Below, piece after piece: positions 1 through 64,000 of a stretch of DNA of 64,000 bases. The stretch spans positions 1,363,001 through 1,427,000 of the forward strand of contig NZ_CP029151.1 in NCBI RefSeq assembly GCF_003095655.1, written 5' to 3'. This DNA comes from Dokdonia sp. Dokd-P16 (lineage in GTDB: Bacteria; Bacteroidota; Bacteroidia; Flavobacteriales; Flavobacteriaceae). The notes under the pieces are model-generated. The model saw nothing but the letters and a program-made list of their open reading frames with translations, was not told the DNA's origin and made no database searches. The stretch's first letter is position 1, and the number at the start of each line of letters is the position of its first letter. Both the position numbers and the translations under genes were made by a program.

Positions 1-225
1 GGTCCAGTACTTAGTATAAGGATCAAGATCTGCAAGCATCCCTTCTATCGCACTATCCATCAATTCTGCAGGGTTAGTCTCATCTACATAATTCATGTTA
101 AGCTCCTTAAAAAGCTCTGTAAAAATTTCGATTTGCTTTGCAATTTCAAAAAAGTCACTTTTAAAACTTACCGTTGCTATACCAATGGCAACCGCAATGA
201 TGGGGATGAATATTTTCTTTTTCAT
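1..225 (-). CDS. S41 family C-terminal processing peptidase, N-terminal part (cut by window edge)
   Basis: The reverse strand from ATG at 225 reads without a stop to the window edge (75 codons). It begins MKKKIFIPIIAVAIG, an uncleaved signal or anchor segment, followed by a stretch containing NYVDETNPAEL and GMLADLDPYTKYW, the typical start of S41 (CtpA/Prc-like) proteases that degrade periplasmic proteins. The PDZ domain and the Ser-Lys catalytic part lie outside the window. It is the third gene of a reverse-strand group rnpA - DUF4349 lipoprotein - S41 protease, separated from the DUF4349 stop by 64 bp that hold one palindrome copy (266-281). Family assignment is from the N-terminus only. 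Confidence 0.8.
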   Translation of the reverse strand, partial: MKKKIFIPIIAVAIGIATVSFKSDFFEIAKQIEIFTELFKELNMNYVDETNPAELMDSAIEGMLADLDPYTKYWT

Positions 226-265
226 AATCTTTTATATCTGTAGTAGACCGTAGTTGTGAGTATAA

Positions 266-281
266 CGCTTTCGCGAAAGCG
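266..281. repeat. Palindrome CGCTTTCGCGAAAGCG, intergenic copy
   Basis: Full 16-bp palindrome in the gap between the DUF4349 gene and the S41 protease gene. No T-tract follows it, so it is not a standard terminator. Confidence 0.95.
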
Positions 282-289
282 TACGTATA

Positions 290-1111
290 TTATTTATGTT
301 TCTTTTTCATCCAGCGACGCACAAAAAAAGCGCTTATACTTAACAAGATAAGAAATGGCCAAAGATGCAACAAACCTAAAAAGAATACCGAAACACCGTT
401 CCAGCCACTTTTAAGGGCATTAATCATTTTTGAACCATAGGAGTTTGTGACCTTAGTATCCACCTCGTTCTTATAAAAATGGATATTTAGAGTGCTTAAT
501 GAGACTTGGCTTTCAAGGTATTTGAGTCTTCCTTGCTTTGCTTCTATTTCTTCTCGTATCTCTGCGAGTTCGCGTTCTATCTCTAGCATTTCTTTGACAT
601 TTTTTGCCTTTGAAAGTAAGTCGATATAACGATCTTCTAGCGCTCGCTTTGCTTTAAGGCGGGCGTTGAGGTCTACAAATTCTTCTGTAACGTCTTTTTG
701 AGAGATAGTTTTCTCGTCAAAATATGCTACACCTTTTGAAATCTCATCAAGTGCTATCTGGAAGTTACGAGTAGGAACACGTACAGTAAGATTTTGAAAA
801 ACGCCGCCGTAGCTCTCTTTACCGGAATTATCATTCTGTATGTACCCTTCAGTCTTTTTTATAATATTGAGAATATGTGCGTGCGTTGCCGCCATATCCT
901 GAGTTTCAAAACGTAGATTTCCTGTTTTGATAATTTTTTGTGTGGTGGCTTGGGCGTTTGGAGCACTTTCTTCGAGTACAATTTCCTCAATCTCCATATC
1001 GTCAAACGCCTCGTATGTTATTCCTGGTTCGCTATTGCTATAAGTACCGGTTTCGGCATTTTCACATGAAATAATGAATAAAAAACTAAGAAGTAGAAGA
1101 AACTGTCGCAT
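290..1111 (-). CDS. DUF4349 domain lipoprotein
   Basis: This 273-residue protein starts with a lipoprotein signal (MRQFLLLLSFLFIISC, Cys16 as lipid site). It has the DUF4349 layout: a beta-rich region with two paired repeats (about 60-145), a long charged coiled coil (about 145-205, rich in ERELAEIREEIEAKQ-type heptads), and a C-terminal membrane helix (about 242-265) ending in RRWMKKKHK. The role of the family is not known to me; the layout suggests an envelope-anchored structural or sensing protein. Its start overlaps the rnpA stop by 26 bp, so translation is probably coupled to rnpA. The upstream neighbour rnpA and downstream S41 protease are on the same strand. Confidence 0.85.
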   Translation of the reverse strand: MRQFLLLLSFLFIISCENAETGTYSNSEPGITYEAFDDMEIEEIVLEESAPNAQATTQKIIKTGNLRFETQDMAATHAHILNIIKKTEGYIQNDNSGKESYGGVFQNLTVRVPTRNFQIALDEISKGVAYFDEKTISQKDVTEEFVDLNARLKAKRALEDRYIDLLSKAKNVKEMLEIERELAEIREEIEAKQGRLKYLESQVSLSTLNIHFYKNEVDTKVTNSYGSKMINALKSGWNGVSVFFLGLLHLWPFLILLSISAFFVRRWMKKKHK

Positions 1112-1469
1112 CGTTAAAACGTTTTATAAGTTTGACCATGGCCTTATGAAGCACTGCTTGAGAGACTTCTTCTTGGCCTGTATATAATATAAGCATCGCA
1201 AATGTCGTGCCTTTTGTATCTATAAGGTCTTTATGTAAACGATAGGACTCTCGCATTAAACGTTTTATGCGATTGCGAGAAACAGCCAACTTAAAATTAC
1301 GCTTGGACACAGAAACTCCAGCTTGTACCACGTAAGCATCAGTAGATAGTGGTGTTTCTATATAAACCATCCTAAGCGGAAAAGACTTCACAGACTTTCC
1401 CTCAATAAAAAGGGTGTCTATCAGTTTTTTAGACTTTAATTTTTCGGCTTTTGGGTAGGTGTGTGGCAT
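1086..1469 (-). CDS. rnpA: Ribonuclease P protein component
   Basis: RnpA is the protein subunit that helps RNase P RNA remove tRNA 5' leaders. The sequence shows the family core KAEKLKSKKLIDTLFIEGKS near the N-terminus and the RNA-binding signature SVSKRNFKLAVSRNRIKRLMRE (about 54-75 from this start). Length (127 residues) is normal. I chose ATG at 1469 because homologues begin within a few residues of the PKxEKLKSKK motif; an in-frame TTG at 1478 is possible. It leads a reverse-strand group with DUF4349 (26 bp overlap) and the S41 protease. Confidence 0.93.
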   Translation of the reverse strand: MPHTYPKAEKLKSKKLIDTLFIEGKSVKSFPLRMVYIETPLSTDAYVVQAGVSVSKRNFKLAVSRNRIKRLMRESYRLHKDLIDTKGTTFAMLILYTGQEEVSQAVLHKAMVKLIKRFNDATVSSTS

Positions 1470-1515
1470 TGCGAGCAAAGATAACAGAATTCAAATAGGT
1501 TGTATGATGCTAGTA

Positions 1516-1530
1516 CGCTTTCGCGAAAGC
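1516..1530. repeat. Palindrome CGCTTTCGCGAAAGC, intergenic copy
   Basis: 15 of 16 bases of the full form, between the divergent rnpA and umuD-like genes. Confidence 0.95.
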
Positions 1531-1546
1531 AAAAAAGCACATAAAA

Positions 1547-1584
1547 TTATGGATAAAATACGTTTAATAGGAATATATCCATAA
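1547..1584 (+). promoter_or_regulatory. Inverted repeat upstream of the umuD-like gene, candidate operator
   Basis: A perfect 9-bp inverted repeat, TTATGGATA (1547-1555) and TATCCATAA (1576-1584), with a 20-bp spacer, ends 9 bp before the GTG start. Its right arm overlaps TAAATTTG (1582-1589), which fits the Bacteroidota -7 box TAnnTTTG. This could be the operator of a damage-responsive repressor. A good -33 box is not visible. Function is inferred from position and symmetry only. Confidence 0.4.
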
Positions 1585-1593
1585 ATTTGTAGC

Positions 1594-1953
1594 GTGAACG
1601 AACTACAACCTCATAAAATAAAAAGAGCCAAAGAAGATTATGCAGGTAATCGGTCTGTGCAAACGGGTTTTCCCAGTCCAGCAACGCACTATCGCGAGCC
1701 TATGATTGACCTCAATAAAGAGCTCAGTTCTTCTCGAGATGCGACATTTTTTGTACGCGTAAAAGGGGACACATGGAAGGAGTATAATATTCTAGATCAA
1801 GACGTCTTGATTATAGATAGAGCTTTACATCCTAGTCAGGGCAAACTTGCTTTGGTAGTAACTCCAGACGGTTTTGATGTACAGAGAATAGACACCAATA
1901 AAAAGGTAGAACTCTGGGGAATGATAAGCTACATAATTCACAAAGCGGTATGA
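1594..1953 (+). CDS. UmuD-like S24 protein lacking the Ser-Lys dyad
   Basis: The 119-residue product aligns without gaps to E. coli UmuD (from memory) over residues 22-99, including GFPSPA at 25-30. UmuD normally cleaves itself at Cys24-Gly25 using Ser60 and Lys97 and then joins UmuC as Pol V. Here the same positions are Thr24, Thr60 (in GDTW for GDSM) and Gln97, and about 20 residues are missing before the C-terminal WGMISYIIH strand. It is therefore probably unable to self-process, although the fold core remains. GTG at 1594 is chosen because it reproduces UmuD numbering exactly; a TAnnTTTG box lies immediately upstream, so the mRNA may be nearly leaderless. The stop overlaps umuC in ATGA. 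Confidence 0.8.
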   Translation: MNELQPHKIKRAKEDYAGNRSVQTGFPSPATHYREPMIDLNKELSSSRDATFFVRVKGDTWKEYNILDQDVLIIDRALHPSQGKLALVVTPDGFDVQRIDTNKKVELWGMISYIIHKAV

Positions 1954-3221
1954 TTGCAATGGTAGATTGTAATAGCTTCTACGCCTCGTGCGAGCAAGTA
2001 TTTCGTCCAGATTTACGAGGAAGACCAGTGGCGGTACTTAGCAATAATGATGGTTGTATTATCGCCAAAAATAAAGAAGCAAAGGCACTCAAACATATTC
2101 CTTATCGCGATCCGCTATTTAAAATCAAGGGACTGCTTGCGCAAAATGATGTGACTCTATTTTCATCTAACTATACATTGTACGGCGATATGTCTGATCG
2201 CGTGATGAATGTGCTCAGAGATTTCTCACCAGCCGTTGAGGTGTATAGTATAGATGAGTCATTTGTAGACCTATCTGGTATTACCCACGTAAACCTCGAA
2301 ACATATGGGTACCAAATTAAAGATACCGTTGTGCGACGCACGGGAGTTCCTGTAGGAGTAGGGATTGCACCTACTAAAGTCCTTGCAAAACTTGCCAATA
2401 GAATCTCAAAGAAGATAGCACGCTTTAATTATGTCTTTGTCATGGACACCGAAGAACGCCGCATAGAATGTCTCAAATGGGCCGAAACAAAAGATGTCTG
2501 GGGACTTGGTAAAAAGCATGTAGAACGCCTGGCAAATGTGGGTGTTTTCACAGCTTATGATTTTACACAATTGCCGCTTGCGTGGGTACGCAAAGAAATG
2601 ACGGTAATAGGGGAGCGACTTTGGCGCGAACTCAATGGAGAATCATGTATTCCTTTTGATACGCTTCCGCGAAAGAAAAAAGCAATAGGTACCGCAAAAT
2701 CCTTTGGTAAAAAACTAGATAATCTTCCTCAAATTGAGGAGGCTTGCGCCTACTACATAAGCGAAGTAAGTGAGGTGCTACGTTTTCAAAAATGTTGCTG
2801 TACACAGTTGCGTATATATCTTACCACAAACTACCACAGTACAAATGATGTGCAACACGCAGATAAGACCATTGTCACCTTATCTGTACCCACAAATGAT
2901 ACTTTCTTGCTTATTGTAGAAGCAAAAAAAGCATTGAAGCGAATTTACAAACCAGGTTTTAAGTATAAAAAAGTAGGAGTAGACCTCTTAGGTCTCATTC
3001 CAGAGGAGCAAGTACAAGGAAATCTCTTTATGCCTGAAGCAACAGGAGATAAACGCCTTATAAAAGCCTTTGATGCGATTAATAACCGATACGGGAAGTC
3101 CACCGTTTCTGCAGGATTATCCGGTACCACAAAAAGTAATAAGGAATGGGAACTCATCAAAGAAGAGCGTAGCCCTAGATATACAACGCAGTGGGATAGT
3201 TTGCTGGAGATTGGGGAGTAA
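1950..3221 (+). CDS. umuC: Y-family DNA polymerase V catalytic subunit, UmuC-like
   Basis: This 423-residue protein is an error-prone translesion polymerase. The N-terminal palm motif MVDCNSFYASCEQVFRP holds the first metal-binding Asp (residue 6), SNNDGCIIAKNKEAK follows, and YSIDESFVDL (about 99-108) supplies the catalytic Asp-Glu pair. Helix-hairpin-helix and little-finger regions follow, then a C-terminal DUF4113-like tail (FDAINNRYGKSTVSAG to the end). All key residues are present, unlike its UmuD partner, with which it overlaps by 4 bp. The last 24 codons are repeated in a diverged copy at 4674-4748. A degenerate palindrome copy (2662-2675) lies inside. Confidence 0.93.
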   Translation: MIAMVDCNSFYASCEQVFRPDLRGRPVAVLSNNDGCIIAKNKEAKALKHIPYRDPLFKIKGLLAQNDVTLFSSNYTLYGDMSDRVMNVLRDFSPAVEVYSIDESFVDLSGITHVNLETYGYQIKDTVVRRTGVPVGVGIAPTKVLAKLANRISKKIARFNYVFVMDTEERRIECLKWAETKDVWGLGKKHVERLANVGVFTAYDFTQLPLAWVRKEMTVIGERLWRELNGESCIPFDTLPRKKKAIGTAKSFGKKLDNLPQIEEACAYYISEVSEVLRFQKCCCTQLRIYLTTNYHSTNDVQHADKTIVTLSVPTNDTFLLIVEAKKALKRIYKPGFKYKKVGVDLLGLIPEEQVQGNLFMPEATGDKRLIKAFDAINNRYGKSTVSAGLSGTTKSNKEWELIKEERSPRYTTQWDSLLEIGE

Positions 3222-3269
3222 AAAGCCAAAGCAAATCCTAGGGCTTATTTTCTCGTTTTCGAAAATTTA

Positions 3270-3857
3270 TTACCTTCTTGTCAATTCAATTTCATTTCTT
3301 AACTCTAGAGATGAATCAGTTTCTGATCTTGTATTTAATAGAGATATTGTAGTTTCAGAAAAGCTTGTAACGAAAAAGAGGTTTCTAGCGTCGTCTTCGT
3401 CGTTGTCATTACCTGAAAATATGATGCGTACCGTTGCATTATCGCTATCAACTACGAAACTGCCGCTCTCATCCAATAATAGATCATAGGTATCCGTAAA
3501 AATCTGAACGCCATTTTCTTCACGAGTATCTGTTAAAGTATATGACCCTGTTAATGTAAAAGTGGCATTCTCTGCAAATGTCCAAGTTGTTTCAAAATTA
3601 CTACCTATTGATGTATAATACTCTTCAACCGTTTCTCCATTAGAGGTATAAGAACTTGTTTGCTCAAGTTTTATAAGAGTTATGTCATAAATACCAGAAA
3701 AATTTTCAGTCGTTAGATCAAATGAAACTTGATTGTCTTCCGGAACTTGATTATCTTCTGTAATTTCATTGTTGTCTGTAGCTTGATTGTCATCATTGGT
3801 ACTGCAACCAAAAGCAAGAAGAGACAGTAAAAGCAAATAAAAAGTAGTACTTCTCAT
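3270..3857 (-). CDS. Secreted lipoprotein, unknown function, beta-rich
   Basis: The 195-residue protein begins with a lipoprotein signal (MRSTTFYLLLLSLLAFGC, lipid Cys18), then a low-complexity linker of repeated EDNQ/DNQ units (about 20-45). The rest is beta-strand-rich with many Thr and Ser: FSGIYDITLIKLE, then TWTFAENATFTLTGSYTL. This pattern resembles lipocalin-like lipoproteins of Bacteroidota, but I cannot assign a family. It sits on the reverse strand between umuC and the stranded umuC tail, so it may have arrived with that rearrangement. Confidence 0.65.
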   Translation of the reverse strand: MRSTTFYLLLLSLLAFGCSTNDDNQATDNNEITEDNQVPEDNQVSFDLTTENFSGIYDITLIKLEQTSSYTSNGETVEEYYTSIGSNFETTWTFAENATFTLTGSYTLTDTREENGVQIFTDTYDLLLDESGSFVVDSDNATVRIIFSGNDNDEDDARNLFFVTSFSETTISLLNTRSETDSSLELRNEIELTRR

Positions 3858-4029
3858 TATTTTAAATTTTCCTTCGAAAATACGTTATATCGTATAAGTA
3901 GCACTATACAATTTTTGAAATCTCTTATTTTTCAAATAACCTTCAGCAGCACTTATTTGAGCATTCGCATAATTTGGAAAAGGTGTATTTTATTGCCCAA
4001 GCTACATTTCCTCTTTTGTCAAAATTGCT

Positions 4030-4608
4030 TTGTATATTATAATAGCCACTTTAACAACATTAAAGTACGAGCAATCTAATTTCCACAGATCTGAGAATGC
4101 CGCAAGTGAAAATTTTGCTTCTAGAGGAATGTACTTAGAGGGAGTTGATGATAATAGAAAGCGATATTTCAGGGACTTTGCAATTCAAAGAAAAAATGTT
4201 TCAAAAAATTCATTACGCGTTTTTCTCACGCATAATGCAAGTCTAGAAGATATTGTACTGAAATCAAATGATTCACTATCTTTAGAAAACGATCAACGTG
4301 GTGTAAACACCTTTTTTTCAAAGCTCTTTAAAGATGACACAGAATATGATTCAGAAAATTTTAAAGAATATTTGAACACTTTGAATAAGAATACTATCAT
4401 TAAGATAGATGGTACAGTATACACGGAGGATTTAGTTGCTAGTTTTTTAGAAAATGGTCAGAGGGGTTATGAGACCTATCTGGATTTAAAGAACCTAGAA
4501 CGAGGGCGACATACATTTCAAATCATATCAAAAAAATTAAACAAAAAAGACGCTATCGTAAATGATACATTGGGAACCATTCCATTTTGGTATTATCCAG
4601 ATATGTAG
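4030..4608 (+). CDS. Hypothetical protein, possibly 5'-truncated
   Basis: A 192-codon reading frame with no ATG near its start; TTG at 4030 is the only standard candidate and the frame is open upstream to 3973. The region before and after the TTG reads SFVKIALYIIIATLTTL, a likely membrane segment, followed by a soluble charged part (SRGMYLEGVDDNRKRYF and on) ending in FWYYPDM. I recognise no family. The missing start and position between umuC and its duplicated tail suggest it may be the remnant of a longer gene, or that it uses TTG. Coding potential is inferred from length and composition. Confidence 0.45.
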   Translation: MYIIIATLTTLKYEQSNFHRSENAASENFASRGMYLEGVDDNRKRYFRDFAIQRKNVSKNSLRVFLTHNASLEDIVLKSNDSLSLENDQRGVNTFFSKLFKDDTEYDSENFKEYLNTLNKNTIIKIDGTVYTEDLVASFLENGQRGYETYLDLKNLERGRHTFQIISKKLNKKDAIVNDTLGTIPFWYYPDM

Positions 4609-4673
4609 TTTTCAGTATTTGAGGATTAGAATATTCCTAACGTTGTTTCAAATTAATCTTTTTTCTTAACTAG

Positions 4674-4748
4674 GAACTTATAAAAGAAGAGCGTAGCCCA
4701 AGATATACCACGCAATGGGATAGTTTACTGGAGATAGGGGAAAAATAA
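4674..4748 (+). pseudogene. Stranded second copy of the umuC 3' end
   Basis: These 75 bp read ELIKEERSPRYTTQWDSLLE then IGEK and stop, matching the last codons of umuC at 3150-3221. The two DNA copies differ at eight positions, all third codon positions and all synonymous, plus one added Lys codon. The fragment has no start and no other umuC sequence before it. It looks like the end of a diverged umuC allele left behind when another umuDC copy and about 1.4 kb of extra DNA arrived, or when the locus recombined. Confidence 0.85.
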
Positions 4749-4755
4749 CTTTCGG

Positions 4756-5508
4756 TTAATCTCGGATATTATTAAGCATAATAAGGTACTCTTCACTTAA
4801 TTTGATAAGCTTGTCTATGAGTAAAAATGTATTTTTTGATTCAAGTAGCTGGTAATCAATATACTGATCTTCAAAATAATCAAAAAAGGCGTACGAGTAA
4901 TTTGCTGGAAGTTTAAGTTCATTACTTAAAAAAGTATCGTTAAAAGTAGGATGATCTTCAAAGAGTTTTTCTAAATCTGTAGCAGATATCGTTGAGGTTG
5001 ATTTTGGTGTTTTTTTATCTCCTTTTTTCTTAACGAGTTTAGCAGCAGCTCTAAAGAGCGCTATAAAATTTAAGCCAGGCGTAGATGGCGCGGGTTCGTA
5101 TAAATGAGGATTTTTGTCAATGTCGCTAAGAATAGATTGCTGGACATTTTCCTCATACTTTGGTGCACTAAACGGTGTAGCTTTGACAACTTTGTTACGT
5201 AAAAGAACTTCGTCTAGTTGATTGTTTACTTCCTTTAATTCTATAACAAAAGGTGCTTTCAGAAGATCGTTAGTAACCACTTTAACCTGTGGAGCATAAG
5301 GAAAAATGTAAAAGTAGATAGAGTCATTTACTTCTGCAGCTATTTTAAAAGCTCCTTTGCTACTTGAGTATATCTGTATATCCTTACTTAAATTTTTGAC
5401 GCTCACATCTGCTATTGTTTGTGTGGCGTTGTAAATAGTTCCTTTAAGCGTTTGCGCTGAAGTATAAGATCCTATTAGGCAGAAAAAGAAGAGTAACTTA
5501 TAATTCAT
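4756..5508 (-). CDS. Secreted protein with carboxypeptidase-regulatory-like domain
   Basis: The 250-residue protein starts with a cleavable signal peptide (MNYKLLFFFCLIGSYTSAQ, cut after SAQ). Residues 20-100 match the CarboxypepD_reg-like beta sandwich common in Bacteroidota (LKGTIYNATQTIADVSVKNL, then a VIELKEVNNQLDEVLL end like those found before TonB plugs). No TonB barrel follows; the rest is Lys-rich and helical. The role is unknown; similar small proteins are exported to the envelope. It stands alone between the umuC fragment and the M1 peptidase terminator. Confidence 0.65.
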   Translation of the reverse strand: MNYKLLFFFCLIGSYTSAQTLKGTIYNATQTIADVSVKNLSKDIQIYSSSKGAFKIAAEVNDSIYFYIFPYAPQVKVVTNDLLKAPFVIELKEVNNQLDEVLLRNKVVKATPFSAPKYEENVQQSILSDIDKNPHLYEPAPSTPGLNFIALFRAAAKLVKKKGDKKTPKSTSTISATDLEKLFEDHPTFNDTFLSNELKLPANYSYAFFDYFEDQYIDYQLLESKNTFLLIDKLIKLSEEYLIMLNNIRD

Positions 5509-5660
5509 AAATACTTTTAGTTAGCCTTTAAAAATATTAAAACACGCATAGTATCAGAAGATTAAGAATCATAAAGTATTGATAAATTAGTGCTTATTTA
5601 ATTATATATAAAGGGTGTTAGAATGTCTGCATACTATAGAGACTTATTCAAATTGGGTCA

Positions 5661-5690
5661 AAAAAAAACCAACCCATTGCGGGTTGGTTT
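5661..5690 (-). terminator. Intrinsic terminator after the M1 peptidase gene
   Basis: Stem AAACCAACCC (5666-5675) and GGGTTGGTTT (5681-5690) with loop ATTGC. On the reverse strand the stem is followed by a run of eight or more T residues, so it ends transcription of the gene at 5719-7566. Confidence 0.85.
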
Positions 5691-5718
5691 ATAATATTAT
5701 ATATTCAAAAGAGATTCC

Positions 5719-7566
5719 TTACTTTTTCTCCCAAACGTTATCTGTTTGATCAATATCTGCCATCATTGATGTAGGATCAATCTTCATCATTTTTACCTCA
5801 CTTAGTGGTGCATCAATGGTGAATGTATAGGTAGGGTTTGTCCAAGGCCAGTCTGCTAGTTGCTCACGAGTGATGTTTGGTGTTGGGTTTGGCTTTTCGG
5901 CGCGCATCATACGTAATGGCATGTAGTAAGATTTTTGAGAACCATCTGCCATATCCACATAAAGATCTATAGGCATCGGCATGAGTCCTTTTCGCGTAAG
6001 CGTAACCTTAGTTTTATTACCATCTGCTTCTACACTTGTGATACCGTAATCAATAGTGTTTGTAGTCTGCGCCCAGTCCATTAAGTACCAGTCTAGTTCC
6101 ATTCCAGAAACTTTCTCTGCAGTACGTTTGATGTCGTTAGGTGTAGGGTGCTTAAAAGAAAAATCATCAAAGTACTTTCTAAGTGTTTTCTTAAGATTGT
6201 CTTCACCGATAACGTATCCTAATTGTGCAAGAAATACCGCTCCTTTGCTATATGCAGCGATGCTGTAAGGCATGTTCTCATTGTAACGATCTGCGTGCGT
6301 TGTTTGTGGTTGCTCTTTACCGCTTTTAACGAGGTAATAGTAGCCTCTGTACGACCCAGAAAGCGGATTAGGATTATCACCTCCTGTAAGTTCATTTTCT
6401 GCAAGAGAAGAGATATATGAGGTAAATCCTTCATCCATCCACTCGTGTTTTGCTTCGTTACTTGCTAGTAAGAATTGGAACCAAGTGTGTGCCATCTCAT
6501 GTGCAGTCACACCAAAAAGACTTCCAAACTTGCGCTCACCAGTGATAAGTGTGCTCATAGCATACTCCATACCACCATCACCACCTTGTATCACAGAGTA
6601 CTGCTTGTACGGATATGTACCTACGTGTTTGTTATAAAAGGCAAGCAAACCTGCCGTCATAGGCTGGAGTTTCTTCCAATTTTCTTTGATAGACTCTTTG
6701 TTTTTATAGAAAAAGTGAAGTTCTGTATCATTTTCTCCCATGATCATATCGTGCACATAATCAGGATCTGCAGCCCATGTAAAGTCATGTACGTTTGGCG
6801 CTTTAAAGTGCCATTGTAATTTACCACGTTTTGCATTTTTACCTGGCTTCATAGAAGTTCCTGCATACCCATGACCCATATCTTCTGGATCTTGTAAATA
6901 TCCTGTACCACCTACTGTGTAGTTCTCATCAATATTGATTTTTACATCAAAATCTCCCCATACTCCGTGAAACTCACGAGCGATATAAGGATCTGCATGC
7001 CATCCTTCAAAATCGTATTCGGCCATTTTTGGGTACCATTGCGTCATAGATAGTGCAACACCTTCTTTGTTGTTACGACCACTACGGCGTATTTGAGTAG
7101 GTACTTGACCTTTAAAATCCATCTCAAAAGTAGTAGTTGTTCCTGGTGCAATAGGAGTTGCAAGTTGTACTTCAAGTACCGTTCCCGCTACTTCGTAAGT
7201 TAACTTCTTACCATCTTGAGTAAGGCTATTTACTTTAATAAACCCAATCTCATCTGGCGCTAGTTTACTGATACGATCTTTTACACGACCATCTGGATCT
7301 GCAATGTTGCGTGAGCGCACGTCCATCTCGCTTCCAGGTTGGAACGCGTTAAAATATAAGTGATAAAAAACACGGTCTAGTGTCTCTGGAGAGTTGTTTG
7401 TGTACTCTAGCTTTTGTGTACCATCATATTGATAGTTTTTTACATTCATATCGATTTCCATTTCGTAATCGACGTGCTGTTGCCAGTAAGAGGTGTTGTT
7501 TTGTGCATACGCTTTCGCGAAAGCGAACAACGATACCATCACCAGTAATTTGTAAGCGTTTTTCAT
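5719..7566 (-). CDS. M1 family zinc metallopeptidase, secreted
   Basis: A 615-residue aminopeptidase-like protein. The signal peptide ends ...LFAFAKAYAQ; part of it (AFAKA) is encoded by a palindrome copy. The zinc site HEMAH (356-360) with the third ligand Glu379 is intact (TAHEMAHTWFQ ... WMDEGF). The substrate-binding GAMEN motif is changed to GGMEY (331-335), as in several bacterial secreted M1 enzymes. An N-terminal beta-saddle domain and a C-terminal region complete a normal length. It probably trims peptides in the periplasm or outside the cell. It has its own terminator downstream; the subtilase lipoprotein gene lies upstream on the same strand. Confidence 0.92.
   Translation of the reverse strand: MKNAYKLLVMVSLFAFAKAYAQNNTSYWQQHVDYEMEIDMNVKNYQYDGTQKLEYTNNSPETLDRVFYHLYFNAFQPGSEMDVRSRNIADPDGRVKDRISKLAPDEIGFIKVNSLTQDGKKLTYEVAGTVLEVQLATPIAPGTTTTFEMDFKGQVPTQIRRSGRNNKEGVALSMTQWYPKMAEYDFEGWHADPYIAREFHGVWGDFDVKINIDENYTVGGTGYLQDPEDMGHGYAGTSMKPGKNAKRGKLQWHFKAPNVHDFTWAADPDYVHDMIMGENDTELHFFYKNKESIKENWKKLQPMTAGLLAFYNKHVGTYPYKQYSVIQGGDGGMEYAMSTLITGERKFGSLFGVTAHEMAHTWFQFLLASNEAKHEWMDEGFTSYISSLAENELTGGDNPNPLSGSYRGYYYLVKSGKEQPQTTHADRYNENMPYSIAAYSKGAVFLAQLGYVIGEDNLKKTLRKYFDDFSFKHPTPNDIKRTAEKVSGMELDWYLMDWAQTTNTIDYGITSVEADGNKTKVTLTRKGLMPMPIDLYVDMADGSQKSYYMPLRMMRAEKPNPTPNITREQLADWPWTNPTYTFTIDAPLSEVKMMKIDPTSMMADIDQTDNVWEKK
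7510..7525. repeat. Palindrome CGCTTTCGCGAAAGCG inside M1 peptidase signal peptide
   Basis: Full 16-bp copy, read in frame as Ala-Phe-Ala-Lys-Ala near the signal-peptidase cleavage site. Confidence 0.95.
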
Positions 7567-7585
7567 TATAGATTGATTTAAAGTT

Positions 7586-7623
7586 AAAATCCCAAACTCC
7601 GTTATTGAGGAGGTTGGGATTTT
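7586..7623 (-). terminator. Hairpin terminator after the subtilase gene
   Basis: Stem AAAATCCCAA (7586-7595) and TTGGGATTTT (7614-7623), with extra inner pairing of CTCC and GGAG. It lies directly after the reverse-strand gene ending at 7639. The trailing T-run on the reverse strand is short. Confidence 0.6.
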
Positions 7624-7638
7624 GAGAAATTACTAAAA

Positions 7639-9315
7639 TTATTTTTGTAGTTCTGCTAGTTTAAAAGCGTTGTACATATTTACCATTTCGCCAGATTTTG
7701 ATACTTCATTGAAGCGTGCTTGCTTCTCTGTATCTCCACCTAAAATTACCGAAGTATTAGTAGTAAGACCACTCTTCATGATAATATTTTTAACCTCGTT
7801 TGCAGAAAGCTTAGGGTAGTAGCTACGTAACATTGCAGCAACTCCAGCTGTGTTAGGCGCAGCCATAGAAGTACCACCTAGATACTCATACGTGTCTTCT
7901 GGTGTAGTAGAGTATATATCTACTCCAGGAGCAAATACATCTACATTAGATTTTCCATAGTTTGAGAAGTTTGCAAGCAACTGGCTACCGTACTTAGGTG
8001 CTAGAGCGCCTATTGTTAAGAAAGTATCTGCCATTTCTGTTACGTTGTCTAGTTGATCATTAGGATACACACGGTTTGCTGGATCATCAAGAGATAACCC
8101 TTCATTACCCGCAGCGTTTACGATAAGCACATCATTTTTGGCAGCATATTTTATAGCTTCATATACCCACTCAGGATTTTGTGAGTAGTACTTTCCAAAA
8201 GAGGTATTAATCACCTTTGCACCATTATCTACAGCGTATCGTATAGCAAGTGCGATATCTTTATCATATTCATCTCCATCTGGCACAGCGCGCACTGCCA
8301 TGATTTTAATGTTGCTATTTGCAACACCATTCATTCCTTTACCATTGTTACGAGTTGCAGCAATGATTCCTGCTACGTGCGTACCGTGTTTTGCACCGTC
8401 CGGCTCAGGTCCATATACATTGTTGTTACCGTATTTTGTGTCTGTAATATCGTAAGGATCATCACCTAGCACTTTTCTAAAATCAGCTGTTTTATTATAA
8501 TTTGCTTCTAGCTGACCAGTAAAGTATTCAACACCTTCATCTATGTTTTTCATAAAGTCAGGAATACTCTCTGTGTATTGAAACATTTGAGTAATAAACC
8601 CAAGGTGGTTCTGCATCTCGGCAGAAGGATTTTTAATAGTTGCAAGATCTGCTTGCGTGTAATCTTCTTTTCCTAATGCTTTTACTATCGCAGGATGAGA
8701 AGATTTAAGCTGGCTAGCAATTTGCTCGTATTGTGTTTTTTGACGCTGTGCACCTGCAACTTTCTCGTCATACTCAGCTTTTGCTTTTTGATATTGTAAG
8801 AAGATATCTTTTTGAGAAGCAGGAATAGTTGCTAGTGTTTTACCAGCAAACTCACTTTCAAAACGTTTGATGATACGTACAAATTCAAGTTGCTCTGCAC
8901 CTACATCACCTAGAAAATTCCAGCCATGTATATCATCTATATATCCATTGTTATCATCATCTTTACCGTTACCAGCAATCTCTTTTGGATTCGTCCAGAT
9001 ACGACCCTTAAGGTCTTCATGGTTAATGTCAATACCAGAATCTATTACTGCAACGATTACTTGCTGTCCAGACTTACCAGGAAGAATTTCGGCATATGTG
9101 CGATCTACGCTCATGCCTGGTATGGTATCAGTTCTAAGATCTCTTGAACTCCATGCTTGTTTCTCACTTTCTGTAAGTGCAGAAACTTTGAGAGGGTTGC
9201 TATCTACATTTTCTACGGGTACAGTTACCAGTGCAGATGGAGTCTCACAAGAGGCTAAAAAAGTGGCAGCCATTGCTGCAATCACAAGAGATTTTGTGTG
9301 TTGTAAATTCATCAT
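7639..9315 (-). CDS. S8 family subtilisin-like serine protease, lipoprotein
   Basis: About 558 residues from ATG 9315. It begins with a lipoprotein signal (SLVIAAMAATFLASC). The catalytic triad is complete: Asp in VIDSGIDINHEDL (about 92), His in HGTHVAG (about 310), Ser in GGTSMAAPN (about 483). Between Asp and His is a roughly 180-residue insert that is largely helical, much longer than in plain subtilases but usual in this Bacteroidota subgroup. The in-frame start at 9357 is unlikely because it would put the signal peptide internally and overlap the upstream MBL gene; the chosen start lies just after that gene's stop, indicating an operon. Confidence 0.9.
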   Translation of the reverse strand: MMNLQHTKSLVIAAMAATFLASCETPSALVTVPVENVDSNPLKVSALTESEKQAWSSRDLRTDTIPGMSVDRTYAEILPGKSGQQVIVAVIDSGIDINHEDLKGRIWTNPKEIAGNGKDDDNNGYIDDIHGWNFLGDVGAEQLEFVRIIKRFESEFAGKTLATIPASQKDIFLQYQKAKAEYDEKVAGAQRQKTQYEQIASQLKSSHPAIVKALGKEDYTQADLATIKNPSAEMQNHLGFITQMFQYTESIPDFMKNIDEGVEYFTGQLEANYNKTADFRKVLGDDPYDITDTKYGNNNVYGPEPDGAKHGTHVAGIIAATRNNGKGMNGVANSNIKIMAVRAVPDGDEYDKDIALAIRYAVDNGAKVINTSFGKYYSQNPEWVYEAIKYAAKNDVLIVNAAGNEGLSLDDPANRVYPNDQLDNVTEMADTFLTIGALAPKYGSQLLANFSNYGKSNVDVFAPGVDIYSTTPEDTYEYLGGTSMAAPNTAGVAAMLRSYYPKLSANEVKNIIMKSGLTTNTSVILGGDTEKQARFNEVSKSGEMVNMYNAFKLAELQK

Positions 9316-9316
9316 A

Positions 9317-10177
9317 TTAGTTAAATAAGTCTTTAAAGGTATAAATTTCATTTGCACGCACGCCTTTCTCGGTGTGCTGTACGGTAATTATTTCATTATG
9401 AGCATCGTGCTCTAGCCATAGATAGTAATTATTATCTGCAGCGATATTTAAGAATTGTTCTTTCTCGCTTATAGAAAGTAGTGGTCTTGTATCATAACCT
9501 GTCACATAAGGAATAGGTAAGTGGCCTAGCGTAGGGAGTAGGTCTGCCATAAAAACAATGGTCTTACCTTGATACTCGATATGTGGAAGCATTTGCTTTT
9601 CTGTATGACCATCTGCAAAGAGAATACCAAAGTTGAGTTCGCTATTTTTTTGAAAAGCTTGTTCCCCTCGTTCTATAAAGTGAAGCTGTCCACTTTCTTG
9701 CATAGGAATAAGGTTTTCCTTTAAAAAACTAGCTTTCTCTCGATTGTTAGGCTCCACAGCCCACTGCCAGTGATTTTCATTTGTCCAGAATTTTGCATTT
9801 TTAAATGCAGGTTCATAACCTGTACGGTCTTTATTCCACTGGATGGCTCCACCTACGTGATCAAAATGGAGGTGCGTCATAAATACATCTGTAATGTCAT
9901 CACGATGAAAACCATACTTCGCAAGTGATGTATCTATAGAGTGGTCTCCCCACTGATGGTAATAGCCAAAAAACTTTTCAGATTGCTTATCACCCATTCC
10001 ATTATCAATGAGAATAAGTCTGTTGCCATCTTCTATAAGCATACATCTTGCGGCGATATCAATGAGATTATTAGCATCTGCAGGGTTTGTTCGGCTCCAG
10101 ATAGACTTGGGAACAACGCCAAACATGGCACCACCATCTAATTTAAAATTTCCGGCTTCAATGGGATATATTTTCAT
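9317..10177 (-). CDS. MBL-fold metallo-hydrolase, lactonase-like
   Basis: A 286-residue metallo-beta-lactamase-fold enzyme. The metal motif THLHFDHVGG (HxHxDH) is followed by further ligands in DGHTEKQ, MADLLPT and EHDAH. Overall layout resembles the AiiA-type N-acyl-homoserine lactonase branch of the superfamily, but substrate cannot be read from sequence and other ester or lactone hydrolases look alike. No signal peptide, so it is cytoplasmic. Its stop lies just before the start of the subtilase lipoprotein gene, so the two probably share a transcript. Confidence 0.85.
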   Translation of the reverse strand: MKIYPIEAGNFKLDGGAMFGVVPKSIWSRTNPADANNLIDIAARCMLIEDGNRLILIDNGMGDKQSEKFFGYYHQWGDHSIDTSLAKYGFHRDDITDVFMTHLHFDHVGGAIQWNKDRTGYEPAFKNAKFWTNENHWQWAVEPNNREKASFLKENLIPMQESGQLHFIERGEQAFQKNSELNFGILFADGHTEKQMLPHIEYQGKTIVFMADLLPTLGHLPIPYVTGYDTRPLLSISEKEQFLNIAADNNYYLWLEHDAHNEIITVQHTEKGVRANEIYTFKDLFN

Positions 10178-10213
10178 AAATAAGGTTGCATCTAAGTGGG
10201 ATTACTACAGTTA

Positions 10214-10229
10214 CGCTTTCGCGAAAGCG
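10214..10229. repeat. Palindrome CGCTTTCGCGAAAGCG, intergenic copy
   Basis: Full copy in the 218-bp gap between the divergent MBL hydrolase and antiporter genes. Confidence 0.95.
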
Positions 10230-10395
10230 TAAAAAATGTAAAAAAGAGTACTATTCCCAAAAACAAAATCTCTGCAAAATACCAAAAAGGAGCTTTTTAA
10301 ATGGTTGGAACCCCTAGTTTTTAACAAAGAATTGTAACTTCACAACGACCGCCAAAAACGGAAAAACACTAATATCGCATCAAAACAGAATTACC

Positions 10396-12300
10396 ATGTT
10401 AGAACTTGCTGGAATCATAATTTTAGGAATCATTGCACAATGGGCCGCATGGCGTTTAAAGTTACCAGCAATTTTACCATTATTACTTATAGGTCTCTTT
10501 GTAGGACCCGTATCTACTTTAATCTCTGAAGATGGTACAAAATGGATAGAACCTATATGGAATGGGGAAGAAGGACTTTTTCCAGGAGAGAGTTTGTATT
10601 GGTTTGTATCGCTTGCCATATCTATTATCCTTTTTGAAGGCGGACTTACACTAAAACGTGATGAAATTAAGAATGTAGGCCCAGTAATAACAAAGCTTAT
10701 CTCTTTAGGCAGCCTTGTAACATTTTTAGGAGCAGGATTTGCTGCCTATTGGATATTTGGACTTAGCCTTCAGATCTCTTTATTATTCTCAGGACTTATC
10801 ATTGTAACAGGACCTACAGTTATATCGCCTATTTTAAGAAACGTACCGGTAAAGCGAGATATCTCTACAGTGCTTAAGTGGGAAGGGATTCTCATAGATC
10901 CTATAGGAGCACTTGTAGCAGTATTAATGTATGAATTTATCTCTGTAGGTGAAGGAGCAGCTTTTACAAAGACAGCCTTAGTGGAGTTTGGTAAGATTAT
11001 ACTTTTTGGAAGTACGTTTGGGTTTACGTTTGCTCATGCGCTGGCTTTTATTATCAAAAAGAAGCTTGTACCACACTACTTAATGAATGTTTTTACACTC
11101 GCAGCAGTACTTGGTGTATTTGTAATGTCAGACCAGTTTGCTCACGAGTCTGGACTACTTGCAGTAGTAGTGATGGGAATGGTACTAGGAAACATAAACC
11201 TTCCTAATATTAAGGAACTACTATACTTTAAAGAATCATTGAGTGTCTTACTTATCTCTGTGCTATTCATCTTGCTATCGGCAAATATGAATCTTGTAGA
11301 TCTTGAGTTATTATATCGTTGGGAGACACTAGCACTATTTCTTGTTGTAGTATTTGTGATACGACCTATAGGCGTCTTCTTGAGTACTTGGGGATCAGAT
11401 TTACAAACCAATGCCAAGCTGTTTATTTCATGGGTAGGACCACGAGGAATTGTAGCGGCAGGTATTGCGTCACTTTTTGGATCAAAACTGTTAATTAAAG
11501 GAGAGCCAGGAGCAGAGTACATCACACCACTGGTGTTTATGATTGTACTGGGTACCGTATTATTGAATGCAACTACTGCACGACTATTTGCAAAGATGGT
11601 GGGCGTGTTTCTTACTAAATCTGAGGGTATTCTTATTGTAGGAGCATCAGAAATGCCAAGACTTATCGCCAAATATCTCCAGAAAAATGGTCGTCACGTA
11701 GTACTTCTTGATAGTAATTCTAATCATATACGTACAGCAAAAGAAGCTGGGCTTATGGCGCTAGAGGCAAACGTCTATGCAGACGATCTTACAGATGACG
11801 TTGAGCTTAGTGACATTGGATACCTAATGTCATTAACAGGAAACAGTGATATCAATAAGTATGCTATTAACCGTTTTAGAAAGCAGTTTGGAGAAAACGG
11901 AGCTTACCGTCTTATCTCTAAGAGAGAAATGGATAACATCGCACAACTACCTAAGGAAGGATTATTTTCGGCAACAGATGACTTCTTTAATATGACAGAT
12001 GTTACGAGGCAGTATCCTACGATTAATGAGGTTGCGGTATCCTCAAAGGAGGAGTACATGGCAATAGGAAAACTTGTTGCAGATGATAAAAATATGATTC
12101 CGCTATTTGTAAAGAAGAAAGATAATACCCTAGAAATCATAAGCTCATTTATGCAAGATGTAGATGTAAAGTCTTTTGAGGGAAGTCACTTAATTTACCT
12201 AGGAAAACCTATAGAAGAAGAAACACTTGCCAAAATTGCTGAGTCAGGAGAGCCAGTATCAAACTCGGATGATGAAGTGATTGTCCCAATAGGTGATTAA
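10396..12300 (+). CDS. Cation:proton antiporter (CPA1, NhaP-like) with RCK-type C-terminus
   Basis: A 634-residue membrane protein. Residues 1-410 form about 12 transmembrane helices with the CPA1 pattern (LPLLLIGLFVGP, ILFEGGLTLK, TGPTVISPILR, then WVGPRGIVAAGIASLFG). Exchange of Na+ or K+ for protons across the inner membrane is expected. After the membrane part comes a TrkA-N-like nucleotide-binding fold (EGILIVGASEMPRLIAKYL and VVLLDSNSNHI, about 412-445), which probably gates transport in response to a ligand, and an acidic C-terminal tail. It converges on the MATE gene with only 8 bp between stops. Confidence 0.9.
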   Translation: MLELAGIIILGIIAQWAAWRLKLPAILPLLLIGLFVGPVSTLISEDGTKWIEPIWNGEEGLFPGESLYWFVSLAISIILFEGGLTLKRDEIKNVGPVITKLISLGSLVTFLGAGFAAYWIFGLSLQISLLFSGLIIVTGPTVISPILRNVPVKRDISTVLKWEGILIDPIGALVAVLMYEFISVGEGAAFTKTALVEFGKIILFGSTFGFTFAHALAFIIKKKLVPHYLMNVFTLAAVLGVFVMSDQFAHESGLLAVVVMGMVLGNINLPNIKELLYFKESLSVLLISVLFILLSANMNLVDLELLYRWETLALFLVVVFVIRPIGVFLSTWGSDLQTNAKLFISWVGPRGIVAAGIASLFGSKLLIKGEPGAEYITPLVFMIVLGTVLLNATTARLFAKMVGVFLTKSEGILIVGASEMPRLIAKYLQKNGRHVVLLDSNSNHIRTAKEAGLMALEANVYADDLTDDVELSDIGYLMSLTGNSDINKYAINRFRKQFGENGAYRLISKREMDNIAQLPKEGLFSATDDFFNMTDVTRQYPTINEVAVSSKEEYMAIGKLVADDKNMIPLFVKKKDNTLEIISSFMQDVDVKSFEGSHLIYLGKPIEEETLAKIAESGEPVSNSDDEVIVPIGD

Positions 12301-12308
12301 GGATTGTC

Positions 12309-13625
12309 TTAAGATAGTCTGTTGTAGTACTTTTTCTTGTAAAAGAAAACAAGCATACCTGCTCTAAAAAGCATCCATACGATAAAGGCGAGCCAGATCC
12401 CTATCACACCCCATCCTAAGTACTTGCTTAAATAAAGAACAGGTACAAAACCAACAAAGGTAGCTAGTAGTAGGGTGTTGCGTAGCCATGCCATCTCACC
12501 AAGCCCTTTGAAAATGGCGTCTAGTGTGAACGCTACAGCATTAATAGGCTGCATGATAATCACCATAAAAAACACTCCGTAAAATACAGAGAGTACCGTT
12601 TCCTCATTGCTAAAAAGAAGGCCTAGCGGTTTGTATAAAAAGGTACAAACAATAATTAATACAGCCGAAACAACGAGATTATAGCGAACGACTTTCTTGG
12701 TTAATTGCCACAAATTAGGATAGTCCTTTGCGCCAAGTAAACGGCCACTTAATAGGTTTCCTGCAGCACCATAACCATCAATAAAAAATGCCGTAAATAG
12801 CCAGATATTGGCAGCAATAGTATGTGCCGCCACGGTTTCATCACTTATGGCAGTTGCTTCTCTCACAGCCAGCACAAGCGCCACGTTAAGCGAAAATGAG
12901 CGAACAAACAAGTTAAGACTCATGGAGATGAGTCTTTTTATTTCTGGGTGTAAGGGTAAAGTAAGTTTAAGAGAAACCTCTGTTTTTACTAGTAAAAGGA
13001 TGAGCGCCATTATAGCCATAACACCTTGAGCAATCAAGCTAGCCCACGCAGCTCCTTTTACACCAAGCGGTTCGATAATTCCTTCTACACCATATACTAA
13101 TGCGATGTCTAAACCTATGTTTAAAGAAGCACCAATGATGGCAACAATCATAGGCCAAAAGGTGTTTTGTAAGCCTCTGAATATTCCGAAAACAGCAAAC
13201 GTAAATAAGGTGAGGGGAAACCCCCAGACTCTAATATTATAGTAATCGATACTTAATGAGAGCACTAAACCTTTTGCATTGAGTAGCGTAAAAATTTCGG
13301 CAACAAAGAAATAGGTACTGGCAAGTACCACAATGCTTAGGATGATATTAAAGTAAATTGCTTGAGCAGGGAGAACCTTAATATCCTCTAGTTTTCCTGC
13401 ACCTAGATTTTGGGAGATAATGGTAGATATTGCGCTACGTGTTTGACCTAAAATCCATATAAGCATAGATAAAAAAGAACCCACAATTCCCACCGCAGCA
13501 AGTGACTCAACGCTATTTTCTGCCATATTACCCACTACAGCGGCATCTGTACTAGACAGTATAGGCTCTGCAATGCCAGCTATAAGCGCAGGAATGGCAA
13601 GCTGTTGTATGCGCTTGAATGAAAT
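12309..13625 (-). CDS. MATE family multidrug exporter, start codon unclear
   Basis: A 12-helix MATE transporter, which exports cationic compounds using an ion gradient. The first ATG (13535) would drop the conserved first helix. Upstream in the same frame the sequence reads FKRIQQLAIPALIAGIAEP and then ILSSTDAAVVGN, a typical MATE N-terminus, and the frame stays open to a TGA near 13680. There is no usable ATG, GTG or TTG at the expected position; ATT at 13625 or ATA at 13631 gives the usual length (about 439 residues). Either a rare start codon is used or the original start was mutated. The stop nearly touches that of the convergent antiporter gene. Confidence 0.8.
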   Translation of the reverse strand: MSFKRIQQLAIPALIAGIAEPILSSTDAAVVGNMAENSVESLAAVGIVGSFLSMLIWILGQTRSAISTIISQNLGAGKLEDIKVLPAQAIYFNIILSIVVLASTYFFVAEIFTLLNAKGLVLSLSIDYYNIRVWGFPLTLFTFAVFGIFRGLQNTFWPMIVAIIGASLNIGLDIALVYGVEGIIEPLGVKGAAWASLIAQGVMAIMALILLLVKTEVSLKLTLPLHPEIKRLISMSLNLFVRSFSLNVALVLAVREATAISDETVAAHTIAANIWLFTAFFIDGYGAAGNLLSGRLLGAKDYPNLWQLTKKVVRYNLVVSAVLIIVCTFLYKPLGLLFSNEETVLSVFYGVFFMVIIMQPINAVAFTLDAIFKGLGEMAWLRNTLLLATFVGFVPVLYLSKYLGWGVIGIWLAFIVWMLFRAGMLVFFYKKKYYNRLS

Positions 13626-13721
13626 ATCTATATTACTTGTGGTGGTGCTGATAGGATAGTTTTTTAAATAGAAAGATCAATAAAGTGTAAAACTACAGAC
13701 TAAAAAAATGATAACCCACCT

Positions 13722-14222
13722 CTAGAGAACTCTTTCGTAGCAGTAAAATGGGTGCTCACTTTGTTTCGGAAAATAGATACTTCCTAGTTTCTCATATCCT
13801 CGAGCTTCATAAAACTTTTGATTACGTTTATTTTGAGAAAAAGTATCGAGACGTATTGAAGGTGTCGAGTGCGCTTTCGCGAAAGCGTATGCATAATCCA
13901 TTAGTTTGCGAGCATTTCCTTGTCCTTGATAGTCGGGATGTACGGCAAGCCTATGGATGTACAAATTATTTTTTGAAGGGGTGAGCCAGTCAATGTCTAG
14001 ATACTCATCATCCATTAATGTTGACAACACAATGGTACCTATAATGCTATCATTCTCCTTGAGAAGAAAGAGCTCATTACGAGCAATATCTTGCTCAAAA
14101 GCAGTGGCAGTAGGGTAGTGCTCATTCCACTGAAAAATATTTCTTGAAATCATTTCTTGTGCACAGGCACGAGTAAGTGAAAGGATTTCAGGGATTTCTG
14201 AATTTTTTGCAGGTACAATCAC
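13722..14222 (-). CDS. GNAT family N-acetyltransferase
   Basis: A 166-residue single-domain GNAT enzyme. The acetyl-CoA-binding motif A reads RLAVHPDYQGQGNARKLMD (about 90-108, pattern Q/RxxGxG/A). The C-terminal part (NQKFYEARGYEKLG) is the usual motif B. The substrate cannot be predicted. A palindrome copy encodes AFAKA between the two motifs (YAYAFAKAHSTP). It is divergent from the universal stress gene, with about 50 bp between starts. Confidence 0.88.
   Translation of the reverse strand: MIVPAKNSEIPEILSLTRACAQEMISRNIFQWNEHYPTATAFEQDIARNELFLLKENDSIIGTIVLSTLMDDEYLDIDWLTPSKNNLYIHRLAVHPDYQGQGNARKLMDYAYAFAKAHSTPSIRLDTFSQNKRNQKFYEARGYEKLGSIYFPKQSEHPFYCYERVL
13872..13887. repeat. Palindrome CGCTTTCGCGAAAGCG inside GNAT gene
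   Basis: Full copy, read on the reverse strand as Ala-Phe-Ala-Lys-Ala in a helix following the acetyl-CoA motif. Confidence 0.95.
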
Positions 14223-14241
14223 AGATTAAAAAGTATTTTTG
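14206..14241 (+). promoter_or_regulatory. Candidate promoter of the universal stress gene
   Basis: TATTTTTG (14234-14241) fits the Bacteroidota -7 box TAnnTTTG and lies 29 bp before the ATG. TTTG at 14206-14209 could be the -33 box, but the 24-bp spacing is longer than usual. Confidence 0.4.
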
Positions 14242-14270
14242 TGTTAATCGGTAAAAATACAAGTTACAGT

Positions 14271-15062
14271 ATGAAAAATATTCTCGTTCCCATAGGTTCT
14301 TCAGATAGCGCTTTTAACACGCTTCAATATGCAATAGATCTTGCACAAGAGATTGATGCAAATGTGTATGCGATATCAGTGTTTCAAGAATTTTCTAAAG
14401 CAGGTAGTGCTTCAAAGCTAAATACCGTTATCAAAGAAGAGTCAGAAAGTAGGCTCGAGAAGGTTGTAAATGGAGTAGATCACAAAGGAGTATCTGTAGT
14501 TGCTCACCCTATTAAAGGAGGTGTGATAGAAGGTGTAGAGCGCTTTAATAAGCACGTTCCTGTAGATCTTATGGTGTTGTCACCACGTAGTAACTCTGTG
14601 CGTGATGAGGTGTATCTAGGTAACATGACGGGGAAGCTTGTAAAAGGAACTGATATTGCAGTACTAGTAGTGCCAGAAAATGAAAAATTTAAGGAGCCTT
14701 CAAATATTTTAATGGCTTTTAAAAATGGAAAGTTTGATAAAAAACGTCACTTAGAGCCATTGAGAAAGCTTCAAAAGCATTTTGGGACAGAACTTCACTT
14801 ACTGCATGTGGAAACTCCAGAGTCTGACGAAGCTATGAAAGAAGTATCTGATGACCTTAAAAAAATGAGTGCGTCTTATAAAACCACAACAAATGCAACT
14901 ACCTATCAAGGAGTGCTAGAACACTTCCAGTCTGTAGAGCCAGATATGTTATGTGTTGTGCGTAGAAAGCGTGGTTTCTTTAAGAAACTATGGGAGAAAA
15001 ATGTTGTACTAAAGAAAGAGTTTTTTACCACAAAACCTCTTCTTATTTTAAGAGTACAATAA
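14271..15062 (+). CDS. Universal stress protein, two tandem Usp domains
   Basis: About 263 residues from ATG 14271 (MKNILVPIGSSDSAFNTLQYA). The first Usp domain covers about 1-140 and ends with the nucleotide-loop-like GNMTGKLVKGTDIAVLVVP; the second (about 145-263) begins NILMAFKNGKFD and ends TTKPLLILRV, is less conserved and lacks a clear ATP loop. UspA proteins act in the cytoplasm during stress; the exact role is unknown. An in-frame GTG at 14241 exists but would overlap the promoter box, and Usp domains start directly with the MKNILVP strand. Confidence 0.88.
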   Translation: MKNILVPIGSSDSAFNTLQYAIDLAQEIDANVYAISVFQEFSKAGSASKLNTVIKEESESRLEKVVNGVDHKGVSVVAHPIKGGVIEGVERFNKHVPVDLMVLSPRSNSVRDEVYLGNMTGKLVKGTDIAVLVVPENEKFKEPSNILMAFKNGKFDKKRHLEPLRKLQKHFGTELHLLHVETPESDEAMKEVSDDLKKMSASYKTTTNATTYQGVLEHFQSVEPDMLCVVRRKRGFFKKLWEKNVVLKKEFFTTKPLLILRVQ

Positions 15063-15075
15063 TATAGATTAGGAT

Positions 15076-15152
15076 GGGGGATTAGCTCATTTGGCTAGAG
15101 CGCTTGCCTGGCAGGCAAGAGGCGACCGGTTCGAATCCGGTATTCTCCACCA
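15076..15152 (+). tRNA. tRNA-Ala(GGC), integration target of the island
   Basis: A complete 77-nt cloverleaf with encoded CCA: acceptor GGGGGAT / ATTCTCC (two G-U pairs), D arm GCTC/GAGC, anticodon stem CTTGC/GCAAG with loop CTGGCAG (anticodon GGC, alanine), T stem ACCGG/CCGGT with loop TTCGAAT, discriminator A. The 3' part from the anticodon stem onward is repeated with three changes at 41885-41932, which marks this gene as the attachment site of the element. The present 3' half was probably supplied by the element. Confidence 0.96.
15105..15122 (+). other. attL core of the integrated element
   Basis: The 18 bp TGCCTGGCAGGCAAGAGG, spanning the anticodon loop and 3' anticodon stem of tRNA-Ala, recur exactly at 41885-41902. 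Sequence outside this block differs on the 5' side completely, and on the 3' side by three point changes, so strand exchange probably took place within this block. Confidence 0.85.
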
Positions 15153-15163
15153 GTACTCAAAGG

Positions 15164-15196
15164 GCTTCAAGGGTTTTCAACTCTTGAAGCTTTTTT
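15164..15196 (+). terminator. Terminator after tRNA-Ala, inside the element
   Basis: Stem GCTTCAAG (15164-15171) and CTTGAAGC (15183-15190), followed by six T. It lies inside the element, replacing the original tRNA terminator that now sits at 41941-41975. Confidence 0.85.
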
Positions 15197-15198
15197 CA

Positions 15199-15219
15199 TT
15201 TGCACGCAATTTGCACGCA
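15199..15219 (+). repeat. Left-end tandem repeat, candidate integrase arm sites
   Basis: Two head-to-tail copies of TTTGCACGCA separated by one A, 77 bp inside the left att core. An identical 21-bp copy in the same orientation lies at the right end next to the integrase gene. Arm-type binding sites of tyrosine recombinases are often paired short direct repeats in such positions. Confidence 0.7.
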
Positions 15220-15414
15220 AAATGGGCTTTTAAGAATATTAATTAATATTTGATCCATTTTGGTGTAAAACAAGATCTTCACTGCTTTTTATATCTTTTC
15301 TAGATTACTTCGAAGAATATAAGCAATGTTTAGATCCCTATAATCTCTATAGTAAAACATAACCTTCCGTTAAACAATTGAAATAATTAAAAATTATACC
15401 TAGCTTTACAATAA

Positions 15415-15834
15415 ATGAAACTATTTCTTCACAAATCAATGGCAATCTTTATGGCTTGCGTGGTGCTCGTAACCACGACGTCATTCACCGTGGATATGCA
15501 CTATTGTGGGGATAACTTGGTAGATTTCAGTTTATTCTCAAAAGCTGAAGGTTGCGGAATGGAAAAAGCGCAATCCGTAAAAAGTTGTGAGAATCCTAAA
15601 ATGACTGAAAAATCGTGTTGTACTGACCAGCAAATTGTCAAGGAAGGCAAGGACGACCTCAAAATTTCATTTGACACACTTTCATTCGAGCAGCAAACGT
15701 TCATCGCTGCTTTTACCTATTCATATATAAACCTTTTTGAAGGAACCGAATCTGAAGAAGTTCCTTTTGAAGATTACCCGCGACCCTTTGTCAAACGGGA
15801 TGTGCAAATGTTGCACCAGACTTTCTTAATTTGA
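15415..15834 (+). CDS. Cys-rich HYC/CC/PP-type secreted protein
   Basis: A 139-residue protein with a signal or membrane segment (about 8-26) followed by MHYCGDNLVDFSLF, a KSCC pair (about 66-70) and a C-terminal DYPRPF. This combination matches a small Bacteroidota family known by its HYC, CC and PP motifs, usually found beside metal-efflux genes. The conserved His and Cys suggest metal binding in the periplasm, probably of copper. It is the first cargo gene of the element and precedes cusA by about 110 bp. Confidence 0.75.
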   Translation: MKLFLHKSMAIFMACVVLVTTTSFTVDMHYCGDNLVDFSLFSKAEGCGMEKAQSVKSCENPKMTEKSCCTDQQIVKEGKDDLKISFDTLSFEQQTFIAAFTYSYINLFEGTESEEVPFEDYPRPFVKRDVQMLHQTFLI

Positions 15835-15942
15835 TTTGTTAGATTTTTAGAATGAAGCCCAACAGCTATGCTGTCGTGGGCTAAAACTCGTGTTTGCCAT
15901 TTTTTGCAATACGCAATTCCAATTATCTAATAATCAAATGCT

Positions 15943-18900
15943 ATGCTGAATAAGAGCATTAAATTTCTCATAGAAAACAAACTTGTTGCTGTTCTACTAC
16001 TCGCCCTATTCGTGGGTTGGGGCGTGGTTAATGCGCCTTTTAATTGGGAAACTGGCTTTCTGCCTACAGAGCCAGTTGCCGTAGATGCCATACCTGATAT
16101 TGGCGAGAACCAGCAGATTGTTTTTACCAAGTGGCAAGGTCGCTCGCCACAGGATATAGAAGACCAAATCACATATCCGCTTACCACTTCCCTTCTGGGT
16201 ATTCCAGGCGTGAAAACCATTCGTAGTTCTTCTATGTTTGGATTTTCGAGCATCTACATCATTTTTGAAGAAGACATTGAGTTCTACTGGTCACGCAGTC
16301 GCATACTCGAAAAACTGAACTCACTTCCTGCAAACCTTTTGCCCGATGGTGTCAACCCATCATTAGGGCCAGATGCCACAGGTCTGGGACAGATATTTTG
16401 GTACACGTTGGAAGGTCGTGATAAAGACGGAAACGTGACTGGCGGTTGGGATTTACAGGAATTGCGTAGTATTCAGGATTACTATGTAAAGTTCGGGCTA
16501 TCCTCTGCAAGTGGTGTTTCTGAGGTAGCTTCCATAGGTGGCTATGTTCAGGAATATCAAGTCGATATCGACCCAGAAAAAATGCGCCAGTACAATGTAA
16601 GTATGGGCGATGTGGTCAAGGCCGTAAAGCAGAGTAATCAAGATATAGGCGCACAAACGCTCGAAATCAATCAAGCAGAATATCTTGTGCGCGGATTAGG
16701 TTACGTAAAGTCTATCGCAGACATTGAAAGTGCGGTGGTTGATTCTGAAAATTTTACTTCAATCCGTATCAAAGATGTGGCTAATGTTCATTTAGGGCCA
16801 GCCACAAGACGTGGTATTCTGGATAAGGAAGGTGCCGAAGTCGTAGGTGGTGTTGTAGTCGCTCGCTATGGTGCAAATCCGTTGGAAGTTATCAATAATG
16901 TGAAGGCACAAATTGCCGAAATCAGCTCTGGTCTTCCCACAAAAACCTTGGCAGATGGTCGCACTTCACAAGTAACCATCGTTCCATTTTACGACCGTAC
17001 CGAACTCATTCAAGAAACGCTGGACACGCTAAACGAAGCCCTGACTTTGGAAATCTTGATTACCATTTTGGTCATTATCATAATGGTGTTCAACCTGCGA
17101 GCATCTATACTTATTTCAGGATTATTGCCCGTAGCCGTTTTGATGGTATTTATTACGATGAAGCTCTTTAATGTAGATGCAAATATCGTTGCGCTTTCAG
17201 GTATCGCCATTGCCATCGGTACAATGGTGGACGTGGGTGTCATACTCGCTGAAAATATGATACGGCATTTGGAAGATGAAAAGTTACGCCTTAATGAAAA
17301 CGGTAAGGAATACAGTACAAACGAAATCATCTACAACGCAACTGCCGAAGTTTCTGGTGCTATCCTAACCGCAGTTTTAACAACAATAATCAGTTTCTTG
17401 CCCGTATTCACGATGATTGGTGCCGAAGGAAAACTGTTTCGTCCACTTGCCTTTACTAAAACAATGGCACTCACTGCATCGCTCGTCATTGCGCTGTTTA
17501 TTATTCCACCCATCGCGGCATTCCTTTTCCGCAAGACGAGTGTACGAGAACGCACCCAATATGCCATCAATGGCGTACTTGTTTTATTGGGGATTCTCGC
17601 CATCGTTTATGGCTTTTGGTTAGGACTAATTCTTATCGCCTTTGCCATCACATCATTTTTAAAGATGCGTGGTACGCTTTCGCGAAAGCGTAAAAACCTA
17701 ATCGACATTATCATTTCATCGGTTGCCATCGTGTTTTTGCTCGCGACCTATTGGCGACCGTTAGGCTTTGACCGAAGCATCGTGATGAACCTGATATTTG
17801 TTTCCACTATCTGTTTTGGATTGCTCGGTGTATTCTCAATTTTCAGGATATATTACGAGCGTATTTTGCGATGGGCACTTCAGAACCGATATCTATTCTT
17901 AATCGTTCCGGCTACGGTGCTCACGCTCGGTATTCTCATAATGCGAAATACGGGCAAAGAGTTTATGCCAGCGCTCAATGAAGGTTCATTCCTTTTAATG
18001 CCTACCTCACTACCGCACGCAGGTGTCGAAGAAAACAAACGTGTTCTGCAACAGCTCGATATGGCGGTGGCAAGCATTCCTGAAATTGAAACCGTGGTAG
18101 GAAAAGCTGGAAGGACAGAAAGCGCTCTTGACCCAGCACCACTCTCAATGTACGAAAACGTCATTCAGTATAAATCTGAATATATGCGAAATAGCTCTGG
18201 CGAGCGACAACGCTATAAGGTTAATGACGATGGATTGTTTGTGCTGAAGAACAATAAATTCATCATCAACCCAAATAATGACATAGATGAAGATGTAAAC
18301 TATGAAAAAGCTTCGCTCAAGACTACTGCCTCACGCAATGATTTGATTGAAGATGAAGATGGCGAATACTATCGCAACTGGCGACCAGAAATCAGCAGTC
18401 CAGATGATATTTGGAACGAGATAGTACGAGTTACGAAGTTGCCTAGCGTGACATCTGCACCTAAGTTGCAACCCATCGAAACCCGATTGGTAATGCTACA
18501 AACGGGAATGCGAGCACCTATGGGTATCAAGGTAAAAGGTCCCGATTTAAAGTCGATAGAAAACTTTGGACTGCAACTGGAAGACATTTTAAAACAAGCC
18601 GAAGGTGTTAAAGAACAAGCCGTCTTTGCAGACCGAATCGTGGGCAAACCGTACTTGCTCATCGATATTAAGCGAGACCAACTGGCACGTTACGGCATAT
18701 CTATAATGGATGTGCAGGAAATCCTTCAAGTGGCGGTTGGTGGTATGCCACTCACACAAACCGTGGAAGGTCGTGAACGCTATGCCGTGCGTGTACGTTA
18801 TCCACGAGAGTTACGGGCAAATCCAGACGACCTTAAAAACATCTACGTTCCCGTAGAAAAAGGCAGTCCTGTACCGCTGGGTGAATTGGTTGAAATTCGA

Positions 18901-19695
18901 TACGAACAAGGACCACAAGTCATTAAGAGCGAAGATACTTTTCTAATTGGCTATGTGCTGTTTGATAAACTCGATGGCTTTGCCGAAGTAGATGTGGTGG
19001 AAAATGCTCAAGCCTTAATCCAAGAAAACATTGACAACGGTACGCTGGTCGTACCCCAAGGTGTTAGCTATCGCTTTACGGGAACTTATGAAAATCAGTT
19101 GCGAGCAGAAAAAACCTTATCGGTTGTCGTACCACTTTGTTTGCTCGTTATTTTCTTGATTTTGTATTTCCAGTTTAGATCGGTTTCTACATCGCTTATG
19201 GTGTTTACAGCAATCGCCGTAGCCTTTGCAGGTGGTTTCATAATGATTTGGTTGTATGGGCAAGAATGGTTTTTCAATTTCAGCTTTTTTGGCGAGAACC
19301 TACGGGACTTATTCAATATGAAAACCATCAATTTAAGTGTGGCCGTTTGGGTTGGTTTTATAGCTCTTTTCGGTATCGCAACGGATGATGGCGTGGTAAT
19401 GGCCACCTATTTAGACCAATCTTTCAAAAGCAATGACCCAGATTCTCAAAAAGATATAAGGCTCGCCACTTTGGAAGCGGCTGGAAAACGTATCCGTCCG
19501 TGTTTGATGACAACCGTAACCACAGTTTTGGCACTACTACCAGTACTCACATCTACAGGAAAGGGAAGCGATATAATGATACCGATGGCGATACCCATTT
19601 TTGGCGGAATGATAATCGATGTCACGTCCTATTTCCTACTGCCAGTCCTATACAGCTGGAAAAAGGAATACCAACTTAAAAAAGCAAACAGATGA
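15943..19695 (+). CDS. cusA: CusA-type heavy-metal RND efflux pump
   Basis: A 1250-residue inner-membrane proton-driven pump that with CusB and CusC expels Cu+/Ag+ across both membranes. The N-terminus (LIENKLVAVLLLALFVGWGV), AVDAIPDIGENQQIVFTKWQGRSPQDIEDQ and the transmembrane stretch GIAIAIGTMVDVGVILAENM are characteristic of the CusA/CzcA group. Length exceeds the usual 1040 because of an extra insert in the second porter region (about 740-840, charged, with NNDIDEDVN) and a longer central membrane loop, as seen in other Bacteroidota CusA. Metal choice is inferred from similarity and from the Cu-type neighbours. A palindrome copy at 17675 is read as LSRKR. It overlaps cusC by 4 bp. Confidence 0.92.
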   Translation: MLNKSIKFLIENKLVAVLLLALFVGWGVVNAPFNWETGFLPTEPVAVDAIPDIGENQQIVFTKWQGRSPQDIEDQITYPLTTSLLGIPGVKTIRSSSMFGFSSIYIIFEEDIEFYWSRSRILEKLNSLPANLLPDGVNPSLGPDATGLGQIFWYTLEGRDKDGNVTGGWDLQELRSIQDYYVKFGLSSASGVSEVASIGGYVQEYQVDIDPEKMRQYNVSMGDVVKAVKQSNQDIGAQTLEINQAEYLVRGLGYVKSIADIESAVVDSENFTSIRIKDVANVHLGPATRRGILDKEGAEVVGGVVVARYGANPLEVINNVKAQIAEISSGLPTKTLADGRTSQVTIVPFYDRTELIQETLDTLNEALTLEILITILVIIIMVFNLRASILISGLLPVAVLMVFITMKLFNVDANIVALSGIAIAIGTMVDVGVILAENMIRHLEDEKLRLNENGKEYSTNEIIYNATAEVSGAILTAVLTTIISFLPVFTMIGAEGKLFRPLAFTKTMALTASLVIALFIIPPIAAFLFRKTSVRERTQYAINGVLVLLGILAIVYGFWLGLILIAFAITSFLKMRGTLSRKRKNLIDIIISSVAIVFLLATYWRPLGFDRSIVMNLIFVSTICFGLLGVFSIFRIYYERILRWALQNRYLFLIVPATVLTLGILIMRNTGKEFMPALNEGSFLLMPTSLPHAGVEENKRVLQQLDMAVASIPEIETVVGKAGRTESALDPAPLSMYENVIQYKSEYMRNSSGERQRYKVNDDGLFVLKNNKFIINPNNDIDEDVNYEKASLKTTASRNDLIEDEDGEYYRNWRPEISSPDDIWNEIVRVTKLPSVTSAPKLQPIETRLVMLQTGMRAPMGIKVKGPDLKSIENFGLQLEDILKQAEGVKEQAVFADRIVGKPYLLIDIKRDQLARYGISIMDVQEILQVAVGGMPLTQTVEGRERYAVRVRYPRELRANPDDLKNIYVPVEKGSPVPLGELVEIRYEQGPQVIKSEDTFLIGYVLFDKLDGFAEVDVVENAQALIQENIDNGTLVVPQGVSYRFTGTYENQLRAEKTLSVVVPLCLLVIFLILYFQFRSVSTSLMVFTAIAVAFAGGFIMIWLYGQEWFFNFSFFGENLRDLFNMKTINLSVAVWVGFIALFGIATDDGVVMATYLDQSFKSNDPDSQKDIRLATLEAAGKRIRPCLMTTVTTVLALLPVLTSTGKGSDIMIPMAIPIFGGMIIDVTSYFLLPVLYSWKKEYQLKKANR
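17675..17690. repeat. Palindrome CGCTTTCGCGAAAGCG inside cusA
   Basis: Full copy, read in the second frame as Leu-Ser-Arg-Lys-Arg, in a cytoplasmic loop of the pump. Confidence 0.95.
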
Positions 19696-20912
19696 AAAAA
19701 TTAAAATATATACTGGTGTTCTTGTTTGTTTCCGCTTTCGCGAAAGCGCAACAATTACAATCCTACATTCAGGAAGCCGAAGCCAACAATCCAGAAATTC
19801 AAGCCTTTGAATTGCGCTACAACATCGCCGAAGAAAAGGTAAACGAAGCCAACTGGATTCCCAATACCGAAGTAAGTGCCGGCTATTTTGTGAGCGAGCC
19901 AGAAACCAGAGTGGGCGCGCAACGAGCACGTATAGGTGTCAAGCAAATGTTGCCGTGGTTCGGTACTATCACGGCTCGTGAAAATTATGCAACCGCAATG
20001 GCAGATGCCGAATATGTAGACATCACGATTGCAAAACGCAAACTCGCACTTTCGGTCGCACAATCCTATTATCGTTTGTATTCCATACGTGCCAAGCAAG
20101 CCGTACTGGACGAAAACATACAACTACTGGAAACCTATGAGCGACTTGCACTCACATCTGTAGAAGTGGGCAAAGCGAGCGCCGTAGATGTATTACGACT
20201 TCAGATACGGCAGAACGAGTTACAGCAACAAAAAGAAGTGCTGGAAGAAGAATTTACAGCAGAACAAACAGCTTTCAACAACTTGCTTAATCGTGATTCA
20301 ATGATGAATGTTGACGTAATTCCAGAAATGGAAATTCCGCAGGAAGACCCATTTTATGACAATGAAGCGCTGACGCTAAATCCGGAACTACTCAAGTACG
20401 ATAAGCTCTATGAATCGGTAGCACAATCTGAATTGCTCAACCAGCGTGAGAGCTTGCCTATGATTGGTTTTGGTTTGGATTACTTGCCTGTAACTGAACG
20501 TAGCGATGTCAACTTCAGCGATAATGGGAAAGATGTATTGATGCCTATGGTTTCGGTGTCCATCCCCATTTTCAACAACCGTTATAAATCTATTTCAAGG
20601 CAAAATGAACTGCGTCAGCAAGAAATAGAAACACAACGGGAACAACGATTAAATGTGTTGGAATCCGCTTTCGCGAAAGCGCAATCGCAACGCAATCAAG
20701 CACGCATAGCATACAACACACAAGCCCGAAACCTAAAGCAAGCGCAAGATGCCGAAGAAATTCTAATAAAAAATTATGAGACAGGCACTATAGACTTTAA
20801 TGATGTGCTGGATATTCAGGAATTGCAGTTAAAATTTCAAATGAATCAAATCGAGTCGGTAAAAGGGTACTATGTGCAATCGTCCATTATCAACTATTTA
20901 ATAAATCAATAA
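19692..20912 (+). CDS. cusC: TolC family outer-membrane efflux channel (CusC-like)
   Basis: A 406-residue outer-membrane factor. The signal peptide KYILVFLFVSAFAKA is cleaved before QQLQ; its end is encoded by a palindrome copy. Two OEP repeats follow, each with long helices (ANNPEIQAFELRYNIAEEKV, LEEEFTAEQTAFNNLLNRD) and the second containing another palindrome-coded AFAKA (about 326-330). It should form the tunnel of the Cus tripartite pump. The start overlaps the cusA stop (ATGA), so translation is coupled. Confidence 0.92.
   Translation: MKKLKYILVFLFVSAFAKAQQLQSYIQEAEANNPEIQAFELRYNIAEEKVNEANWIPNTEVSAGYFVSEPETRVGAQRARIGVKQMLPWFGTITARENYATAMADAEYVDITIAKRKLALSVAQSYYRLYSIRAKQAVLDENIQLLETYERLALTSVEVGKASAVDVLRLQIRQNELQQQKEVLEEEFTAEQTAFNNLLNRDSMMNVDVIPEMEIPQEDPFYDNEALTLNPELLKYDKLYESVAQSELLNQRESLPMIGFGLDYLPVTERSDVNFSDNGKDVLMPMVSVSIPIFNNRYKSISRQNELRQQEIETQREQRLNVLESAFAKAQSQRNQARIAYNTQARNLKQAQDAEEILIKNYETGTIDFNDVLDIQELQLKFQMNQIESVKGYYVQSSIINYLINQ
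19733..19748. repeat. Palindrome CGCTTTCGCGAAAGCG inside cusC signal peptide
   Basis: Full copy, read as Ala-Phe-Ala-Lys-Ala at the signal-peptidase I site (AKA before QQ). Confidence 0.95.
20666..20681. repeat. Palindrome CGCTTTCGCGAAAGCG, second copy inside cusC
   Basis: Full copy, read as Ala-Phe-Ala-Lys-Ala within a long helix of the second OEP repeat. Confidence 0.95.
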
Positions 20913-20928
20913 TCTAAATATATATCCT

Positions 20929-21438
20929 ATGAAAAACGTAATTAAAACAACATTATTAATGCTTGCCTTAGTAAGCTTTGTTTCGTGTAAGAATGAAACT
21001 AAAAACGATAAAAACACATCAAATTCTGAAACTGCTACGATGGCAGAATTGTCTTTTGAAGATGAAAATGTAGGCAAACAATTTCAGCATTATATCCACC
21101 TTAAAACCGCATTGGTAAATTCAGATATGGACGAAGCGAAAACTGGTGCAAAAATGCTTTTGGAAAATTCAGACGATGCCACTTTAAAAGAATTGCTTTC
21201 TAAAATTTCTGCATCAAATGATATTGAAAAACAGCGCGCCTTGTTTTCTGATGTGACAGAGAAAATGACTGACATTGTCAACGAATCAATTAATTCGGGC
21301 GAAGTGTTTCAGCAATTCTGCCCAATGGCTTTTAACAATGAAGGTGGCTACTGGTTATCGACGGAAGAAGAAATCCGTAATCCTTACTTCGGCGATAGAA
21401 TGTTAAAATGTGGTAAAGTGACGGAAACTATTAAGTAA
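20929..21438 (+). CDS. DUF3347 lipoprotein, putative periplasmic copper protein
   Basis: A 169-residue lipoprotein (signal ending LALVSFVSC). The mature part is a helical DUF3347 domain with KTALVNSDMDEAKTGAKML and the conserved C-terminal block CPMAFNNEGGYWLS...NPYFGDRMLKCG. The CPM and late Cys, with Met residues, suggest copper binding. The same domain forms the C-terminus of the CusB protein at 23940-25667, so this may be a free copy of the same metal-handling module. It lies 16 bp after cusC. Confidence 0.82.
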   Translation: MKNVIKTTLLMLALVSFVSCKNETKNDKNTSNSETATMAELSFEDENVGKQFQHYIHLKTALVNSDMDEAKTGAKMLLENSDDATLKELLSKISASNDIEKQRALFSDVTEKMTDIVNESINSGEVFQQFCPMAFNNEGGYWLSTEEEIRNPYFGDRMLKCGKVTETIK

Positions 21439-21449
21439 AATGAAAAGTG

Positions 21450-22676
21450 ATGGATAAATTTTTAGAACAATGGGGCGAAGCCGCATATACGACTACCGGA
21501 TTTTTCTGGATGGCATTGTGGGCATTTATTTTGGGCTATATCATCAGTAGTATGATACAGGTTTTTATAACCGAAAAACGGATGCAGAAAACAATGGGCG
21601 AAAATGAAAAGAAGAGTGTACTTCTTGGAACATTTTTCGGATTTATAAGCAGTTCGTGCAGCTTTGCCGCACTTGCTTCTACCAAGTCCATTTTTAAGAA
21701 AGGTGCCAGCTTTGTTTCATCTATCGCTTTCTTACTGGCATCTACAAATCTTGTCATCGAGCTGGGTATCATCATATCCATTTTCTTGGGATGGCAGTTT
21801 GTAGTGGGCGAATATGTGGGCGGTATTTTGCTCATTCTCATTTGCTGGATTTTAATACGCCTTATCAACCCGAAAAAACTTATCCAAAAAGCCCGCAAAA
21901 ACCTTAAAAGCGAAGGCGACGATGAAGAGATGGATGATTCCACCGATTGGAAAAAACAAATACAGCAAGAATCGAGCTGGGCAAAAGTAGCCAAGAAATA
22001 CAAGATGGAATGGCAGATGGTCTGGAAGGATGTTACCGTAGGTTTTACCATCGCAGGTATCGTCGCGGCTTTTGTACCTGATTCATTTTTCCAAACGCTG
22101 TTTATCAATAGTGGTAAAGGCAATACAGATTTTACGTTTCTTGAAATATTGGAACATATAGTCGTAGGTCCAATTGCCGCATTCTTAACCTTTATAGGCT
22201 CGATGGGTAACATCCCATTGGCAGCTTTGTTATTTGGTAAAGGTGTGAGTTTTGCAGGGGTTATGGCATTTATTTTTAGTGATTTGGTGGTTTTTCCGGT
22301 ATTACGTATCAACGCAAAATACTATGGTTGGAAAATGTCATTTTTCATTGTATTCCTATTATTCACAGCACTAATAGGTACGGCACTTGCCCTTCATTAT
22401 AGTTTTGATTTACTGAACATATTGCCAGATCCGTCACAGGTTACCATTCAGGATAAAGAACATTTTAAATTGGATTATACCTTTTACCTGAATATCGCCT
22501 TCCTTGCCATTTCAGGATATCTAATTTATCTGGGATTTTTCAAGAAAAAAGATGTGGAACACTCAATGAGTGAGATGGCACCAAAAAGCCCATTGCTTGA
22601 AACCGTTTTAAAGTATGTCGCTATCGCCTGCTATATCTGGCTGGCAGGCGGATTAATCACTAAATTTTTAATTTAA
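21450..22676 (+). CDS. Predicted permease (COG0701/DUF318, ArsP-like)
   Basis: A polytopic membrane protein of about 408 residues with 8-9 predicted helices in two halves. Each half has the family's core; the first reads FGFISSSCSFAALASTKSIF with conserved Ser-Ser-Cys-Ser, the second FIGSMGNIPLAALLFGKGVS. A charged cytoplasmic linker (about 145-180) separates them. Members include the organoarsenical exporter ArsP and uncharacterised permeases in copper or mercury islands; the substrate here is unknown, presumably a metal or metal-thiol compound. ATG at 21450 is preferred to GTG at 21447. It lies in the cus run of closely spaced genes. Confidence 0.82.
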   Translation: MDKFLEQWGEAAYTTTGFFWMALWAFILGYIISSMIQVFITEKRMQKTMGENEKKSVLLGTFFGFISSSCSFAALASTKSIFKKGASFVSSIAFLLASTNLVIELGIIISIFLGWQFVVGEYVGGILLILICWILIRLINPKKLIQKARKNLKSEGDDEEMDDSTDWKKQIQQESSWAKVAKKYKMEWQMVWKDVTVGFTIAGIVAAFVPDSFFQTLFINSGKGNTDFTFLEILEHIVVGPIAAFLTFIGSMGNIPLAALLFGKGVSFAGVMAFIFSDLVVFPVLRINAKYYGWKMSFFIVFLLFTALIGTALALHYSFDLLNILPDPSQVTIQDKEHFKLDYTFYLNIAFLAISGYLIYLGFFKKKDVEHSMSEMAPKSPLLETVLKYVAIACYIWLAGGLITKFLI

Positions 22677-22680
22677 TAAA

Positions 22681-23430
22681 ATGAAACACACATTTAACAT
22701 ACAAGGGATGACCTGCAATGGTTGTCGCACCAGCGTTGAGAAAAAGCTTTCGCAAGTAAACGGTGTTACAAACGCATCTGTAAATCTTGAAAAGGAAGAA
22801 GCGGTCATTCAAATGGATAGCCATATCGATACGGCAACATTTCAAAATGCACTTCCAGAAAAATATACCATTTCAGAAAAGAAAACCGAGCAAAATGTTT
22901 TTGCAAATATTAATGATGGTAACGCTTTCGCGAAAGCAGAAACCGAAAAAACCAAGCTTCAACAGCTCAAACCGTTGCTCATTATTTTAGGCTACATCGC
23001 TATTGCAACGGTTTTACTGAACTATTCACGGGAAAATTGGGATGGTGCGATGCTTGACTTTATGGGTCTGTTCTTCATTGTTTTCAGCTTCTTTAAGATT
23101 TTAGATTTAAAAGGCTTTCCTGACAGTTTTAGAATGTACGACCCGCTTGCCAAAGTTGTACCTGCCTATGCTTGGGTATATCCATTTATTGAAACAGCGC
23201 TGGGATTAATGTTCTTGATGCGATTTAAAATACCTACCGCATTAATCGCCACGCTTATCATTTTGGGAATTACAACCGTGGGTGTAACTAAAATATTGCT
23301 GGATAAGAAATCGATACAATGCGCTTGTCTGGGTACTGCTCTAAAGCTACCTATGACCGAAGCCACCTTTATAGAAAACGCCATTATGATTGTAATGGCC
23401 GTTGTAATGCTAATTCAATATGTAAACTAA
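22681..23430 (+). CDS. HMA metal-binding domain fused to MauE/DoxX-like membrane domain
   Basis: A 249-residue fusion. Residues 1-68 are a heavy-metal-associated ferredoxin fold with GMTCNGC (CxxC copper or mercury site). A linker containing palindrome-coded AFAKA (about 82-86) leads to four membrane helices of the MauE/DoxX-like type (LLIILGYIAIATVLL, VYPFIETALGLMFLM, TALIATLIILGITTVG, IMIVMAVVMLIQYV) with a CAC motif in the loop (KKSIQCACLGTALKLP). MauE-like proteins take part in redox or thiol chemistry; here it may move metal or electrons through the membrane. The role is inferred. Confidence 0.82.
   Translation: MKHTFNIQGMTCNGCRTSVEKKLSQVNGVTNASVNLEKEEAVIQMDSHIDTATFQNALPEKYTISEKKTEQNVFANINDGNAFAKAETEKTKLQQLKPLLIILGYIAIATVLLNYSRENWDGAMLDFMGLFFIVFSFFKILDLKGFPDSFRMYDPLAKVVPAYAWVYPFIETALGLMFLMRFKIPTALIATLIILGITTVGVTKILLDKKSIQCACLGTALKLPMTEATFIENAIMIVMAVVMLIQYVN
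22923..22937. repeat. Palindrome CGCTTTCGCGAAAGC in the HMA-MauE linker
   Basis: 15 of 16 bases, read as Ala-Phe-Ala-Lys-Ala exactly between the soluble and membrane domains. Confidence 0.95.
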
Positions 23431-23443
23431 AAAACCAAAAATT

Positions 23444-23935
23444 ATGAATTCAAACGAACACACAAATTCAGGAAAATCAAAAAATCATTATACACGTTTT
23501 GTAGCGATGCTGGCTTGCTCTTTTGTAGCAATGTATATCACGATGTATTTAAATACCTATGAATGGGACCACGTATGGTTTAGTCTTACGAGATTTTATA
23601 TGGTCTGTTTAGGTATCTCAGCTATGGCCATCATAATGTTTGTTGCAATGCGTGGTATGTATCAAAATAAAAAGAAAAATTTAGCGATAGTCTTGGGAAG
23701 TATAGTTCTCTTTGCAGGTGCATTGGGACTTGTACGTGACCAAAAGTCAACTGTTGGCGATATACTTTGGATGAAGGCAATGATACCGCACCACTCAATA
23801 GCAATTCTAACAAGTGAGCGTGCAGATATTAAAGACCCAGAAGTTAAAAAGCTAGCTGACGATATCATTAAGGCACAGCGTAAAGAAATTGCAGAGATGA
23901 AAGCAATGATAAACCGTTTACAGAACGAAGAATAA
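23444..23935 (+). CDS. DUF305 domain membrane protein
   Basis: A 163-residue protein with three membrane helices (about 18-36, 48-67, 80-95) followed by a DUF305 helical domain: MIPHHSIAILTSERADIKDPEV...ADDIIKAQRKEIAEM. The HHS with Met residues is the DUF305 hallmark and is thought to bind copper. The membrane N-terminus is the usual form in Bacteroidota copper islands. It lies 13 bp after the HMA-MauE gene and 4 bp before cusB. Confidence 0.82.
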   Translation: MNSNEHTNSGKSKNHYTRFVAMLACSFVAMYITMYLNTYEWDHVWFSLTRFYMVCLGISAMAIIMFVAMRGMYQNKKKNLAIVLGSIVLFAGALGLVRDQKSTVGDILWMKAMIPHHSIAILTSERADIKDPEVKKLADDIIKAQRKEIAEMKAMINRLQNEE

Positions 23936-23939
23936 AATT

Positions 23940-25667
23940 ATGAATAAAAACATTTTATATATAGGAATTGCTGTCGTGGTAGGGCTATTTGCTGGATGGC
24001 TTATTTTTGGAAATGGGTCGAGTGATTCAAATAAGGATATGTCTGAAATGTCAGACCACGACCACTCTGGCGAAACCGAAGACCAAATGTGGACGTGTTC
24101 AATGCACCCACAGATAATGCAACCCGAAGCTGGTGATTGCCCTATATGTGGAATGGACTTAATCCCTGCGGAAGCTGGTGCTGAAGGTCTTGCAGCAAAC
24201 GAGATTAAAATGACCGAAAACGCAATGGCGTTGGCAAATATCCAAACTACTATCGTGGGGAATACGCAAGTAAGCGATGATGATGGGATGATATCCCTTT
24301 CGGGGAAAATAGCTGCAAACGAAGAAAATAATACCGTGCAAGCCAGTTATTTTAAAGGTAGGATAGAACGACTTAATGTCAACTATGAAGGTCAGCGAGT
24401 AAAGCGTGGTCAGTTACTGGCAACCATTTACGCGCCAGACCTTGTCGCGGCGCAGCAGGAATTAATTACAGCTGCATCGCTGAAAGAATCACAACCAGCT
24501 TTATACAAAGCGGTGCGCAATAAGCTCAAAAACTGGAAACTTTCAGAAAAACAAATCAATGCAATTGAAGAAAGTGGCAGCGTACGTGACAACTTCCCTA
24601 TTTATGCAACTGTTTCAGGAACGGTTTCAGAAGTAATGGCTGCGCAGGGTGATTATGTTAATCAAGGACAGCCTATTATTAAATTGAGCAACCTTAATTC
24701 AGTTTGGGCAGAATTTGATGCCTATGAAAATCAGATTGCACAATTTAAGGTTGGACAAAAAATCAACATTACGACCAATGCCTATCCCAATAAGGAATTT
24801 GAAGGAACTATCTCTTTCATCGACCCTATGCTTAACAAAGCAACACGTACGGTAACGGTGCGTGCAACCTTACAAAATCGAGACGATCTATTTAAACCAG
24901 GAATGTTTGTGACTGGAAAGGTAGAAGGTGCAACCCAAACTATGGAAAACGCTCTTTCTGTTCCAGCAAGTGCTGTATTATGGACTGGCGAGCGTTCATT
25001 AGTATATATAAAAACCAATCCTAATGAGCCTATTTTTGAAATGCGAGAAGTTACCTTGGGCAATCGCTCTGGTGAGAATTACCAAGTATCGACTGGACTG
25101 AATAATGGCGATGAAATAGTAACTAATGGGACGTTTACAGTAGATGCAGCTGCGCAACTGCAAGGTAAAAAATCAATGATGAATCAGCAGATGATGCAGG
25201 ATGAATCAGCTATGATGGGCGATATGGAAATGAGTTTCAGTAATACGTTCAGTTCTGATTTCAACAAAGCATTACCATCATATCTTAAAATGAAAGATGC
25301 TCTTGTGGCAAGCGATGCTGGTCAGGTTTCCGCTTTCGCGAAAGCGACATCAAAAAAATTAAAGGAAATATCTATAACGGAATTAGGCAAAATGGAAAAG
25401 CAGCATCTTACCAAAAGTATTGAGATGTTGGATGCTATTGTTGCCAATAACAATTTGGAAAACCAGCGAGCACATTTTGTGATACTCAATGAGAATATCG
25501 TGCCTATTGCTATGAACATAGAAAACTCAACAAATTACTATGTCCAAAAATGCCCAATGGCAAACAACAATAAAGGGGCGGTTTGGTTGAGTACAGAAGA
25601 AGAAATAAAGAATCCTTATTATGGCGATGCGATGTTGACCTGTGGTAGTGTGATTGATTCGTTGTAA
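23940..25667 (+). CDS. cusB: CusB-type periplasmic adaptor with metal-binding and DUF3347 domains
   Basis: A 575-residue membrane-fusion protein that links CusA to CusC. After an N-terminal anchor (residues 4-23) comes a heavy-metal-binding domain, WTCSMHPQIMQPEAGDCPIC then GMDLIP (about 51-77), then the HlyD-type hairpin, lipoyl and beta-barrel parts (GRIERLNVNYEGQRVKRGQL onward to about 400). A Met-rich segment (MMNQQMMQDESAMMGDMEM) precedes a C-terminal DUF3347 domain (about 440-575) ending in CPMANNNKGAVWLS...CGSVIDSL. It therefore carries several candidate copper sites. A palindrome copy in DUF3347 reads AFAKA. It ends the cus cluster. Confidence 0.9.
   Translation: MNKNILYIGIAVVVGLFAGWLIFGNGSSDSNKDMSEMSDHDHSGETEDQMWTCSMHPQIMQPEAGDCPICGMDLIPAEAGAEGLAANEIKMTENAMALANIQTTIVGNTQVSDDDGMISLSGKIAANEENNTVQASYFKGRIERLNVNYEGQRVKRGQLLATIYAPDLVAAQQELITAASLKESQPALYKAVRNKLKNWKLSEKQINAIEESGSVRDNFPIYATVSGTVSEVMAAQGDYVNQGQPIIKLSNLNSVWAEFDAYENQIAQFKVGQKINITTNAYPNKEFEGTISFIDPMLNKATRTVTVRATLQNRDDLFKPGMFVTGKVEGATQTMENALSVPASAVLWTGERSLVYIKTNPNEPIFEMREVTLGNRSGENYQVSTGLNNGDEIVTNGTFTVDAAAQLQGKKSMMNQQMMQDESAMMGDMEMSFSNTFSSDFNKALPSYLKMKDALVASDAGQVSAFAKATSKKLKEISITELGKMEKQHLTKSIEMLDAIVANNNLENQRAHFVILNENIVPIAMNIENSTNYYVQKCPMANNNKGAVWLSTEEEIKNPYYGDAMLTCGSVIDSL
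25331..25346. repeat. Palindrome CGCTTTCGCGAAAGCG inside cusB
   Basis: Full copy, read as Ala-Phe-Ala-Lys-Ala inside the C-terminal DUF3347 domain. Confidence 0.95.
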
Positions 25668-25718
25668 AATCCCTTTGCAACTCAATTGCATCATTATTCT
25701 TTTATCTTTGTATAATTA

Positions 25719-26114
25719 ATGAAAGCATTTTATTCTATATCAATGTCAATGTTATTCCTTTTTCAAGGAATAACGGCCAATATGGAAATATGTGAACAAA
25801 TAGAGAAATTCTCACATTTTATATCACATTATCAAATGCATAAAGAGTATGGTGGAGATACCTTTTATGAATATGTAGTAGAGGTAATTTTCAGTGATCA
25901 AGCAGATAATAAAGACCATCACGACGGCTCGCACGATGATAGTGCACCAGTACATTCACACCATCAATGCTGTCATCCTACAGTTTTTTTAACGCCTTCT
26001 AACGCGTTAGCCTTAAAGCCTCTTCTTTTTAAAGAAAGAGCGACATATTCACATTATTCTTATCAATTTAATTCCAGATATCTGGAATCTCTTTTCCAGC
26101 CACCACGGGCATAA
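25719..26114 (+). CDS. His-rich secreted protein, putative metal binder
   Basis: A 131-residue protein with an N-terminal hydrophobic signal (MKAFYSISMSMLFLFQGITA). The middle is rich in His and Asp (DNKDHHDGSHDDSAPVHSHH, then QCCH), a typical loose binding site for Zn, Co, Ni or Cu. Small proteins of this kind often precede czc genes in Bacteroidota. I recognise no named domain. A TATCTTTG box at 25703-25710 fits a Bacteroidota -7 element and lies only 8 bp before the ATG, so the true start could be slightly downstream (Met9 or Met11). It probably begins the second metal operon. Confidence 0.65.
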   Translation: MKAFYSISMSMLFLFQGITANMEICEQIEKFSHFISHYQMHKEYGGDTFYEYVVEVIFSDQADNKDHHDGSHDDSAPVHSHHQCCHPTVFLTPSNALALKPLLFKERATYSHYSYQFNSRYLESLFQPPRA

Positions 26115-26183
26115 TTCAGTTTTAATAGGACAACTATATCCTTTTTTGAAGTTTTCCTAATAGGAATACTCAACTATGTTTTT

Positions 26184-26198
26184 GCTTTCGCGAAAGCG
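26184..26198. repeat. Palindrome GCTTTCGCGAAAGCG upstream of czcA
   Basis: 15 of 16 bases, in the 121-bp gap between the His-rich gene and the czcA fusion gene. Confidence 0.95.
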
Positions 26199-26235
26199 TA
26201 AACTCATTTTTTTAACTGAATTAATACATTAATCT

Positions 26236-29200
26236 ATGATTAATAGAATCATTGATTTTTCAATCAATAACAAATTTATCATTGGTCTTTTCACGTTGAC
26301 TCTTATAGGAGTTGGTATTTGGTCAATGGCAACAGTAAACCTTGGGTCTGTACCAGATATTACAAATAATCAGGTGCAGGTCATCACGCAATCGCCTAAT
26401 CTGGGAACGGAAGATATCGAACAGTTCGTAACCTATCCCGTAGAGCTATCTATGGGTAATTTACCTGGTGTTACTGAAATTAGATCCATTTCAAGATTTG
26501 GGCTCTCTGTAGTAACCATCGTTTTTGAAGACGATATGGGAACCTATCTTCCTAGACAACTGGTAGGGGAAAAACTCAACGAACTTGGTGAATCTATACC
26601 TGAAAAATTTGGAAGTCCATCTATGGGTCCCATTTCCACAGGATTAGGCCAAATTTATGAATACACAATTCAACCAGAAGAAGGTTTTGAAACCAAGTAT
26701 TCGCCTATGGAACTGCGCACCGCGCAAGATTGGGTTATCAAAAGACAACTCACATTATTGGAAGGCGTTGTAGAGGTCAACTCTTATGGTGGTAGCATAA
26801 AACAATATGAAGTTGCTGTCGATCCAGAGAAGTTAAACAGTATGGGTATCAGCATTTCACAAGTGTATGAGGCTCTCTCACAGAACAACGTAAATACTGG
26901 TGGCGCTTATATAGAGAAAAATAAAATGTCAAATTTTATAAGAGGTGAAGGTCTAATTCGCTCTTTGGAAGACATTAAGGATATTTCCATTATTAATGAG
27001 GGCAACATTCCTATTACTATTGGGGACGTGGCAACGCGCGTCCATTTTGGGAGTCAAGTACGCTATGGTGCTTTTACACAAGACGGTAAAGAAGCTGTGG
27101 GCGGTATGATAATGATGCTCAAGGGCTCTAATCCTAATGCAGTCATTCAAAATGTAAAGGATCGTATGGCAGAAATTGAAAAATCTCTACCAGATGGTCT
27201 GACTATCGCCCCAATAATTGATCGTAGTGAGCTTATTGCAAGAACCACCGATACAGTTAAAACCAATCTTCTGGAAGGTGCATTGATTGTGATTTTTGCA
27301 CTTGTCCTATTGTTGGGTAGTTTAAGAGGTGGAATCATAACTGCTACTACGATACCATTGTCCTTACTTTTTGCCTTTATTCTTATGAAGCAGTTTAATG
27401 TATGGGCAAACTTGATGAGTCTGGGAGCAATAGATTTTGGAATCATCATAGATGGTGCTGTAATTATTATTGAAGGAACGGTGTATGAAATCCAAAAAAG
27501 AATAAGGTCTGGTAAGCTAAAATTCAATCAAGGAGTGATGGATAAAGTTGCCTATGATGCCGGAAGCACGATGATGGGTTCTGCGTTCTTTGGACAGATT
27601 ATTATTCTCATTGTTTTTACACCTATACTTTTTCTTACTGGTGTAGAAGGTAAAATGTTTAAACCTATGGCATACACCTTTGGGTTTGCAATGATAGGTG
27701 CCATCATTCTATGTCTTACGTACGTTCCTATGATGGCAGCACTTTTTATGAAACCAGTACAAAACACCAAAAATTGGTTTGGCAAATTTGAGCGCAGGCT
27801 CGAAAAGATAAGTGATAAAATCATAGGTGCTATTCATAGTGCATATATGCCTTTATTAAAAGGTGCTCTTAAACTGAAGTTTATCGTTTTATCAGCTGCT
27901 ACCGTACTACTTGTTATCGCTGGATTCATATTTTCTAATATGGGAGGAGAATTTGTACCACAGCTTGATGAAGGAGATTTAGCAATGCAGGCACTTATAA
28001 GACCAGGAAGTTCGCTAACAGAATCTATTGAAGTTTCCAAGAAAATAGAAACCATCCTATTAGAAAGTTTCCCTGAAATCAAGACGGTAACTGCTCGTAT
28101 AGGTGTTGCAGATATTCCTACAGATCCTATGCCTATGGATATTGCAGATATGTACATTATCCTTAATAAGGATATGGACGAGTGGACAACAGTTTCTACT
28201 AAAGAAGGTTTAATAGATGCTATAAGAGATAAACTGGATGATGAACTGGTGGGTGTGAATTTAGTTTTTACCCAACCGGTTGAATTGAGATTTAACGAGC
28301 TGTTAGAAGGCGTAAGAGAGGATATTGCTGTAAAGCTGTATGGCGAGGATTTAGAGGTTTTATCAGAAAAAGTTCAGGAAATGGCGGCTATTATACAAAC
28401 CGTTCCTGGCGCTGGCGATGTAAGTGCAGAACGTACTGCTGGATTACCACAGATGACCGTAAAATATAGGCGTGATAAAATGGCGCAATACGGACTGAAT
28501 ATTCAAAAAGTAAATGATTACGTAAGTACCGCTTTTGCTGGAGGAACCGCTGGAGTCATCTTTGAAGGCGAAAAGCGATTTGATCTTGTTGTACGATTTG
28601 ATGAAAGTCATAGAAAAAGTATTGATGACCTGCGCAATATGTATATTGATCTTAAGGATGGTAGTCAGGTGCCCATTATCGAAATAGCCGAGATTGAATA
28701 TGTCCCTGGACCTATGCAAATCTCACGTGACAATACGTATAGAAGAACGTATGTAGGTGTAAATGCCCGAGGCAGAGATGTAGAATCTGTCGTTAAGGAT
28801 ATTCAACAAAAACTGAATGAAGAATTGGACTTACCATCAGGATATTATATTACCTATGGTGGAGAGTTTGAAAACCTACAAAGCGCAAAGGATCGTTTGA
28901 TAATCGTTGTGCCCATCGCCCTGTTTTTAATCTTAATACTGCTATACTTTGCGTTAAAATCCTTTTCACAATCTTTAATGATTTACATCGCGATTCCTTT
29001 GGCAGCCATAGGTGGTGTATTTGCTTTATGGCTTCGCGGTATGCCATTTAGTATCTCGGCAGGTGTAGGGTTTATTGTACTATTTGGTGTGGCAGTTCTT
29101 AACGGTTTGGTACTTATAAACCGGTTTAATTCTCTTAAAGAAGAAGGTGTTATAAGCATAAAGAATAGAATATTTCAAGGGACTAAAGAACGTATTCGCC

Positions 29201-30657
29201 CTATTATGCTCACGGCGACCACAGATATTTTTGGCTTTTTACCAATGGCATTTTCCACATCGGCTGGTGCAGAGGTACAACAGCCACTTGCGACGGTGGT
29301 TATAGGTGGTATGCTTACGGCAACGCTGCTTACATTAATCGTTCTTCCCGTGCTTTATACATTTATAGAAAAGAGACGTGAGCGCAAAGATCAGAACAAG
29401 ATGGGTTCTTTTAATCCGCAAGCGTCAACTACGATTTTAATAGTTGGTTTTATTTTAGGTGGCACCGCTTTCGCGAAAGCGCAACAATCACAAGCACCTG
29501 TGCAAGACATTGTTGTCCAGGATAGCATCATACCCATCGCAATTTCACAAGCCATAGAAATTGCCAAAGAGAATTATCCTGTGCTGAAAGCGAGCCAACT
29601 CGAAATCGAAAGACAGAACGCACTTAAGGGCATTGCTTACGACTTCGGTAATACCCAAGTTTTTACTGGTGGCGAAGAGATTACAGACGGTCAAGGCATT
29701 TATACCGTGATAGGCATCGGGCAACAGAATATTGATCTACTGGGCATAGGAGCCAAAAAACGTTTGCAACAACGACGTATCGAGTTGGCACAAACTGCAT
29801 TTAACCTTTCTGGAATTCAGATAGAATTGGAAGTCAAAAGAGCGTGGTCAGAAACATTTCAAGCAAAAAAGAAGTTCTCTTTGTACCGTGAATTGGATAG
29901 CATTTATGGTCAATTTTCAAAATCTGTAGAACTAAATTATGAAGTCGAAGCTATTTCACGGTTGGAATATGCCGCCGCGCGCAATCAGGCCTTGCAAATC
30001 AACAACAAATTTCAGCAGGCAGAAATTGATTATTTCATCGCGTTACAAAAACTCAATCTTTGGTTAACACCAGAAACGATGTATACCGTAACTAATGATT
30101 TGGAAGTTGCCGAAATTTCGATTTTGGATGCCGATGATACATTAGATGAACATCCCGATTTATTGCTTTCGCGAAAGCTTATAGATGAAGCACAAGCAAG
30201 CTACGACGCAGTTAGAGCAAACTTATTACCCAAGTTCAACCTGCAAGGTGGCTTGCAGCGTGTTAATGGCGATAGTAGTTTTTATACCTATCAAGCTGGA
30301 ATTTCCATTCCGTTATTTTCTGGTCCAGACCGCAGTCGTGCAAAGACTGCAAAACTGGATACACAGATAGCAGAAACAAATGCCACTTTCAAACAACGAG
30401 AGTTGCAATCACAATTCATACAGGCACGGCAAAATTTTACAAAGTGGCGAGACACGTGGTTTTTCTATAAAATCGAAGCGCTGCCACTTGCCATAGACCA
30501 GCGCAAAGGCGCATTGCTCGCTTACAAGGAAGGAGCACTGGATTATGCCGCATTCACGCAAATCATACGCGATGCCATACAAACAGAAATGGATGCGCTG
30601 GACGCACTCGATAATTATTTAGATGCCTTGTTTGAACTACAATATTTTCAAAACTAA
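26236..30657 (+). CDS. CzcA-type RND pump fused to a CzcC/TolC outer-membrane channel
   Basis: One uninterrupted 1473-residue frame. Residues 1 to about 1050 form a CzcA/CusA RND pump (LGSVPDITNNQVQVITQSPNL, then LGAIDFGIIIDGAVIIIEG and GVGFIVLFGVAVLNGLVLIN). After EKRRERKDQNK a new signal-like hydrophobic segment (TTILIVGFILGGTAFAKA) leads into a TolC-family domain (about 1085-1473). Pump and channel act in different membranes, so the chain is probably cut at the AFAKA site or spans the periplasm. Such fusions occur in Bacteroidota (from memory). Zn/Cd/Co export is inferred from the neighbours. Palindrome copies lie at the junction and in the channel part. Confidence 0.9.
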   Translation: MINRIIDFSINNKFIIGLFTLTLIGVGIWSMATVNLGSVPDITNNQVQVITQSPNLGTEDIEQFVTYPVELSMGNLPGVTEIRSISRFGLSVVTIVFEDDMGTYLPRQLVGEKLNELGESIPEKFGSPSMGPISTGLGQIYEYTIQPEEGFETKYSPMELRTAQDWVIKRQLTLLEGVVEVNSYGGSIKQYEVAVDPEKLNSMGISISQVYEALSQNNVNTGGAYIEKNKMSNFIRGEGLIRSLEDIKDISIINEGNIPITIGDVATRVHFGSQVRYGAFTQDGKEAVGGMIMMLKGSNPNAVIQNVKDRMAEIEKSLPDGLTIAPIIDRSELIARTTDTVKTNLLEGALIVIFALVLLLGSLRGGIITATTIPLSLLFAFILMKQFNVWANLMSLGAIDFGIIIDGAVIIIEGTVYEIQKRIRSGKLKFNQGVMDKVAYDAGSTMMGSAFFGQIIILIVFTPILFLTGVEGKMFKPMAYTFGFAMIGAIILCLTYVPMMAALFMKPVQNTKNWFGKFERRLEKISDKIIGAIHSAYMPLLKGALKLKFIVLSAATVLLVIAGFIFSNMGGEFVPQLDEGDLAMQALIRPGSSLTESIEVSKKIETILLESFPEIKTVTARIGVADIPTDPMPMDIADMYIILNKDMDEWTTVSTKEGLIDAIRDKLDDELVGVNLVFTQPVELRFNELLEGVREDIAVKLYGEDLEVLSEKVQEMAAIIQTVPGAGDVSAERTAGLPQMTVKYRRDKMAQYGLNIQKVNDYVSTAFAGGTAGVIFEGEKRFDLVVRFDESHRKSIDDLRNMYIDLKDGSQVPIIEIAEIEYVPGPMQISRDNTYRRTYVGVNARGRDVESVVKDIQQKLNEELDLPSGYYITYGGEFENLQSAKDRLIIVVPIALFLILILLYFALKSFSQSLMIYIAIPLAAIGGVFALWLRGMPFSISAGVGFIVLFGVAVLNGLVLINRFNSLKEEGVISIKNRIFQGTKERIRPIMLTATTDIFGFLPMAFSTSAGAEVQQPLATVVIGGMLTATLLTLIVLPVLYTFIEKRRERKDQNKMGSFNPQASTTILIVGFILGGTAFAKAQQSQAPVQDIVVQDSIIPIAISQAIEIAKENYPVLKASQLEIERQNALKGIAYDFGNTQVFTGGEEITDGQGIYTVIGIGQQNIDLLGIGAKKRLQQRRIELAQTAFNLSGIQIELEVKRAWSETFQAKKKFSLYRELDSIYGQFSKSVELNYEVEAISRLEYAAARNQALQINNKFQQAEIDYFIALQKLNLWLTPETMYTVTNDLEVAEISILDADDTLDEHPDLLLSRKLIDEAQASYDAVRANLLPKFNLQGGLQRVNGDSSFYTYQAGISIPLFSGPDRSRAKTAKLDTQIAETNATFKQRELQSQFIQARQNFTKWRDTWFFYKIEALPLAIDQRKGALLAYKEGALDYAAFTQIIRDAIQTEMDALDALDNYLDALFELQYFQN
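29466..29481. repeat. Palindrome CGCTTTCGCGAAAGCG at the CzcA-CzcC junction
   Basis: Full copy, read as Ala-Phe-Ala-Lys-Ala followed by QQ, at the end of the internal signal-like helix; the same context as the cusC signal peptide. Confidence 0.95.
30165..30178. repeat. Palindrome GCTTTCGCGAAAGC inside the CzcC part
   Basis: 14-bp core only, read in the second frame as Leu-Ser-Arg-Lys-Leu. Confidence 0.95.
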
Positions 30658-30661
30658 AAAT

Positions 30662-31855
30662 ATGAAAACGAAAAAATATATACCTATTACAGCGATGCTA
30701 TTAGCATTATTATTGACCAGTTGTGGCGACTCAAAAACTGCCAAAGATGAAACTAAAGAAAGTACACAAACTGAAGAAAGCCATACAGAAGGCGAAGCTG
30801 AAGAAGTGATGCTCACGGCACAACAGTTTGAAGCCTTGCAGATGGAAATTGATACGCTCTCTCAACGCAATATGAGCGGTTATGTAGAAGCAAACGGTAC
30901 GTTGGAAGTACCACCGCAAAACGAAGCAAATATTACAGCCCTTACGGGAGCAAATATTGCATCCATAGAGGTAATAGAGGGCGACGAAGTCAAAAGGAAT
31001 CAAGCAGTTGCCTATCTATCTCATCCCAGTATTATACAGATACAGAGTGATTACCTAAATGCATACAGCAATAGTCGGTTTTTAAAACAAGAATATGAAC
31101 GTCAAAAAAGGCTTTACGAAGCTGGCGTAGCATCTGGTATGAATTATCAAAAAGCCACGGCAGATTATCAAGCATCTACTGCAATGGTAAACGGGCTGGA
31201 AGCACAATTACGACAGTATAATATTAAGGTGAGTGGCGTCCGCAATGGTACAATTTATCAGCTTGTTGCTTTGCGCAGTCCTATTGCAGGTGTGGTAGAA
31301 AAAGTTTTCATAAAAACTGGTCAATATGTGGAGCCACAGACCAATCTAATGGAAATAGTAGATACAGACCACGTACACGCAGATTTGATGGTTTTTGAAA
31401 AGGATGTGGACAAAGTGAAGAAGGGACAAAAGGTACGGTTCAGCATTCAATCTCGACCAGGAAAAGAACTGGAAGCAAAGATTTATTCAGTCAGCCAGAC
31501 TTTTGAGCAGGACCCAAAAGCGGTTCACGTTCACGCTGAGATCGAAAATAAAGAAGGTGGTCTTATCCCTGGAATGTACATTAAAGGTAAGATTGAAGTT
31601 GATAATGAGAAGACTACAGCATTTCCTGAAAGTGCTATAGTCACAGAAGCTGGTAAGAATTATGTGTTTGAAGCTCATAGGGAAGATGATGCGTGGAGTT
31701 TTATACCAATTGAAATTACTACAGGCGAGAAAGATGGCGAATGGATAGCCATACGCTTTTTTGAAACCCCAGATCCTAATGCTCGTTTTGCATACAATAA
31801 TGCTTATTACCTAATGGGAGAAATGAAAAAGGGAGAAACTGAACACGAACATTAA
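30662..31855 (+). CDS. CzcB-type periplasmic adaptor lipoprotein
   Basis: A 397-residue HlyD-like membrane-fusion protein. The lipoprotein signal ends LLALLLTSC; an acidic His/Glu linker (TEESHTEGEAEE) follows, then the lipoyl half (NITALTGANIASIEVIEGDE), a helical hairpin (LKQEYERQKRLYEAGVASG), the second lipoyl half (LRSPIAGVVEKVFIKTGQYV) and beta-barrel domain. It joins the RND pump to the outer-membrane channel. ATG at 30662 is chosen because it gives a normal lipoprotein signal; an in-frame ATG at 30623 would overlap the upstream gene and add 13 non-signal residues. It ends in a His-containing tail (EHEH). Confidence 0.9.
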   Translation: MKTKKYIPITAMLLALLLTSCGDSKTAKDETKESTQTEESHTEGEAEEVMLTAQQFEALQMEIDTLSQRNMSGYVEANGTLEVPPQNEANITALTGANIASIEVIEGDEVKRNQAVAYLSHPSIIQIQSDYLNAYSNSRFLKQEYERQKRLYEAGVASGMNYQKATADYQASTAMVNGLEAQLRQYNIKVSGVRNGTIYQLVALRSPIAGVVEKVFIKTGQYVEPQTNLMEIVDTDHVHADLMVFEKDVDKVKKGQKVRFSIQSRPGKELEAKIYSVSQTFEQDPKAVHVHAEIENKEGGLIPGMYIKGKIEVDNEKTTAFPESAIVTEAGKNYVFEAHREDDAWSFIPIEITTGEKDGEWIAIRFFETPDPNARFAYNNAYYLMGEMKKGETEHEH

Positions 31856-31860
31856 TAACT

Positions 31861-32502
31861 ATGGATAAGACAAGAAGAAATAATCTAAAACAAGCCAGAA
31901 CGCTTCAAATCTGGAATGTTATTTATGATGTGATAGAAGTAGTTGTGTCACTCATAGCAGGAATCACAGCAAATAGTTCAGCCTTAATAGGTTGGGCTTT
32001 AGATAGCGTTATAGAAGTAATAAGTGCAGCAACATTAGGATGGCGATTACACGGCGAACTCAAAGGCATCGATGAAGAAAAAGTAAAGCGAAGACAAAAA
32101 ATCACGTTGAACGTGATTGCAGTTTCATTTACTCTCATCTGCATTTTCATTTCTTACGACTCGATTACCAAGCTTATCAATAAGGAAACTGCAAGCTGGA
32201 GTACGCTTGGATTGATTATACTATTGGTCTCGCTAGTCGTGAATCCTATTTTGATTTATTACAAGAGAAAGTATGGTAATAAGTTAGACAGTCCAGGCTT
32301 ATTGGCAGATGCCAAGGATACCTTTATTTGTTTGTATCAGACCGTAGTTGTATTGATTGGATTGCTATTGGTCAACTGGCTGGGCTGGTGGTGGGCAGAT
32401 CCCGTAGCAGCATTACTTATCGTCCCGTATGCAGCAAAAGAAGGTTGGGAAGCCTACAAGAAGGCAAAAGATATTAATTATAACATCGCACAAAATGACT
32501 GA
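31861..32502 (+). CDS. Short cation diffusion facilitator (CDF) exporter
   Basis: A 213-residue membrane protein corresponding to the six-helix domain of CDF metal/proton antiporters. The first metal motif is in SALIGWALDSVIEV (His replaced by Trp or Ala relative to HxxxD) and the second in LLADAKDTFICLYQTV (DxxxD). The cytoplasmic C-terminal domain of full-length CDF proteins is absent, as in a known short subgroup, so dimerisation must differ. Zn or a similar divalent ion is the likely substrate. It overlaps the fur-like gene by 8 bp. Confidence 0.8.
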   Translation: MDKTRRNNLKQARTLQIWNVIYDVIEVVVSLIAGITANSSALIGWALDSVIEVISAATLGWRLHGELKGIDEEKVKRRQKITLNVIAVSFTLICIFISYDSITKLINKETASWSTLGLIILLVSLVVNPILIYYKRKYGNKLDSPGLLADAKDTFICLYQTVVVLIGLLLVNWLGWWWADPVAALLIVPYAAKEGWEAYKKAKDINYNIAQND

Positions 32503-32908
32503 AATAGAAAAAACATTAAATGATAACAATGTGCGTCCTACTGCTATGCGCATCTTGATTTATAAACATTTAGCACAAAAAGATGTCGCTCAAGCTTTAC
32601 TGGATATAGAAACCGCTTTCGCGAAAGCGGAACGATCTACCATTTTTAGAACATTAAAGACTTTCGAAGAAAACGGTATCGTACACCAAATAGAAGATGG
32701 AACAGGAAACACGAAATATGCTCTTTGTGAACCAGGTTGCAATTGTGAGATAGACCAAGATTTACACTTGCATTTTCATTGCAGTAATTGTGATGAAACT
32801 GTTTGCTTGACAGAACATAAAATACCACACATCAACCTACCTGATGGATACATTGCAGAAGATGTAAATCTTGTTGTGACAGGTATTTGTGAAAAGTGTA
32901 GTGGTTGA
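32495..32908 (+). CDS. Fur-family metal-responsive regulator (Zur/Fur-like)
   Basis: A 138-residue Fur-type repressor from ATG 32495. The winged-helix part covers about 1-75 (RPTAMRILIYKHLAQKD ... RSTIFRTLKTFEENGIV). The dimer domain has HLHFHCSNCDETVCL (about 91-105), with a CxxC zinc site repeated as CEKC near the end, plus an unusual CEPGCNCEID stretch. It probably senses Zn or a related ion and controls this element's efflux genes. A palindrome copy encodes AFAKA (41-45) just before the recognition helix. The start at 32429 would run deep into the CDF gene and is rejected. Confidence 0.88.
   Translation: MTEIEKTLNDNNVRPTAMRILIYKHLAQKDVAQALLDIETAFAKAERSTIFRTLKTFEENGIVHQIEDGTGNTKYALCEPGCNCEIDQDLHLHFHCSNCDETVCLTEHKIPHINLPDGYIAEDVNLVVTGICEKCSG
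32614..32629. repeat. Palindrome CGCTTTCGCGAAAGCG inside the fur-like gene
   Basis: Full copy, read as Ala-Phe-Ala-Lys-Ala in the DNA-binding domain, between the second and third helices. Confidence 0.95.
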
Positions 32909-32968
32909 CTTTCCACAACAGTTGCGCAATCATTTCATTAAATTTAACAAATTAAAAAAACTGATAAA

Positions 32969-33325
32969 ATGTTACAGATAATAAGTTCGGATAAGGAAAA
33001 TGTAATTGCAGCTCGCATCACAAAAAAGGTTTCAAAAAACGATGTAGAAAAAATTCATCCACTCATCCACAATATTGTTGATAAAGGAATGAAAGCCCAT
33101 TTCTATTTTGAATTGGTCGATTTTGAAGGCTATACCCTAAAGGGTTTTTGGGAAGATATAAAAGTAGATGCGGCTCATATTTCAGACTACGGGAAAATGG
33201 CTTTTGTAGGTGATAAAGATTGGCAAAAATGGGTAGCAAAAGCTACTGATTTCTTTACCAGTTCTGAAGTAAGATTTTTTGAACTAGAAAACAAAGAAGA
33301 TGCACAAGAATGGATTAATCTATAA
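32969..33325 (+). CDS. SpoIIAA/STAS-like protein
   Basis: A 118-residue single-domain protein with the SpoIIAA-like (DUF3478) pattern: ENVIAARITKKVSKNDVEKI at the N-terminus, YFELVDFEGYTLKGFWEDIK in the middle, and KMAFVGDKDWQKWVAKATDFF towards the end. The fold is STAS-like; members occur singly in stress and metal regions and their job is not known. It is cytoplasmic, 60 bp after the fur-like gene, in the same direction. Confidence 0.78.
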   Translation: MLQIISSDKENVIAARITKKVSKNDVEKIHPLIHNIVDKGMKAHFYFELVDFEGYTLKGFWEDIKVDAAHISDYGKMAFVGDKDWQKWVAKATDFFTSSEVRFFELENKEDAQEWINL

Positions 33326-33334
33326 GTCGAATAA

Positions 33335-33700
33335 ATGAAATTTAATATTGCCATTCCCACAGCATTGAAAGCGCACTATGATAAAGAGATAGAATCATAT
33401 CGAGTTGCTTTAAAGGAATAAAACTGGTCAACTGCGTGGCAACACTTGGAACGCTCTCACGTAATTGGTCAATCCTATCCATTTGAGCACAGCTACTCGC
33501 ATTGGTTAATGTTGAATTTTGGTTTTAAACAAAAGGACTTTAAAGAAGTTGCAGGACAATTGATACGACTACTTGTAGGTGGGTGGAAATCATTCATTAA
33601 TCACGTCCCTAAAGGTAATACAGGTGGTTCAAATGTGCCGCCATTAAAGAAAATGGAAGTTCCAGCAGATTTGAAATTTATTTTAAATCAACACAATTAA
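33335..33700 (+). pseudogene. DUF3703 gene with an in-frame stop
   Basis: The frame from ATG 33335 reads MKFNIAIPTALKAHYDKEIE, then SYRVALKE, then TAA (33419-33421), then continues in the same frame: NWSTAWQHLERSHVIGQSYP and on to NHVPKGNTGGSNVPPLKKME. Together this is a complete DUF3703 protein (about 121 residues) broken by one nonsense codon; no frameshift is needed. DUF3703 proteins are small, of unknown role, and common beside czc genes. Either the gene is dead, or a shorter product is made from TTG 33446. Confidence 0.85.
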
Positions 33701-33705
33701 ATAGA

Positions 33706-35670
33706 ATGAAAAAACAAAAACAAAATTTAAGGGATATAAATCCCAAAGAACATCAAGGCGAACACAGCCACGACGATGGACACGATCACGATCACGGAGA
33801 TGGTAGTTCATTTAAAACATACATTCCTGCGATAATTAGTTTTGTAATGCTAATTGTAGGTATTGCGGTAGACTATTTTAATGCTATTCCAGCATTTGAA
33901 GGTTGGGTACGTATTGTCTGGTATACTATTGCTTATTTACCTGTAGGTTTTCCAGTTATTAAAGAAGGTTGGAAAAGTATTATGCGTGGCGATGTCTTCA
34001 CAGAATTTTTCTTAATGTCTATTGCCACCTTGGGTGCATTTGCGATAGGAGAATATCCAGAAGGTGTAGCCGTAATGTTATTTTATGCCGTGGGCGAGCT
34101 GTTCCAGAACGCAGCGGTCAATCGAGCAAAGAGCAATATAAAAGCACTACTCGATGTACGACCTAATGAAGCACTTGTATATCGCACTGGAGACTACATA
34201 GCTGTAGATCCTGAAACTGTTGAGATAGGCGATAAAATTCAAGTACGTGTGGGCGAGAAAGTACCATTAGATGGAATTTTACTTTCAGAAAAAGGCTCGT
34301 TCAATACCGCAGCGCTCACAGGCGAAAGCAAACCTGATACTATTGCAAAAAACGATACTGTTTTTGCTGGAAGCATTAATCTCGACGGTGTTATCGAGGT
34401 TGAAACCACCAGAGAATTTAAGGACAGTTCCATTGCCCGAATTCTCGATATGGTGCAAAACGCCACAGCAAGAAAATCAAAAACCGAATTATTTATTAGG
34501 AAGTTTGCGCGCATCTATACGCCAATTGTAGTATTTCTCGCTATTGGCCTTACTTTTTTGCCTTACTTCTTCATTGATGATTACGTGTTTAGAGATTGGT
34601 TGTATCGTGCATTGATATTCCTTGTAATTTCTTGTCCTTGTGCTTTGGTGATCTCGATACCGCTAGGTTATTTCGGTGGTTTGGGAGCTGCATCACGCAA
34701 TGGAATTTTATTCAAGGGCGCATCATTTTTGGATGCAATGACACAGGTTAATACCGTAGTGATGGATAAAACAGGTACAGTAACTAAAGCAGTATTTAAG
34801 ATTAAGGAAATTGTTACTGCTTCCGCTTTCGCGAAAGCAGAATTTATGAAATACCTAATGGCAATGGAAGAGCAATCCACGCACCCAATTGCAATAGCCA
34901 TTATGGAATATAAAGCTGAAGGAGCAGATTATAATGCTACAGACGTTTCTGAAATTGCAGGTAAAGGTTTGAAAGGTAGCGTAAATGGAAAAACAGTCTT
35001 AGTTGGGAACAAGGCATTAATGACAGCAAACCAGATAGAAGTTCCAGCAGAAACCGACAACATTGTTGAGTCTATGGTGATGGTAGGCATTGATGGCGCA
35101 TTTGCAGGTTATGTAACAATCGCCGATGAATTGAAAGACGATGCACATCAAGCGATCAAAGAAATAAGATCAGCAGGAATCGATAAGATTATAATGTTGT
35201 CTGGAGATAAGGATTCTATTACTCAAGAAGTAGCAAAAGAATTAGGCATCGACTGGGCAAAAGGTGGAATGCTACCAGAAGACAAACTCAATGAGGTGGA
35301 AAAATTAAAACAGCAACCAGATACTAAAGTGGCTTTTATAGGTGATGGTATTAATGATGCACCTGTACTTGCTGCCAGTGATGTAGGGATTGCGATGGGT
35401 GGTCTTGGTAGCGATGTGGCGGTTGAAACCGCAGACGTTATTATACAAACAGATCAACCCAGTAAAATATCCAGAGCGATAAAGATAGGCCGTTCAACAC
35501 GACGTGTTGTTTGGCAAAATATCATACTTGCCTTTGGCGTAAAAGTTATTGTTTTAATATTAGGCGCTGGTGGTCTTGCCACAATGTGGGAAGCAGTCTT
35601 TGCTGATGTAGGTGTAGCATTGCTCGCTATTCTCAATGCCGTTAGATTGCAGAAAATGAAGTGGGATTAA
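33706..35670 (+). CDS. ZntA/CadA-type P1B heavy-metal ATPase
   Basis: A 654-residue ATP-driven exporter of Zn2+/Cd2+/Pb2+. The usual CxxC HMA domain is missing; in its place is a His/Asp-rich N-terminus (EHSHDDGHDHDHGDG). Actuator motif TGES (205-208), metal-site CPC (310-312, SCPCALVISIPLGYFGG, the ZntA-type context), phosphorylation Asp354 in DKTGT, HP pair in STHPIAIAI (about 392) and hinge GDGINDAPVL are intact. A palindrome copy encodes AFAKA in the nucleotide domain shortly after DKTGT. It ends the metal cargo of the element. Confidence 0.92.
   Translation: MKKQKQNLRDINPKEHQGEHSHDDGHDHDHGDGSSFKTYIPAIISFVMLIVGIAVDYFNAIPAFEGWVRIVWYTIAYLPVGFPVIKEGWKSIMRGDVFTEFFLMSIATLGAFAIGEYPEGVAVMLFYAVGELFQNAAVNRAKSNIKALLDVRPNEALVYRTGDYIAVDPETVEIGDKIQVRVGEKVPLDGILLSEKGSFNTAALTGESKPDTIAKNDTVFAGSINLDGVIEVETTREFKDSSIARILDMVQNATARKSKTELFIRKFARIYTPIVVFLAIGLTFLPYFFIDDYVFRDWLYRALIFLVISCPCALVISIPLGYFGGLGAASRNGILFKGASFLDAMTQVNTVVMDKTGTVTKAVFKIKEIVTASAFAKAEFMKYLMAMEEQSTHPIAIAIMEYKAEGADYNATDVSEIAGKGLKGSVNGKTVLVGNKALMTANQIEVPAETDNIVESMVMVGIDGAFAGYVTIADELKDDAHQAIKEIRSAGIDKIIMLSGDKDSITQEVAKELGIDWAKGGMLPEDKLNEVEKLKQQPDTKVAFIGDGINDAPVLAASDVGIAMGGLGSDVAVETADVIIQTDQPSKISRAIKIGRSTRRVVWQNIILAFGVKVIVLILGAGGLATMWEAVFADVGVALLAILNAVRLQKMKWD
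34824..34838. repeat. Palindrome CGCTTTCGCGAAAGC inside the P-type ATPase gene
   Basis: 15 of 16 bases, read as Ala-Phe-Ala-Lys-Ala in the nucleotide-binding domain. Confidence 0.95.
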
Positions 35671-36251
35671 TGTCTTTCTTTTAAAATAGTATTTCAAGCC
35701 TCTTAATTTTAGGGGGCTTTCTATTATGTGATTGATTCCGCTCCAGCCCTTCCCCTTTCATTCCGCAGAAAAAGCTCCATTCCAAGAAAAGAGCTTCACT
35801 CACAAAATCTTGAACACAATCTCAAAGTTAAAAGGATGGTGAAAATAGAAATGGCTGACTAGAGACTATAGCATATTTAACCTAGAAGGAACTTTGAGAT
35901 AGCGTTCGCTAAAAAAAATCATACTAAAACCTGCGTTTATTATCCCTGATTTTTCCCCTTTTAAGCTTTTTGAAGTGTTGATAACCCAATTTTCTCCTGT
36001 TAGTAATATTTCTACCACATTTTCAAATTCTATCAAATCATCCCAAATAAAATTAATTGAAATTTTCACTCATTAATTTTGAATGATTTTACTACTCTTT
36101 GATACAACTAACTGATTTGAAGTTATCTGTGAATAACTATTGCCTTTTTTTACTGCTCCATAGGTCCGTTCTTTTACCTTTACTGCACACTTCCCACTAA
36201 GGGAAAGACAAAAGCGCTTTTGTCCATTTTGTAATCTAAAAAACAAATCAA
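35671..36251. other. Non-coding stretch between the metal cargo and the mobility module
   Basis: About 580 bp. A weak hairpin (AAGCCTC at 35696-35702, GGGGCTT at 35713-35719) may end transcription of the ATPase gene. A reverse-strand frame from GTG 36069 to 35866 (67 codons) is open but has no recognisable motif, and I do not support it as a gene. The rest is AT-rich. This is where the cargo joins the mobilization backbone. Confidence 0.5.
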
Positions 36252-36259
36252 ATGGACAA
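36220..36259 (+). promoter_or_regulatory. Inverted repeat across the start codon of the HTH gene
   Basis: TTGTCCATTT (36220-36229) and AAATGGACAA (36250-36259), 10 bp perfect with a 20-bp spacer; the right arm contains the ATG at 36252. It could be an autoregulatory operator or an RNA hairpin hiding the start. Confidence 0.45.
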
Positions 36260-36500
36260 TTTTTTGATACTCGAACGGCTGGACCGTCTCGAAAAATTAT
36301 TGATAGGAAGCAAGGAAGTACTTACCCTTGAGGAAACCTGTGATTATACCGGAATATCCAGAAGCTACCTCTACAAACTGACCGCCTCGGGCAAGATCCC
36401 ACACTCCAAACCCAACGGGAAAATGATCTACTTCGAACGTAGAAAGATAGACAGATGGTTACTGCGCAATGAGCAGAAACTTCATCATACGGACGGCTAA
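36252..36500 (+). CDS. Excisionase-like helix-turn-helix protein
   Basis: An 82-residue DNA-binding protein with an N-terminal coiled segment (LERLDRLEKLLIG) and a MerR/excisionase-type winged helix: LTLEETCDYTGISRSYLYKL...GKIPHSKPNGKMIYFERRKI. Proteins of this class precede replication and mobilization genes in Bacteroidota mobile elements, where they act as excision or transcription factors. It probably controls excision of this element together with the integrase. VapE follows after 11 bp. Confidence 0.85.
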   Translation: MDNFLILERLDRLEKLLIGSKEVLTLEETCDYTGISRSYLYKLTASGKIPHSKPNGKMIYFERRKIDRWLLRNEQKLHHTDG

Positions 36501-36511
36501 TTGCAAAGGTT

Positions 36512-37696
36512 ATGAAAGCGATCCATTCACAGCTCTACACAGTTACAGACCCTAAGAAAAAGACCATCTATGATTATACCATAGAGTACCTTCTGGAAAA
36601 ATATGACATCTACTATAATGAGATTTCCCACGATTTCCAGATTTCGATGCGAGGAAAGAAACAATGGCAGTATATCAATCTCAATTCACTTATTATCGAG
36701 CTCACCAAAGCTGGGATCGACATCAGCACCTCAAAGCTGGAAATCCTCATCAAGTCTGAACTCATCCCTAAATATAATCCGATTAGAGAGTACTTTGAAT
36801 CCCTAAGTGCCTGGGATGGGTTTGACCACATCGGTAAACTAGCATCCTACGTGCCGGTGTATGACAATAAAGCGTTTGTTTATCATTTTAAGAAATGGTT
36901 GGTGCGTGCCATAAAGTGTGCCCTGGAACCCGGTTACTTTAATAAGCAGGCACTTATCATAAGCCATAGCGGGCAGAGTTCCGGTAAATCTACTTGGTGC
37001 CGTTTCCTGTGCCCGCCAGAGCTGTCAGAGTATATGGCCGAGGATATCAATAGCGATAAGGATGCACGTATCCAGTTGTGCCGGAATTTTCTCTATAACC
37101 TTGATGAGCTTGCGGTACTCTCAAAGAACGATGTGAATGCGCTAAAGGCCTTTTTCTCAAAAACGTTTATCAACGAAAGATTACCATATGACAGAAAGAA
37201 CACCATCCTGCCCAGAATCTGCTCGTTTATGGGATCGACCAATATGTCCTCTTTTCTCAATGACGAAACGGGTTCCGTGAGATGGCTCTGTTTTGAGCTG
37301 ATGCAACCCATCAACTTTGACTATAAAAAGGACCTAGATATCAAAAACGTTTGGACACAAGCGTACCATCTAGCGTATAGCGACAAAAGTTTCAACCCAG
37401 AACTTACCGTCCAAGATGTAAATGAGAACGAAGAGCGCAACCAGCGGTATACTAAAATGACCACCGAACAGGAACTCATCGCCAAATACTATTTGAAGTC
37501 AGATCAAGAGAAGGATTTTGTAACCGCCACGGATATTATGGTGAGTTTGAACTGTCTCAACATTAGGATCAGCCAGGTCAACTTGGGCCGTGCGCTTTCG
37601 GGGTTTGGATACCAGAGGGTCAAACATCCCAAGCGAAGAATCTATGGCTATCTGGCCAAACGGAACTTTAAGGACTCGCCCTATGAAATAGGCTGA
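36512..37696 (+). CDS. VapE/VirE-type P-loop ATPase (replication helicase-like)
   Basis: A 394-residue protein of the virulence-associated E group. Walker A GQSSGKST lies at about 154-161, the acidic Walker B-like stretch FLYNLDELAVL at about 195, and a sensor-like GSTNMSSFLNDETGSVRW follows. These proteins resemble viral superfamily 3 helicases and are thought to help mobile elements replicate. It lies between the HTH gene and an iteron-like array, followed by a primase, a typical arrangement in mobilizable elements of this phylum. Confidence 0.85.
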   Translation: MKAIHSQLYTVTDPKKKTIYDYTIEYLLEKYDIYYNEISHDFQISMRGKKQWQYINLNSLIIELTKAGIDISTSKLEILIKSELIPKYNPIREYFESLSAWDGFDHIGKLASYVPVYDNKAFVYHFKKWLVRAIKCALEPGYFNKQALIISHSGQSSGKSTWCRFLCPPELSEYMAEDINSDKDARIQLCRNFLYNLDELAVLSKNDVNALKAFFSKTFINERLPYDRKNTILPRICSFMGSTNMSSFLNDETGSVRWLCFELMQPINFDYKKDLDIKNVWTQAYHLAYSDKSFNPELTVQDVNENEERNQRYTKMTTEQELIAKYYLKSDQEKDFVTATDIMVSLNCLNIRISQVNLGRALSGFGYQRVKHPKRRIYGYLAKRNFKDSPYEIG

Positions 37697-37715
37697 TGAA
37701 AGAAAAAAGAGCAAA

Positions 37716-37910
37716 TCCTCTTACCATGCTACCACAAATTTTCTAAAGTCCTATAAACAGTAACACCATTTGTGGTAGGATGTTCAATAACCATCTTACC
37801 ACAAACCTACCTAACCTACCACACAACTGTGGTAAGATGGGTAAGATGAAAAAACAGTCCTAAGAACCATCAACCCCTGTAAACAAAAGGCTGGGTAAGA
37901 TGGTAAGATG
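37716..37910. repeat. Iteron-like array of TGTGGTA/GGTAAGATG units, candidate element origin
   Basis: The 240-bp gap between vapE and the primase gene holds repeated GGTAAGATG: forward at 37831-37839, 37840-37848, 37894-37902 and 37902-37910; reverse (CATCTTACC) at 37792-37800; a one-mismatch copy GGTAGGATG at 37774-37782. Several are preceded by TGTGGT, or have its complement ACCACA beside them. Some units are directly abutting, which is typical of iterons bound by replication proteins. Origin function is inferred from position. Confidence 0.6.
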
Positions 37911-37936
37911 TTTTAGCAATTTTAAACTATTCACAG

Positions 37937-38794
37937 ATGAAAACTATAAAACTATCCTGTAAGGAAGCCCGCGATATCTCTATTGTAGAGATGTTGGCTG
38001 TTCTAGGACACTTTCCAAAACGCCAGTCGGAAAGGGAAGCCTGGTACCTGAGTCCATTTCGGTCAGAAACAGAAGCATCCTTCAAAGTTTCTCTTTCGCT
38101 CAACAGGTGGTACGATCACGGAGAAGGCATTGGCGGGAATTGTATCGATTTGGTTTGTAAGATTAAAGAGTGTTCAGTAGGAACTGCACTTTATTTTTTG
38201 AAACACTTAGATTTTCAAACAACAGCGCCCATTCTAAAGTTGAGTAGTACGCTTTCGCGAAAGCTAAAAATTACAGAGGTCAAAGAGATTGAAAATTCAA
38301 ATTTGATAACGTATTTGAGTGAGCGGAAAATCCCAATAAATATCGCAAAAAGATATTGCAGAGAGGTTCATTATGTATGGTCTGGCCGATCCTATTATTC
38401 CATCGGTCTGAAAAACCGGTCAGAGGGATGGGAGCTGAGAAATGCATACTGTAAGAACGGTTCGTCCCCAAAGGATATAACCCTAATCTTGAAAAAAGGA
38501 AGTAAAAATCTGGCCGTGGTTGAGGGAATGTTCGACCTGCTTTCACTGGTCAAAGAGGAACTGAACTATTTAAAGGAGGCGTCAATATTGGTTCTTAATT
38601 CCATTTCCTTTTTGGAGAAAGCATTTCCGATCATAAGGGAATTTGAAAATGTAGCACTCTATCTAGACAGGGATGAAGCTGGCAGAAAGGCAACCTCAAA
38701 ATTATTGAACAGGCATACAAATACAATAGACAGATCTGATTTATACACTGATTATCATGACCTCAATGATTGGATCGTGAACAGGGTAAAATGA
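37937..38794 (+). CDS. Toprim/CHC2-type primase of the element
   Basis: A 285-residue primase. The N-terminal part has the truncated zinc-finger-like region seen in mobile-element primases (WYLSPFRSETEASFKVSLSL, RWYDHGEGIGGNCIDLV). The Toprim domain includes LAVVEGMFDLLSL (catalytic Glu, about 196) and VALYLDRDEAGRKAT (Asp-x-Asp, about 240). It should make primers for replication of the element or of transferred single strand. A palindrome copy between the two parts is read as LSRKL. It is 80 bp before mobC, with the candidate oriT between. Confidence 0.87.
   Translation: MKTIKLSCKEARDISIVEMLAVLGHFPKRQSEREAWYLSPFRSETEASFKVSLSLNRWYDHGEGIGGNCIDLVCKIKECSVGTALYFLKHLDFQTTAPILKLSSTLSRKLKITEVKEIENSNLITYLSERKIPINIAKRYCREVHYVWSGRSYYSIGLKNRSEGWELRNAYCKNGSSPKDITLILKKGSKNLAVVEGMFDLLSLVKEELNYLKEASILVLNSISFLEKAFPIIREFENVALYLDRDEAGRKATSKLLNRHTNTIDRSDLYTDYHDLNDWIVNRVK
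38250..38264. repeat. Palindrome CGCTTTCGCGAAAGC inside the primase gene
   Basis: 15 of 16 bases, read in the second frame as Leu-Ser-Arg-Lys in the interdomain linker; the only copy in the mobility module. Confidence 0.95.
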
Positions 38795-38804
38795 CACAGC
38801 GCGA

Positions 38805-38848
38805 AGCAAAGCAAGATGTGTGCCTGTGGCCACAAATCTTGCTTTGCT
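38805..38848. other. Candidate transfer origin (oriT)
   Basis: A perfect 13-bp inverted repeat, AGCAAAGCAAGAT (38805-38817) and ATCTTGCTTTGCT (38836-38848), with an 18-bp spacer that holds most of the palindrome TGTGGCCACA (38825-38834). It lies just upstream of mobC and the relaxase, where oriT sites of mobilizable elements are usually found. No long T-run follows, so a terminator is less likely. The nick site cannot be read. Confidence 0.5.
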
Positions 38849-38874
38849 CCCGAAGGTCGCAAAGTTTTTAAGGA

Positions 38875-39171
38875 ATGAAAAGAGCCGTTATAAAATTTAG
38901 ATGTACCGTCTACGAGAAGCGATTGCTTGCAGTAAAAGCGAAGCAGGCGGGAACCACTTTGAGCGCTTTTTGTAGAGATACCCTGATGGAAAAGCAACTC
39001 ACCGAGCGTATGAGCGAAGAGCATATATCCATCTATAAGATGATGGTGCAATATCATAACAACTTTAAGCGAATTGGGAATATGTACAAAAAGAATAATC
39101 CAAAGCTCTCTGACGAAGTAGTGAACCTGGCCAATGAAATTAGACTTCACCTTAAAAAGATTACGGGATGA
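38875..39171 (+). CDS. mobC: Relaxosome accessory protein MobC (BmgB-like)
   Basis: A 98-residue protein with a ribbon-helix-helix-like N-terminus (VIKFRCTVYEKRLLAVKAKQ) and the MobC pattern AGTTLSAFCRDTLMEKQL, then helical segments ending IRLHLKKITG. MobC helps the relaxase open DNA at oriT. Its stop overlaps the relaxase start by 4 bp (ATGA). Confidence 0.85.
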   Translation: MKRAVIKFRCTVYEKRLLAVKAKQAGTTLSAFCRDTLMEKQLTERMSEEHISIYKMMVQYHNNFKRIGNMYKKNNPKLSDEVVNLANEIRLHLKKITG

Positions 39172-40037
39172 TTGCAAAGGCAACCTCCATATCGAGCACT
39201 AGGGCTTCCATTGCTTACGGCAAGGATAAAGAAAAAGGTGCGGAGACGATATACTCACATCTGCTCACCTCAGAAGATCCTACAGAAGTCACTGCGGAGT
39301 TCAAAAGTGTTCAAGCCCTCAATTGCAATTGTAAGCGCAACACGCTCAGTTTTATAATCAGCCCCACAATAGAAGATGGCCAAAAATTGGACAGGCATTC
39401 TCTCAAGGAAATCACAGCTAATTTTATGAAGCAGATGAAACTTGGAGATCGGCAGGCCATTGCATTTGTTCATTTGGACAAGGCACACAAACATATCCAC
39501 CTCTATGTTAATAGGATTGACCTTAATGGAAAGGCGTACAACGATAGCTTTATAGGCAAAAGAAGCCAGCTCGCTGCAGAACGGACTGCAAAGAAACTCG
39601 GGCTGACCACAGTAAAAGAGGTGCAAATGACCAAAGCTTTGGAATCAAAAAAGATTCGACAGCAGATTCGAAATATCCATAACGATACTTTAGAAAAGGT
39701 AAAGCCTAAAAACTTGGATCAGTATATCAAAGCAATGAACAAACTAAAGGTCAAAGTGATTCCTAGCATCAACAAATCAAAACAGTTACAAGGATTTCGT
39801 TTTGAATATAAAGGTCAAAGCTTTAAAGCGAGTGAAGTTCATCGCTCGATGTCAGGAGGTAAATTGCTTTCGGCTATAGACAGTAATACTTATAAAAATG
39901 TAATCAATAAAAGTACTAATAGTATTCTACTTAAAGGAGTTTCACTTCCACTGTCAACAAATCTTATTACGGCAATAGGGAAGAAGCTGATCACAAAAGC
40001 AATCAAAAAATCAATTCAAATAGGAATGGGAATATGA
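39168..40037 (+). CDS. Relaxase/mobilization nuclease (MobA/MOBP-like)
   Basis: A 289-residue relaxase. The metal-binding triad is clear in HLDKAHKHIHLYVNRIDLNG (His107, His109, His111), followed by the conserved Asn-Arg. The likely catalytic Tyr is Tyr17 in STRASIAYGKDK. A C-terminal region (about 150-289) carries basic DNA-binding helices but no helicase. It should nick oriT and pilot the strand through a helper's secretion system. It overlaps mobC and the following small gene by 4 bp each. Confidence 0.9.
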   Translation: MIAKATSISSTRASIAYGKDKEKGAETIYSHLLTSEDPTEVTAEFKSVQALNCNCKRNTLSFIISPTIEDGQKLDRHSLKEITANFMKQMKLGDRQAIAFVHLDKAHKHIHLYVNRIDLNGKAYNDSFIGKRSQLAAERTAKKLGLTTVKEVQMTKALESKKIRQQIRNIHNDTLEKVKPKNLDQYIKAMNKLKVKVIPSINKSKQLQGFRFEYKGQSFKASEVHRSMSGGKLLSAIDSNTYKNVINKSTNSILLKGVSLPLSTNLITAIGKKLITKAIKKSIQIGMGI

Positions 40038-40351
40038 CACGACTGGAAACCATATCACAATTACTTGTTGAGGAACTAGAAACCTTTAAGGAACAAATAG
40101 ACAGGCTTGAGAAAGTTTCTGAAAACCTGAAGGATGTTCGTGTCAAGGCAGATAGCTCTGCCATCGAGAAATTATTAAGTGAACATTTGAAAATTGTAAT
40201 CGAAAGATCAAATGAGCAACAAACTCAATTAGAGAATATGCATAATAGAATAAAGTCGGCAAAACTATATCCTAACTGGTTGATTGTTTTGACGCTACTT
40301 CTTTTTCTTTCAATGGCATTTTTAATAGGCTACCTATTGCTGTTTCATTGA
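40034..40351 (+). CDS. Small coiled-coil membrane protein of the mobilization operon
   Basis: A 105-residue protein with long coiled-coil helices (LLVEELETFKEQIDRLEKVSENL) and a C-terminal membrane helix (LIVLTLLLFLSMAFLIGYLLLF). I do not recognise a family. Small tail-anchored proteins directly after the relaxase are common in Bacteroidota mobilizable elements and may bring the relaxosome to the membrane. It overlaps the relaxase by 4 bp. Confidence 0.75.
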   Translation: MTRLETISQLLVEELETFKEQIDRLEKVSENLKDVRVKADSSAIEKLLSEHLKIVIERSNEQQTQLENMHNRIKSAKLYPNWLIVLTLLLFLSMAFLIGYLLLFH

Positions 40352-40372
40352 ACACCCATAAGTGCGCCCTAT

Positions 40373-40418
40373 GCTGTTTTTACTTCACGCTTATCAACCC
40401 GAACACTATAAAAACAGC
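40373..40418. terminator. Inverted repeat between convergent mobilization and integrase genes
   Basis: GCTGTTTTTA (40373-40382) and TAAAAACAGC (40409-40418), a 10-bp inverted repeat with a 26-bp spacer. It lies between convergent genes and may stop transcription from both sides, but the long loop is unusual for a terminator and another role is possible. Confidence 0.4.
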
Positions 40419-40514
40419 ACAGGAACCACGCGCAGGTAAGTTTTGGTAGATTTGGGGGCTATCAATTTGATTAAAGGAGAATCATAAAATTCAATAGTAA
40501 AACTTCCTTTTTTC

Positions 40515-41738
40515 TTAAAGTTGTATATCAACTAGATTTCTGTTGTAATTGTCTAATATTTCATTGGGTAAGGTTTTTAGATAAATTTGAGTAGTTGATA
40601 ACCGATTGTGTCCTAGCATCGCTGATATAGCTTGTAATGGTACGTCCTGTAGCATTGCTTGAGTTGCAAAACTATGACGAGATACGTATGAGGATAGGCG
40701 TTGATTAATTTTGCATTTTATTGCAATTTGCTTCAAACCTTTATTATATCTCTTTCGAGCCCACAACACATCTTTATACTGAAGTTCGAATGTATCTCTT
40801 TTTATGATTGGAAAAATAAAATCCGTGCTACTCTTATCTTTTAAATAGAATGAAAGTATTTTCCCTAATTGTTCAGTTATACCTATATCATAAGGCTTAG
40901 CTGTTTTTTTTCTTTGAAATTTAATGCGATTATCAATAATATTTTCAGTTGTTAAGAATGCCAGATCCATATACGAAATACCATAGAGCATATATGAGGC
41001 TAAAAAATAATTGCGGTAATGAAAGAGATTGTCAGATTCCTCAAGATCCAGGAGCATTATGGATTTTAAACTATTGATATCAAGAGCTCTTTTTTCGGTT
41101 GGAGCTGTTCTAATTTTATAGTTTGTGAAAGGATAAGCATCTTTAGATAGGACATCAGATCTGATTGCTACATTTATAATGGCTTTTATTGTTCTCATAT
41201 ATGTTGAAAGACTATTCACTGAATTTCCTCTTGAATAATGCCATCTTTCAAATTTGTTTAAAAAGTCATAATTGATCTCGTTGAATTTGAGATCGTTGCC
41301 ATTAGTAAATTTTTCAAGCACCTTTATAACAGCATAATAGGTGTTGGCATTTCCAAAACGGTCTGCTGCTTTCATTTCGTCCACGAGCATTTTTCCGTAT
41401 ACGAAAAAAGACTCATAAGACGTAATTTTTACAATCTTGCTTTTGAGTTGAACAATTGATAAATGATCAAGTTCTTCTTTTTCATTCAAAGCGTCGATGA
41501 TGTCTACTGCCCGAGCCTTTTCTTTTAAAAACTGATTATTTAATTTACTAACTGAATTTGTCCCCTTGAATGCACGCTTGATTTTCTCATTTTTATCATC
41601 CCAAAACTCTTTCTGGACGGAATGACCCAAGCTTATTGAGGTTGTTTTTCGAAAGTGAGTCAATCTTAAAATAATTGGGTAGGAGGAATCTTTTTTCTGC
41701 CTCCTCGTATCCAATGATATTTTTATGTTTGTATTCAT
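40515..41738 (-). CDS. int: Tyrosine recombinase, integrase of the element
   Basis: A 407-residue integrase with an N-terminal arm-binding-like region, a SAM-like core-binding domain (about 110-200) and a catalytic domain (about 215-400). Catalytic residues visible: Lys in FQRKKTAKPYDIG, Arg in SSYVSRHSFA, His in MLGHNRLSTTQ and the nucleophile Tyr in TTQIYLK. The first Arg of the set appears replaced (LYGISYMDLAFL where many relatives have TRGMSF), as I recall for the CTnDOT-type group. It reads away from the nearby right end; paired repeats lie about 20 bp upstream of its start and att core 147 bp upstream, as expected for the recombinase that inserted the element at tRNA-Ala. Confidence 0.92.
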   Translation of the reverse strand: MNTNIKISLDTRRQKKDSSYPIILRLTHFRKTTSISLGHSVQKEFWDDKNEKIKRAFKGTNSVSKLNNQFLKEKARAVDIIDALNEKEELDHLSIVQLKSKIVKITSYESFFVYGKMLVDEMKAADRFGNANTYYAVIKVLEKFTNGNDLKFNEINYDFLNKFERWHYSRGNSVNSLSTYMRTIKAIINVAIRSDVLSKDAYPFTNYKIRTAPTEKRALDINSLKSIMLLDLEESDNLFHYRNYFLASYMLYGISYMDLAFLTTENIIDNRIKFQRKKTAKPYDIGITEQLGKILSFYLKDKSSTDFIFPIIKRDTFELQYKDVLWARKRYNKGLKQIAIKCKINQRLSSYVSRHSFATQAMLQDVPLQAISAMLGHNRLSTTQIYLKTLPNEILDNYNRNLVDIQL

Positions 41739-41760
41739 TACAAACTAAAGGTAATAAAAA

Positions 41761-41781
41761 TTTGCACGCAATTTGCACGCA
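41761..41781 (+). repeat. Right-end tandem repeat, candidate integrase arm sites
   Basis: Identical over 21 bp and in the same orientation as the repeat at 15199-15219 (two copies of TTTGCACGCA separated by one A). It lies 22 bp upstream of the integrase start and 103 bp inside the right att core, so integrase binding here could also regulate its own gene. Confidence 0.7.
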
Positions 41782-41884
41782 TATATCTGATATTAAAAGA
41801 TATCAATTGTGTACAAAATTAATTAAAATACTGATATTCAGTAAATTATGTTATGTTTTGAAACTAATTGAGATGGTTGTCGTG

Positions 41885-41932
41885 TGCCTGGCAGGCAAGA
41901 GGTGACCAGTTCGAATCTGGTATTCTCCACCA
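41885..41932 (+). pseudogene. Displaced 3' fragment of tRNA-Ala, attR
   Basis: 48 bp matching the tRNA-Ala gene from the anticodon loop to CCA. The first 18 bp (41885-41902) are identical to attL. After it come three differences from the intact gene: C to T in the variable region, and G to A plus C to T that swap a G-C pair for A-T in the T stem (ACCAG/CTGGT). No acceptor 5' strand or D arm precedes it, so it cannot fold as a tRNA. It is probably the host gene's original 3' end. Confidence 0.9.
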
Positions 41933-41940
41933 AGATATAA

Positions 41941-41975
41941 AGGCATTTACAGGGTTTCTGTAAATGCCTTTTTTT
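41941..41975 (+). terminator. Terminator after the tRNA fragment
   Basis: Stem AGGCATTTACAG (41941-41952) and CTGTAAATGCCT (41958-41969) followed by T residues. It is probably the original terminator of the tRNA-Ala gene, now 27 kb away from the gene; it may also help end the convergent addB-like transcript. Confidence 0.85.
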
Positions 41976-41992
41976 GATATAGTTAGTTTTTA

Positions 41993-42007
41993 CGCTTTCG
42001 CGAAAGC
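41993..42007. repeat. Palindrome CGCTTTCGCGAAAGC, intergenic copy
   Basis: 15 of 16 bases, just outside attR, between the tRNA terminator and the addB-like gene. Confidence 0.95.
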
Positions 42008-42017
42008 ATAATAACCC

Positions 42018-44714
42018 TTACACCTCCCTTTGTGTAAACGGAATTTCTGGATTGAGTATCTCTGCTATGAGGGATTTTAAAACTACTTCAAACTCCAAAA
42101 GTGTATCCTCTGTGACCTGCTCATTTTTATTATATCGAAATGGAAGATAGCCCGACTGTAAATTTTTGAAAGATATGATACCAACGCTTACTGGGAAATC
42201 GAGTGGTTTTTTCTTGTTAAGCATATAAGCATACATCAATACTTGAAAAGCTTTTTCAAACTTCCCTTCTGGCAATAGTAAATCATTAAAGGCAGAGAGG
42301 TTTAAATCCTTCTGAGCTACTTTTCCAGTTTTATAATCTACGATATTAACATTGTTATTGCGTTGTTCTACAAGGTCTACTTTTCCTCTTAAAAATATAT
42401 CCTCCGTAAGTTGTATGTTTCTTAAATCATCTTCTACAGATTTAAGAATTACTGTATCACCCTTTTTAAGGAGTCCTTTTTCTCTTTTGAGGTAATTCTC
42501 AACATATCGAGTTACTATTGCATAGACTATCTTATTTTTACCCTCAGTGATATGATTGAGACCATATACTAGTTTAAATTGGTTGCGAACTTCAACTTCT
42601 ATCATTGTAAGTAATTCTTCAATGATGGTAACAGTTAATTGTTGTCCTACGTGGGGTTTATATAATTCTTCAAGTGTATTATGAACGATGGTACCCATGG
42701 TATTTGCCGCCACAGTTTCTTCTACTTCATTACTCGAATTGACGCCGAGAACATATCGTTCATAAAACACGATAGGATCTCTCAGGTAAGTCGTGAGCGC
42801 AGAGGGTGAAATACCTTTTTTAAATAGGTTCTTAAGAGAATCAATAATAGCTGTGTCCTTAGGAATGTGAGGTAATCGCTCTTCAATCTTTATTGTAGAT
42901 GGAGTAACGACGTGTTTCTTTATATTGTGTATACCTTCCTCTTCTATTTGTCTTATAAATCGACTTTTTTCACTGCTACCTAAACCGGTACTATGTGTTG
43001 TATATAGTAAATCTACAGTGTTTGCTCTGTGTAACAAATGATAGAAGTGATATGCATAAACGGCATCCTTCTCTGAGTAGGTCGGTAAATTATAGAGTTT
43101 TTTTAAGTCATAAGGGATGTATGAATTCTGACTTTTACCAGAAGGTAATATTCCCTCATTTACAGAAGTTATAATGACATGTTTATAATCAAGAACCCTT
43201 GACTCTAATACTCCCATAATCTGAAGACCTTGCTCAGGATCACCCCGCAAATCAATAGTTTCTGACGATAATATTTCTCTATAAAAGTGAATGAACGTTG
43301 ATATATCTTTAATATGATCCTGCGCATCCATAAGCTGCTTGAGCTTATTAAATGCAACGTAAAAACCATAAATGTATTCAAGCTGTAGTGTGTTGTTACC
43401 AGTATCAAATAATGCCCTCAGTGCTTCTATGATACGTATACAATTTATCACAGCCTCTTTAGGGTTTTCATTCCAAGTTTGAAATAATAAATTGAAAACA
43501 GTATCTGTGCTATTACTACTAAGCTCAGCAAGTCGAGGAACACTAATGAATATAAGATTATTAGTTATAATTTCATGCTCTAAATGCTCTGTCTGTGACC
43601 CTAGCAGTGCAGCAGATAATGGATTGCGAAGAATATTTAAAACATCCTTAAAATAATAACCATTTTTATGAGGATTCTTTTTTAAGGTAATAAGCTGGTC
43701 AAAAAAGGAAGCTGTGGGTGTCTTACTCAAAGGTAAGCCCATAGTAATATTCACCTTTTGTATAGTGCGAGGCAAGGCATTAAGAACTGGTAATAAAAGA
43801 GATTCTTCTCCTAATACAATCGCGGTGTTAGATAGTTCTTGACTTGAGATTTTAGAAAGAATTGTTCCTAATGTTTTAGCTTGTAAAATATCTTGAGAGC
43901 ATGCATATGTAGCGATATTTTTATGAGAGCTGTAATTATCAAAGGTCCAGTTAAAAGGATTTGAGTTATAGTATGACCACTTAGATTTATAGTTTTTTAC
44001 AAATGAGTTAGTCTCATGGAAGGGATTATTCAAAAAAGATTTTTCGGTATCCCAGTATATTTCTGCGTTGCCCTCTGAGAGTAGAGCTTGGATGAGTTGT
44101 TGTTCAGCAGTATTTAAAGCGTTGAATCCTATAAACACATGTCTAACATTAGGTGACGAATGTATATAGTGCTCTATAGTCTCTACAGCTTGTCTGTAGA
44201 CATAACCTTGATGTACTGCACCCTTATCTAATGATTTTGAACAAAAGACCGTATAGATGTCAAATAAGCTATTCCAAAAATCAATATAGTTGAGTACTAA
44301 TTCATTCTTTGAGGAAGACCAGTGATCTGAGAGTTCTTTAATATCTTTTAGATGATTAAATACTTCTGACTGATTTAAGAGAAATCTGTCTATCTCGTTG
44401 AAGTCACTCAAAATGGATTGAGCCCATCCACAGAACGTTTGGAAATCGGCAAGCTTTTTCTTGGCTACAACTTCTTTATAACTTTCAAATAGGATAAATA
44501 TTAAGTCTATGTTACTAGCTGATTTTAAACCGGTAACATGACTTATAAATTCTTCTATTGAAAAAACTTTAGGCGCAAACGAAGTGGTGATTGCTCGTGA
44601 AGCTATTTTTTTTGTAAGTGTATTTCCTGCACGACGGCTAGGAAGGATATAAATGATATTCTCGTTTTCAGAACCTTGTTCTTTATCAAGTACTACGTCA
44701 ATAAAAGTTTGCAT
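42018..44714 (-). CDS. AddB-like PD-(D/E)XK nuclease
   Basis: An 898-residue protein of the AddB/RexB type, partner of the AddA-like helicase at 47531-50671 in repair of double-strand breaks. The N-terminal part has a degenerate helicase fold beginning IIYILPSRRAGNTLTKKIA. The C-terminal nuclease motif is FLRGKVDLVEQRNNNVNIVD then YKTGK (Asp ... Asp-x-Lys), preceded by GTIVHNTLEELYKP. The four Cys of the Fe-S cluster seen in Firmicutes AddB are not evident. It is last in a reverse-strand region that also holds ompA and kbl. Confidence 0.88.
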   Translation of the reverse strand: MQTFIDVVLDKEQGSENENIIYILPSRRAGNTLTKKIASRAITTSFAPKVFSIEEFISHVTGLKSASNIDLIFILFESYKEVVAKKKLADFQTFCGWAQSILSDFNEIDRFLLNQSEVFNHLKDIKELSDHWSSSKNELVLNYIDFWNSLFDIYTVFCSKSLDKGAVHQGYVYRQAVETIEHYIHSSPNVRHVFIGFNALNTAEQQLIQALLSEGNAEIYWDTEKSFLNNPFHETNSFVKNYKSKWSYYNSNPFNWTFDNYSSHKNIATYACSQDILQAKTLGTILSKISSQELSNTAIVLGEESLLLPVLNALPRTIQKVNITMGLPLSKTPTASFFDQLITLKKNPHKNGYYFKDVLNILRNPLSAALLGSQTEHLEHEIITNNLIFISVPRLAELSSNSTDTVFNLLFQTWNENPKEAVINCIRIIEALRALFDTGNNTLQLEYIYGFYVAFNKLKQLMDAQDHIKDISTFIHFYREILSSETIDLRGDPEQGLQIMGVLESRVLDYKHVIITSVNEGILPSGKSQNSYIPYDLKKLYNLPTYSEKDAVYAYHFYHLLHRANTVDLLYTTHSTGLGSSEKSRFIRQIEEEGIHNIKKHVVTPSTIKIEERLPHIPKDTAIIDSLKNLFKKGISPSALTTYLRDPIVFYERYVLGVNSSNEVEETVAANTMGTIVHNTLEELYKPHVGQQLTVTIIEELLTMIEVEVRNQFKLVYGLNHITEGKNKIVYAIVTRYVENYLKREKGLLKKGDTVILKSVEDDLRNIQLTEDIFLRGKVDLVEQRNNNVNIVDYKTGKVAQKDLNLSAFNDLLLPEGKFEKAFQVLMYAYMLNKKKPLDFPVSVGIISFKNLQSGYLPFRYNKNEQVTEDTLLEFEVVLKSLIAEILNPEIPFTQREV

Positions 44715-44724
44715 AGTCTAAAAT

Positions 44725-44755
44725 AAAAAATGCCTCGCAATTGCGAGGCATTTTT
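44725..44755 (-). terminator. Terminator after the OmpA-like gene
   Basis: Perfect hairpin TGCCTCGCAA / TTGCGAGGCA (44731-44750) flanked by A and T runs. On the reverse strand a T-run follows, so it ends the OmpA-like transcript and separates it from the addB-like gene. Confidence 0.9.
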
Positions 44756-44777
44756 AAGATTATAAAAATCTTATTTT

Positions 44778-46193
44778 CTATTGCTCAAGAATAGAAAGCT
44801 CAACACGTCTGTTCTCTTGACGTCCTGCAGCAGTTTTATTTGAAGCAACTGGTCTAGCTTCACCAAATCCTTTAGACTCTAAACGAGACGCTGGGATTCC
44901 TTTTCCTGTTAAGTAGCTTCTTACTGAAGCTGCTCTCTGATCAGAAAGGTTTAAGTTATAAGCATCACGTCCTCTATCATCAGTGTGACCTTCGATAAGG
45001 AAACGAGTTGTTGGATATTCCATCATTACTGATGCTACTTTATCAAGAGTTGCATAAGATTCAGTTCTGATTGATGCTTTGTTGTAATCAAAAAGTACTT
45101 TTTTAGTTTCAACGTTTAGTTCGTTAAGAACTTCAACAGATACTTCAGGACATCCGTTATTTGCTACAGTTCCTGCAACATCTGGACATTCGTCATCTTT
45201 GTCAAGTACACCGTCACCATCTTTATCTTCAAAAGGACATCCGTTGTTTGAACGTGGTCCAGCTTCATTAGGACAAGCATCATCAGCATCTTTGATTCCG
45301 TCTCCATCAGCATCAGGACAACCACCTAAAGCAGCGATTCCAGCAACAGTAGGACAAGCATCTTTAGGATCAGGGATTCCGTCTCCGTCAGTATCAGGAC
45401 ATCCATCAAACTCAGCTAAACCAGCAACAGTTGGACAAGCATCTTTAGAATCTTCGATACCATCTCCGTCAGAATCAGGACAACCGTTAAATTCAGGTAA
45501 ACCTGCTACTTCTGGACAAGCGTCATCTTTGTCATATATACCATCACCATCAGTATCTTTTCCTCCGAAAACAATACCTATAGCAGCAACGTGTTGGAAG
45601 TGTTTTACTCCTTCGTCCTCAAAAGCGTGCTTGTATTTAGACTGTAAACCTACGTTGAAGTTTTCACCTAACCATATTTTTAATCCAGCAGCGGCATTTG
45701 CAGTTCCAAAGCCATCTAAATCAGAAGTTATTGAGTTTTCAACCCAAGTATAACCAGCACCTACAGAAAGGCTAGGATCAAACCATCCACCCTGACCATT
45801 GATTAGATCTCTAAAACTATAGGAGAAATCACCATCTGCTGCGTAATATTGAAGTTCTTGTCTTGGAGAAGAATCTCCTAATTTTTCAATTCTATTTAAA
45901 GATCCAGATACTCCAAATACGAACCCATCACCTAAGTAACGAGAAACATTAATGTAAGATAAAGAAGGAATAATATTCCAGTGATCTTCTACATTGTAGA
46001 ATTCTTCAAAGAGGTTTCCTCTAACTTCTAAGTTAGTGCCAGCCTCACGAATTGCATCCCCTACAGGATATGTATCGATAGCGTTAGCTCCGATAGAAAT
46101 TGCCCAAGGATTGTTTGCGTCTTGTGCATTCACAGATGATCCTATAGCAAGAATCATAAGCGCTGCAACTAAAAATCTGCTAAGATGTTTCAT
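44778..46193 (-). CDS. OmpA family protein with thrombospondin type 3 repeats
   Basis: A 471-residue outer-membrane protein. Signal peptide (LSRFLVAALMILAIGSSVNAQ), then a beta-barrel (about 25-215), then five calcium-binding thrombospondin type 3 repeats of the form DxDGDGIxDxxDACP (about 215-345), then a C-terminal OmpA peptidoglycan-binding domain (KVLFDYNKASIRTESYATL, IEGHTDDRGRDAYNLNLSDQ). It anchors the outer membrane to the cell wall and is usually very abundant. It has its own strong promoter and terminator, so it is a separate transcription unit. Confidence 0.95.
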   Translation of the reverse strand: MKHLSRFLVAALMILAIGSSVNAQDANNPWAISIGANAIDTYPVGDAIREAGTNLEVRGNLFEEFYNVEDHWNIIPSLSYINVSRYLGDGFVFGVSGSLNRIEKLGDSSPRQELQYYAADGDFSYSFRDLINGQGGWFDPSLSVGAGYTWVENSITSDLDGFGTANAAAGLKIWLGENFNVGLQSKYKHAFEDEGVKHFQHVAAIGIVFGGKDTDGDGIYDKDDACPEVAGLPEFNGCPDSDGDGIEDSKDACPTVAGLAEFDGCPDTDGDGIPDPKDACPTVAGIAALGGCPDADGDGIKDADDACPNEAGPRSNNGCPFEDKDGDGVLDKDDECPDVAGTVANNGCPEVSVEVLNELNVETKKVLFDYNKASIRTESYATLDKVASVMMEYPTTRFLIEGHTDDRGRDAYNLNLSDQRAASVRSYLTGKGIPASRLESKGFGEARPVASNKTAAGRQENRRVELSILEQ

Positions 46194-46226
46194 TGTTTAG
46201 TCTTAAATTTAAGTGTTAATTGATGT

Positions 46227-46257
46227 CAAAAGTAAGTTGTTAAAATTAATCAACAAA
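46227..46257 (-). promoter_or_regulatory. Bacteroidota-type promoter of the OmpA-like gene
   Basis: Reading the reverse strand: TTTG (46257-46254), 19 bp, then TACTTTTG (46234-46227), a match to the sigma-ABfr-type consensus TTTG-N19-TAnnTTTG. The start codon lies about 34 bp further on. Confidence 0.75.
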
Positions 46258-46312
46258 GGTAAATGTACTAAAATTTTCCTAATACCCCTTATTTACAAGG
46301 GTTGAGGTAACA

Positions 46313-47506
46313 TTAAACAACTTTTAATGCTTTTCCAACCTTAATAAATGCGTTGATAGCCGTATCTAAATGTTCTATGGTATGAGCAGCACTTAATTGC
46401 ACTCTGATTCTAGCTTTTCCCTTAGGAACAACAGGGAAGAAAAACCCTATTACATAAATTCCTTCTTCTAATAGTGCATCAGCCATATTTTGAGAAAGCT
46501 GCGCGTCATAAAGCATAACAGGTACAATAGCAGATTCACCATCTATTATATCAAAACCAGCATCTTTCATTCCTTTTTTGAAATATGCAGTATTGTGAGC
46601 AAGCTTATCTCTGAGCGAGGTGTCTTTTTCTAGCATGTCAAAGACCTTGATAGAAGCACCTACAATTGCCGGGGCAAGGGAGTTTGAAAATAAATAAGGA
46701 CGACTACGCTGGCGTAGTATCTCTATAACTTCTTTCTTTGCTGTAGTATATCCACCCATAGCACCTCCAAGCGCCTTTCCTAATGTTCCAGTGATAATAT
46801 CTACTCTTCCTAACACACCTTTTTCTTCAAGAGTACCTATACCACGATCGCCTATAAATCCAGTGGCGTGACATTCATCTATCATTACTAGTGCATCATA
46901 CTTATCAGCTAGATCACAAATCTGGTCTAATGGTGCAACAAGTCCGTCCATGGAGAATACACCATCTGTCACAATGATTTTATGACGAGCGCCATTTTCA
47001 TTTGCTTTTTTAAGTTGCTCTTCCAGATCTGCCATGTCATTATTTGCATAACGATATCTTGCAGCTTTACAAAGTCTTACACCGTCTATAATAGAAGCGT
47101 GGTTAAGTGAGTCAGAGATTATAGCATCTTCTGCGCCAAGTAATGGTTCAAAAACTCCACCATTTGCATCAAAGGCCGCTGCATATAAAATGGTATCCTC
47201 TGTTCCGTAAAACTTAGCAATACGATGTTCTAATTCTTTGTGTATATCTTGAGTACCACAAATAAAGCGCACAGAACTCATACCAAAACCATGTGTATCC
47301 ATAGTGTCTTTGGCTGCTTGTATTACCTCTGGATGTGAAGAAAGTCCTAAGTAATTATTTGCACAAAAGTTAATTACCTTTTCTCCTGTAGAAATAGTAA
47401 TTACAGCATCTTGTGCAGATGTAATGATGCGCTCTTTCTTATATAGTCCTGCCTCTTTAATTTCAGCAAGTTCTTTTTGTAAATATTGTTGGATATTACC
47501 GTACAT
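46313..47506 (-). CDS. kbl: Glycine C-acetyltransferase (2-amino-3-ketobutyrate CoA ligase)
   Basis: A 397-residue PLP enzyme of the alpha-oxoamine synthase family that, with threonine dehydrogenase, converts threonine to glycine and acetyl-CoA. Visible motifs: [22 protein letters not shown]-type segment [30 protein letters not shown] and the PLP lysine in [15 protein letters not shown] (about 243). Length and motif order favour Kbl over the related 8-amino-7-oxononanoate synthase (BioF). No tdh gene is next to it. It sits between the OmpA-like and AddA-like genes on the reverse strand. Confidence 0.92.
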
Positions 47507-47530
47507 GTGTTTGGATTTTTTACAAAGGTA

Positions 47531-50500
47531 TTAAACAGATATCACATCTACAGTGGCGTCTATATATACTAGAAACTTATTAGCTACTTTAAACCCCATT
47601 TCCTCATATAGTGCTCCATACATAGCGATTTGTTTACTGTGTGATGGATTATGCATCCCGGTTTTGTAATCTATAATAGTGGTATCACCATTGGGTAATA
47701 CAACAACTCTGTCAGGTATATAAAATGAACCATCACTAGATAAAATCATTCGCTCGTTGTAAACTGTATTTTGATCTTGGTAATAATCGGTTAATTGGTG
47801 ATTGCTCGTAATGTTGCGAAGAACATTATTAATGGTTTCATATCCTTCCTCTGGAACAATACCTTGCTTTACGGCATCTTCTAGTACATGCGTGAGGTCT
47901 GTATAACTATTAATCTGAGCCATTAGCTCATGGATGAGATTACCATAGGTAATAGCATTTTGTTTTTGCTCATCCCATAAAAAAGTGGCCTGAGTAATGA
48001 TCTGAATGCCCAATTCTTCTTTTGAGGTAGAGATGATGGAAGGAATAAATGAGGTGTAATCTGCTTTGTTGTCTTCTATTTTTGCAGGTGTCTCACGTCC
48101 AAAAGTATAGGTGCGTTGGTCTTCATTCCATAGATTATTTGTTTTAAGATAATCTATAAACAAATCACTGTAGGTATTTATTTTTTCTTTGCTTTCGCGA
48201 AAGCGTGACAACACATATAATCGTTCTGCGGCTCTTGTGAGTGCAACGTACAATACATTAATGGTGTCAAACTGCTGTTCATTATTTCTGGTCTCATATA
48301 ATGTCGAGCCAGCGTCACCAAAATCTTTGAGTGCACTATTATGGGGAACCATCAACGTTTTAAATCCTCCAAATTCTGGATCATCTATAGGATACCATTG
48401 GTGTTCTCCTCGTACTCTATATAAATCTGAACTTGCATAAGGGTAGATAACAATAGGAAACTCTAATCCTTTAGATTTATGAATTGTCATGGTTTGTACA
48501 GCACTATCTTGCTCCGGAGCAACAATACTAGACTTCTCCTTTTTTTCTTCCCAATAGTCGATAAAACCGAGGATACCACCACTTTTATTCTGTGAGTAAC
48601 TATAAGCAAGATCAAGATAAGCTACTACGTAAGCATCAGAAATTGCGGTGAGATTAAATAATCTCACTATCGATTCCAGATATTCATAGAGAGGTAGCGT
48701 TTGCATGTAGTCAATGTGCACAAAAACATCAAATTGCTGTAAATGCTCTATGAATTCTAAAAATGTACATGAGGTGTTGGTACTATAAAATGAGTGCGTG
48801 TCTTCTACATTATAGTAAGTTGCCAAAAAGTAGAGTACAGGCAATCTATTTTCTATTTGACTAGGGTAGGAGAGCATTGTGGCAAATGCATGAATAAATT
48901 GTACTGTGCTAGAGTTTGAGATAAGCAAGCTCTCAGAAGACACAACTTCTACATTTGCCTCTTGTAAGGCAGTTGCTATTAATGAGCCATCTATATTATT
49001 TCTCGTAAGTATACAAATGTCACTATGCAAGTAGCCTTGGGTAGTAGCTTCATTTATAATTTCAATAATGCGCGCAGGATATATTTCATTTGCTTCTTCT
49101 TTATTGTCATATTCCAAAAACTCAAGAGAGACAAAGCCCTCTGTGTTACTATTAGTTTGTTGTGAGTTGTCTTTATAATAAATTTCTCTATATAATTCGT
49201 TATCAAAGTGAGTTGCGAGATGCGTAAAAAACTGATTATTAAAGTTTATAATTTCGGCGCTACTTCTATAGTTAGTCTCTAGGCGGTCTATGGTTGCTGG
49301 AGTTGAAAAGGGGTTTGTTTGATTACTTAACGCTATAAATTGCTCTGCTTCTCCTCCTCTCCATCTATAGATCGCTTGTTTGGGGTCTCCTACAAGCAAT
49401 AGGGAATTTGCAACAGTATCTTCTGCCTCACTACTTATGGTGTTATCTATAAGTGGGATTAAATTGTCCCATTGTATTACCGAAGTATCTTGAAACTCGT
49501 CTATAAAATAATTTGTGTACCGCTCGCCAAGTCTTTCATATAAAAAAGCGGCTGGCTGATCTTTAAGCGACTGCGCTATAAGCGCGTTAAAATCTGAGAT
49601 GAGTAACACATTTTCATCTTCTTTGATAAGCTCTAGCTCTTTCTTGATTAAGTGCAAAACGGACAGTGGTATAATCTTAGATCTAAAAGATTGTAACATA
49701 TTCTGCTTAGAAGCAAGTTCCTTAAGCTTCAAGAACGTTGCTATAAAATGATCCCTATGCCCATCAATGGTAGCTTTGATATGGTCTTTTTGAGTCTTTG
49801 TATAAAAGGTGTAAGACGTAATATTATCTTTATAAGCCGATCCTGTATACGCAAGTCCTTGTACCCCATTTGCAACTTGGAGCATGAATTTATAAAAATA
49901 TCCACTCGCAAAACTTTTTTGATCTAACCCTAGCTCGTGTATTAATGCGATAAGATCTTCTCCTAGTTGTTTTTGAGCGGAGGAAAGTGACTTAATCTGA
50001 GCATGTAAATAGCTAGTTAATGTGTCAAAATCTGCAAGGGATTTATCTTTAATGAGCTCTAGCGCCTTGAGATCATTTTCATTGTGCAATAAATTTGCTA
50101 TTTCTAGTAAATCACGGGCAATGTCCCAGCTCTTATCATCATCTGCTTTTTCTAAAGCAAAATTTATTAGGACTTTAGTAATCTCATCATCTATGCCCAC
50201 CTTTGCAATGAGTGCATCTACCGCTTGGGCATTAAGTGTTTTCTGATCAAGGGAAACCTCAAAACTACCAGAGATATTTAGATCTTTTGCAAAAGTGCGT
50301 ATGATTCTATGGGTAAGCGTATCTATCGTGACAATATCAAAGGCGGCATAATTATGAAGTATACGATTGAGTATTTCTTTAGCTTTCTTTACGACTACAT
50401 CCTCAGGTAATCCACTAGATGAAACTAAGTCGTCTAGCATGTCTGGTTTTTTATTGCCAGGCTCATAATGACCTAAGTTTTTGAGCGTGTCTAGTACACG

Positions 50501-50671
50501 ATTTTTCATTTCGGCTACCGCCTTATTTGTAAACGTAATAGCAAGAAGATGTCTAAATTTATTAGCATCGTTACTTTTTAGTAGCGTAGTAATATATTGC
50601 TTTACGAGACTGTATGTTTTTCCAGATCCCGCAGAAGCATTAAGTACGATAAACGTATTAGTTTCGGTCAT
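47531..50671 (-). CDS. AddA-like UvrD-family helicase/exonuclease
   Basis: A 1046-residue superfamily 1A helicase. Walker A is FIVLNASAGSGKTYSLVKQYI (about 7-27), Walker B FIDEFQDTSVIQW, further motifs LLVGDPKQAIYRWRGGEAEQ, LETNYRSS and TIHKSKGLEFPIVI. The C-terminal nuclease domain ends with VVLPNGDTTIIDYKTGMHN (Asp-x-Lys). It probably works with the AddB-like protein at 42018-44714 to process double-strand breaks for RecA; kbl and ompA lie between the two genes. A palindrome copy near the C-terminal third is read in the rare third frame as RFRES. Confidence 0.9.
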   Translation of the reverse strand: MTETNTFIVLNASAGSGKTYSLVKQYITTLLKSNDANKFRHLLAITFTNKAVAEMKNRVLDTLKNLGHYEPGNKKPDMLDDLVSSSGLPEDVVVKKAKEILNRILHNYAAFDIVTIDTLTHRIIRTFAKDLNISGSFEVSLDQKTLNAQAVDALIAKVGIDDEITKVLINFALEKADDDKSWDIARDLLEIANLLHNENDLKALELIKDKSLADFDTLTSYLHAQIKSLSSAQKQLGEDLIALIHELGLDQKSFASGYFYKFMLQVANGVQGLAYTGSAYKDNITSYTFYTKTQKDHIKATIDGHRDHFIATFLKLKELASKQNMLQSFRSKIIPLSVLHLIKKELELIKEDENVLLISDFNALIAQSLKDQPAAFLYERLGERYTNYFIDEFQDTSVIQWDNLIPLIDNTISSEAEDTVANSLLLVGDPKQAIYRWRGGEAEQFIALSNQTNPFSTPATIDRLETNYRSSAEIINFNNQFFTHLATHFDNELYREIYYKDNSQQTNSNTEGFVSLEFLEYDNKEEANEIYPARIIEIINEATTQGYLHSDICILTRNNIDGSLIATALQEANVEVVSSESLLISNSSTVQFIHAFATMLSYPSQIENRLPVLYFLATYYNVEDTHSFYSTNTSCTFLEFIEHLQQFDVFVHIDYMQTLPLYEYLESIVRLFNLTAISDAYVVAYLDLAYSYSQNKSGGILGFIDYWEEKKEKSSIVAPEQDSAVQTMTIHKSKGLEFPIVIYPYASSDLYRVRGEHQWYPIDDPEFGGFKTLMVPHNSALKDFGDAGSTLYETRNNEQQFDTINVLYVALTRAAERLYVLSRFRESKEKINTYSDLFIDYLKTNNLWNEDQRTYTFGRETPAKIEDNKADYTSFIPSIISTSKEELGIQIITQATFLWDEQKQNAITYGNLIHELMAQINSYTDLTHVLEDAVKQGIVPEEGYETINNVLRNITSNHQLTDYYQDQNTVYNERMILSSDGSFYIPDRVVVLPNGDTTIIDYKTGMHNPSHSKQIAMYGALYEEMGFKVANKFLVYIDATVDVISV
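48191..48205. repeat. Palindrome GCTTTCGCGAAAGCG inside the addA-like gene
   Basis: 15 of 16 bases, read on the reverse strand as Arg-Phe-Arg-Glu-Ser, the only copy in that frame. Confidence 0.95.
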
Positions 50672-50822
50672 AGTACTAAGATAGGAAAAGCGACTTACAA
50701 AGAGGGTATTGTTATTTTCTTAATAATCTTTTCATCAACAAATTGACTTTACAAATGACTGAACTAAGTTTAGACCAACTATTTCTACCGACTATCACGA
50801 AGAATAAATAGATGCATTTTCT

Positions 50823-50836
50823 GCTTTCGCGAAAGC
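50823..50836. repeat. Palindrome GCTTTCGCGAAAGC upstream of sodA
   Basis: 14-bp core in the 266-bp gap between divergent addA-like and sodA genes, about 100 bp before the sodA start. Confidence 0.95.
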
Positions 50837-50889
50837 AAAACCTAACTTTTTATAAGAAATCTATAACATAAAGAGTAGCTTACTTTACG

Positions 50890-50897
50890 TAACTTTG
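50890..50897 (+). promoter_or_regulatory. Candidate -7 box of sodA
   Basis: TAACTTTG fits TAnnTTTG and lies 42 bp before the sodA ATG. No good -33 box is visible at the usual distance. Confidence 0.4.
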
Positions 50898-50937
50898 TTA
50901 AAATCTGAAAAGAAGTTTAACCAAAAACGATAAAGAA

Positions 50938-51546
50938 ATGTCATTTACGTTACCAGAATTACCATACGCTAAGGATGCACTAGAGCCTAATATTGATGCT
51001 AAAACAATGGAGATACACCACGGGAAGCATCACGCTGGTTATACTTCAAAGCTTAATGCGGCTATCGAAGGAACAGACCTTAATGGGAAAACTATAGAAA
51101 ATATCCTTATAAACCTAGATATGTCTAACACTGCTGTGCGTAACAACGGCGGAGGTTTTTACAACCACAGACTATTTTGGGAAGTAATGTCACCAGATGG
51201 TGGAGGAGAACCTACGGGAGAACTTGCCGAGGCAATAAATGCTGCTTACGGAAACTTTGAGTCTTTTAAAGATAAATTTTCATCTGCAGCTGGAGGACAG
51301 TTTGGTTCAGGATGGGCTTGGCTTTGTGTACACGAAGGTGGAAAAGTTGAGGTATGCTCAACTCCTAACCAAGATAACCCACTAATGCCTAAAGTAGGGT
51401 GTGGAGGTTTTCCAATCTTGGGGCTTGATGTATGGGAGCATGCATATTACTTAAACTATCAAAACAGACGTCCAGATTATGTAAACGCATTTTTTAATGT
51501 GATTAATTGGGAAAAAGTATCTGCATTATATGCTCAGAACAAATAA
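50938..51546 (+). CDS. sodA: Superoxide dismutase (Mn/Fe family)
   Basis: A 202-residue enzyme that converts superoxide to oxygen and hydrogen peroxide. The metal ligands are all present: His27 in [12 protein letters not shown], His in FYNHRLFW (about 76), Asp and His in [14 protein letters not shown] (about 162-170). No signal peptide, so it is cytoplasmic. The [11 protein letters not shown] context does not by itself decide between Mn and Fe. It is a single gene with its own terminator, divergent from the addA-like gene. Confidence 0.95.
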
Positions 51547-51570
51547 GAAATAACACTTATATTAATTTTT

Positions 51571-51600
51571 AAAGCCCACTTTTATAGTGGGCTTTTTTTA
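51571..51600 (+). terminator. Terminator after sodA
   Basis: Stem AAGCCCACT (51572-51580) and AGTGGGCTT (51586-51594) followed by a T-run. Confidence 0.9.
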
Positions 51601-52070
51601 TACAAGAAAATGTAGGTAAATTCTTTCTCTAATTTCTTGCGTAAATTCTATCTCAACTTTTTTACTTACATAAAACGGCAGGTTTAGAATAAAAATATAG
51701 ACTGATATGGTTTTATTTTAAAGGTGGTTTTGAATGCTATATTTGGCAATGATAGCTCATTATCAATTAGATATGTTTAGTTGGCTAAAAAGAGTAATTT
51801 TTCAATCAAAACTTAATTACTTTAAAGATTGTAATTGAAGCTTAATGGTTAGGTCATAAAACGCTAAAAATTGGGCATAAAAAAAGGTGGAAAGATCCAC
51901 CTTTTTTTGCCCCAAATCTACCATGAACTTAACCTACTTATGCTATGGCAATGCTAATATAAGAGGGTTTTAGTCAGTAGCAGTATGTTTTAGACCAAAG
52001 GCATAAATTTTAGACGAAATACACAATTAATTTTTAATTTGTGATATTTTTAAGACCAAATGCACTTTTT
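51601..52070. other. Non-coding gap sodA-purF with an orphan terminator hairpin; possible small RNA
   Basis: About 470 bp without a supported gene. A perfect hairpin GGTGGA (51886-51891) / TCCACC (51896-51901), flanked by A-run and seven T, is a clear intrinsic terminator in either direction but follows no gene, since sodA already has one 300 bp earlier. TATATTTG at 51738-51745 fits the -7 box and would start a transcript of about 155 nt ending at the hairpin. The stretch 51980-52060 has two similar TTTTAGACNAAA segments. Evidence for an RNA is positional only. Confidence 0.35.
51879..51908 (+). terminator. Orphan intrinsic terminator in the sodA-purF gap
   Basis: A7-GGTGGA, loop AAGA, TCCACC-T7; near-perfect and symmetric, so it could work on both strands. 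Confidence 0.75.
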
Positions 52071-53969
52071 TTAATAGGCTCTCTCTTTATTTCCTTCTAC
52101 ATAATTAATGAATGCTTTGTTTACAACGCGGTTACCTCCAGCTGTAGGATAGTCTCCAGTAAAGTACCAATCTCCAAGATTATCAGGACACGCTTTATGC
52201 AAGTTTTCTACCGTTTGATAGATGATATCTACTTCTGTTTTTACCGAGCTATCGGTAAGTAATTCTGCAATCTTTTTAGACACTTCTCTCTGCTCAAAAG
52301 GAGCATAGATATCTTTAACGTGGTTCTTTACTTCCTTGTCATCTAGATCTACTTGTGCCTTACACTTCTCATAAACCTCTTGTATAAGACTTTCTTTGCC
52401 ATTTTCCTTGAGTAAAGCAATCGCGGCTCTAAAAGCTATAAAATCTTCTAGTCGCGCCATATCAATACCGTAGCAATCTGGATATCGTATTTGAGGAGCA
52501 CTAGAGACTACAATAATTTTGGCAGGGTTTAAACGTGCCATCATTTTGATAATACTCTTCTTAAGCGTTGTACCGCGCACAATGCTATCGTCTATAATTA
52601 CGAGTTTGTCTTCTGGTTTAATAACACCGTAGGTAACGTCATAAACGTGGGCTACTAGATCGTCACGACTACTGTCTTCTGTAATAAACGTGCGGAGCTT
52701 TGCATCTTTTATGGCAATCTTCTCTGTACGCAAGCGCTGTGAGAGAATCTCTGTTAGTTCACTTTCATTTAGATTTCCCTTCGCAGCAAGAATCTTCTGT
52801 CCTTTTTGCTTGTTTAGTTCATCTTGAGCAGCCTCTACAAGACCGTAAAAAGAAGTCTCAGCCGTGTTAGGAATAAATGAGAACACAGAGTTCTTCGTAT
52901 CGTGATTAATACTCTCTAGTACACGAGGCATTAATAAACGTCCAAGCATTTTACGCTCTTTGTAAATTTCTGCATCAGAACCTCTCGAAAAGTAAATACG
53001 CTCAAAAGAACAAGCCTTGCGCTCTAATGGTTCTATAATTTGCTGTATCGTAAGTGTTCCATTCTTTTTAATGATGACAGCAGCTCCTGGATTTAATTCC
53101 TTCACTTCATCAAAAGGCACGTTAAACGCTGTTTGAATCACAGGGCGCTCACTAGCTACGACAGCTACTTCGTCGTTTTCAAAATAATATGCAGGTCTTA
53201 TTCCCGCAGGATCTCTCAAAACAAAGGCATCACCATGACCTAGAAGTCCAGCCATTGCATAGCCACCATCCCAATCTTTTGAAGCTCTTCTAAGTATTTT
53301 ACCTACTTTAAGTCTCTCTGCTATTTGAGGAGAGGCTTGTTGTTTATTAAATCCTTCCTTTTTTAATTTCTTGTAAAGTTTACCAACTTCATCATCTAGA
53401 AAGTGTCCTATTTTTTCCATTACTGTAATGGTATCCGCCTGCTCTTTTGGGTGCTGTCCTAAAGAAACCAACTTGTCAAAAAGCTGATTTACATTAGTCA
53501 TGTTGAAATTTCCTGCAACGATAAGGTTACGGTGCATCCAGTTATTTTGACGTAAAAATGGGTGTACACTCTCAACGCTGTTTTTTCCAAAGGTTCCATA
53601 ACGCACGTGACCTAGTAATAACTCTCCTATGTAAGGAACATTACTCTTCTGCCAGGCTACATCATCCTTCTTATCAGGATTTGCAGTCATAAACTCGTTA
53701 ATACGACCATTAATCTCTGCAAAAATATCTTGTATAGGCTGCTGTGCTGTAGATCGCTGTCTAGATATGTAGCGTTGCCCAGGAGCGACATCTAGTTTTA
53801 TACTAGCAAAACCTGCACCATCTTGACCACGATTGTGCTGCTTTTCCATCATTAAGTACATCTTATTTACTCCGTAAAAAGCAGTACCGTATTTCTCTTT
53901 GTAAAATTCAAGTGGTTTTTTTAGTCTTATAACTGCAATACCACATTCATGCTTGATAGCGTCACTCAT
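52071..53969 (-). CDS. purF: Amidophosphoribosyltransferase-type enzyme (long form)
   Basis: About 632 residues from ATG 53969. The N-terminal glutamine-hydrolysing domain begins MSDAIKHECGIAVIRLKKP with the catalytic Cys9 and MEKQHNRGQDGAGFASI; the PRPP site is LVIIDDSIVRGTTLKKSIIK. It catalyses the first step of purine synthesis. It is longer than standard PurF (about 500) because of inserts, a form typical of Bacteroidota that may exist beside a normal PurF. An in-frame start at 53984 is less likely because homologues begin with MSDAIKHECG. The PfkB kinase gene is upstream on the same strand. Confidence 0.88.
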   Translation of the reverse strand: MSDAIKHECGIAVIRLKKPLEFYKEKYGTAFYGVNKMYLMMEKQHNRGQDGAGFASIKLDVAPGQRYISRQRSTAQQPIQDIFAEINGRINEFMTANPDKKDDVAWQKSNVPYIGELLLGHVRYGTFGKNSVESVHPFLRQNNWMHRNLIVAGNFNMTNVNQLFDKLVSLGQHPKEQADTITVMEKIGHFLDDEVGKLYKKLKKEGFNKQQASPQIAERLKVGKILRRASKDWDGGYAMAGLLGHGDAFVLRDPAGIRPAYYFENDEVAVVASERPVIQTAFNVPFDEVKELNPGAAVIIKKNGTLTIQQIIEPLERKACSFERIYFSRGSDAEIYKERKMLGRLLMPRVLESINHDTKNSVFSFIPNTAETSFYGLVEAAQDELNKQKGQKILAAKGNLNESELTEILSQRLRTEKIAIKDAKLRTFITEDSSRDDLVAHVYDVTYGVIKPEDKLVIIDDSIVRGTTLKKSIIKMMARLNPAKIIVVSSAPQIRYPDCYGIDMARLEDFIAFRAAIALLKENGKESLIQEVYEKCKAQVDLDDKEVKNHVKDIYAPFEQREVSKKIAELLTDSSVKTEVDIIYQTVENLHKACPDNLGDWYFTGDYPTAGGNRVVNKAFINYVEGNKERAY

Positions 53970-54011
53970 AGCTTGTAAAAACAAAAGCGCTCCAAAAATG
54001 GAGCGCAGGGT

Positions 54012-54944
54012 TTAGTTGTTTATGTTTATGTCAAATTGCACAAGTTTTTTAAACTGATGCAGTCTCTCTTTTATTTCTTCTGGCGTCACAGACTGTAAAC
54101 GCTCTGTTCCAAATTTTTCTACCGTAAAGGAGGCAAGGCAAGAGCCATAAATAAGAGCCGTCTTCATAGTTTCAAAAGAAGTGTCTCCTGCTTGAGCTAT
54201 ATAGCCAGCAAATCCTCCAGCAAAGGTGTCTCCAGCTCCTGTAGGGTCAAAAACATCAGCAAGTGGTAATGCAGGGGCAAAAAACATATTATCTCCTTCA
54301 AAAATAAGAGCTCCGTGCTCTCCTTTCTTTATAACTACATACTTAGGTCCCATCTCGTGGATCTTCTTTGCAGCAGTTACAAGTGAGTACTCTCCACTTA
54401 ACTGGCGAGCTTCCTCATCATTTATAGTGATTACATCTACTTTTTTAAGCGTAGTCTTAAGCTCATCAAGTGCGATATCCATCCAGAAGTTCATTGTGTC
54501 TAGTATTACAAGCTTAGGCTTTACTTCCATTTGCTCGATAACACTAAGCTGTACTTGAGGTTGTAAGTTACCTAGCATTACAATAGGTGCTTCCTTATGT
54601 GAAGCAGGAACCTTAGGAGAAAAATCTGCTAGTACATTAAGTTCTGTAGCTAGTGTATCTCTAGAGTTCATATCATTGTGATATTTACCACTCCAGAAAA
54701 ATGTTTTACCACCTTTTACTACTTCTATACCGTCTGTGTTAATTCCTCTTTCTGCAAGAAAATCAAGATACTCTTGAGGGAAGTCATCACCTACAACGGC
54801 AACAATGGCTGGATCAACATTATCAAACTGTGCCGCAGCAAGTCCTATATAAGGAGAAGCTCCACCAATAATTTTATCTGTTTTTCCAAAAGGTGTCTCT
54901 ATTGCATCAAACGCACAAGAACCAACAATAACCAATTTACTCAT
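54012..54944 (-). CDS. PfkB family sugar/nucleoside kinase
   Basis: A 310-residue ribokinase-fold enzyme. The first PfkB signature is around KIIGGASPYIGLAAAQFDNV (about 24-43), the second is DVFDPTGAGDTFAGGFAGYI with catalytic Asp (about 229-248). The substrate is not certain; its place beside purF could suggest a ribose or nucleoside substrate. It precedes purF by 42 bp on the same strand, so the two are probably cotranscribed. Confidence 0.88.
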   Translation of the reverse strand: MSKLVIVGSCAFDAIETPFGKTDKIIGGASPYIGLAAAQFDNVDPAIVAVVGDDFPQEYLDFLAERGINTDGIEVVKGGKTFFWSGKYHNDMNSRDTLATELNVLADFSPKVPASHKEAPIVMLGNLQPQVQLSVIEQMEVKPKLVILDTMNFWMDIALDELKTTLKKVDVITINDEEARQLSGEYSLVTAAKKIHEMGPKYVVIKKGEHGALIFEGDNMFFAPALPLADVFDPTGAGDTFAGGFAGYIAQAGDTSFETMKTALIYGSCLASFTVEKFGTERLQSVTPEEIKERLHQFKKLVQFDININN

Positions 54945-55030
54945 CTATAATTTTTTGTGCAAATATACGGTTTTGAATGTTTGACAACTCAAATTTAAGG
55001 AGACCGCTTTCGCGAAAATTTAAAATTAAA

Positions 55031-55150
55031 TTATACAAATAAACTAGCGATAAAACTCTTAAGAGCATCCCAGTTTTTGATAACCAGTGTGGTAAGAAAA
55101 GCCGAAATTGCTATCGTATATATTCTCTTTTTTTCTGTCTTCATAATCAT
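55031..55150 (-). CDS. Small membrane protein, 39 residues
   Basis: A short reverse-strand frame reading MIMKTEKKRIYTIAISAFLT then TLVIKNWDALKSFIASLFV, stop. It has a basic N-terminus and a hydrophobic segment, and begins 2 bp after the rnhA stop, preceded by AGGAAATAAGT, so it is placed to be translated from the rnhA transcript. ATG 55144 is an alternative start. I know no family; conservation in relatives would decide. Confidence 0.5.
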   Translation of the reverse strand: MIMKTEKKRIYTIAISAFLTTLVIKNWDALKSFIASLFV

Positions 55151-55152
55151 AC

Positions 55153-55788
55153 TTATTTCCTGCCAAAATCTGCTGGAATTTCCCCCCAGGCTTTGGTTTC
55201 CCATTTTACGATGGTGGTTGTGTAGGTGTTTGTTTTAAGCCACTGCTCTGCGCGTGTGATGAGGTCAAAAACGTCTTTGTTTTTTGGGCTTTGCTTGAGG
55301 TTGGTCTTGCAATGTTTCTTTTTTACCCAGCTTATTGCTATGCGGGAGTCACTATATATAAGACGATCACTACCTATTTTTTTTAAATAAGCAAGACCGT
55401 GCACGAGCGCAAGAAACTCTCCTATATTGTTAGTTCCTTGTTTAAAAGGACCTTGGTGAAAGAGTTGTTTTACCGTTTGAGTATCTACCCCGCGATACTC
55501 CATGATACCTGGATTACCAGAACTTGCCGCATCTACAGCAATAGAGTAAAGGTTGGGGAAGCCATATTTGGCTTTTTCTTCGGCGGTGAGTACTTTTTTC
55601 TTCTTTGAGGAGCCTTTAAAGTCGTTATAGTCTCCGTTATATGCGTTTTTTGCTTTGGCAAAGGTTTCAAAACTCTTGTATTTTGCTCCGGCATAACCAT
55701 CTATCATCTTCTTGCATTCCTTCCAAGACTCATAGATGCCAGGTTTTTTACCTTCCCAGACTACATAGAATTTTTTTGTTTTTGCCAT
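55153..55788 (-). CDS. rnhA: Ribonuclease H1 with viroplasmin-like N-terminus
   Basis: A 211-residue enzyme from ATG 55788, which follows the purN stop by 4 bp. Residues 1-50 are the caulimovirus viroplasmin/RNase H1 N-domain (KKFYVVWEGKKPGIYESWKECKK), which binds RNA-DNA hybrids. The catalytic domain has the carboxylates in YSIAVDAASSGNPG (Asp), NIGEFLALVHGL (Glu) and LIYSDSRIAISWV (Asp). It removes RNA from hybrids during replication. The in-frame start at 55812 would overlap purN and lacks family support. Confidence 0.92.
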   Translation of the reverse strand: MAKTKKFYVVWEGKKPGIYESWKECKKMIDGYAGAKYKSFETFAKAKNAYNGDYNDFKGSSKKKKVLTAEEKAKYGFPNLYSIAVDAASSGNPGIMEYRGVDTQTVKQLFHQGPFKQGTNNIGEFLALVHGLAYLKKIGSDRLIYSDSRIAISWVKKKHCKTNLKQSPKNKDVFDLITRAEQWLKTNTYTTTIVKWETKAWGEIPADFGRK

Positions 55789-55792
55789 CTCT

Positions 55793-56386
55793 CTAAGATA
55801 AGAATTCTGCAATTACCTCTGGAAAATGAGCTTGTTCCAGTTGGTGTATTTTTTCGGCAATTGCTTCTGGTGTGTCTTCTTGGCTTACTTCAACTTTGGC
55901 TTGAAATAAGAAATCTCCTTTGTCATATTCGGGCGTTACTTTATGTATGGTGATGCCTGTATATACTTTTTGAGAAGGATTTTTATCGTGTTGCGCTTTC
56001 GCGAAAGCGTAAACAGCCTCATGCACATTCATGCCGTACATTCCCTTTCCTCCAAAATCTGGGAGCAATGCTGGGTGTATATTTATGACCTTATCTGAAA
56101 ACGCCGAAATTATTTTTTCTGGAAATAGCCATAAAAAACCTGCCAAAATGATGACATCTGGTTGTGTAGCTTTAAGAAGATGGAGTACATCATCACCTTT
56201 ATAGAAAGCTTTTCTGTTAAAACTAAACGCAGCAACATCAAGGGCTGAGGCTCTTTGAAGTACTTTGGCACGCGGATTGTTACTAAGAACTTGCACGACT
56301 TGTGCATCCGTACGATCCTGGAAAAACTCTATAATACGCTGGGCATTTGTACCGTTACCCGAGGCAAAAATCACAATTCGTTTCAT
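55793..56386 (-). CDS. purN: Phosphoribosylglycinamide formyltransferase
   Basis: A 197-residue enzyme that transfers formyl from 10-formyltetrahydrofolate to GAR in purine synthesis. N-terminal phosphate loop IVIFASGNGTNAQRIIEFF, catalytic region INIHPALLPDFGGKGMYG (Asn-His) and TGITIHKVTPEYDKGDFLFQ (Asp) are complete. A palindrome copy encodes AFAKA at about residues 127-131, in a surface helix (AVYAFAKAQHDKN) before the active-site strand. It leads the group purN-rnhA-small protein, divergent from acpP. Confidence 0.95.
   Translation of the reverse strand: MKRIVIFASGNGTNAQRIIEFFQDRTDAQVVQVLSNNPRAKVLQRASALDVAAFSFNRKAFYKGDDVLHLLKATQPDVIILAGFLWLFPEKIISAFSDKVINIHPALLPDFGGKGMYGMNVHEAVYAFAKAQHDKNPSQKVYTGITIHKVTPEYDKGDFLFQAKVEVSQEDTPEAIAEKIHQLEQAHFPEVIAEFLS
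55994..56009. repeat. Palindrome CGCTTTCGCGAAAGCG inside purN
   Basis: Full copy, read on the reverse strand as Ala-Phe-Ala-Lys-Ala. Confidence 0.95.
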
Positions 56387-56503
56387 TTTTCTTGTTGCTG
56401 TTGTGGGTGCGAAATAAAGAAATATTAGTAACTATTTGAAGGTTATGGAAAGGAACTTATTTTATATTTCCGTAAATTACCTTCACATTTTTGAGTTGCA
56501 AAC

Positions 56504-56532
56504 TTGTTTAACGGTAAAGTTTGTTATTTTTG
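56504..56532 (+). promoter_or_regulatory. Promoter of the acpP operon
   Basis: TTG (56504-56506), 18 bp, then TATTTTTG (56525-56532), close to the Bacteroidota consensus TTTG-N19-TAnnTTTG; the acpP start is 31 bp downstream. Confidence 0.6.
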
Positions 56533-56563
56533 CGACTTAAATAAAAATTTAAATTAGAAAATT

Positions 56564-56797
56564 ATGTCAGACATTGCATCAAGAGTAAAAGCGATTATCG
56601 TAGACAAATTAGGAGTAGACGAAAACGAAGTTGTAACGGAAGCGAGCTTCACAAACGACCTAGGCGCTGATTCACTAGACACAGTGGAACTCATTATGGA
56701 GTTTGAAAAAGAATTTGATATCCAAATTCCAGACGATCAAGCAGAAAATATTGCGACAGTAGGTCAAGCAGTATCTTATATAGAAGAGGCAAAATAA
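56564..56797 (+). CDS. acpP: Acyl carrier protein
   Basis: A 77-residue carrier protein of fatty acid synthesis. The phosphopantetheine attachment Ser lies in [20 protein letters not shown] (Ser36 or so). Highly acidic and helical, as expected. It is followed after 10 bp by fabF and then rnc, a widespread order. Confidence 0.98.
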
Positions 56798-56807
56798 GTC
56801 TTTATTT

Positions 56808-58061
56808 ATGGAGTTAAAGCGAGTAGTAGTTACCGGACTTGGTGCACTTACCCCGATAGGAAATAATATTCAGGAATACTGGGAAGGACTTTCTACAGGG
56901 AAAAGCGGGTGCGCGCCCATCACCTATTTTGATGCAGAAAAGTTTAAAACGAAGTTTGCTTGTGAACTTAAAAACTTTGACGCTCTCGACTTCTTTGATA
57001 GGAAAGAAGCTCGAAAGCTCGATAGATTTGCTCAGTATGCACTGGTAGCCTCAGATGAAGCTATCAGTGATGCGGGCATTGATCTTGACTCTGTTGATAA
57101 ATTTAGGGTTGGGGTTATTTGGGGAGCCGGTATAGGTGGTCTGGAGACATTCCAGAATGAAGTCCTCAACTTTGGTGCTGGAGATGGCACCCCTAGATTT
57201 AATCCTTTCTTTATACCTAAGATGATTGCAGATATTGCCCCTGGTAATATCTCTATCAAGCATGGCTTTATGGGACCTAACTATACGACGGTTTCTGCTT
57301 GTGCTTCTTCTGCAAATGCAATGATAGATGCCTTTAACTATTTACGTTTAGGGCAATGTGATATTATTGTTACAGGAGGATCTGAGGCTGCGGTAACGCA
57401 GGCTGGTATGGGTGGTTTTAATGCAATGCATGCGTTGTCAACTAGAAATGATGATTTTGAAACTGCTTCAAGACCCTTTGACGCAACTAGAGATGGTTTT
57501 GTATTAGGAGAAGGTAGTGGTGCATTAATCTTAGAAGAGTATGAACACGCTAAGGCACGTGGTGCCAAAATTTATGCTGAGGTTCTAGGTGGCGGTATGT
57601 CTAGTGATGCTTATCACATGACAGCACCTCATCCAGACGGTATAGGTGTAGAGCGAGTAATGCTTAACTGTTTACGTGACGCAGGTCTAACACCTGAAGA
57701 TGTAGATCATATTAATACACACGGTACATCTACTCCACTAGGTGATGTAGCAGAGCTTAAGGCTATCAAAAAAGTATTTGGTGATCATGCAAAAGAAATA
57801 AATATTAATTCTACTAAGTCTATGACTGGACACCTTCTGGGTGCTGCTGGGGCTATAGAGTCTATTGCTGCTATCCTTGCGATGCAACATAGTCTTGTTC
57901 CTCCTACAATCAATCATACTACAGTAGATGAGAATATAGATCCCTCTTTTAATTTAACGCTTAATAAAGCACAAAAGAGAGAAGTAAACGTAGCAATGAG
58001 TAACACTTTCGGTTTTGGAGGTCACAATGCTTGCGTTTTATTCAAAAAACTTGACGCTTAG
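56808..58061 (+). CDS. fabF: Beta-ketoacyl-ACP synthase II
   Basis: A 417-residue condensing enzyme that elongates acyl-ACP with malonyl-ACP. The nucleophile Cys is in TTVSACASSANAMIDAF (about 164), the two active-site His in INTHGTSTPLGD (about 304) and MTGHLLGAAGAIES (about 341), and the FGFGGHNAC C-terminal loop is intact. Second gene of the acpP-fabF-rnc operon. Confidence 0.97.
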   Translation: MELKRVVVTGLGALTPIGNNIQEYWEGLSTGKSGCAPITYFDAEKFKTKFACELKNFDALDFFDRKEARKLDRFAQYALVASDEAISDAGIDLDSVDKFRVGVIWGAGIGGLETFQNEVLNFGAGDGTPRFNPFFIPKMIADIAPGNISIKHGFMGPNYTTVSACASSANAMIDAFNYLRLGQCDIIVTGGSEAAVTQAGMGGFNAMHALSTRNDDFETASRPFDATRDGFVLGEGSGALILEEYEHAKARGAKIYAEVLGGGMSSDAYHMTAPHPDGIGVERVMLNCLRDAGLTPEDVDHINTHGTSTPLGDVAELKAIKKVFGDHAKEININSTKSMTGHLLGAAGAIESIAAILAMQHSLVPPTINHTTVDENIDPSFNLTLNKAQKREVNVAMSNTFGFGGHNACVLFKKLDA

Positions 58062-58067
58062 ATTATA

Positions 58068-58805
58068 ATGAGCGCATTTAAAAAAATATTTAACTCTCGT
58101 GCTGAAAAGGACGGGAGTTTTTTTATGCGAATGCATGCCATCATAGGCTTTAAACCGAAAGAGATAAGGTACTATGAGAAAGCTTTTACCCATCGTTCTC
58201 TAGGTCTTAAAAAAGAGGATGGAAATCCTCTTAATTATGAGCGATTAGAGTTTTTAGGTGACGCAATGCTTGGGTCTGTTATCGCAGCACATCTCTTTAA
58301 TGCCGTACAAGGTGGTAATGAAGGATATTTAACTAAAATGAGATCTAAGGTGGTAAGCCGCAAGCACCTCAATGAGCTAGGCAGAGACCTCAATCTTGTG
58401 AGATATGTGAGAGCAAGTATACCATTAGACAACTTTGGGGTTAATATTCACGGCAATCTTTTTGAAGCTTTAGTAGGTGCTATATACCTTGATCGAGGTT
58501 ATAAATATTGCGAGAAGTTTATAGCTAAACGTGTAATAGAGCCCTATGTAGATATAGAGAAGCTTGAGGGCCGTATCATTAGTTACAAGAGTGTATTAAT
58601 AGAATGGTGCCAGAAGGAAAAGCGCACCTTTAAATTTGAAACTTTTGAAGATACTGGTCAAGACACTGTAAAGCATTTTGGAGTAAAACTTTTTATAGAT
58701 GGTAAGGTTGTAGCAAAGGCTCGTGCTACAAGTAAGAAAAAGGCAGAAGAAATAGCCTCCAAACGCACCTTCTATGCTTTTCAACGAGAAATTGAAACTC
58801 AATAA
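58068..58805 (+). CDS. rnc: Ribonuclease III
   Basis: A 245-residue double-strand RNA endonuclease. The signature is NYERLEFLGDAMLGSVIAAHL (about 56-76, with catalytic Glu and Asp), followed by NLFEALVGAIYLDRGY (second acidic pair) and a C-terminal double-strand-RNA-binding domain (YKSVLIEWCQKEKRTFKFET ... ARATSKKKAEEIASKRTFYA). Last gene of the acpP-fabF-rnc operon; it processes rRNA and some mRNAs. Confidence 0.96.
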   Translation: MSAFKKIFNSRAEKDGSFFMRMHAIIGFKPKEIRYYEKAFTHRSLGLKKEDGNPLNYERLEFLGDAMLGSVIAAHLFNAVQGGNEGYLTKMRSKVVSRKHLNELGRDLNLVRYVRASIPLDNFGVNIHGNLFEALVGAIYLDRGYKYCEKFIAKRVIEPYVDIEKLEGRIISYKSVLIEWCQKEKRTFKFETFEDTGQDTVKHFGVKLFIDGKVVAKARATSKKKAEEIASKRTFYAFQREIETQ

Positions 58806-58898
58806 CGTAAGTTTATTAATTGATTTTACTACATTAGCTTTTTAATCATCTTTTTCCCCTAGAAGATTAAAGATTAGAGTCTTAGGGCTCCACCCCTT

Positions 58899-60533
58899 AT
58901 GTTAGTAAAATTTCCAAAGAGATACTATCTCGTTTTTGCATTTCTTGCACTCATAACGGCAATTGCTGTTTATTGGGGTACATCCCGCATAATACAACAA
59001 GAGGAAGCTGCTCGTACACTTAACTTAGAAAGAGCAAATAGAGAAGCTGCAAAGGAATTTCAAGAAGCTCTTAACAATTATGCAACTCTAATTTCTGGAG
59101 TAAAAAGTTATATTGAAATATCTAATGGGAGCTTTACTGAGAACGATATATCTTCCTTTATAGAACGGCAGCTAGGTGGACTTATCATGGAACGTCCCTT
59201 TAGTGTTTCATATATTGATACGAGCCATATTTTTATTTTTGACTTTACCATGCAGCCTGTACCTAATGCACAATTAGTAGGTACTTCTATAGGTAAAATT
59301 ATAGGTAAGGAAGGAATGTCAAGAATGGACTCTTTAATGCGTAAGAGTGATTTTTATGCCTCAGACCCCACAAATTTATTAGAAGGTAGAGTAGGGCTTC
59401 CGCTAGGGTTTGGTGTTTTGGACAGCCTCGGTAATTCTCTAGGCTACATTACAAGTATTGCAGAGTTTGCCCCTATTTTAGATAAAGCTTATGTTCATAA
59501 TAACAAAGAGGATTTTGTTTTTAGGTTTAAGAGTAGTAACGGTAATTACTTTGATCGTAGTAGAGCCCATAATGGACAAAAAATATACTCTGTAAATGAG
59601 GACCCAGAGTTTTTTAAAAACTTCGATGTTAGTGAAGAAACCTATATTTCCAGTGTAGTCCCTTTTTACAATAAGGAATTTATGTTAAGCACCGCCTATA
59701 AGAAGTCTCATGAAGGTTTCTTAGCACTAGGCGTTACATCATGTTTATGGTATCTCGCCATATTAGGATTTATGTTCTTTTTAATAAGTCAGTATTATTT
59801 GTACGAGCGTAAGAATAAAATTATTGCATCACAAAAAGTTAGACTCTCAGAGCTTGTAGCTACAAAAAATAAGTTTTTCTCAATTTTAGCAAATGACCTT
59901 AGAGGTCCTCTATCATCCGTAATAAACTTTCTAGATGTATTAAAAGTAGAACACGCAAATAACAGTCAAACCACCACGATAATAAATTCTCTTGAAGACT
60001 CTAGCCGAAACAGTATTTCATTACTTGACAACCTTCTAAAATGGTCAAAACTGCAAACAGAGCAAGTCGAGTTTACTCCTGTTGCATTAGATATCATGTC
60101 TATTACAAAAGATCAAATCAAAATACAAAACCACGCTCTTCAAAGCAAAGGGATCAACATACGTCTAGAGTCAAGTTTTAAAGGTGAAGTAGTAGGAGAT
60201 AAGAATATGGTGGCGACCATAATTAGAAATTTACTGTCTAATGCAATTAAGTTTTCGCACGATAATGATATCATAGTGATTGAGCTTACAAGGCTAGATA
60301 ATAAGTTTGTTTTTAGTATTGAAGATAACGGAATAGGGATTCCAGAATATGACAAGCAACGTCTTTTTGATCTAACTGAGATTACGAGTCGGGTGGGCAC
60401 TAGAAACGAAAAGGGTTCAGGTCTAGGACTAGTTTTAAGTAATGAGTATCTCAAGGCTCATAAAGGAGAATTACATATTGAAAGTGAAGATGGTAAGGGA
60501 ACTCTCGTTACATTCACATTGCCTCTAGATTAA
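58899..60533 (+). CDS. Membrane sensor histidine kinase homologue with Asn in place of the phospho-acceptor His
   Basis: A 544-residue protein: first membrane helix (about 9-30), a CHASE-like periplasmic sensor (about 40-260), second helix (about 268-300), then a kinase core. The H-box reads KNKFFSILANDLRGPLSSVI, where relatives have IAHDLRGPL; codon AAT at 59892-59894 gives Asn332 instead of the His that normally takes the phosphate. The ATPase half looks intact: N box NLLSNAIKFSHD, G1 IEDNGIGIPEYD, G2 GSGLGLVLSNEYL. No response regulator gene is adjacent. It may act by ATP binding or by partner interaction rather than by phosphotransfer. Confidence 0.85.
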   Translation: MLVKFPKRYYLVFAFLALITAIAVYWGTSRIIQQEEAARTLNLERANREAAKEFQEALNNYATLISGVKSYIEISNGSFTENDISSFIERQLGGLIMERPFSVSYIDTSHIFIFDFTMQPVPNAQLVGTSIGKIIGKEGMSRMDSLMRKSDFYASDPTNLLEGRVGLPLGFGVLDSLGNSLGYITSIAEFAPILDKAYVHNNKEDFVFRFKSSNGNYFDRSRAHNGQKIYSVNEDPEFFKNFDVSEETYISSVVPFYNKEFMLSTAYKKSHEGFLALGVTSCLWYLAILGFMFFLISQYYLYERKNKIIASQKVRLSELVATKNKFFSILANDLRGPLSSVINFLDVLKVEHANNSQTTTIINSLEDSSRNSISLLDNLLKWSKLQTEQVEFTPVALDIMSITKDQIKIQNHALQSKGINIRLESSFKGEVVGDKNMVATIIRNLLSNAIKFSHDNDIIVIELTRLDNKFVFSIEDNGIGIPEYDKQRLFDLTEITSRVGTRNEKGSGLGLVLSNEYLKAHKGELHIESEDGKGTLVTFTLPLD

Positions 60534-60638
60534 ATACTTTACAATTTCTAGCGAAAACGTTTACGTAACTTTAATACCTCTCACGTATTCCTTCGGATGC
60601 TTCTTTGTATCTTTCTAACTTGCTTAAACGTTATGGGA

Positions 60639-61115
60639 ATGTATAAAATTCTTTTGGAAGACTCCATTGGTTATGACTTTACGCTCATAGCTATACATGG
60701 TTCTTTAGAGCCATATTTCTTGGCATACTTACTTAATAAGAATCTTGGATTACGACTATCTCGTTCTCGTGAAGACCTCATTATTGGTAATCGAGAAGAA
60801 GAGGCAAGCTATCCCTTTTTTGAATTTAATGATGAACATCAGTATGTAGACTACTACGTATTATCAAATAAGACAAAGATAGAAGTAGAAGCTAAAGCTG
60901 TTATAGGTCTTTTTGAATCAGAGAAAACACTCAAGACTACCTACTTTATTCCAGAGATGCCACAAGTAGATTATTTTATAAAAGTAGTTGAGGATGGTAA
61001 CGCTTTCGCGAAAGCTAAAGCACTAAAAATTCTCAATCAAATATCACATATTGTTACCGCTTACGAAGTAGATGTAAGCTCATTAAAAAATAAAGAACAC
61101 TTAATTTTTGAATAA
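60639..61115 (+). CDS. IPExxxVDY family protein
   Basis: About 158 residues from ATG 60639 (MYKILLEDSIGYDFTLIAIH). It has the defining motif FIPEMPQVDYFIKVVED that names this Bacteroidota family, whose function is unknown. It is cytoplasmic and overlaps the pyruvate kinase start by 1 bp, a conserved pairing as I recall, which hints at a link to glycolysis or its control. A palindrome copy encodes AFAKA just after the motif. An upstream in-frame ATG at 60597 would add a hydrophobic stretch not seen in the family; ATG 60633 is also possible. Confidence 0.85.
   Translation: MYKILLEDSIGYDFTLIAIHGSLEPYFLAYLLNKNLGLRLSRSREDLIIGNREEEASYPFFEFNDEHQYVDYYVLSNKTKIEVEAKAVIGLFESEKTLKTTYFIPEMPQVDYFIKVVEDGNAFAKAKALKILNQISHIVTAYEVDVSSLKNKEHLIFE
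61001..61015. repeat. Palindrome CGCTTTCGCGAAAGC inside the IPExxxVDY gene
   Basis: 15 of 16 bases, read as Ala-Phe-Ala-Lys-Ala, after the IPExxxVDY motif. Confidence 0.95.
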
Positions 61116-62542
61116 TGCAGAAAAGAAAAAAAACCAAGATAGTTGCAACCTTAGGGCCAGCAACTAGTAAGCGACAAGTATTGCTAGACATGATGAATGC
61201 AGGAGTAGATGTATTCCGCATTAACTTTTCACATGCAGACTATGAAGATGTTAAGGAGCGCGTAGCTATGATACGTGAACTAAGCGAAGAGACTGGGTAT
61301 AACACATCAATACTAGCAGATTTGCAAGGGCCAAAACTTCGTATAGGAAAAATGAAGGAAGAGGTAGTTGTAAATCCTGGAGATAAAATTACGTTCTCAA
61401 CAGAAAGCGAATTTGAAGGAACAAAGGATCGTGTTTATATGAATTATAAGCAGTTTCCTCGTGACGTAAAAGCAGGTGAGCGCATTTTACTAGATGATGG
61501 TAAATTAATGTTTCAAGTAGATAAAACTGATGGTAAAACTGAAGTTGAAGCTACTGTAATTCAAGGAGGACCGTTACGTTCTAAAAAAGGGGTGAACTTA
61601 CCTAATACAGATATATCACTTCCAGCACTTACTAAAAAAGACGTAAAAGATGCAATTTTTGCATTAGGACTTAAGGTAGACTGGATGGCACTTTCTTTTG
61701 TAAGACATGCAGAAGACTTGCAGCAACTACAAGAGTTGATTAAAAAGCACTCTGATCATAAAGTACCAATCATTGCCAAAATTGAAAAGCCAGAGGCTGT
61801 AGCAAATATTGATAAGATAGTTGCTTATTGTGACGCTTTAATGGTGGCGCGTGGAGATCTAGGTGTAGAAATCCCAGCACATGAGGTACCGTTAGTGCAA
61901 AAGCAATTAGTGTTGCGCGCAAAAAGAGCAAGAATACCAGTAATCATTGCTACACAAATGATGGAAACAATGATTTCTAGCCTTACGCCTACACGTGCTG
62001 AGGTAAATGACGTTGCAAACTCTGTAATGGACGGAGCAGACGCAGTAATGCTCTCTGGAGAAACTTCTGTAGGTCAATATCCAGTACAGGTTATTGAAAA
62101 GATGGCTTCTATATGTCGTAATGTAGAGGATTCAGATCTTATAAAAGTCCCGCAGGCACCACCACATATTAAGACTAAACGTTACATTACTAAAGCAATA
62201 TGTTATCACGCGGCTCACATGGCAGACGAGATAGATGCAAAAGCAATTACTACCTTAACAAATAGTGGTTACACAGCTTTTCAAATCTCGGCATGGAGAC
62301 CGTCATCTCATATTCTTGTATTTACATCAAACAAGCGCATACTTACACAGCTTAATCTATTATGGGGTGTAAAAGCACTGTTTTATGACAAGTTCGTAAG
62401 TACAGATGAGACGGTAGAAGATATTAGACAAATGGCTTTAAATACAGAATTAGTAGATAAAGGAGATATGCTTATCAATCTTGTGGCAATGCCATTACTA
62501 GATAAAGGAATGGTTAATACACTTCGAGTTTCTGAGGCGTAA
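61115..62542 (+). CDS. pyk: Pyruvate kinase
   Basis: A 475-residue glycolytic enzyme that makes pyruvate and ATP from phosphoenolpyruvate and ADP. N-terminal KIVATLGPATS, DVFRINFSHADYED, the active-site stretch VPIIAKIEKPEAVANIDKIV (catalytic Lys) and MVARGDLGVEIPAHEVPLVQ, and VNDVANSVMDGADAVMLSGE are all present, with the C-terminal allosteric domain complete. Cotranscribed with the IPExxxVDY gene (1 bp overlap). Confidence 0.97.
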   Translation: MQKRKKTKIVATLGPATSKRQVLLDMMNAGVDVFRINFSHADYEDVKERVAMIRELSEETGYNTSILADLQGPKLRIGKMKEEVVVNPGDKITFSTESEFEGTKDRVYMNYKQFPRDVKAGERILLDDGKLMFQVDKTDGKTEVEATVIQGGPLRSKKGVNLPNTDISLPALTKKDVKDAIFALGLKVDWMALSFVRHAEDLQQLQELIKKHSDHKVPIIAKIEKPEAVANIDKIVAYCDALMVARGDLGVEIPAHEVPLVQKQLVLRAKRARIPVIIATQMMETMISSLTPTRAEVNDVANSVMDGADAVMLSGETSVGQYPVQVIEKMASICRNVEDSDLIKVPQAPPHIKTKRYITKAICYHAAHMADEIDAKAITTLTNSGYTAFQISAWRPSSHILVFTSNKRILTQLNLLWGVKALFYDKFVSTDETVEDIRQMALNTELVDKGDMLINLVAMPLLDKGMVNTLRVSEA

Positions 62543-62560
62543 TTATCTGTATAGTGCATA

Positions 62561-62591
62561 AAAATAGGGTAGCCAGCGGCTACCCTATTTT
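62561..62591. terminator. Bidirectional terminator between pyk and the SH3b lipoprotein gene
   Basis: Perfect 14-bp stem AAAATAGGGTAGCC (62561-62574) and GGCTACCCTATTTT (62578-62591) with a 3-base loop, between convergent genes. Confidence 0.9.
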
Positions 62592-62603
62592 AGTTAATGA
62601 GAT

Positions 62604-63374
62604 TTATAGAGACATTTCTTCCTCTGTAATGACAAAAGCATTATTAGATTTTTTAATCATAACAGTGCGCTTATAATCTCTTAGCGAATAGGAGTAGGTA
62701 ATATTTGCTATATCACCCTTAGGAGTAATATTGATAGTAAGTTGATCAGTTTGTGTACGATCTCTTTTATCCCCATTTATGATAGTCACTGTTTCTTTTC
62801 TATTTGAAAGTTCAGGATTTATCCCTTTAGGAAGATTAAAGAGACGTTGAGAAATTCGGTATGCTTCATTCCAGTTTTTTGCAGGAAGCTCTAGCGTTGT
62901 AGTCATTCCATAATCCTCTCCCTTTTTATTAGCTTTCTTTAATACTTTAATAGGGCGTTCTGGAGTGCTTATGCGGTTTGTGTATGCTTCTAGATCTTCA
63001 TTTGGTTGCGGTGGAGCAAGCGACGTTAAATAGCCATTAAAAGCAAAGCCTGTTGCACCTTGATAGTTCACTTCTATCATCTCACCAGTAATTCCATCTA
63101 CGGTCATTTCTGTGTGCTCAGGATTACTTAATAGGGATACCTGTGCACCATAAGGAAGTGTGAGAATTTTTTTTGAGGTGAGATTTGTTCCAGATCTTAG
63201 TGATAAACCAGAGGAGGAATTCACATAAAAGTGAGTTGGAGTCGCGAGAACTTTTGGAGTTGTGATGGCAAGATTTTCTTGAGTAGAGTGTTCACTCTTA
63301 TTTTCTGTTGAAGAATCACAGCTTAAAAAGATAGTGAAGCAAATTGCGGAGAGGATGATGGTGTTGATTTTCAT
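62604..63374 (-). CDS. Lipoprotein with bacterial SH3 domain
   Basis: A 256-residue lipoprotein (signal MKINTIILSAICFTIFLSC, lipid Cys19). Residues about 45-115 form an SH3b domain (FYVNSSSGLSLRSGTNLTSK, then ILTLPYGAQVSLLS and GFAFNGYLTSL), which often binds cell-wall peptides. The rest (about 140-256) is beta-rich with no family I know (VTIINGDKRDRTQTDQLTIN). The role is probably structural or sensory in the envelope. Confidence 0.8.
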   Translation of the reverse strand: MKINTIILSAICFTIFLSCDSSTENKSEHSTQENLAITTPKVLATPTHFYVNSSSGLSLRSGTNLTSKKILTLPYGAQVSLLSNPEHTEMTVDGITGEMIEVNYQGATGFAFNGYLTSLAPPQPNEDLEAYTNRISTPERPIKVLKKANKKGEDYGMTTTLELPAKNWNEAYRISQRLFNLPKGINPELSNRKETVTIINGDKRDRTQTDQLTINITPKGDIANITYSYSLRDYKRTVMIKKSNNAFVITEEEMSL

Positions 63375-63506
63375 GATGAATGAGTTTTTAGATTAAACAT
63401 TTATCAATAGAAACCACGATATGTGCCAAATATTAAATCGAAAAGGTTAAAAAAATGGTAAAAACCCAACAACGTGCGGACTATTTAAATATTGCTTAAG
63501 AATTGT

Positions 63507-64000
63507 TTAAAATTCGTAACCTAGACTTATAAACCACTCACTACGTTTAACTTCTGGGCTATAGGTATATTTAAGTCGCAAAGGTCCAAGTAGCGTTTCA
63601 GAGCCATACCCTAGAGAATAACCAGAAAATGTAGCCGGTGGCAACCAGTTGTCTGGATTGTCAAAAATATCGTAACCCACATTTGCAAAGTTTGCCGAGA
63701 GGTTGAGGTGGTTTTTTGGGAAAACCTCAAAATCAACTTCAAATAGTGCTTTTACATAGCCATCTCCAGCAATACTTAAGTAATCATATCCTAAGAAGGG
63801 GACAATGTTATTTACTTTCTTTGCGCCATAACCTCCTAAGAAAAAGTCGAGAGAATTATTATCTGCTCCACCTACTTTAAAGCCTCCTGCCGCCTCAACA
63901 GTAGCGGTAAATACATTACCTATACTACCAGCATATTTAATACGTGCATTTGCAACCCCAAACTCTGTAAAATCATTATTATAATCTGATGAGGCTAGAA
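63507..64000 (-). CDS. Patatin-like phospholipase with outer-membrane barrel, C-terminal part (cut by window edge)
   Basis: The reverse strand from the window edge to TAA at 63507 stays open for 164 codons. It reads as amphipathic beta strands, with FFLGGYGAKKVNNIVPFLGY, FEVFPKNHLNLSANFANVGY and a final SEWFISLGYEF ending in the aromatic residue typical of outer-membrane barrels. The text pattern (GGYG...NNxVPFxGYD, PKNHLNxSANFANV, GYGSETLLGPL) matches the BamA-like barrel after a patatin domain in Flavobacteriia; the enzymatic part is outside the window. A plain BamA/TamA-type protein is the alternative. Confidence 0.7.
   Translation of the reverse strand, partial: LASSDYNNDFTEFGVANARIKYAGSIGNVFTATVEAAGGFKVGGADNNSLDFFLGGYGAKKVNNIVPFLGYDYLSIAGDGYVKALFEVDFEVFPKNHLNLSANFANVGYDIFDNPDNWLPPATFSGYSLGYGSETLLGPLRLKYTYSPEVKRSEWFISLGYEF

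Follow-up and report, generated by a model that had tools for sequence, protein, structure and literature searches.

Dokdonia genomes carry hundreds of near letter-perfect copies of a 14-bp perfect palindrome that is restricted to their clade, lies between symmetric flanks, keeps a minimum distance from its neighbours, is conserved between relatives and changes mainly by substitution. It is also present on mobile DNA. We tentatively read the palindrome as a sequence-recognised self-DNA tag of this clade, which would work like an uptake signal sequence on Dokdonia-type DNA; to this reading we give somewhat less than even weight.

A highly iterated palindrome in Dokdonia

In a 64-kb stretch of the Dokd-P16 chromosome (the window), a recount returned the 21 exact 14-mers and eleven full 16-mers of a preliminary description, with some copies starting where described and others one base later (table 1). 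There is no copy with one mismatch, and the two near-copies already described have two mismatches each and start one base further on (2663 and 55006). In 100 dinucleotide shuffles of the window, matches with at most two mismatches averaged 0.13 and never exceeded 2, against 23 observed. The whole 3.62-Mb chromosome holds 808 exact copies (one per 4.5 kb, 223 per Mb), where composition predicts 0.0055 and the reversed control gave 0. Chance expectation is thus far below one, as had been proposed, and the sequence is a highly iterated palindrome in the descriptive sense of a perfect palindrome in genome-wide excess, its copies neither near-random in number nor confined to the window.

All 18 Dokdonia genomes searched contain 369–905 copies, and in a family-wide sample the palindrome is amplified in 3 of 237 genera. 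No comparable iterated word was found in a sample of the same genome after masking the sites, or in AddA loci of at least 13 kb from other genera. A literature search yielded no description of the palindrome, in keeping with the preliminary statement that no function is described in flavobacteria. The overall reading given there, of an iterated element of general occurrence with parallels in HIP1, uptake sequences or chromosome-organising sites, is supported: the palindrome occurs genome-wide and genus-wide.

Table 1. The palindrome and associated features in the 64-kb window (ORFs are simple longest-ORF calls).
Feature	Position	Context
Copy 1	267..280	intergenic
Copy 2	1517..1530	between divergent ORFs
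Near-copy	2663..2676	two mismatches
Copy 3	7511..7524	inside ORF 5719-7566 (-)
Copy 4	10215..10228	between divergent ORFs
Copy 5	13873..13886	inside ORF 13722-14222 (-)
Mobilisable element, 26.6 kb	15198..41781	adjoins tRNA-Ala; 22-bp direct repeat at 15198 and 41760
Copy 6	17676..17689	mobile element, efflux pump ORF
Copy 7	19734..19747	mobile element, outer-membrane efflux ORF; copy 8 follows 933 bp on
Copy 8	20667..20680	mobile element, same ORF as copy 7
Copy 9	22924..22937	mobile element, ORF 22681-23430
Copy 10	25332..25345	mobile element, ORF 23940-25667
Copy 11	26184..26197	mobile element, intergenic
Copy 12	29467..29480	mobile element, ORF 26236-30657
Copy 13	30165..30178	mobile element, same ORF as copy 12
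Copy 14	32615..32628	mobile element; within ORF 32429-32908 by one gene call, intergenic by another
Copy 15	34825..34838	mobile element, P-type ATPase ORF 33706-35670
Copy 16	38251..38264	mobile element, Toprim ORF 37937-38794
Copy 17	41994..42007	intergenic, immediately beyond mobile element
Copy 18	48191..48204	inside AddA-like gene
Copy 19	50823..50836	between divergent ORFs
Half-site	55006..55019	GCTTTCGCGAAA then AT replacing GC
Copy 20	55995..56008	inside ORF 55793-56386 (-)
Copy 21	61002..61015	inside ORF 60597-61115

Architecture and placement of the sites

The flanks had been called unrelated, which is correct in that the sites do not derive from a single longer repeat. The flanks nevertheless share a TTAC...GTAA consensus and, on both strands, a C-poor, G/T-rich 5′ stretch of approximately 18 nt. 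Together, palindrome and C-avoiding 5′ flanks form a symmetric footprint of approximately 50 bp.

Spacing was sampled in three genomes (G000 and G001, each with the leading 100 places of its listing, and G207, with 81), where gaps shorter than 1 kb numbered 6, 4 and 0 against 18.7, 23.1 and 10.1 expected. This short-distance depletion is the result common to the genomes. Strict periodicity was rejected: the coefficient of variation of the gaps is random-like in G000 (1.07) and lower in G001 (0.74), G207 (0.69) and the window (0.52). Of 107 sites placed relative to genes, 39 are intergenic although ORFs cover 91% of bases, an enrichment of about four-fold, and 68 lie within ORFs.

Exactness, conservation and mode of change

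The sites are nearly all-or-none, with 11842 exact and 1689 one-mismatch copies in 16 genomes (7.0:1). Five low-copy genomes, of which G093, G303 and G068 have no demonstrated islands, give a ratio of 62:33, about equal to that of H. influenzae. This ratio is inflated by chance near-matches, of which three genomes lacking exact copies have one or two each.

At flank identities of 60–80%, the site is kept in 43 of 54 site–relative pairs, compared with 1–3% for control 14-mers; these rows derive from 15 of the genome's own sites, nine of them from a single locus chosen for its many sites, and related rows are not independent. Copy 18 is an exact 14-mer at the equivalent position in all ten aligned Dokdonia-type sequences. 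Where aligned rows are not exact (n = 17), 12 are ungapped and five gapped, so change is mostly by substitution and the sites, like uptake signals, arise by substitution rather than insertion.

Islands and phages

The mobilisable element, which encodes a relaxase, a tyrosine recombinase and metal efflux functions, carries 11 of the 21 window copies, and related islands in other genera retain several sites. Decay of sites in such islands was not established: at flank identities of at least 0.8, exact rows make up 13 of 22 outside the clade and 31 of 37 inside it (Fisher p = 0.06), where 13 of 22 is a hand count that leaves aside five near-identical rows of one locus (16 of 27 with them). A near-mode search of plasmids gave no match to window positions 19000–35800.

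The viral scan returned at least 120 stretches, with 80 loci among the matches listed. By hand count, 53 of these 80 have a GC content of at least 0.45 and a single copy, as would be expected of chance matches. Seven low-GC phage records among the matches listed carry 2–5 copies; these were selected for having copies, so their density is biased, and we infer their host from GC content and the motif. Phage sites are conserved between relatives of 87–91% identity. Temperate genes were seen in two phage loci only, an integrase in L087 and a transposase in L096, and Cellulophaga phage Ingeline_1, a relative of the phage in L104, has 0 copies in 42.6 kb.

Separately, there are low-GC viral contigs with a single copy, some of which have one flank in common (e.g. 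L054, L061, L066 and L080).

A candidate tag of self-DNA

Exactness, origin by substitution, conservation, spacing and intergenic excess all fit a tag for DNA uptake. Uptake sequences arise by substitution (PMC1626085), are found in non-coding DNA above expectation (PMC1939737) and are spaced with significant evenness (Karlin, cited in PMC1939737), an evenness which, in the cited part of the same source, falls below what compaction would need. The likeness proposed in the preliminary description is borne out on these points and on the stability of the sites, but not in symmetry: the uptake signal sequences known from Pasteurellaceae and Neisseriaceae (PMC1626085, PMC1939737) are non-palindromic, whereas the Dokdonia site is a palindrome and is present on a mobile element and in phage contigs as well. 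HIP1 is similarly exact, so that exactness by itself does not point to uptake in particular. The presence of sites in low-GC phage contigs, not simply predicted by uptake-driven accumulation, is evidence against this reading. ComEC was found in 22 of 22 genomes and is equally present in non-amplified ones, and therefore does not discriminate. Within the same family, two Riemerella species are naturally competent and prefer their own DNA, and F. johnsoniae is given as not competent in the cited part of the same source (PMC7965970).

As a mechanism, a protein of DNA uptake, or of subsequent recombination, may recognise the approximately 50 bp formed by the palindrome and, on each strand, its C-poor 5′ flank. 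Uptake and recombination would then favour fragments that carry one good site, and this biased exchange would create sites through point mutation and hold them nearly letter-perfect, while a second site within approximately 1 kb would bring no benefit.

A close rival, which we consider a possible though rather doubtful explanation, is that each site docks a DNA-binding protein inside the cell, such as a nucleoid-associated, segregation or repair factor, which requires a site about once per few kilobases. Purifying selection would maintain the sites, and the clade's phages and mobile elements would carry them to suit the host. The two-fold symmetric footprint, the minimum spacing, the extreme conservation and the retention of the multi-copy sites in low-GC phage contigs are all consistent with docking. 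Against it, so strict a consensus does not resemble that of relaxed regulatory binding sites (PMC1626085), and no candidate for the putative reader protein emerged. Nor do counts in 20 stretches of the chromosome show an ori–ter trend (rho 0.21, p = 0.37, with the origin set from the skew switch); they are Poisson-like, with a variance of 4.45 and a mean of 4.35. The sites of Noc, SlmA and MatP, and parS, are likewise palindromic or near-palindromic chromosomal binding sites, but there are at most tens of them and they are biased towards ori or ter, unlike the hundreds of Dokdonia sites, which show no trend in the 20 stretches. A chromosome-organising role, as first suggested, may still apply, albeit with no ori–ter trend in these stretches.

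The AddA/AddB-like genes of the window raise the improbable alternative of a bidirectional Chi-like site for the encoded nuclease–helicase. RecA prefers G/T-rich DNA, so the G/T-rich 5′ flanks would suit its loading, and one site per 4.5 kb is comparable to Chi in E. coli (1008 copies in 4.64 Mb) and to the one per 4–5 kb usual for Chi of RecBCD/AddAB. Yet the site is palindromic, limited to one clade of AddAB-bearing bacteria and much stricter in consensus, E. coli Chi having an exact to one-mismatch ratio of 1008:8855 (PMC1939737) against 7:1 here, and AddA relatives often lack any such motif (69 of 69 loci). Sites show no significant excess of alignment breakpoints, either in Dokdonia (4 against 2.3 expected; 105 of 500 shuffles as high) or in islands (3 against 0.9; 27 of 500 shuffles, one locus supplying two of the three). 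A recombination hotspot was accordingly rejected on the Dokdonia test, despite one phage junction that starts at a site (L091 versus L307).

A palindrome created and maintained by an orphan DNA methyltransferase, in the manner of HIP1, is very unlikely. HIP1 (GCGATCGC) is, like the Dokdonia site, a perfect palindrome found genome-wide with no agreed function, and HIP1 and alternate HIPs accompany matching methylases in cyanobacteria (PMC4390886); as here, exact copies exceed those with one mismatch (5648:1830 in Synechocystis; PMC1939737). Some amplified genomes do encode methylases (PF00145 in 7 of 16, PF01555 in 4 of 16, two of them above cut-off, and PF02086 in 10 of 16). A search for these three main type II methyltransferase families, however, found none in Dokd-P16 and no match above cut-off in G004 or G258, and on this basis an orphan methylase of these families was rejected. 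The likeness to HIP1 first noted extends to form and exactness but not, in Dokd-P16, to a methylase of these families. Nor is this HIP1 proper, which is GCGATCGC in a cyanobacterium: the Dokdonia site has another sequence, 14 letters rather than 8, a different phylum, a lower density and a footprint of approximately 50 bp.

Least probable of all is a hairpin, terminator or copy-and-paste mini-element: the inverted repeat is perfect and the 22-nt consensus has a folding energy of −7.3 kcal/mol (z −2.41), but the 14-mer has no folding advantage over shuffled sequence (z −0.21), flank pairing is no greater than composition gives, most sites are within ORFs, aligned relatives show chiefly substitutions, and neither a selected stem nor enrichment after genes was found, with 5 of 39 intergenic sites at convergent genes, in line with the 14% of intergenic bases found there. 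The mini-hairpin GCGAAAGC, known for its stability, was rejected as the selected unit: the sample holds it 258 times, by hand count 216 times within a full site and 31 times within a half-site, and the remaining 11 are near a hand-estimated chance number of about 7.

Significance

PMC4390886 traces HIP1 to a description of 1995, and its function is still not agreed. The Dokdonia palindrome is a second HIP1-like case, in another phylum and with a stricter and longer consensus. Leeuwenhoekiella, the sister genus in the AddA tree, lacks it, and comparison of the two genera makes the question of what reads the site testable. Should the palindrome act as an uptake signal, this family, for which a k-mer survey listed A/T-rich words only (PMC7965970), would gain a strong candidate. 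With some reserve, we suggest a palindromic tag of self-DNA whose footprint of approximately 50 bp is strand-polar, kept by means other than a methylase and carried also by the clade's temperate phages and mobile elements, which may serve as a shared passport for DNA exchange. In practical use, the palindrome would serve as a barcode of passage through Dokdonia-type hosts, for islands and phages alike.

Abundance, exactness and footprint of the palindrome

The preliminary description counted 21 exact copies of the 14-bp palindrome GCTTTCGCGAAAGC in the window and judged this far above chance. Our count agrees, with no copies at one mismatch and two at two mismatches, while shuffles of the window average 0.13 matches at two or fewer mismatches. 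Genome-wide, 808 copies lie on the 3,623,447-bp contig against a composition-based expectation of 0.0055; the reversed control gave none.

A 464-kb sample of the own genome (20 evenly placed stretches, L033−L052, plus the window) held 108 exact sites; a further 7 differ at one position and 31 at two. The inner 10-mer core, TTTCGCGAAA, occurs 139 times there, every time flanked by GC on one side or, in 108 cases, on both; in the other 31 (half-sites), the second GC is most often replaced by AT (13) or AA (8). Half-sites read GCTTTCGCGAAA, then mostly A, then an A/T base, and are possibly incipient sites, decayed sites or a separate class. Summed over 16 amplified genomes (those with hundreds of copies), the ratio of exact to one-mismatch sites is 11842:1689 (7.0; 3.2−12.7 per genome), and five low-copy genomes give 62:33, a value inflated by chance near-matches. 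The lowest amplified ratio is that of genome G207 (408:128), where site density is also low and upkeep perhaps weaker.

TTAC is shared 5′ of the palindrome and GTAA 3′ of it, and the 5′ flank of each strand is C-poor (4−14% C per position, 3 to 18 nt out), with 411 C in 4240 letters at flank positions 5−24 versus 794 (s.d. 25) at random places. The C-poor flank recurs in intergenic sites, in all three reading frames (C 8−12%) and in relatives (C 9% over 105 sites); flank pairing showed no excess beyond composition. Because of these shared letters and the C-poor 5′ flanks on both strands, approximately 50 bp seem to be read, symmetrically but with strand polarity, presumably by a protein.

Placement and spacing

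Of 107 placed sites (one more, at a stretch edge, was left out), 68 are in ORFs and 39 are intergenic (26 tandem, 8 divergent and 5 convergent), although ORF calls span 91% of bases. The 20 own-genome stretches hold 0−9 sites each (mean 4.35, variance 4.45), with no trend in counts from the skew switch. Neighbours closer than 1 kb are scarce: 6 versus 18.7 expected in the own genome and 4 versus 23.1 in G001 (first 100 listed places in each), and 0 versus 10.1 in G207 (81 places); the window alone, with 3 versus 5.9, shows no significant deficit. Long site-poor gaps have GC contents of 0.358 (L301), 0.343 (L302), 0.286 (L303), 0.393 (L304) and 0.388 (L305), and therefore only some of those inspected are atypical. 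L303, in which one ORF spans 1781 aa and another at least 1577 aa, has a single full site, at its edge, yet five 10-mer cores, and is probably acquired DNA.

Features and stretches with coordinates
Feature	Coordinates	Details
Window in own genome	G000:C1:1,363,001-1,427,000	single contig
Mobilisable element	window 15198-41781	26.6 kb; adjoins tRNA-Ala; 22-bp repeat at both ends
Site-poor gap L303	G000:C1:257901-277900	GC 0.286

Taxonomic distribution and conservation

Abundance extends to relatives, with 369−905 copies in each of the 18 genus genomes searched (own included). Of the 397 genomes in the family sample, 80 carry the palindrome at least once; hundreds of copies occur only in genera g1, g11 (578, 664 and 609) and g191 (408), that is, 3 of 237 genera. 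The next highest counts are 19, 17 and 16, and all the rest are at most 9. These 16−19-copy genomes, G093 and G303 (genus g77) and G068 (g52), stand out from the 0−9 usual in non-amplified genera; islands, a remnant or the beginning of amplification are candidate readings. The order and phylum samples each comprise 148 genomes, among them the own, and partially overlap the family sample; in neither did any genome but the own exceed 4 copies.

The AddA-like protein of the window has Dokdonia as its nearest named relatives. Around addA, the palindrome is present at 10 of 11 Dokdonia-type loci, the exception (L236) being 4.2 kb long, while even the 10-mer core is absent from all 69 other loci (1.37 Mb). 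In the AddA tree (44 rows), the ten amplified rows form a single group with full support, adjoined by Leeuwenhoekiella, without the motif. All 14 letters of the addA site are common to ten Dokdonia-type sequences (codons GC TTT CGC GAA AGC; nine have CGC as the first codon and L180, ‘Cytophagaceae bacterium SAT149’, has AGC) that are 46−72% identical to the window protein; ten other relatives have unrelated codons there.

Across 15 own sites and 94 site−relative pairs, the exact 14-mer was kept in 22/27, 9/10, 31/37, 12/17 and 3/3 pairs as flank identity fell from >0.9 to <0.6, against 0.48, 0.11, 0.034, 0.013 and 0.008 for control 14-mers in the same alignments and classes. The 17 non-exact pairs comprise 6 with one mismatch, 3 with two, 3 with more and 5 with gaps.

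Mobile elements and phages

The mobilisable element, which encodes a relaxase, a tyrosine recombinase and metal-efflux cargo, carries 11 sites, an average of one every 2.4 kb. Islands related to it occur in at least seven genomes, all of other genera (G231, G177, G095, G104, G118, G353 and G029), and retain part of these sites at matching positions, the rest being mutated or missing. In the first five, both members of a pair spaced by 933 bp are intact. We infer the direction of transfer.

Seven low-GC viral records among the matches listed have 2−5 copies. The aligned sites of one phage group are preserved at 87−91% identity, apart from one that has turned into a half-site. Also among the matches listed, eight low-GC viral contigs (L054, L061, L066, L080, L085, L110, L121 and L126) have in common a single palindrome with near-identical flanks, which may be a conserved site. 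Homology of phage contigs L091 (2309) and L307 starts four bases ahead of a copy; a general test for alignment breakpoints at sites was not significant.

Possible function

Neither GCTTTCGCGAAAGC nor the 12-mer CTTTCGCGAAAG was found in the literature searched, whose coverage leaves out most subscription papers. The same limited literature yielded no flavobacterial highly iterated palindrome (titles on such palindromes being cyanobacterial or general), and Dokdonia papers mentioning palindromes were, by title, on other subjects.

Our analysis tentatively points to an uptake-like tag. In combination, near-perfect copies, change mostly by point mutation, stability, minimum spacing and intergenic excess match what PMC1626085 and PMC1939737, in the parts consulted, describe for uptake sequences. 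By the figures in the latter, E. coli Chi differs (exact to one-mismatch 1008:8855), whereas HIP1 shares the exactness (5648:1830). A docking site for an intracellular binder, which the symmetry of the footprint and carriage by phages favour instead, is a close rival, only somewhat less likely than the tag. Upkeep by a methylase is not supported, because the own genome lacks all three of the type II methyltransferase families searched (PF00145, PF01555 and PF02086) and no one of them is shared by all 16 amplified genomes tested. As to the uptake-like tag, ComEC was found in 22 of 22 genomes, amplified and non-amplified alike. According to the part consulted of PMC7965970, F. johnsoniae was not competent, and competence with a preference for own DNA is described for two Riemerella species of the family.
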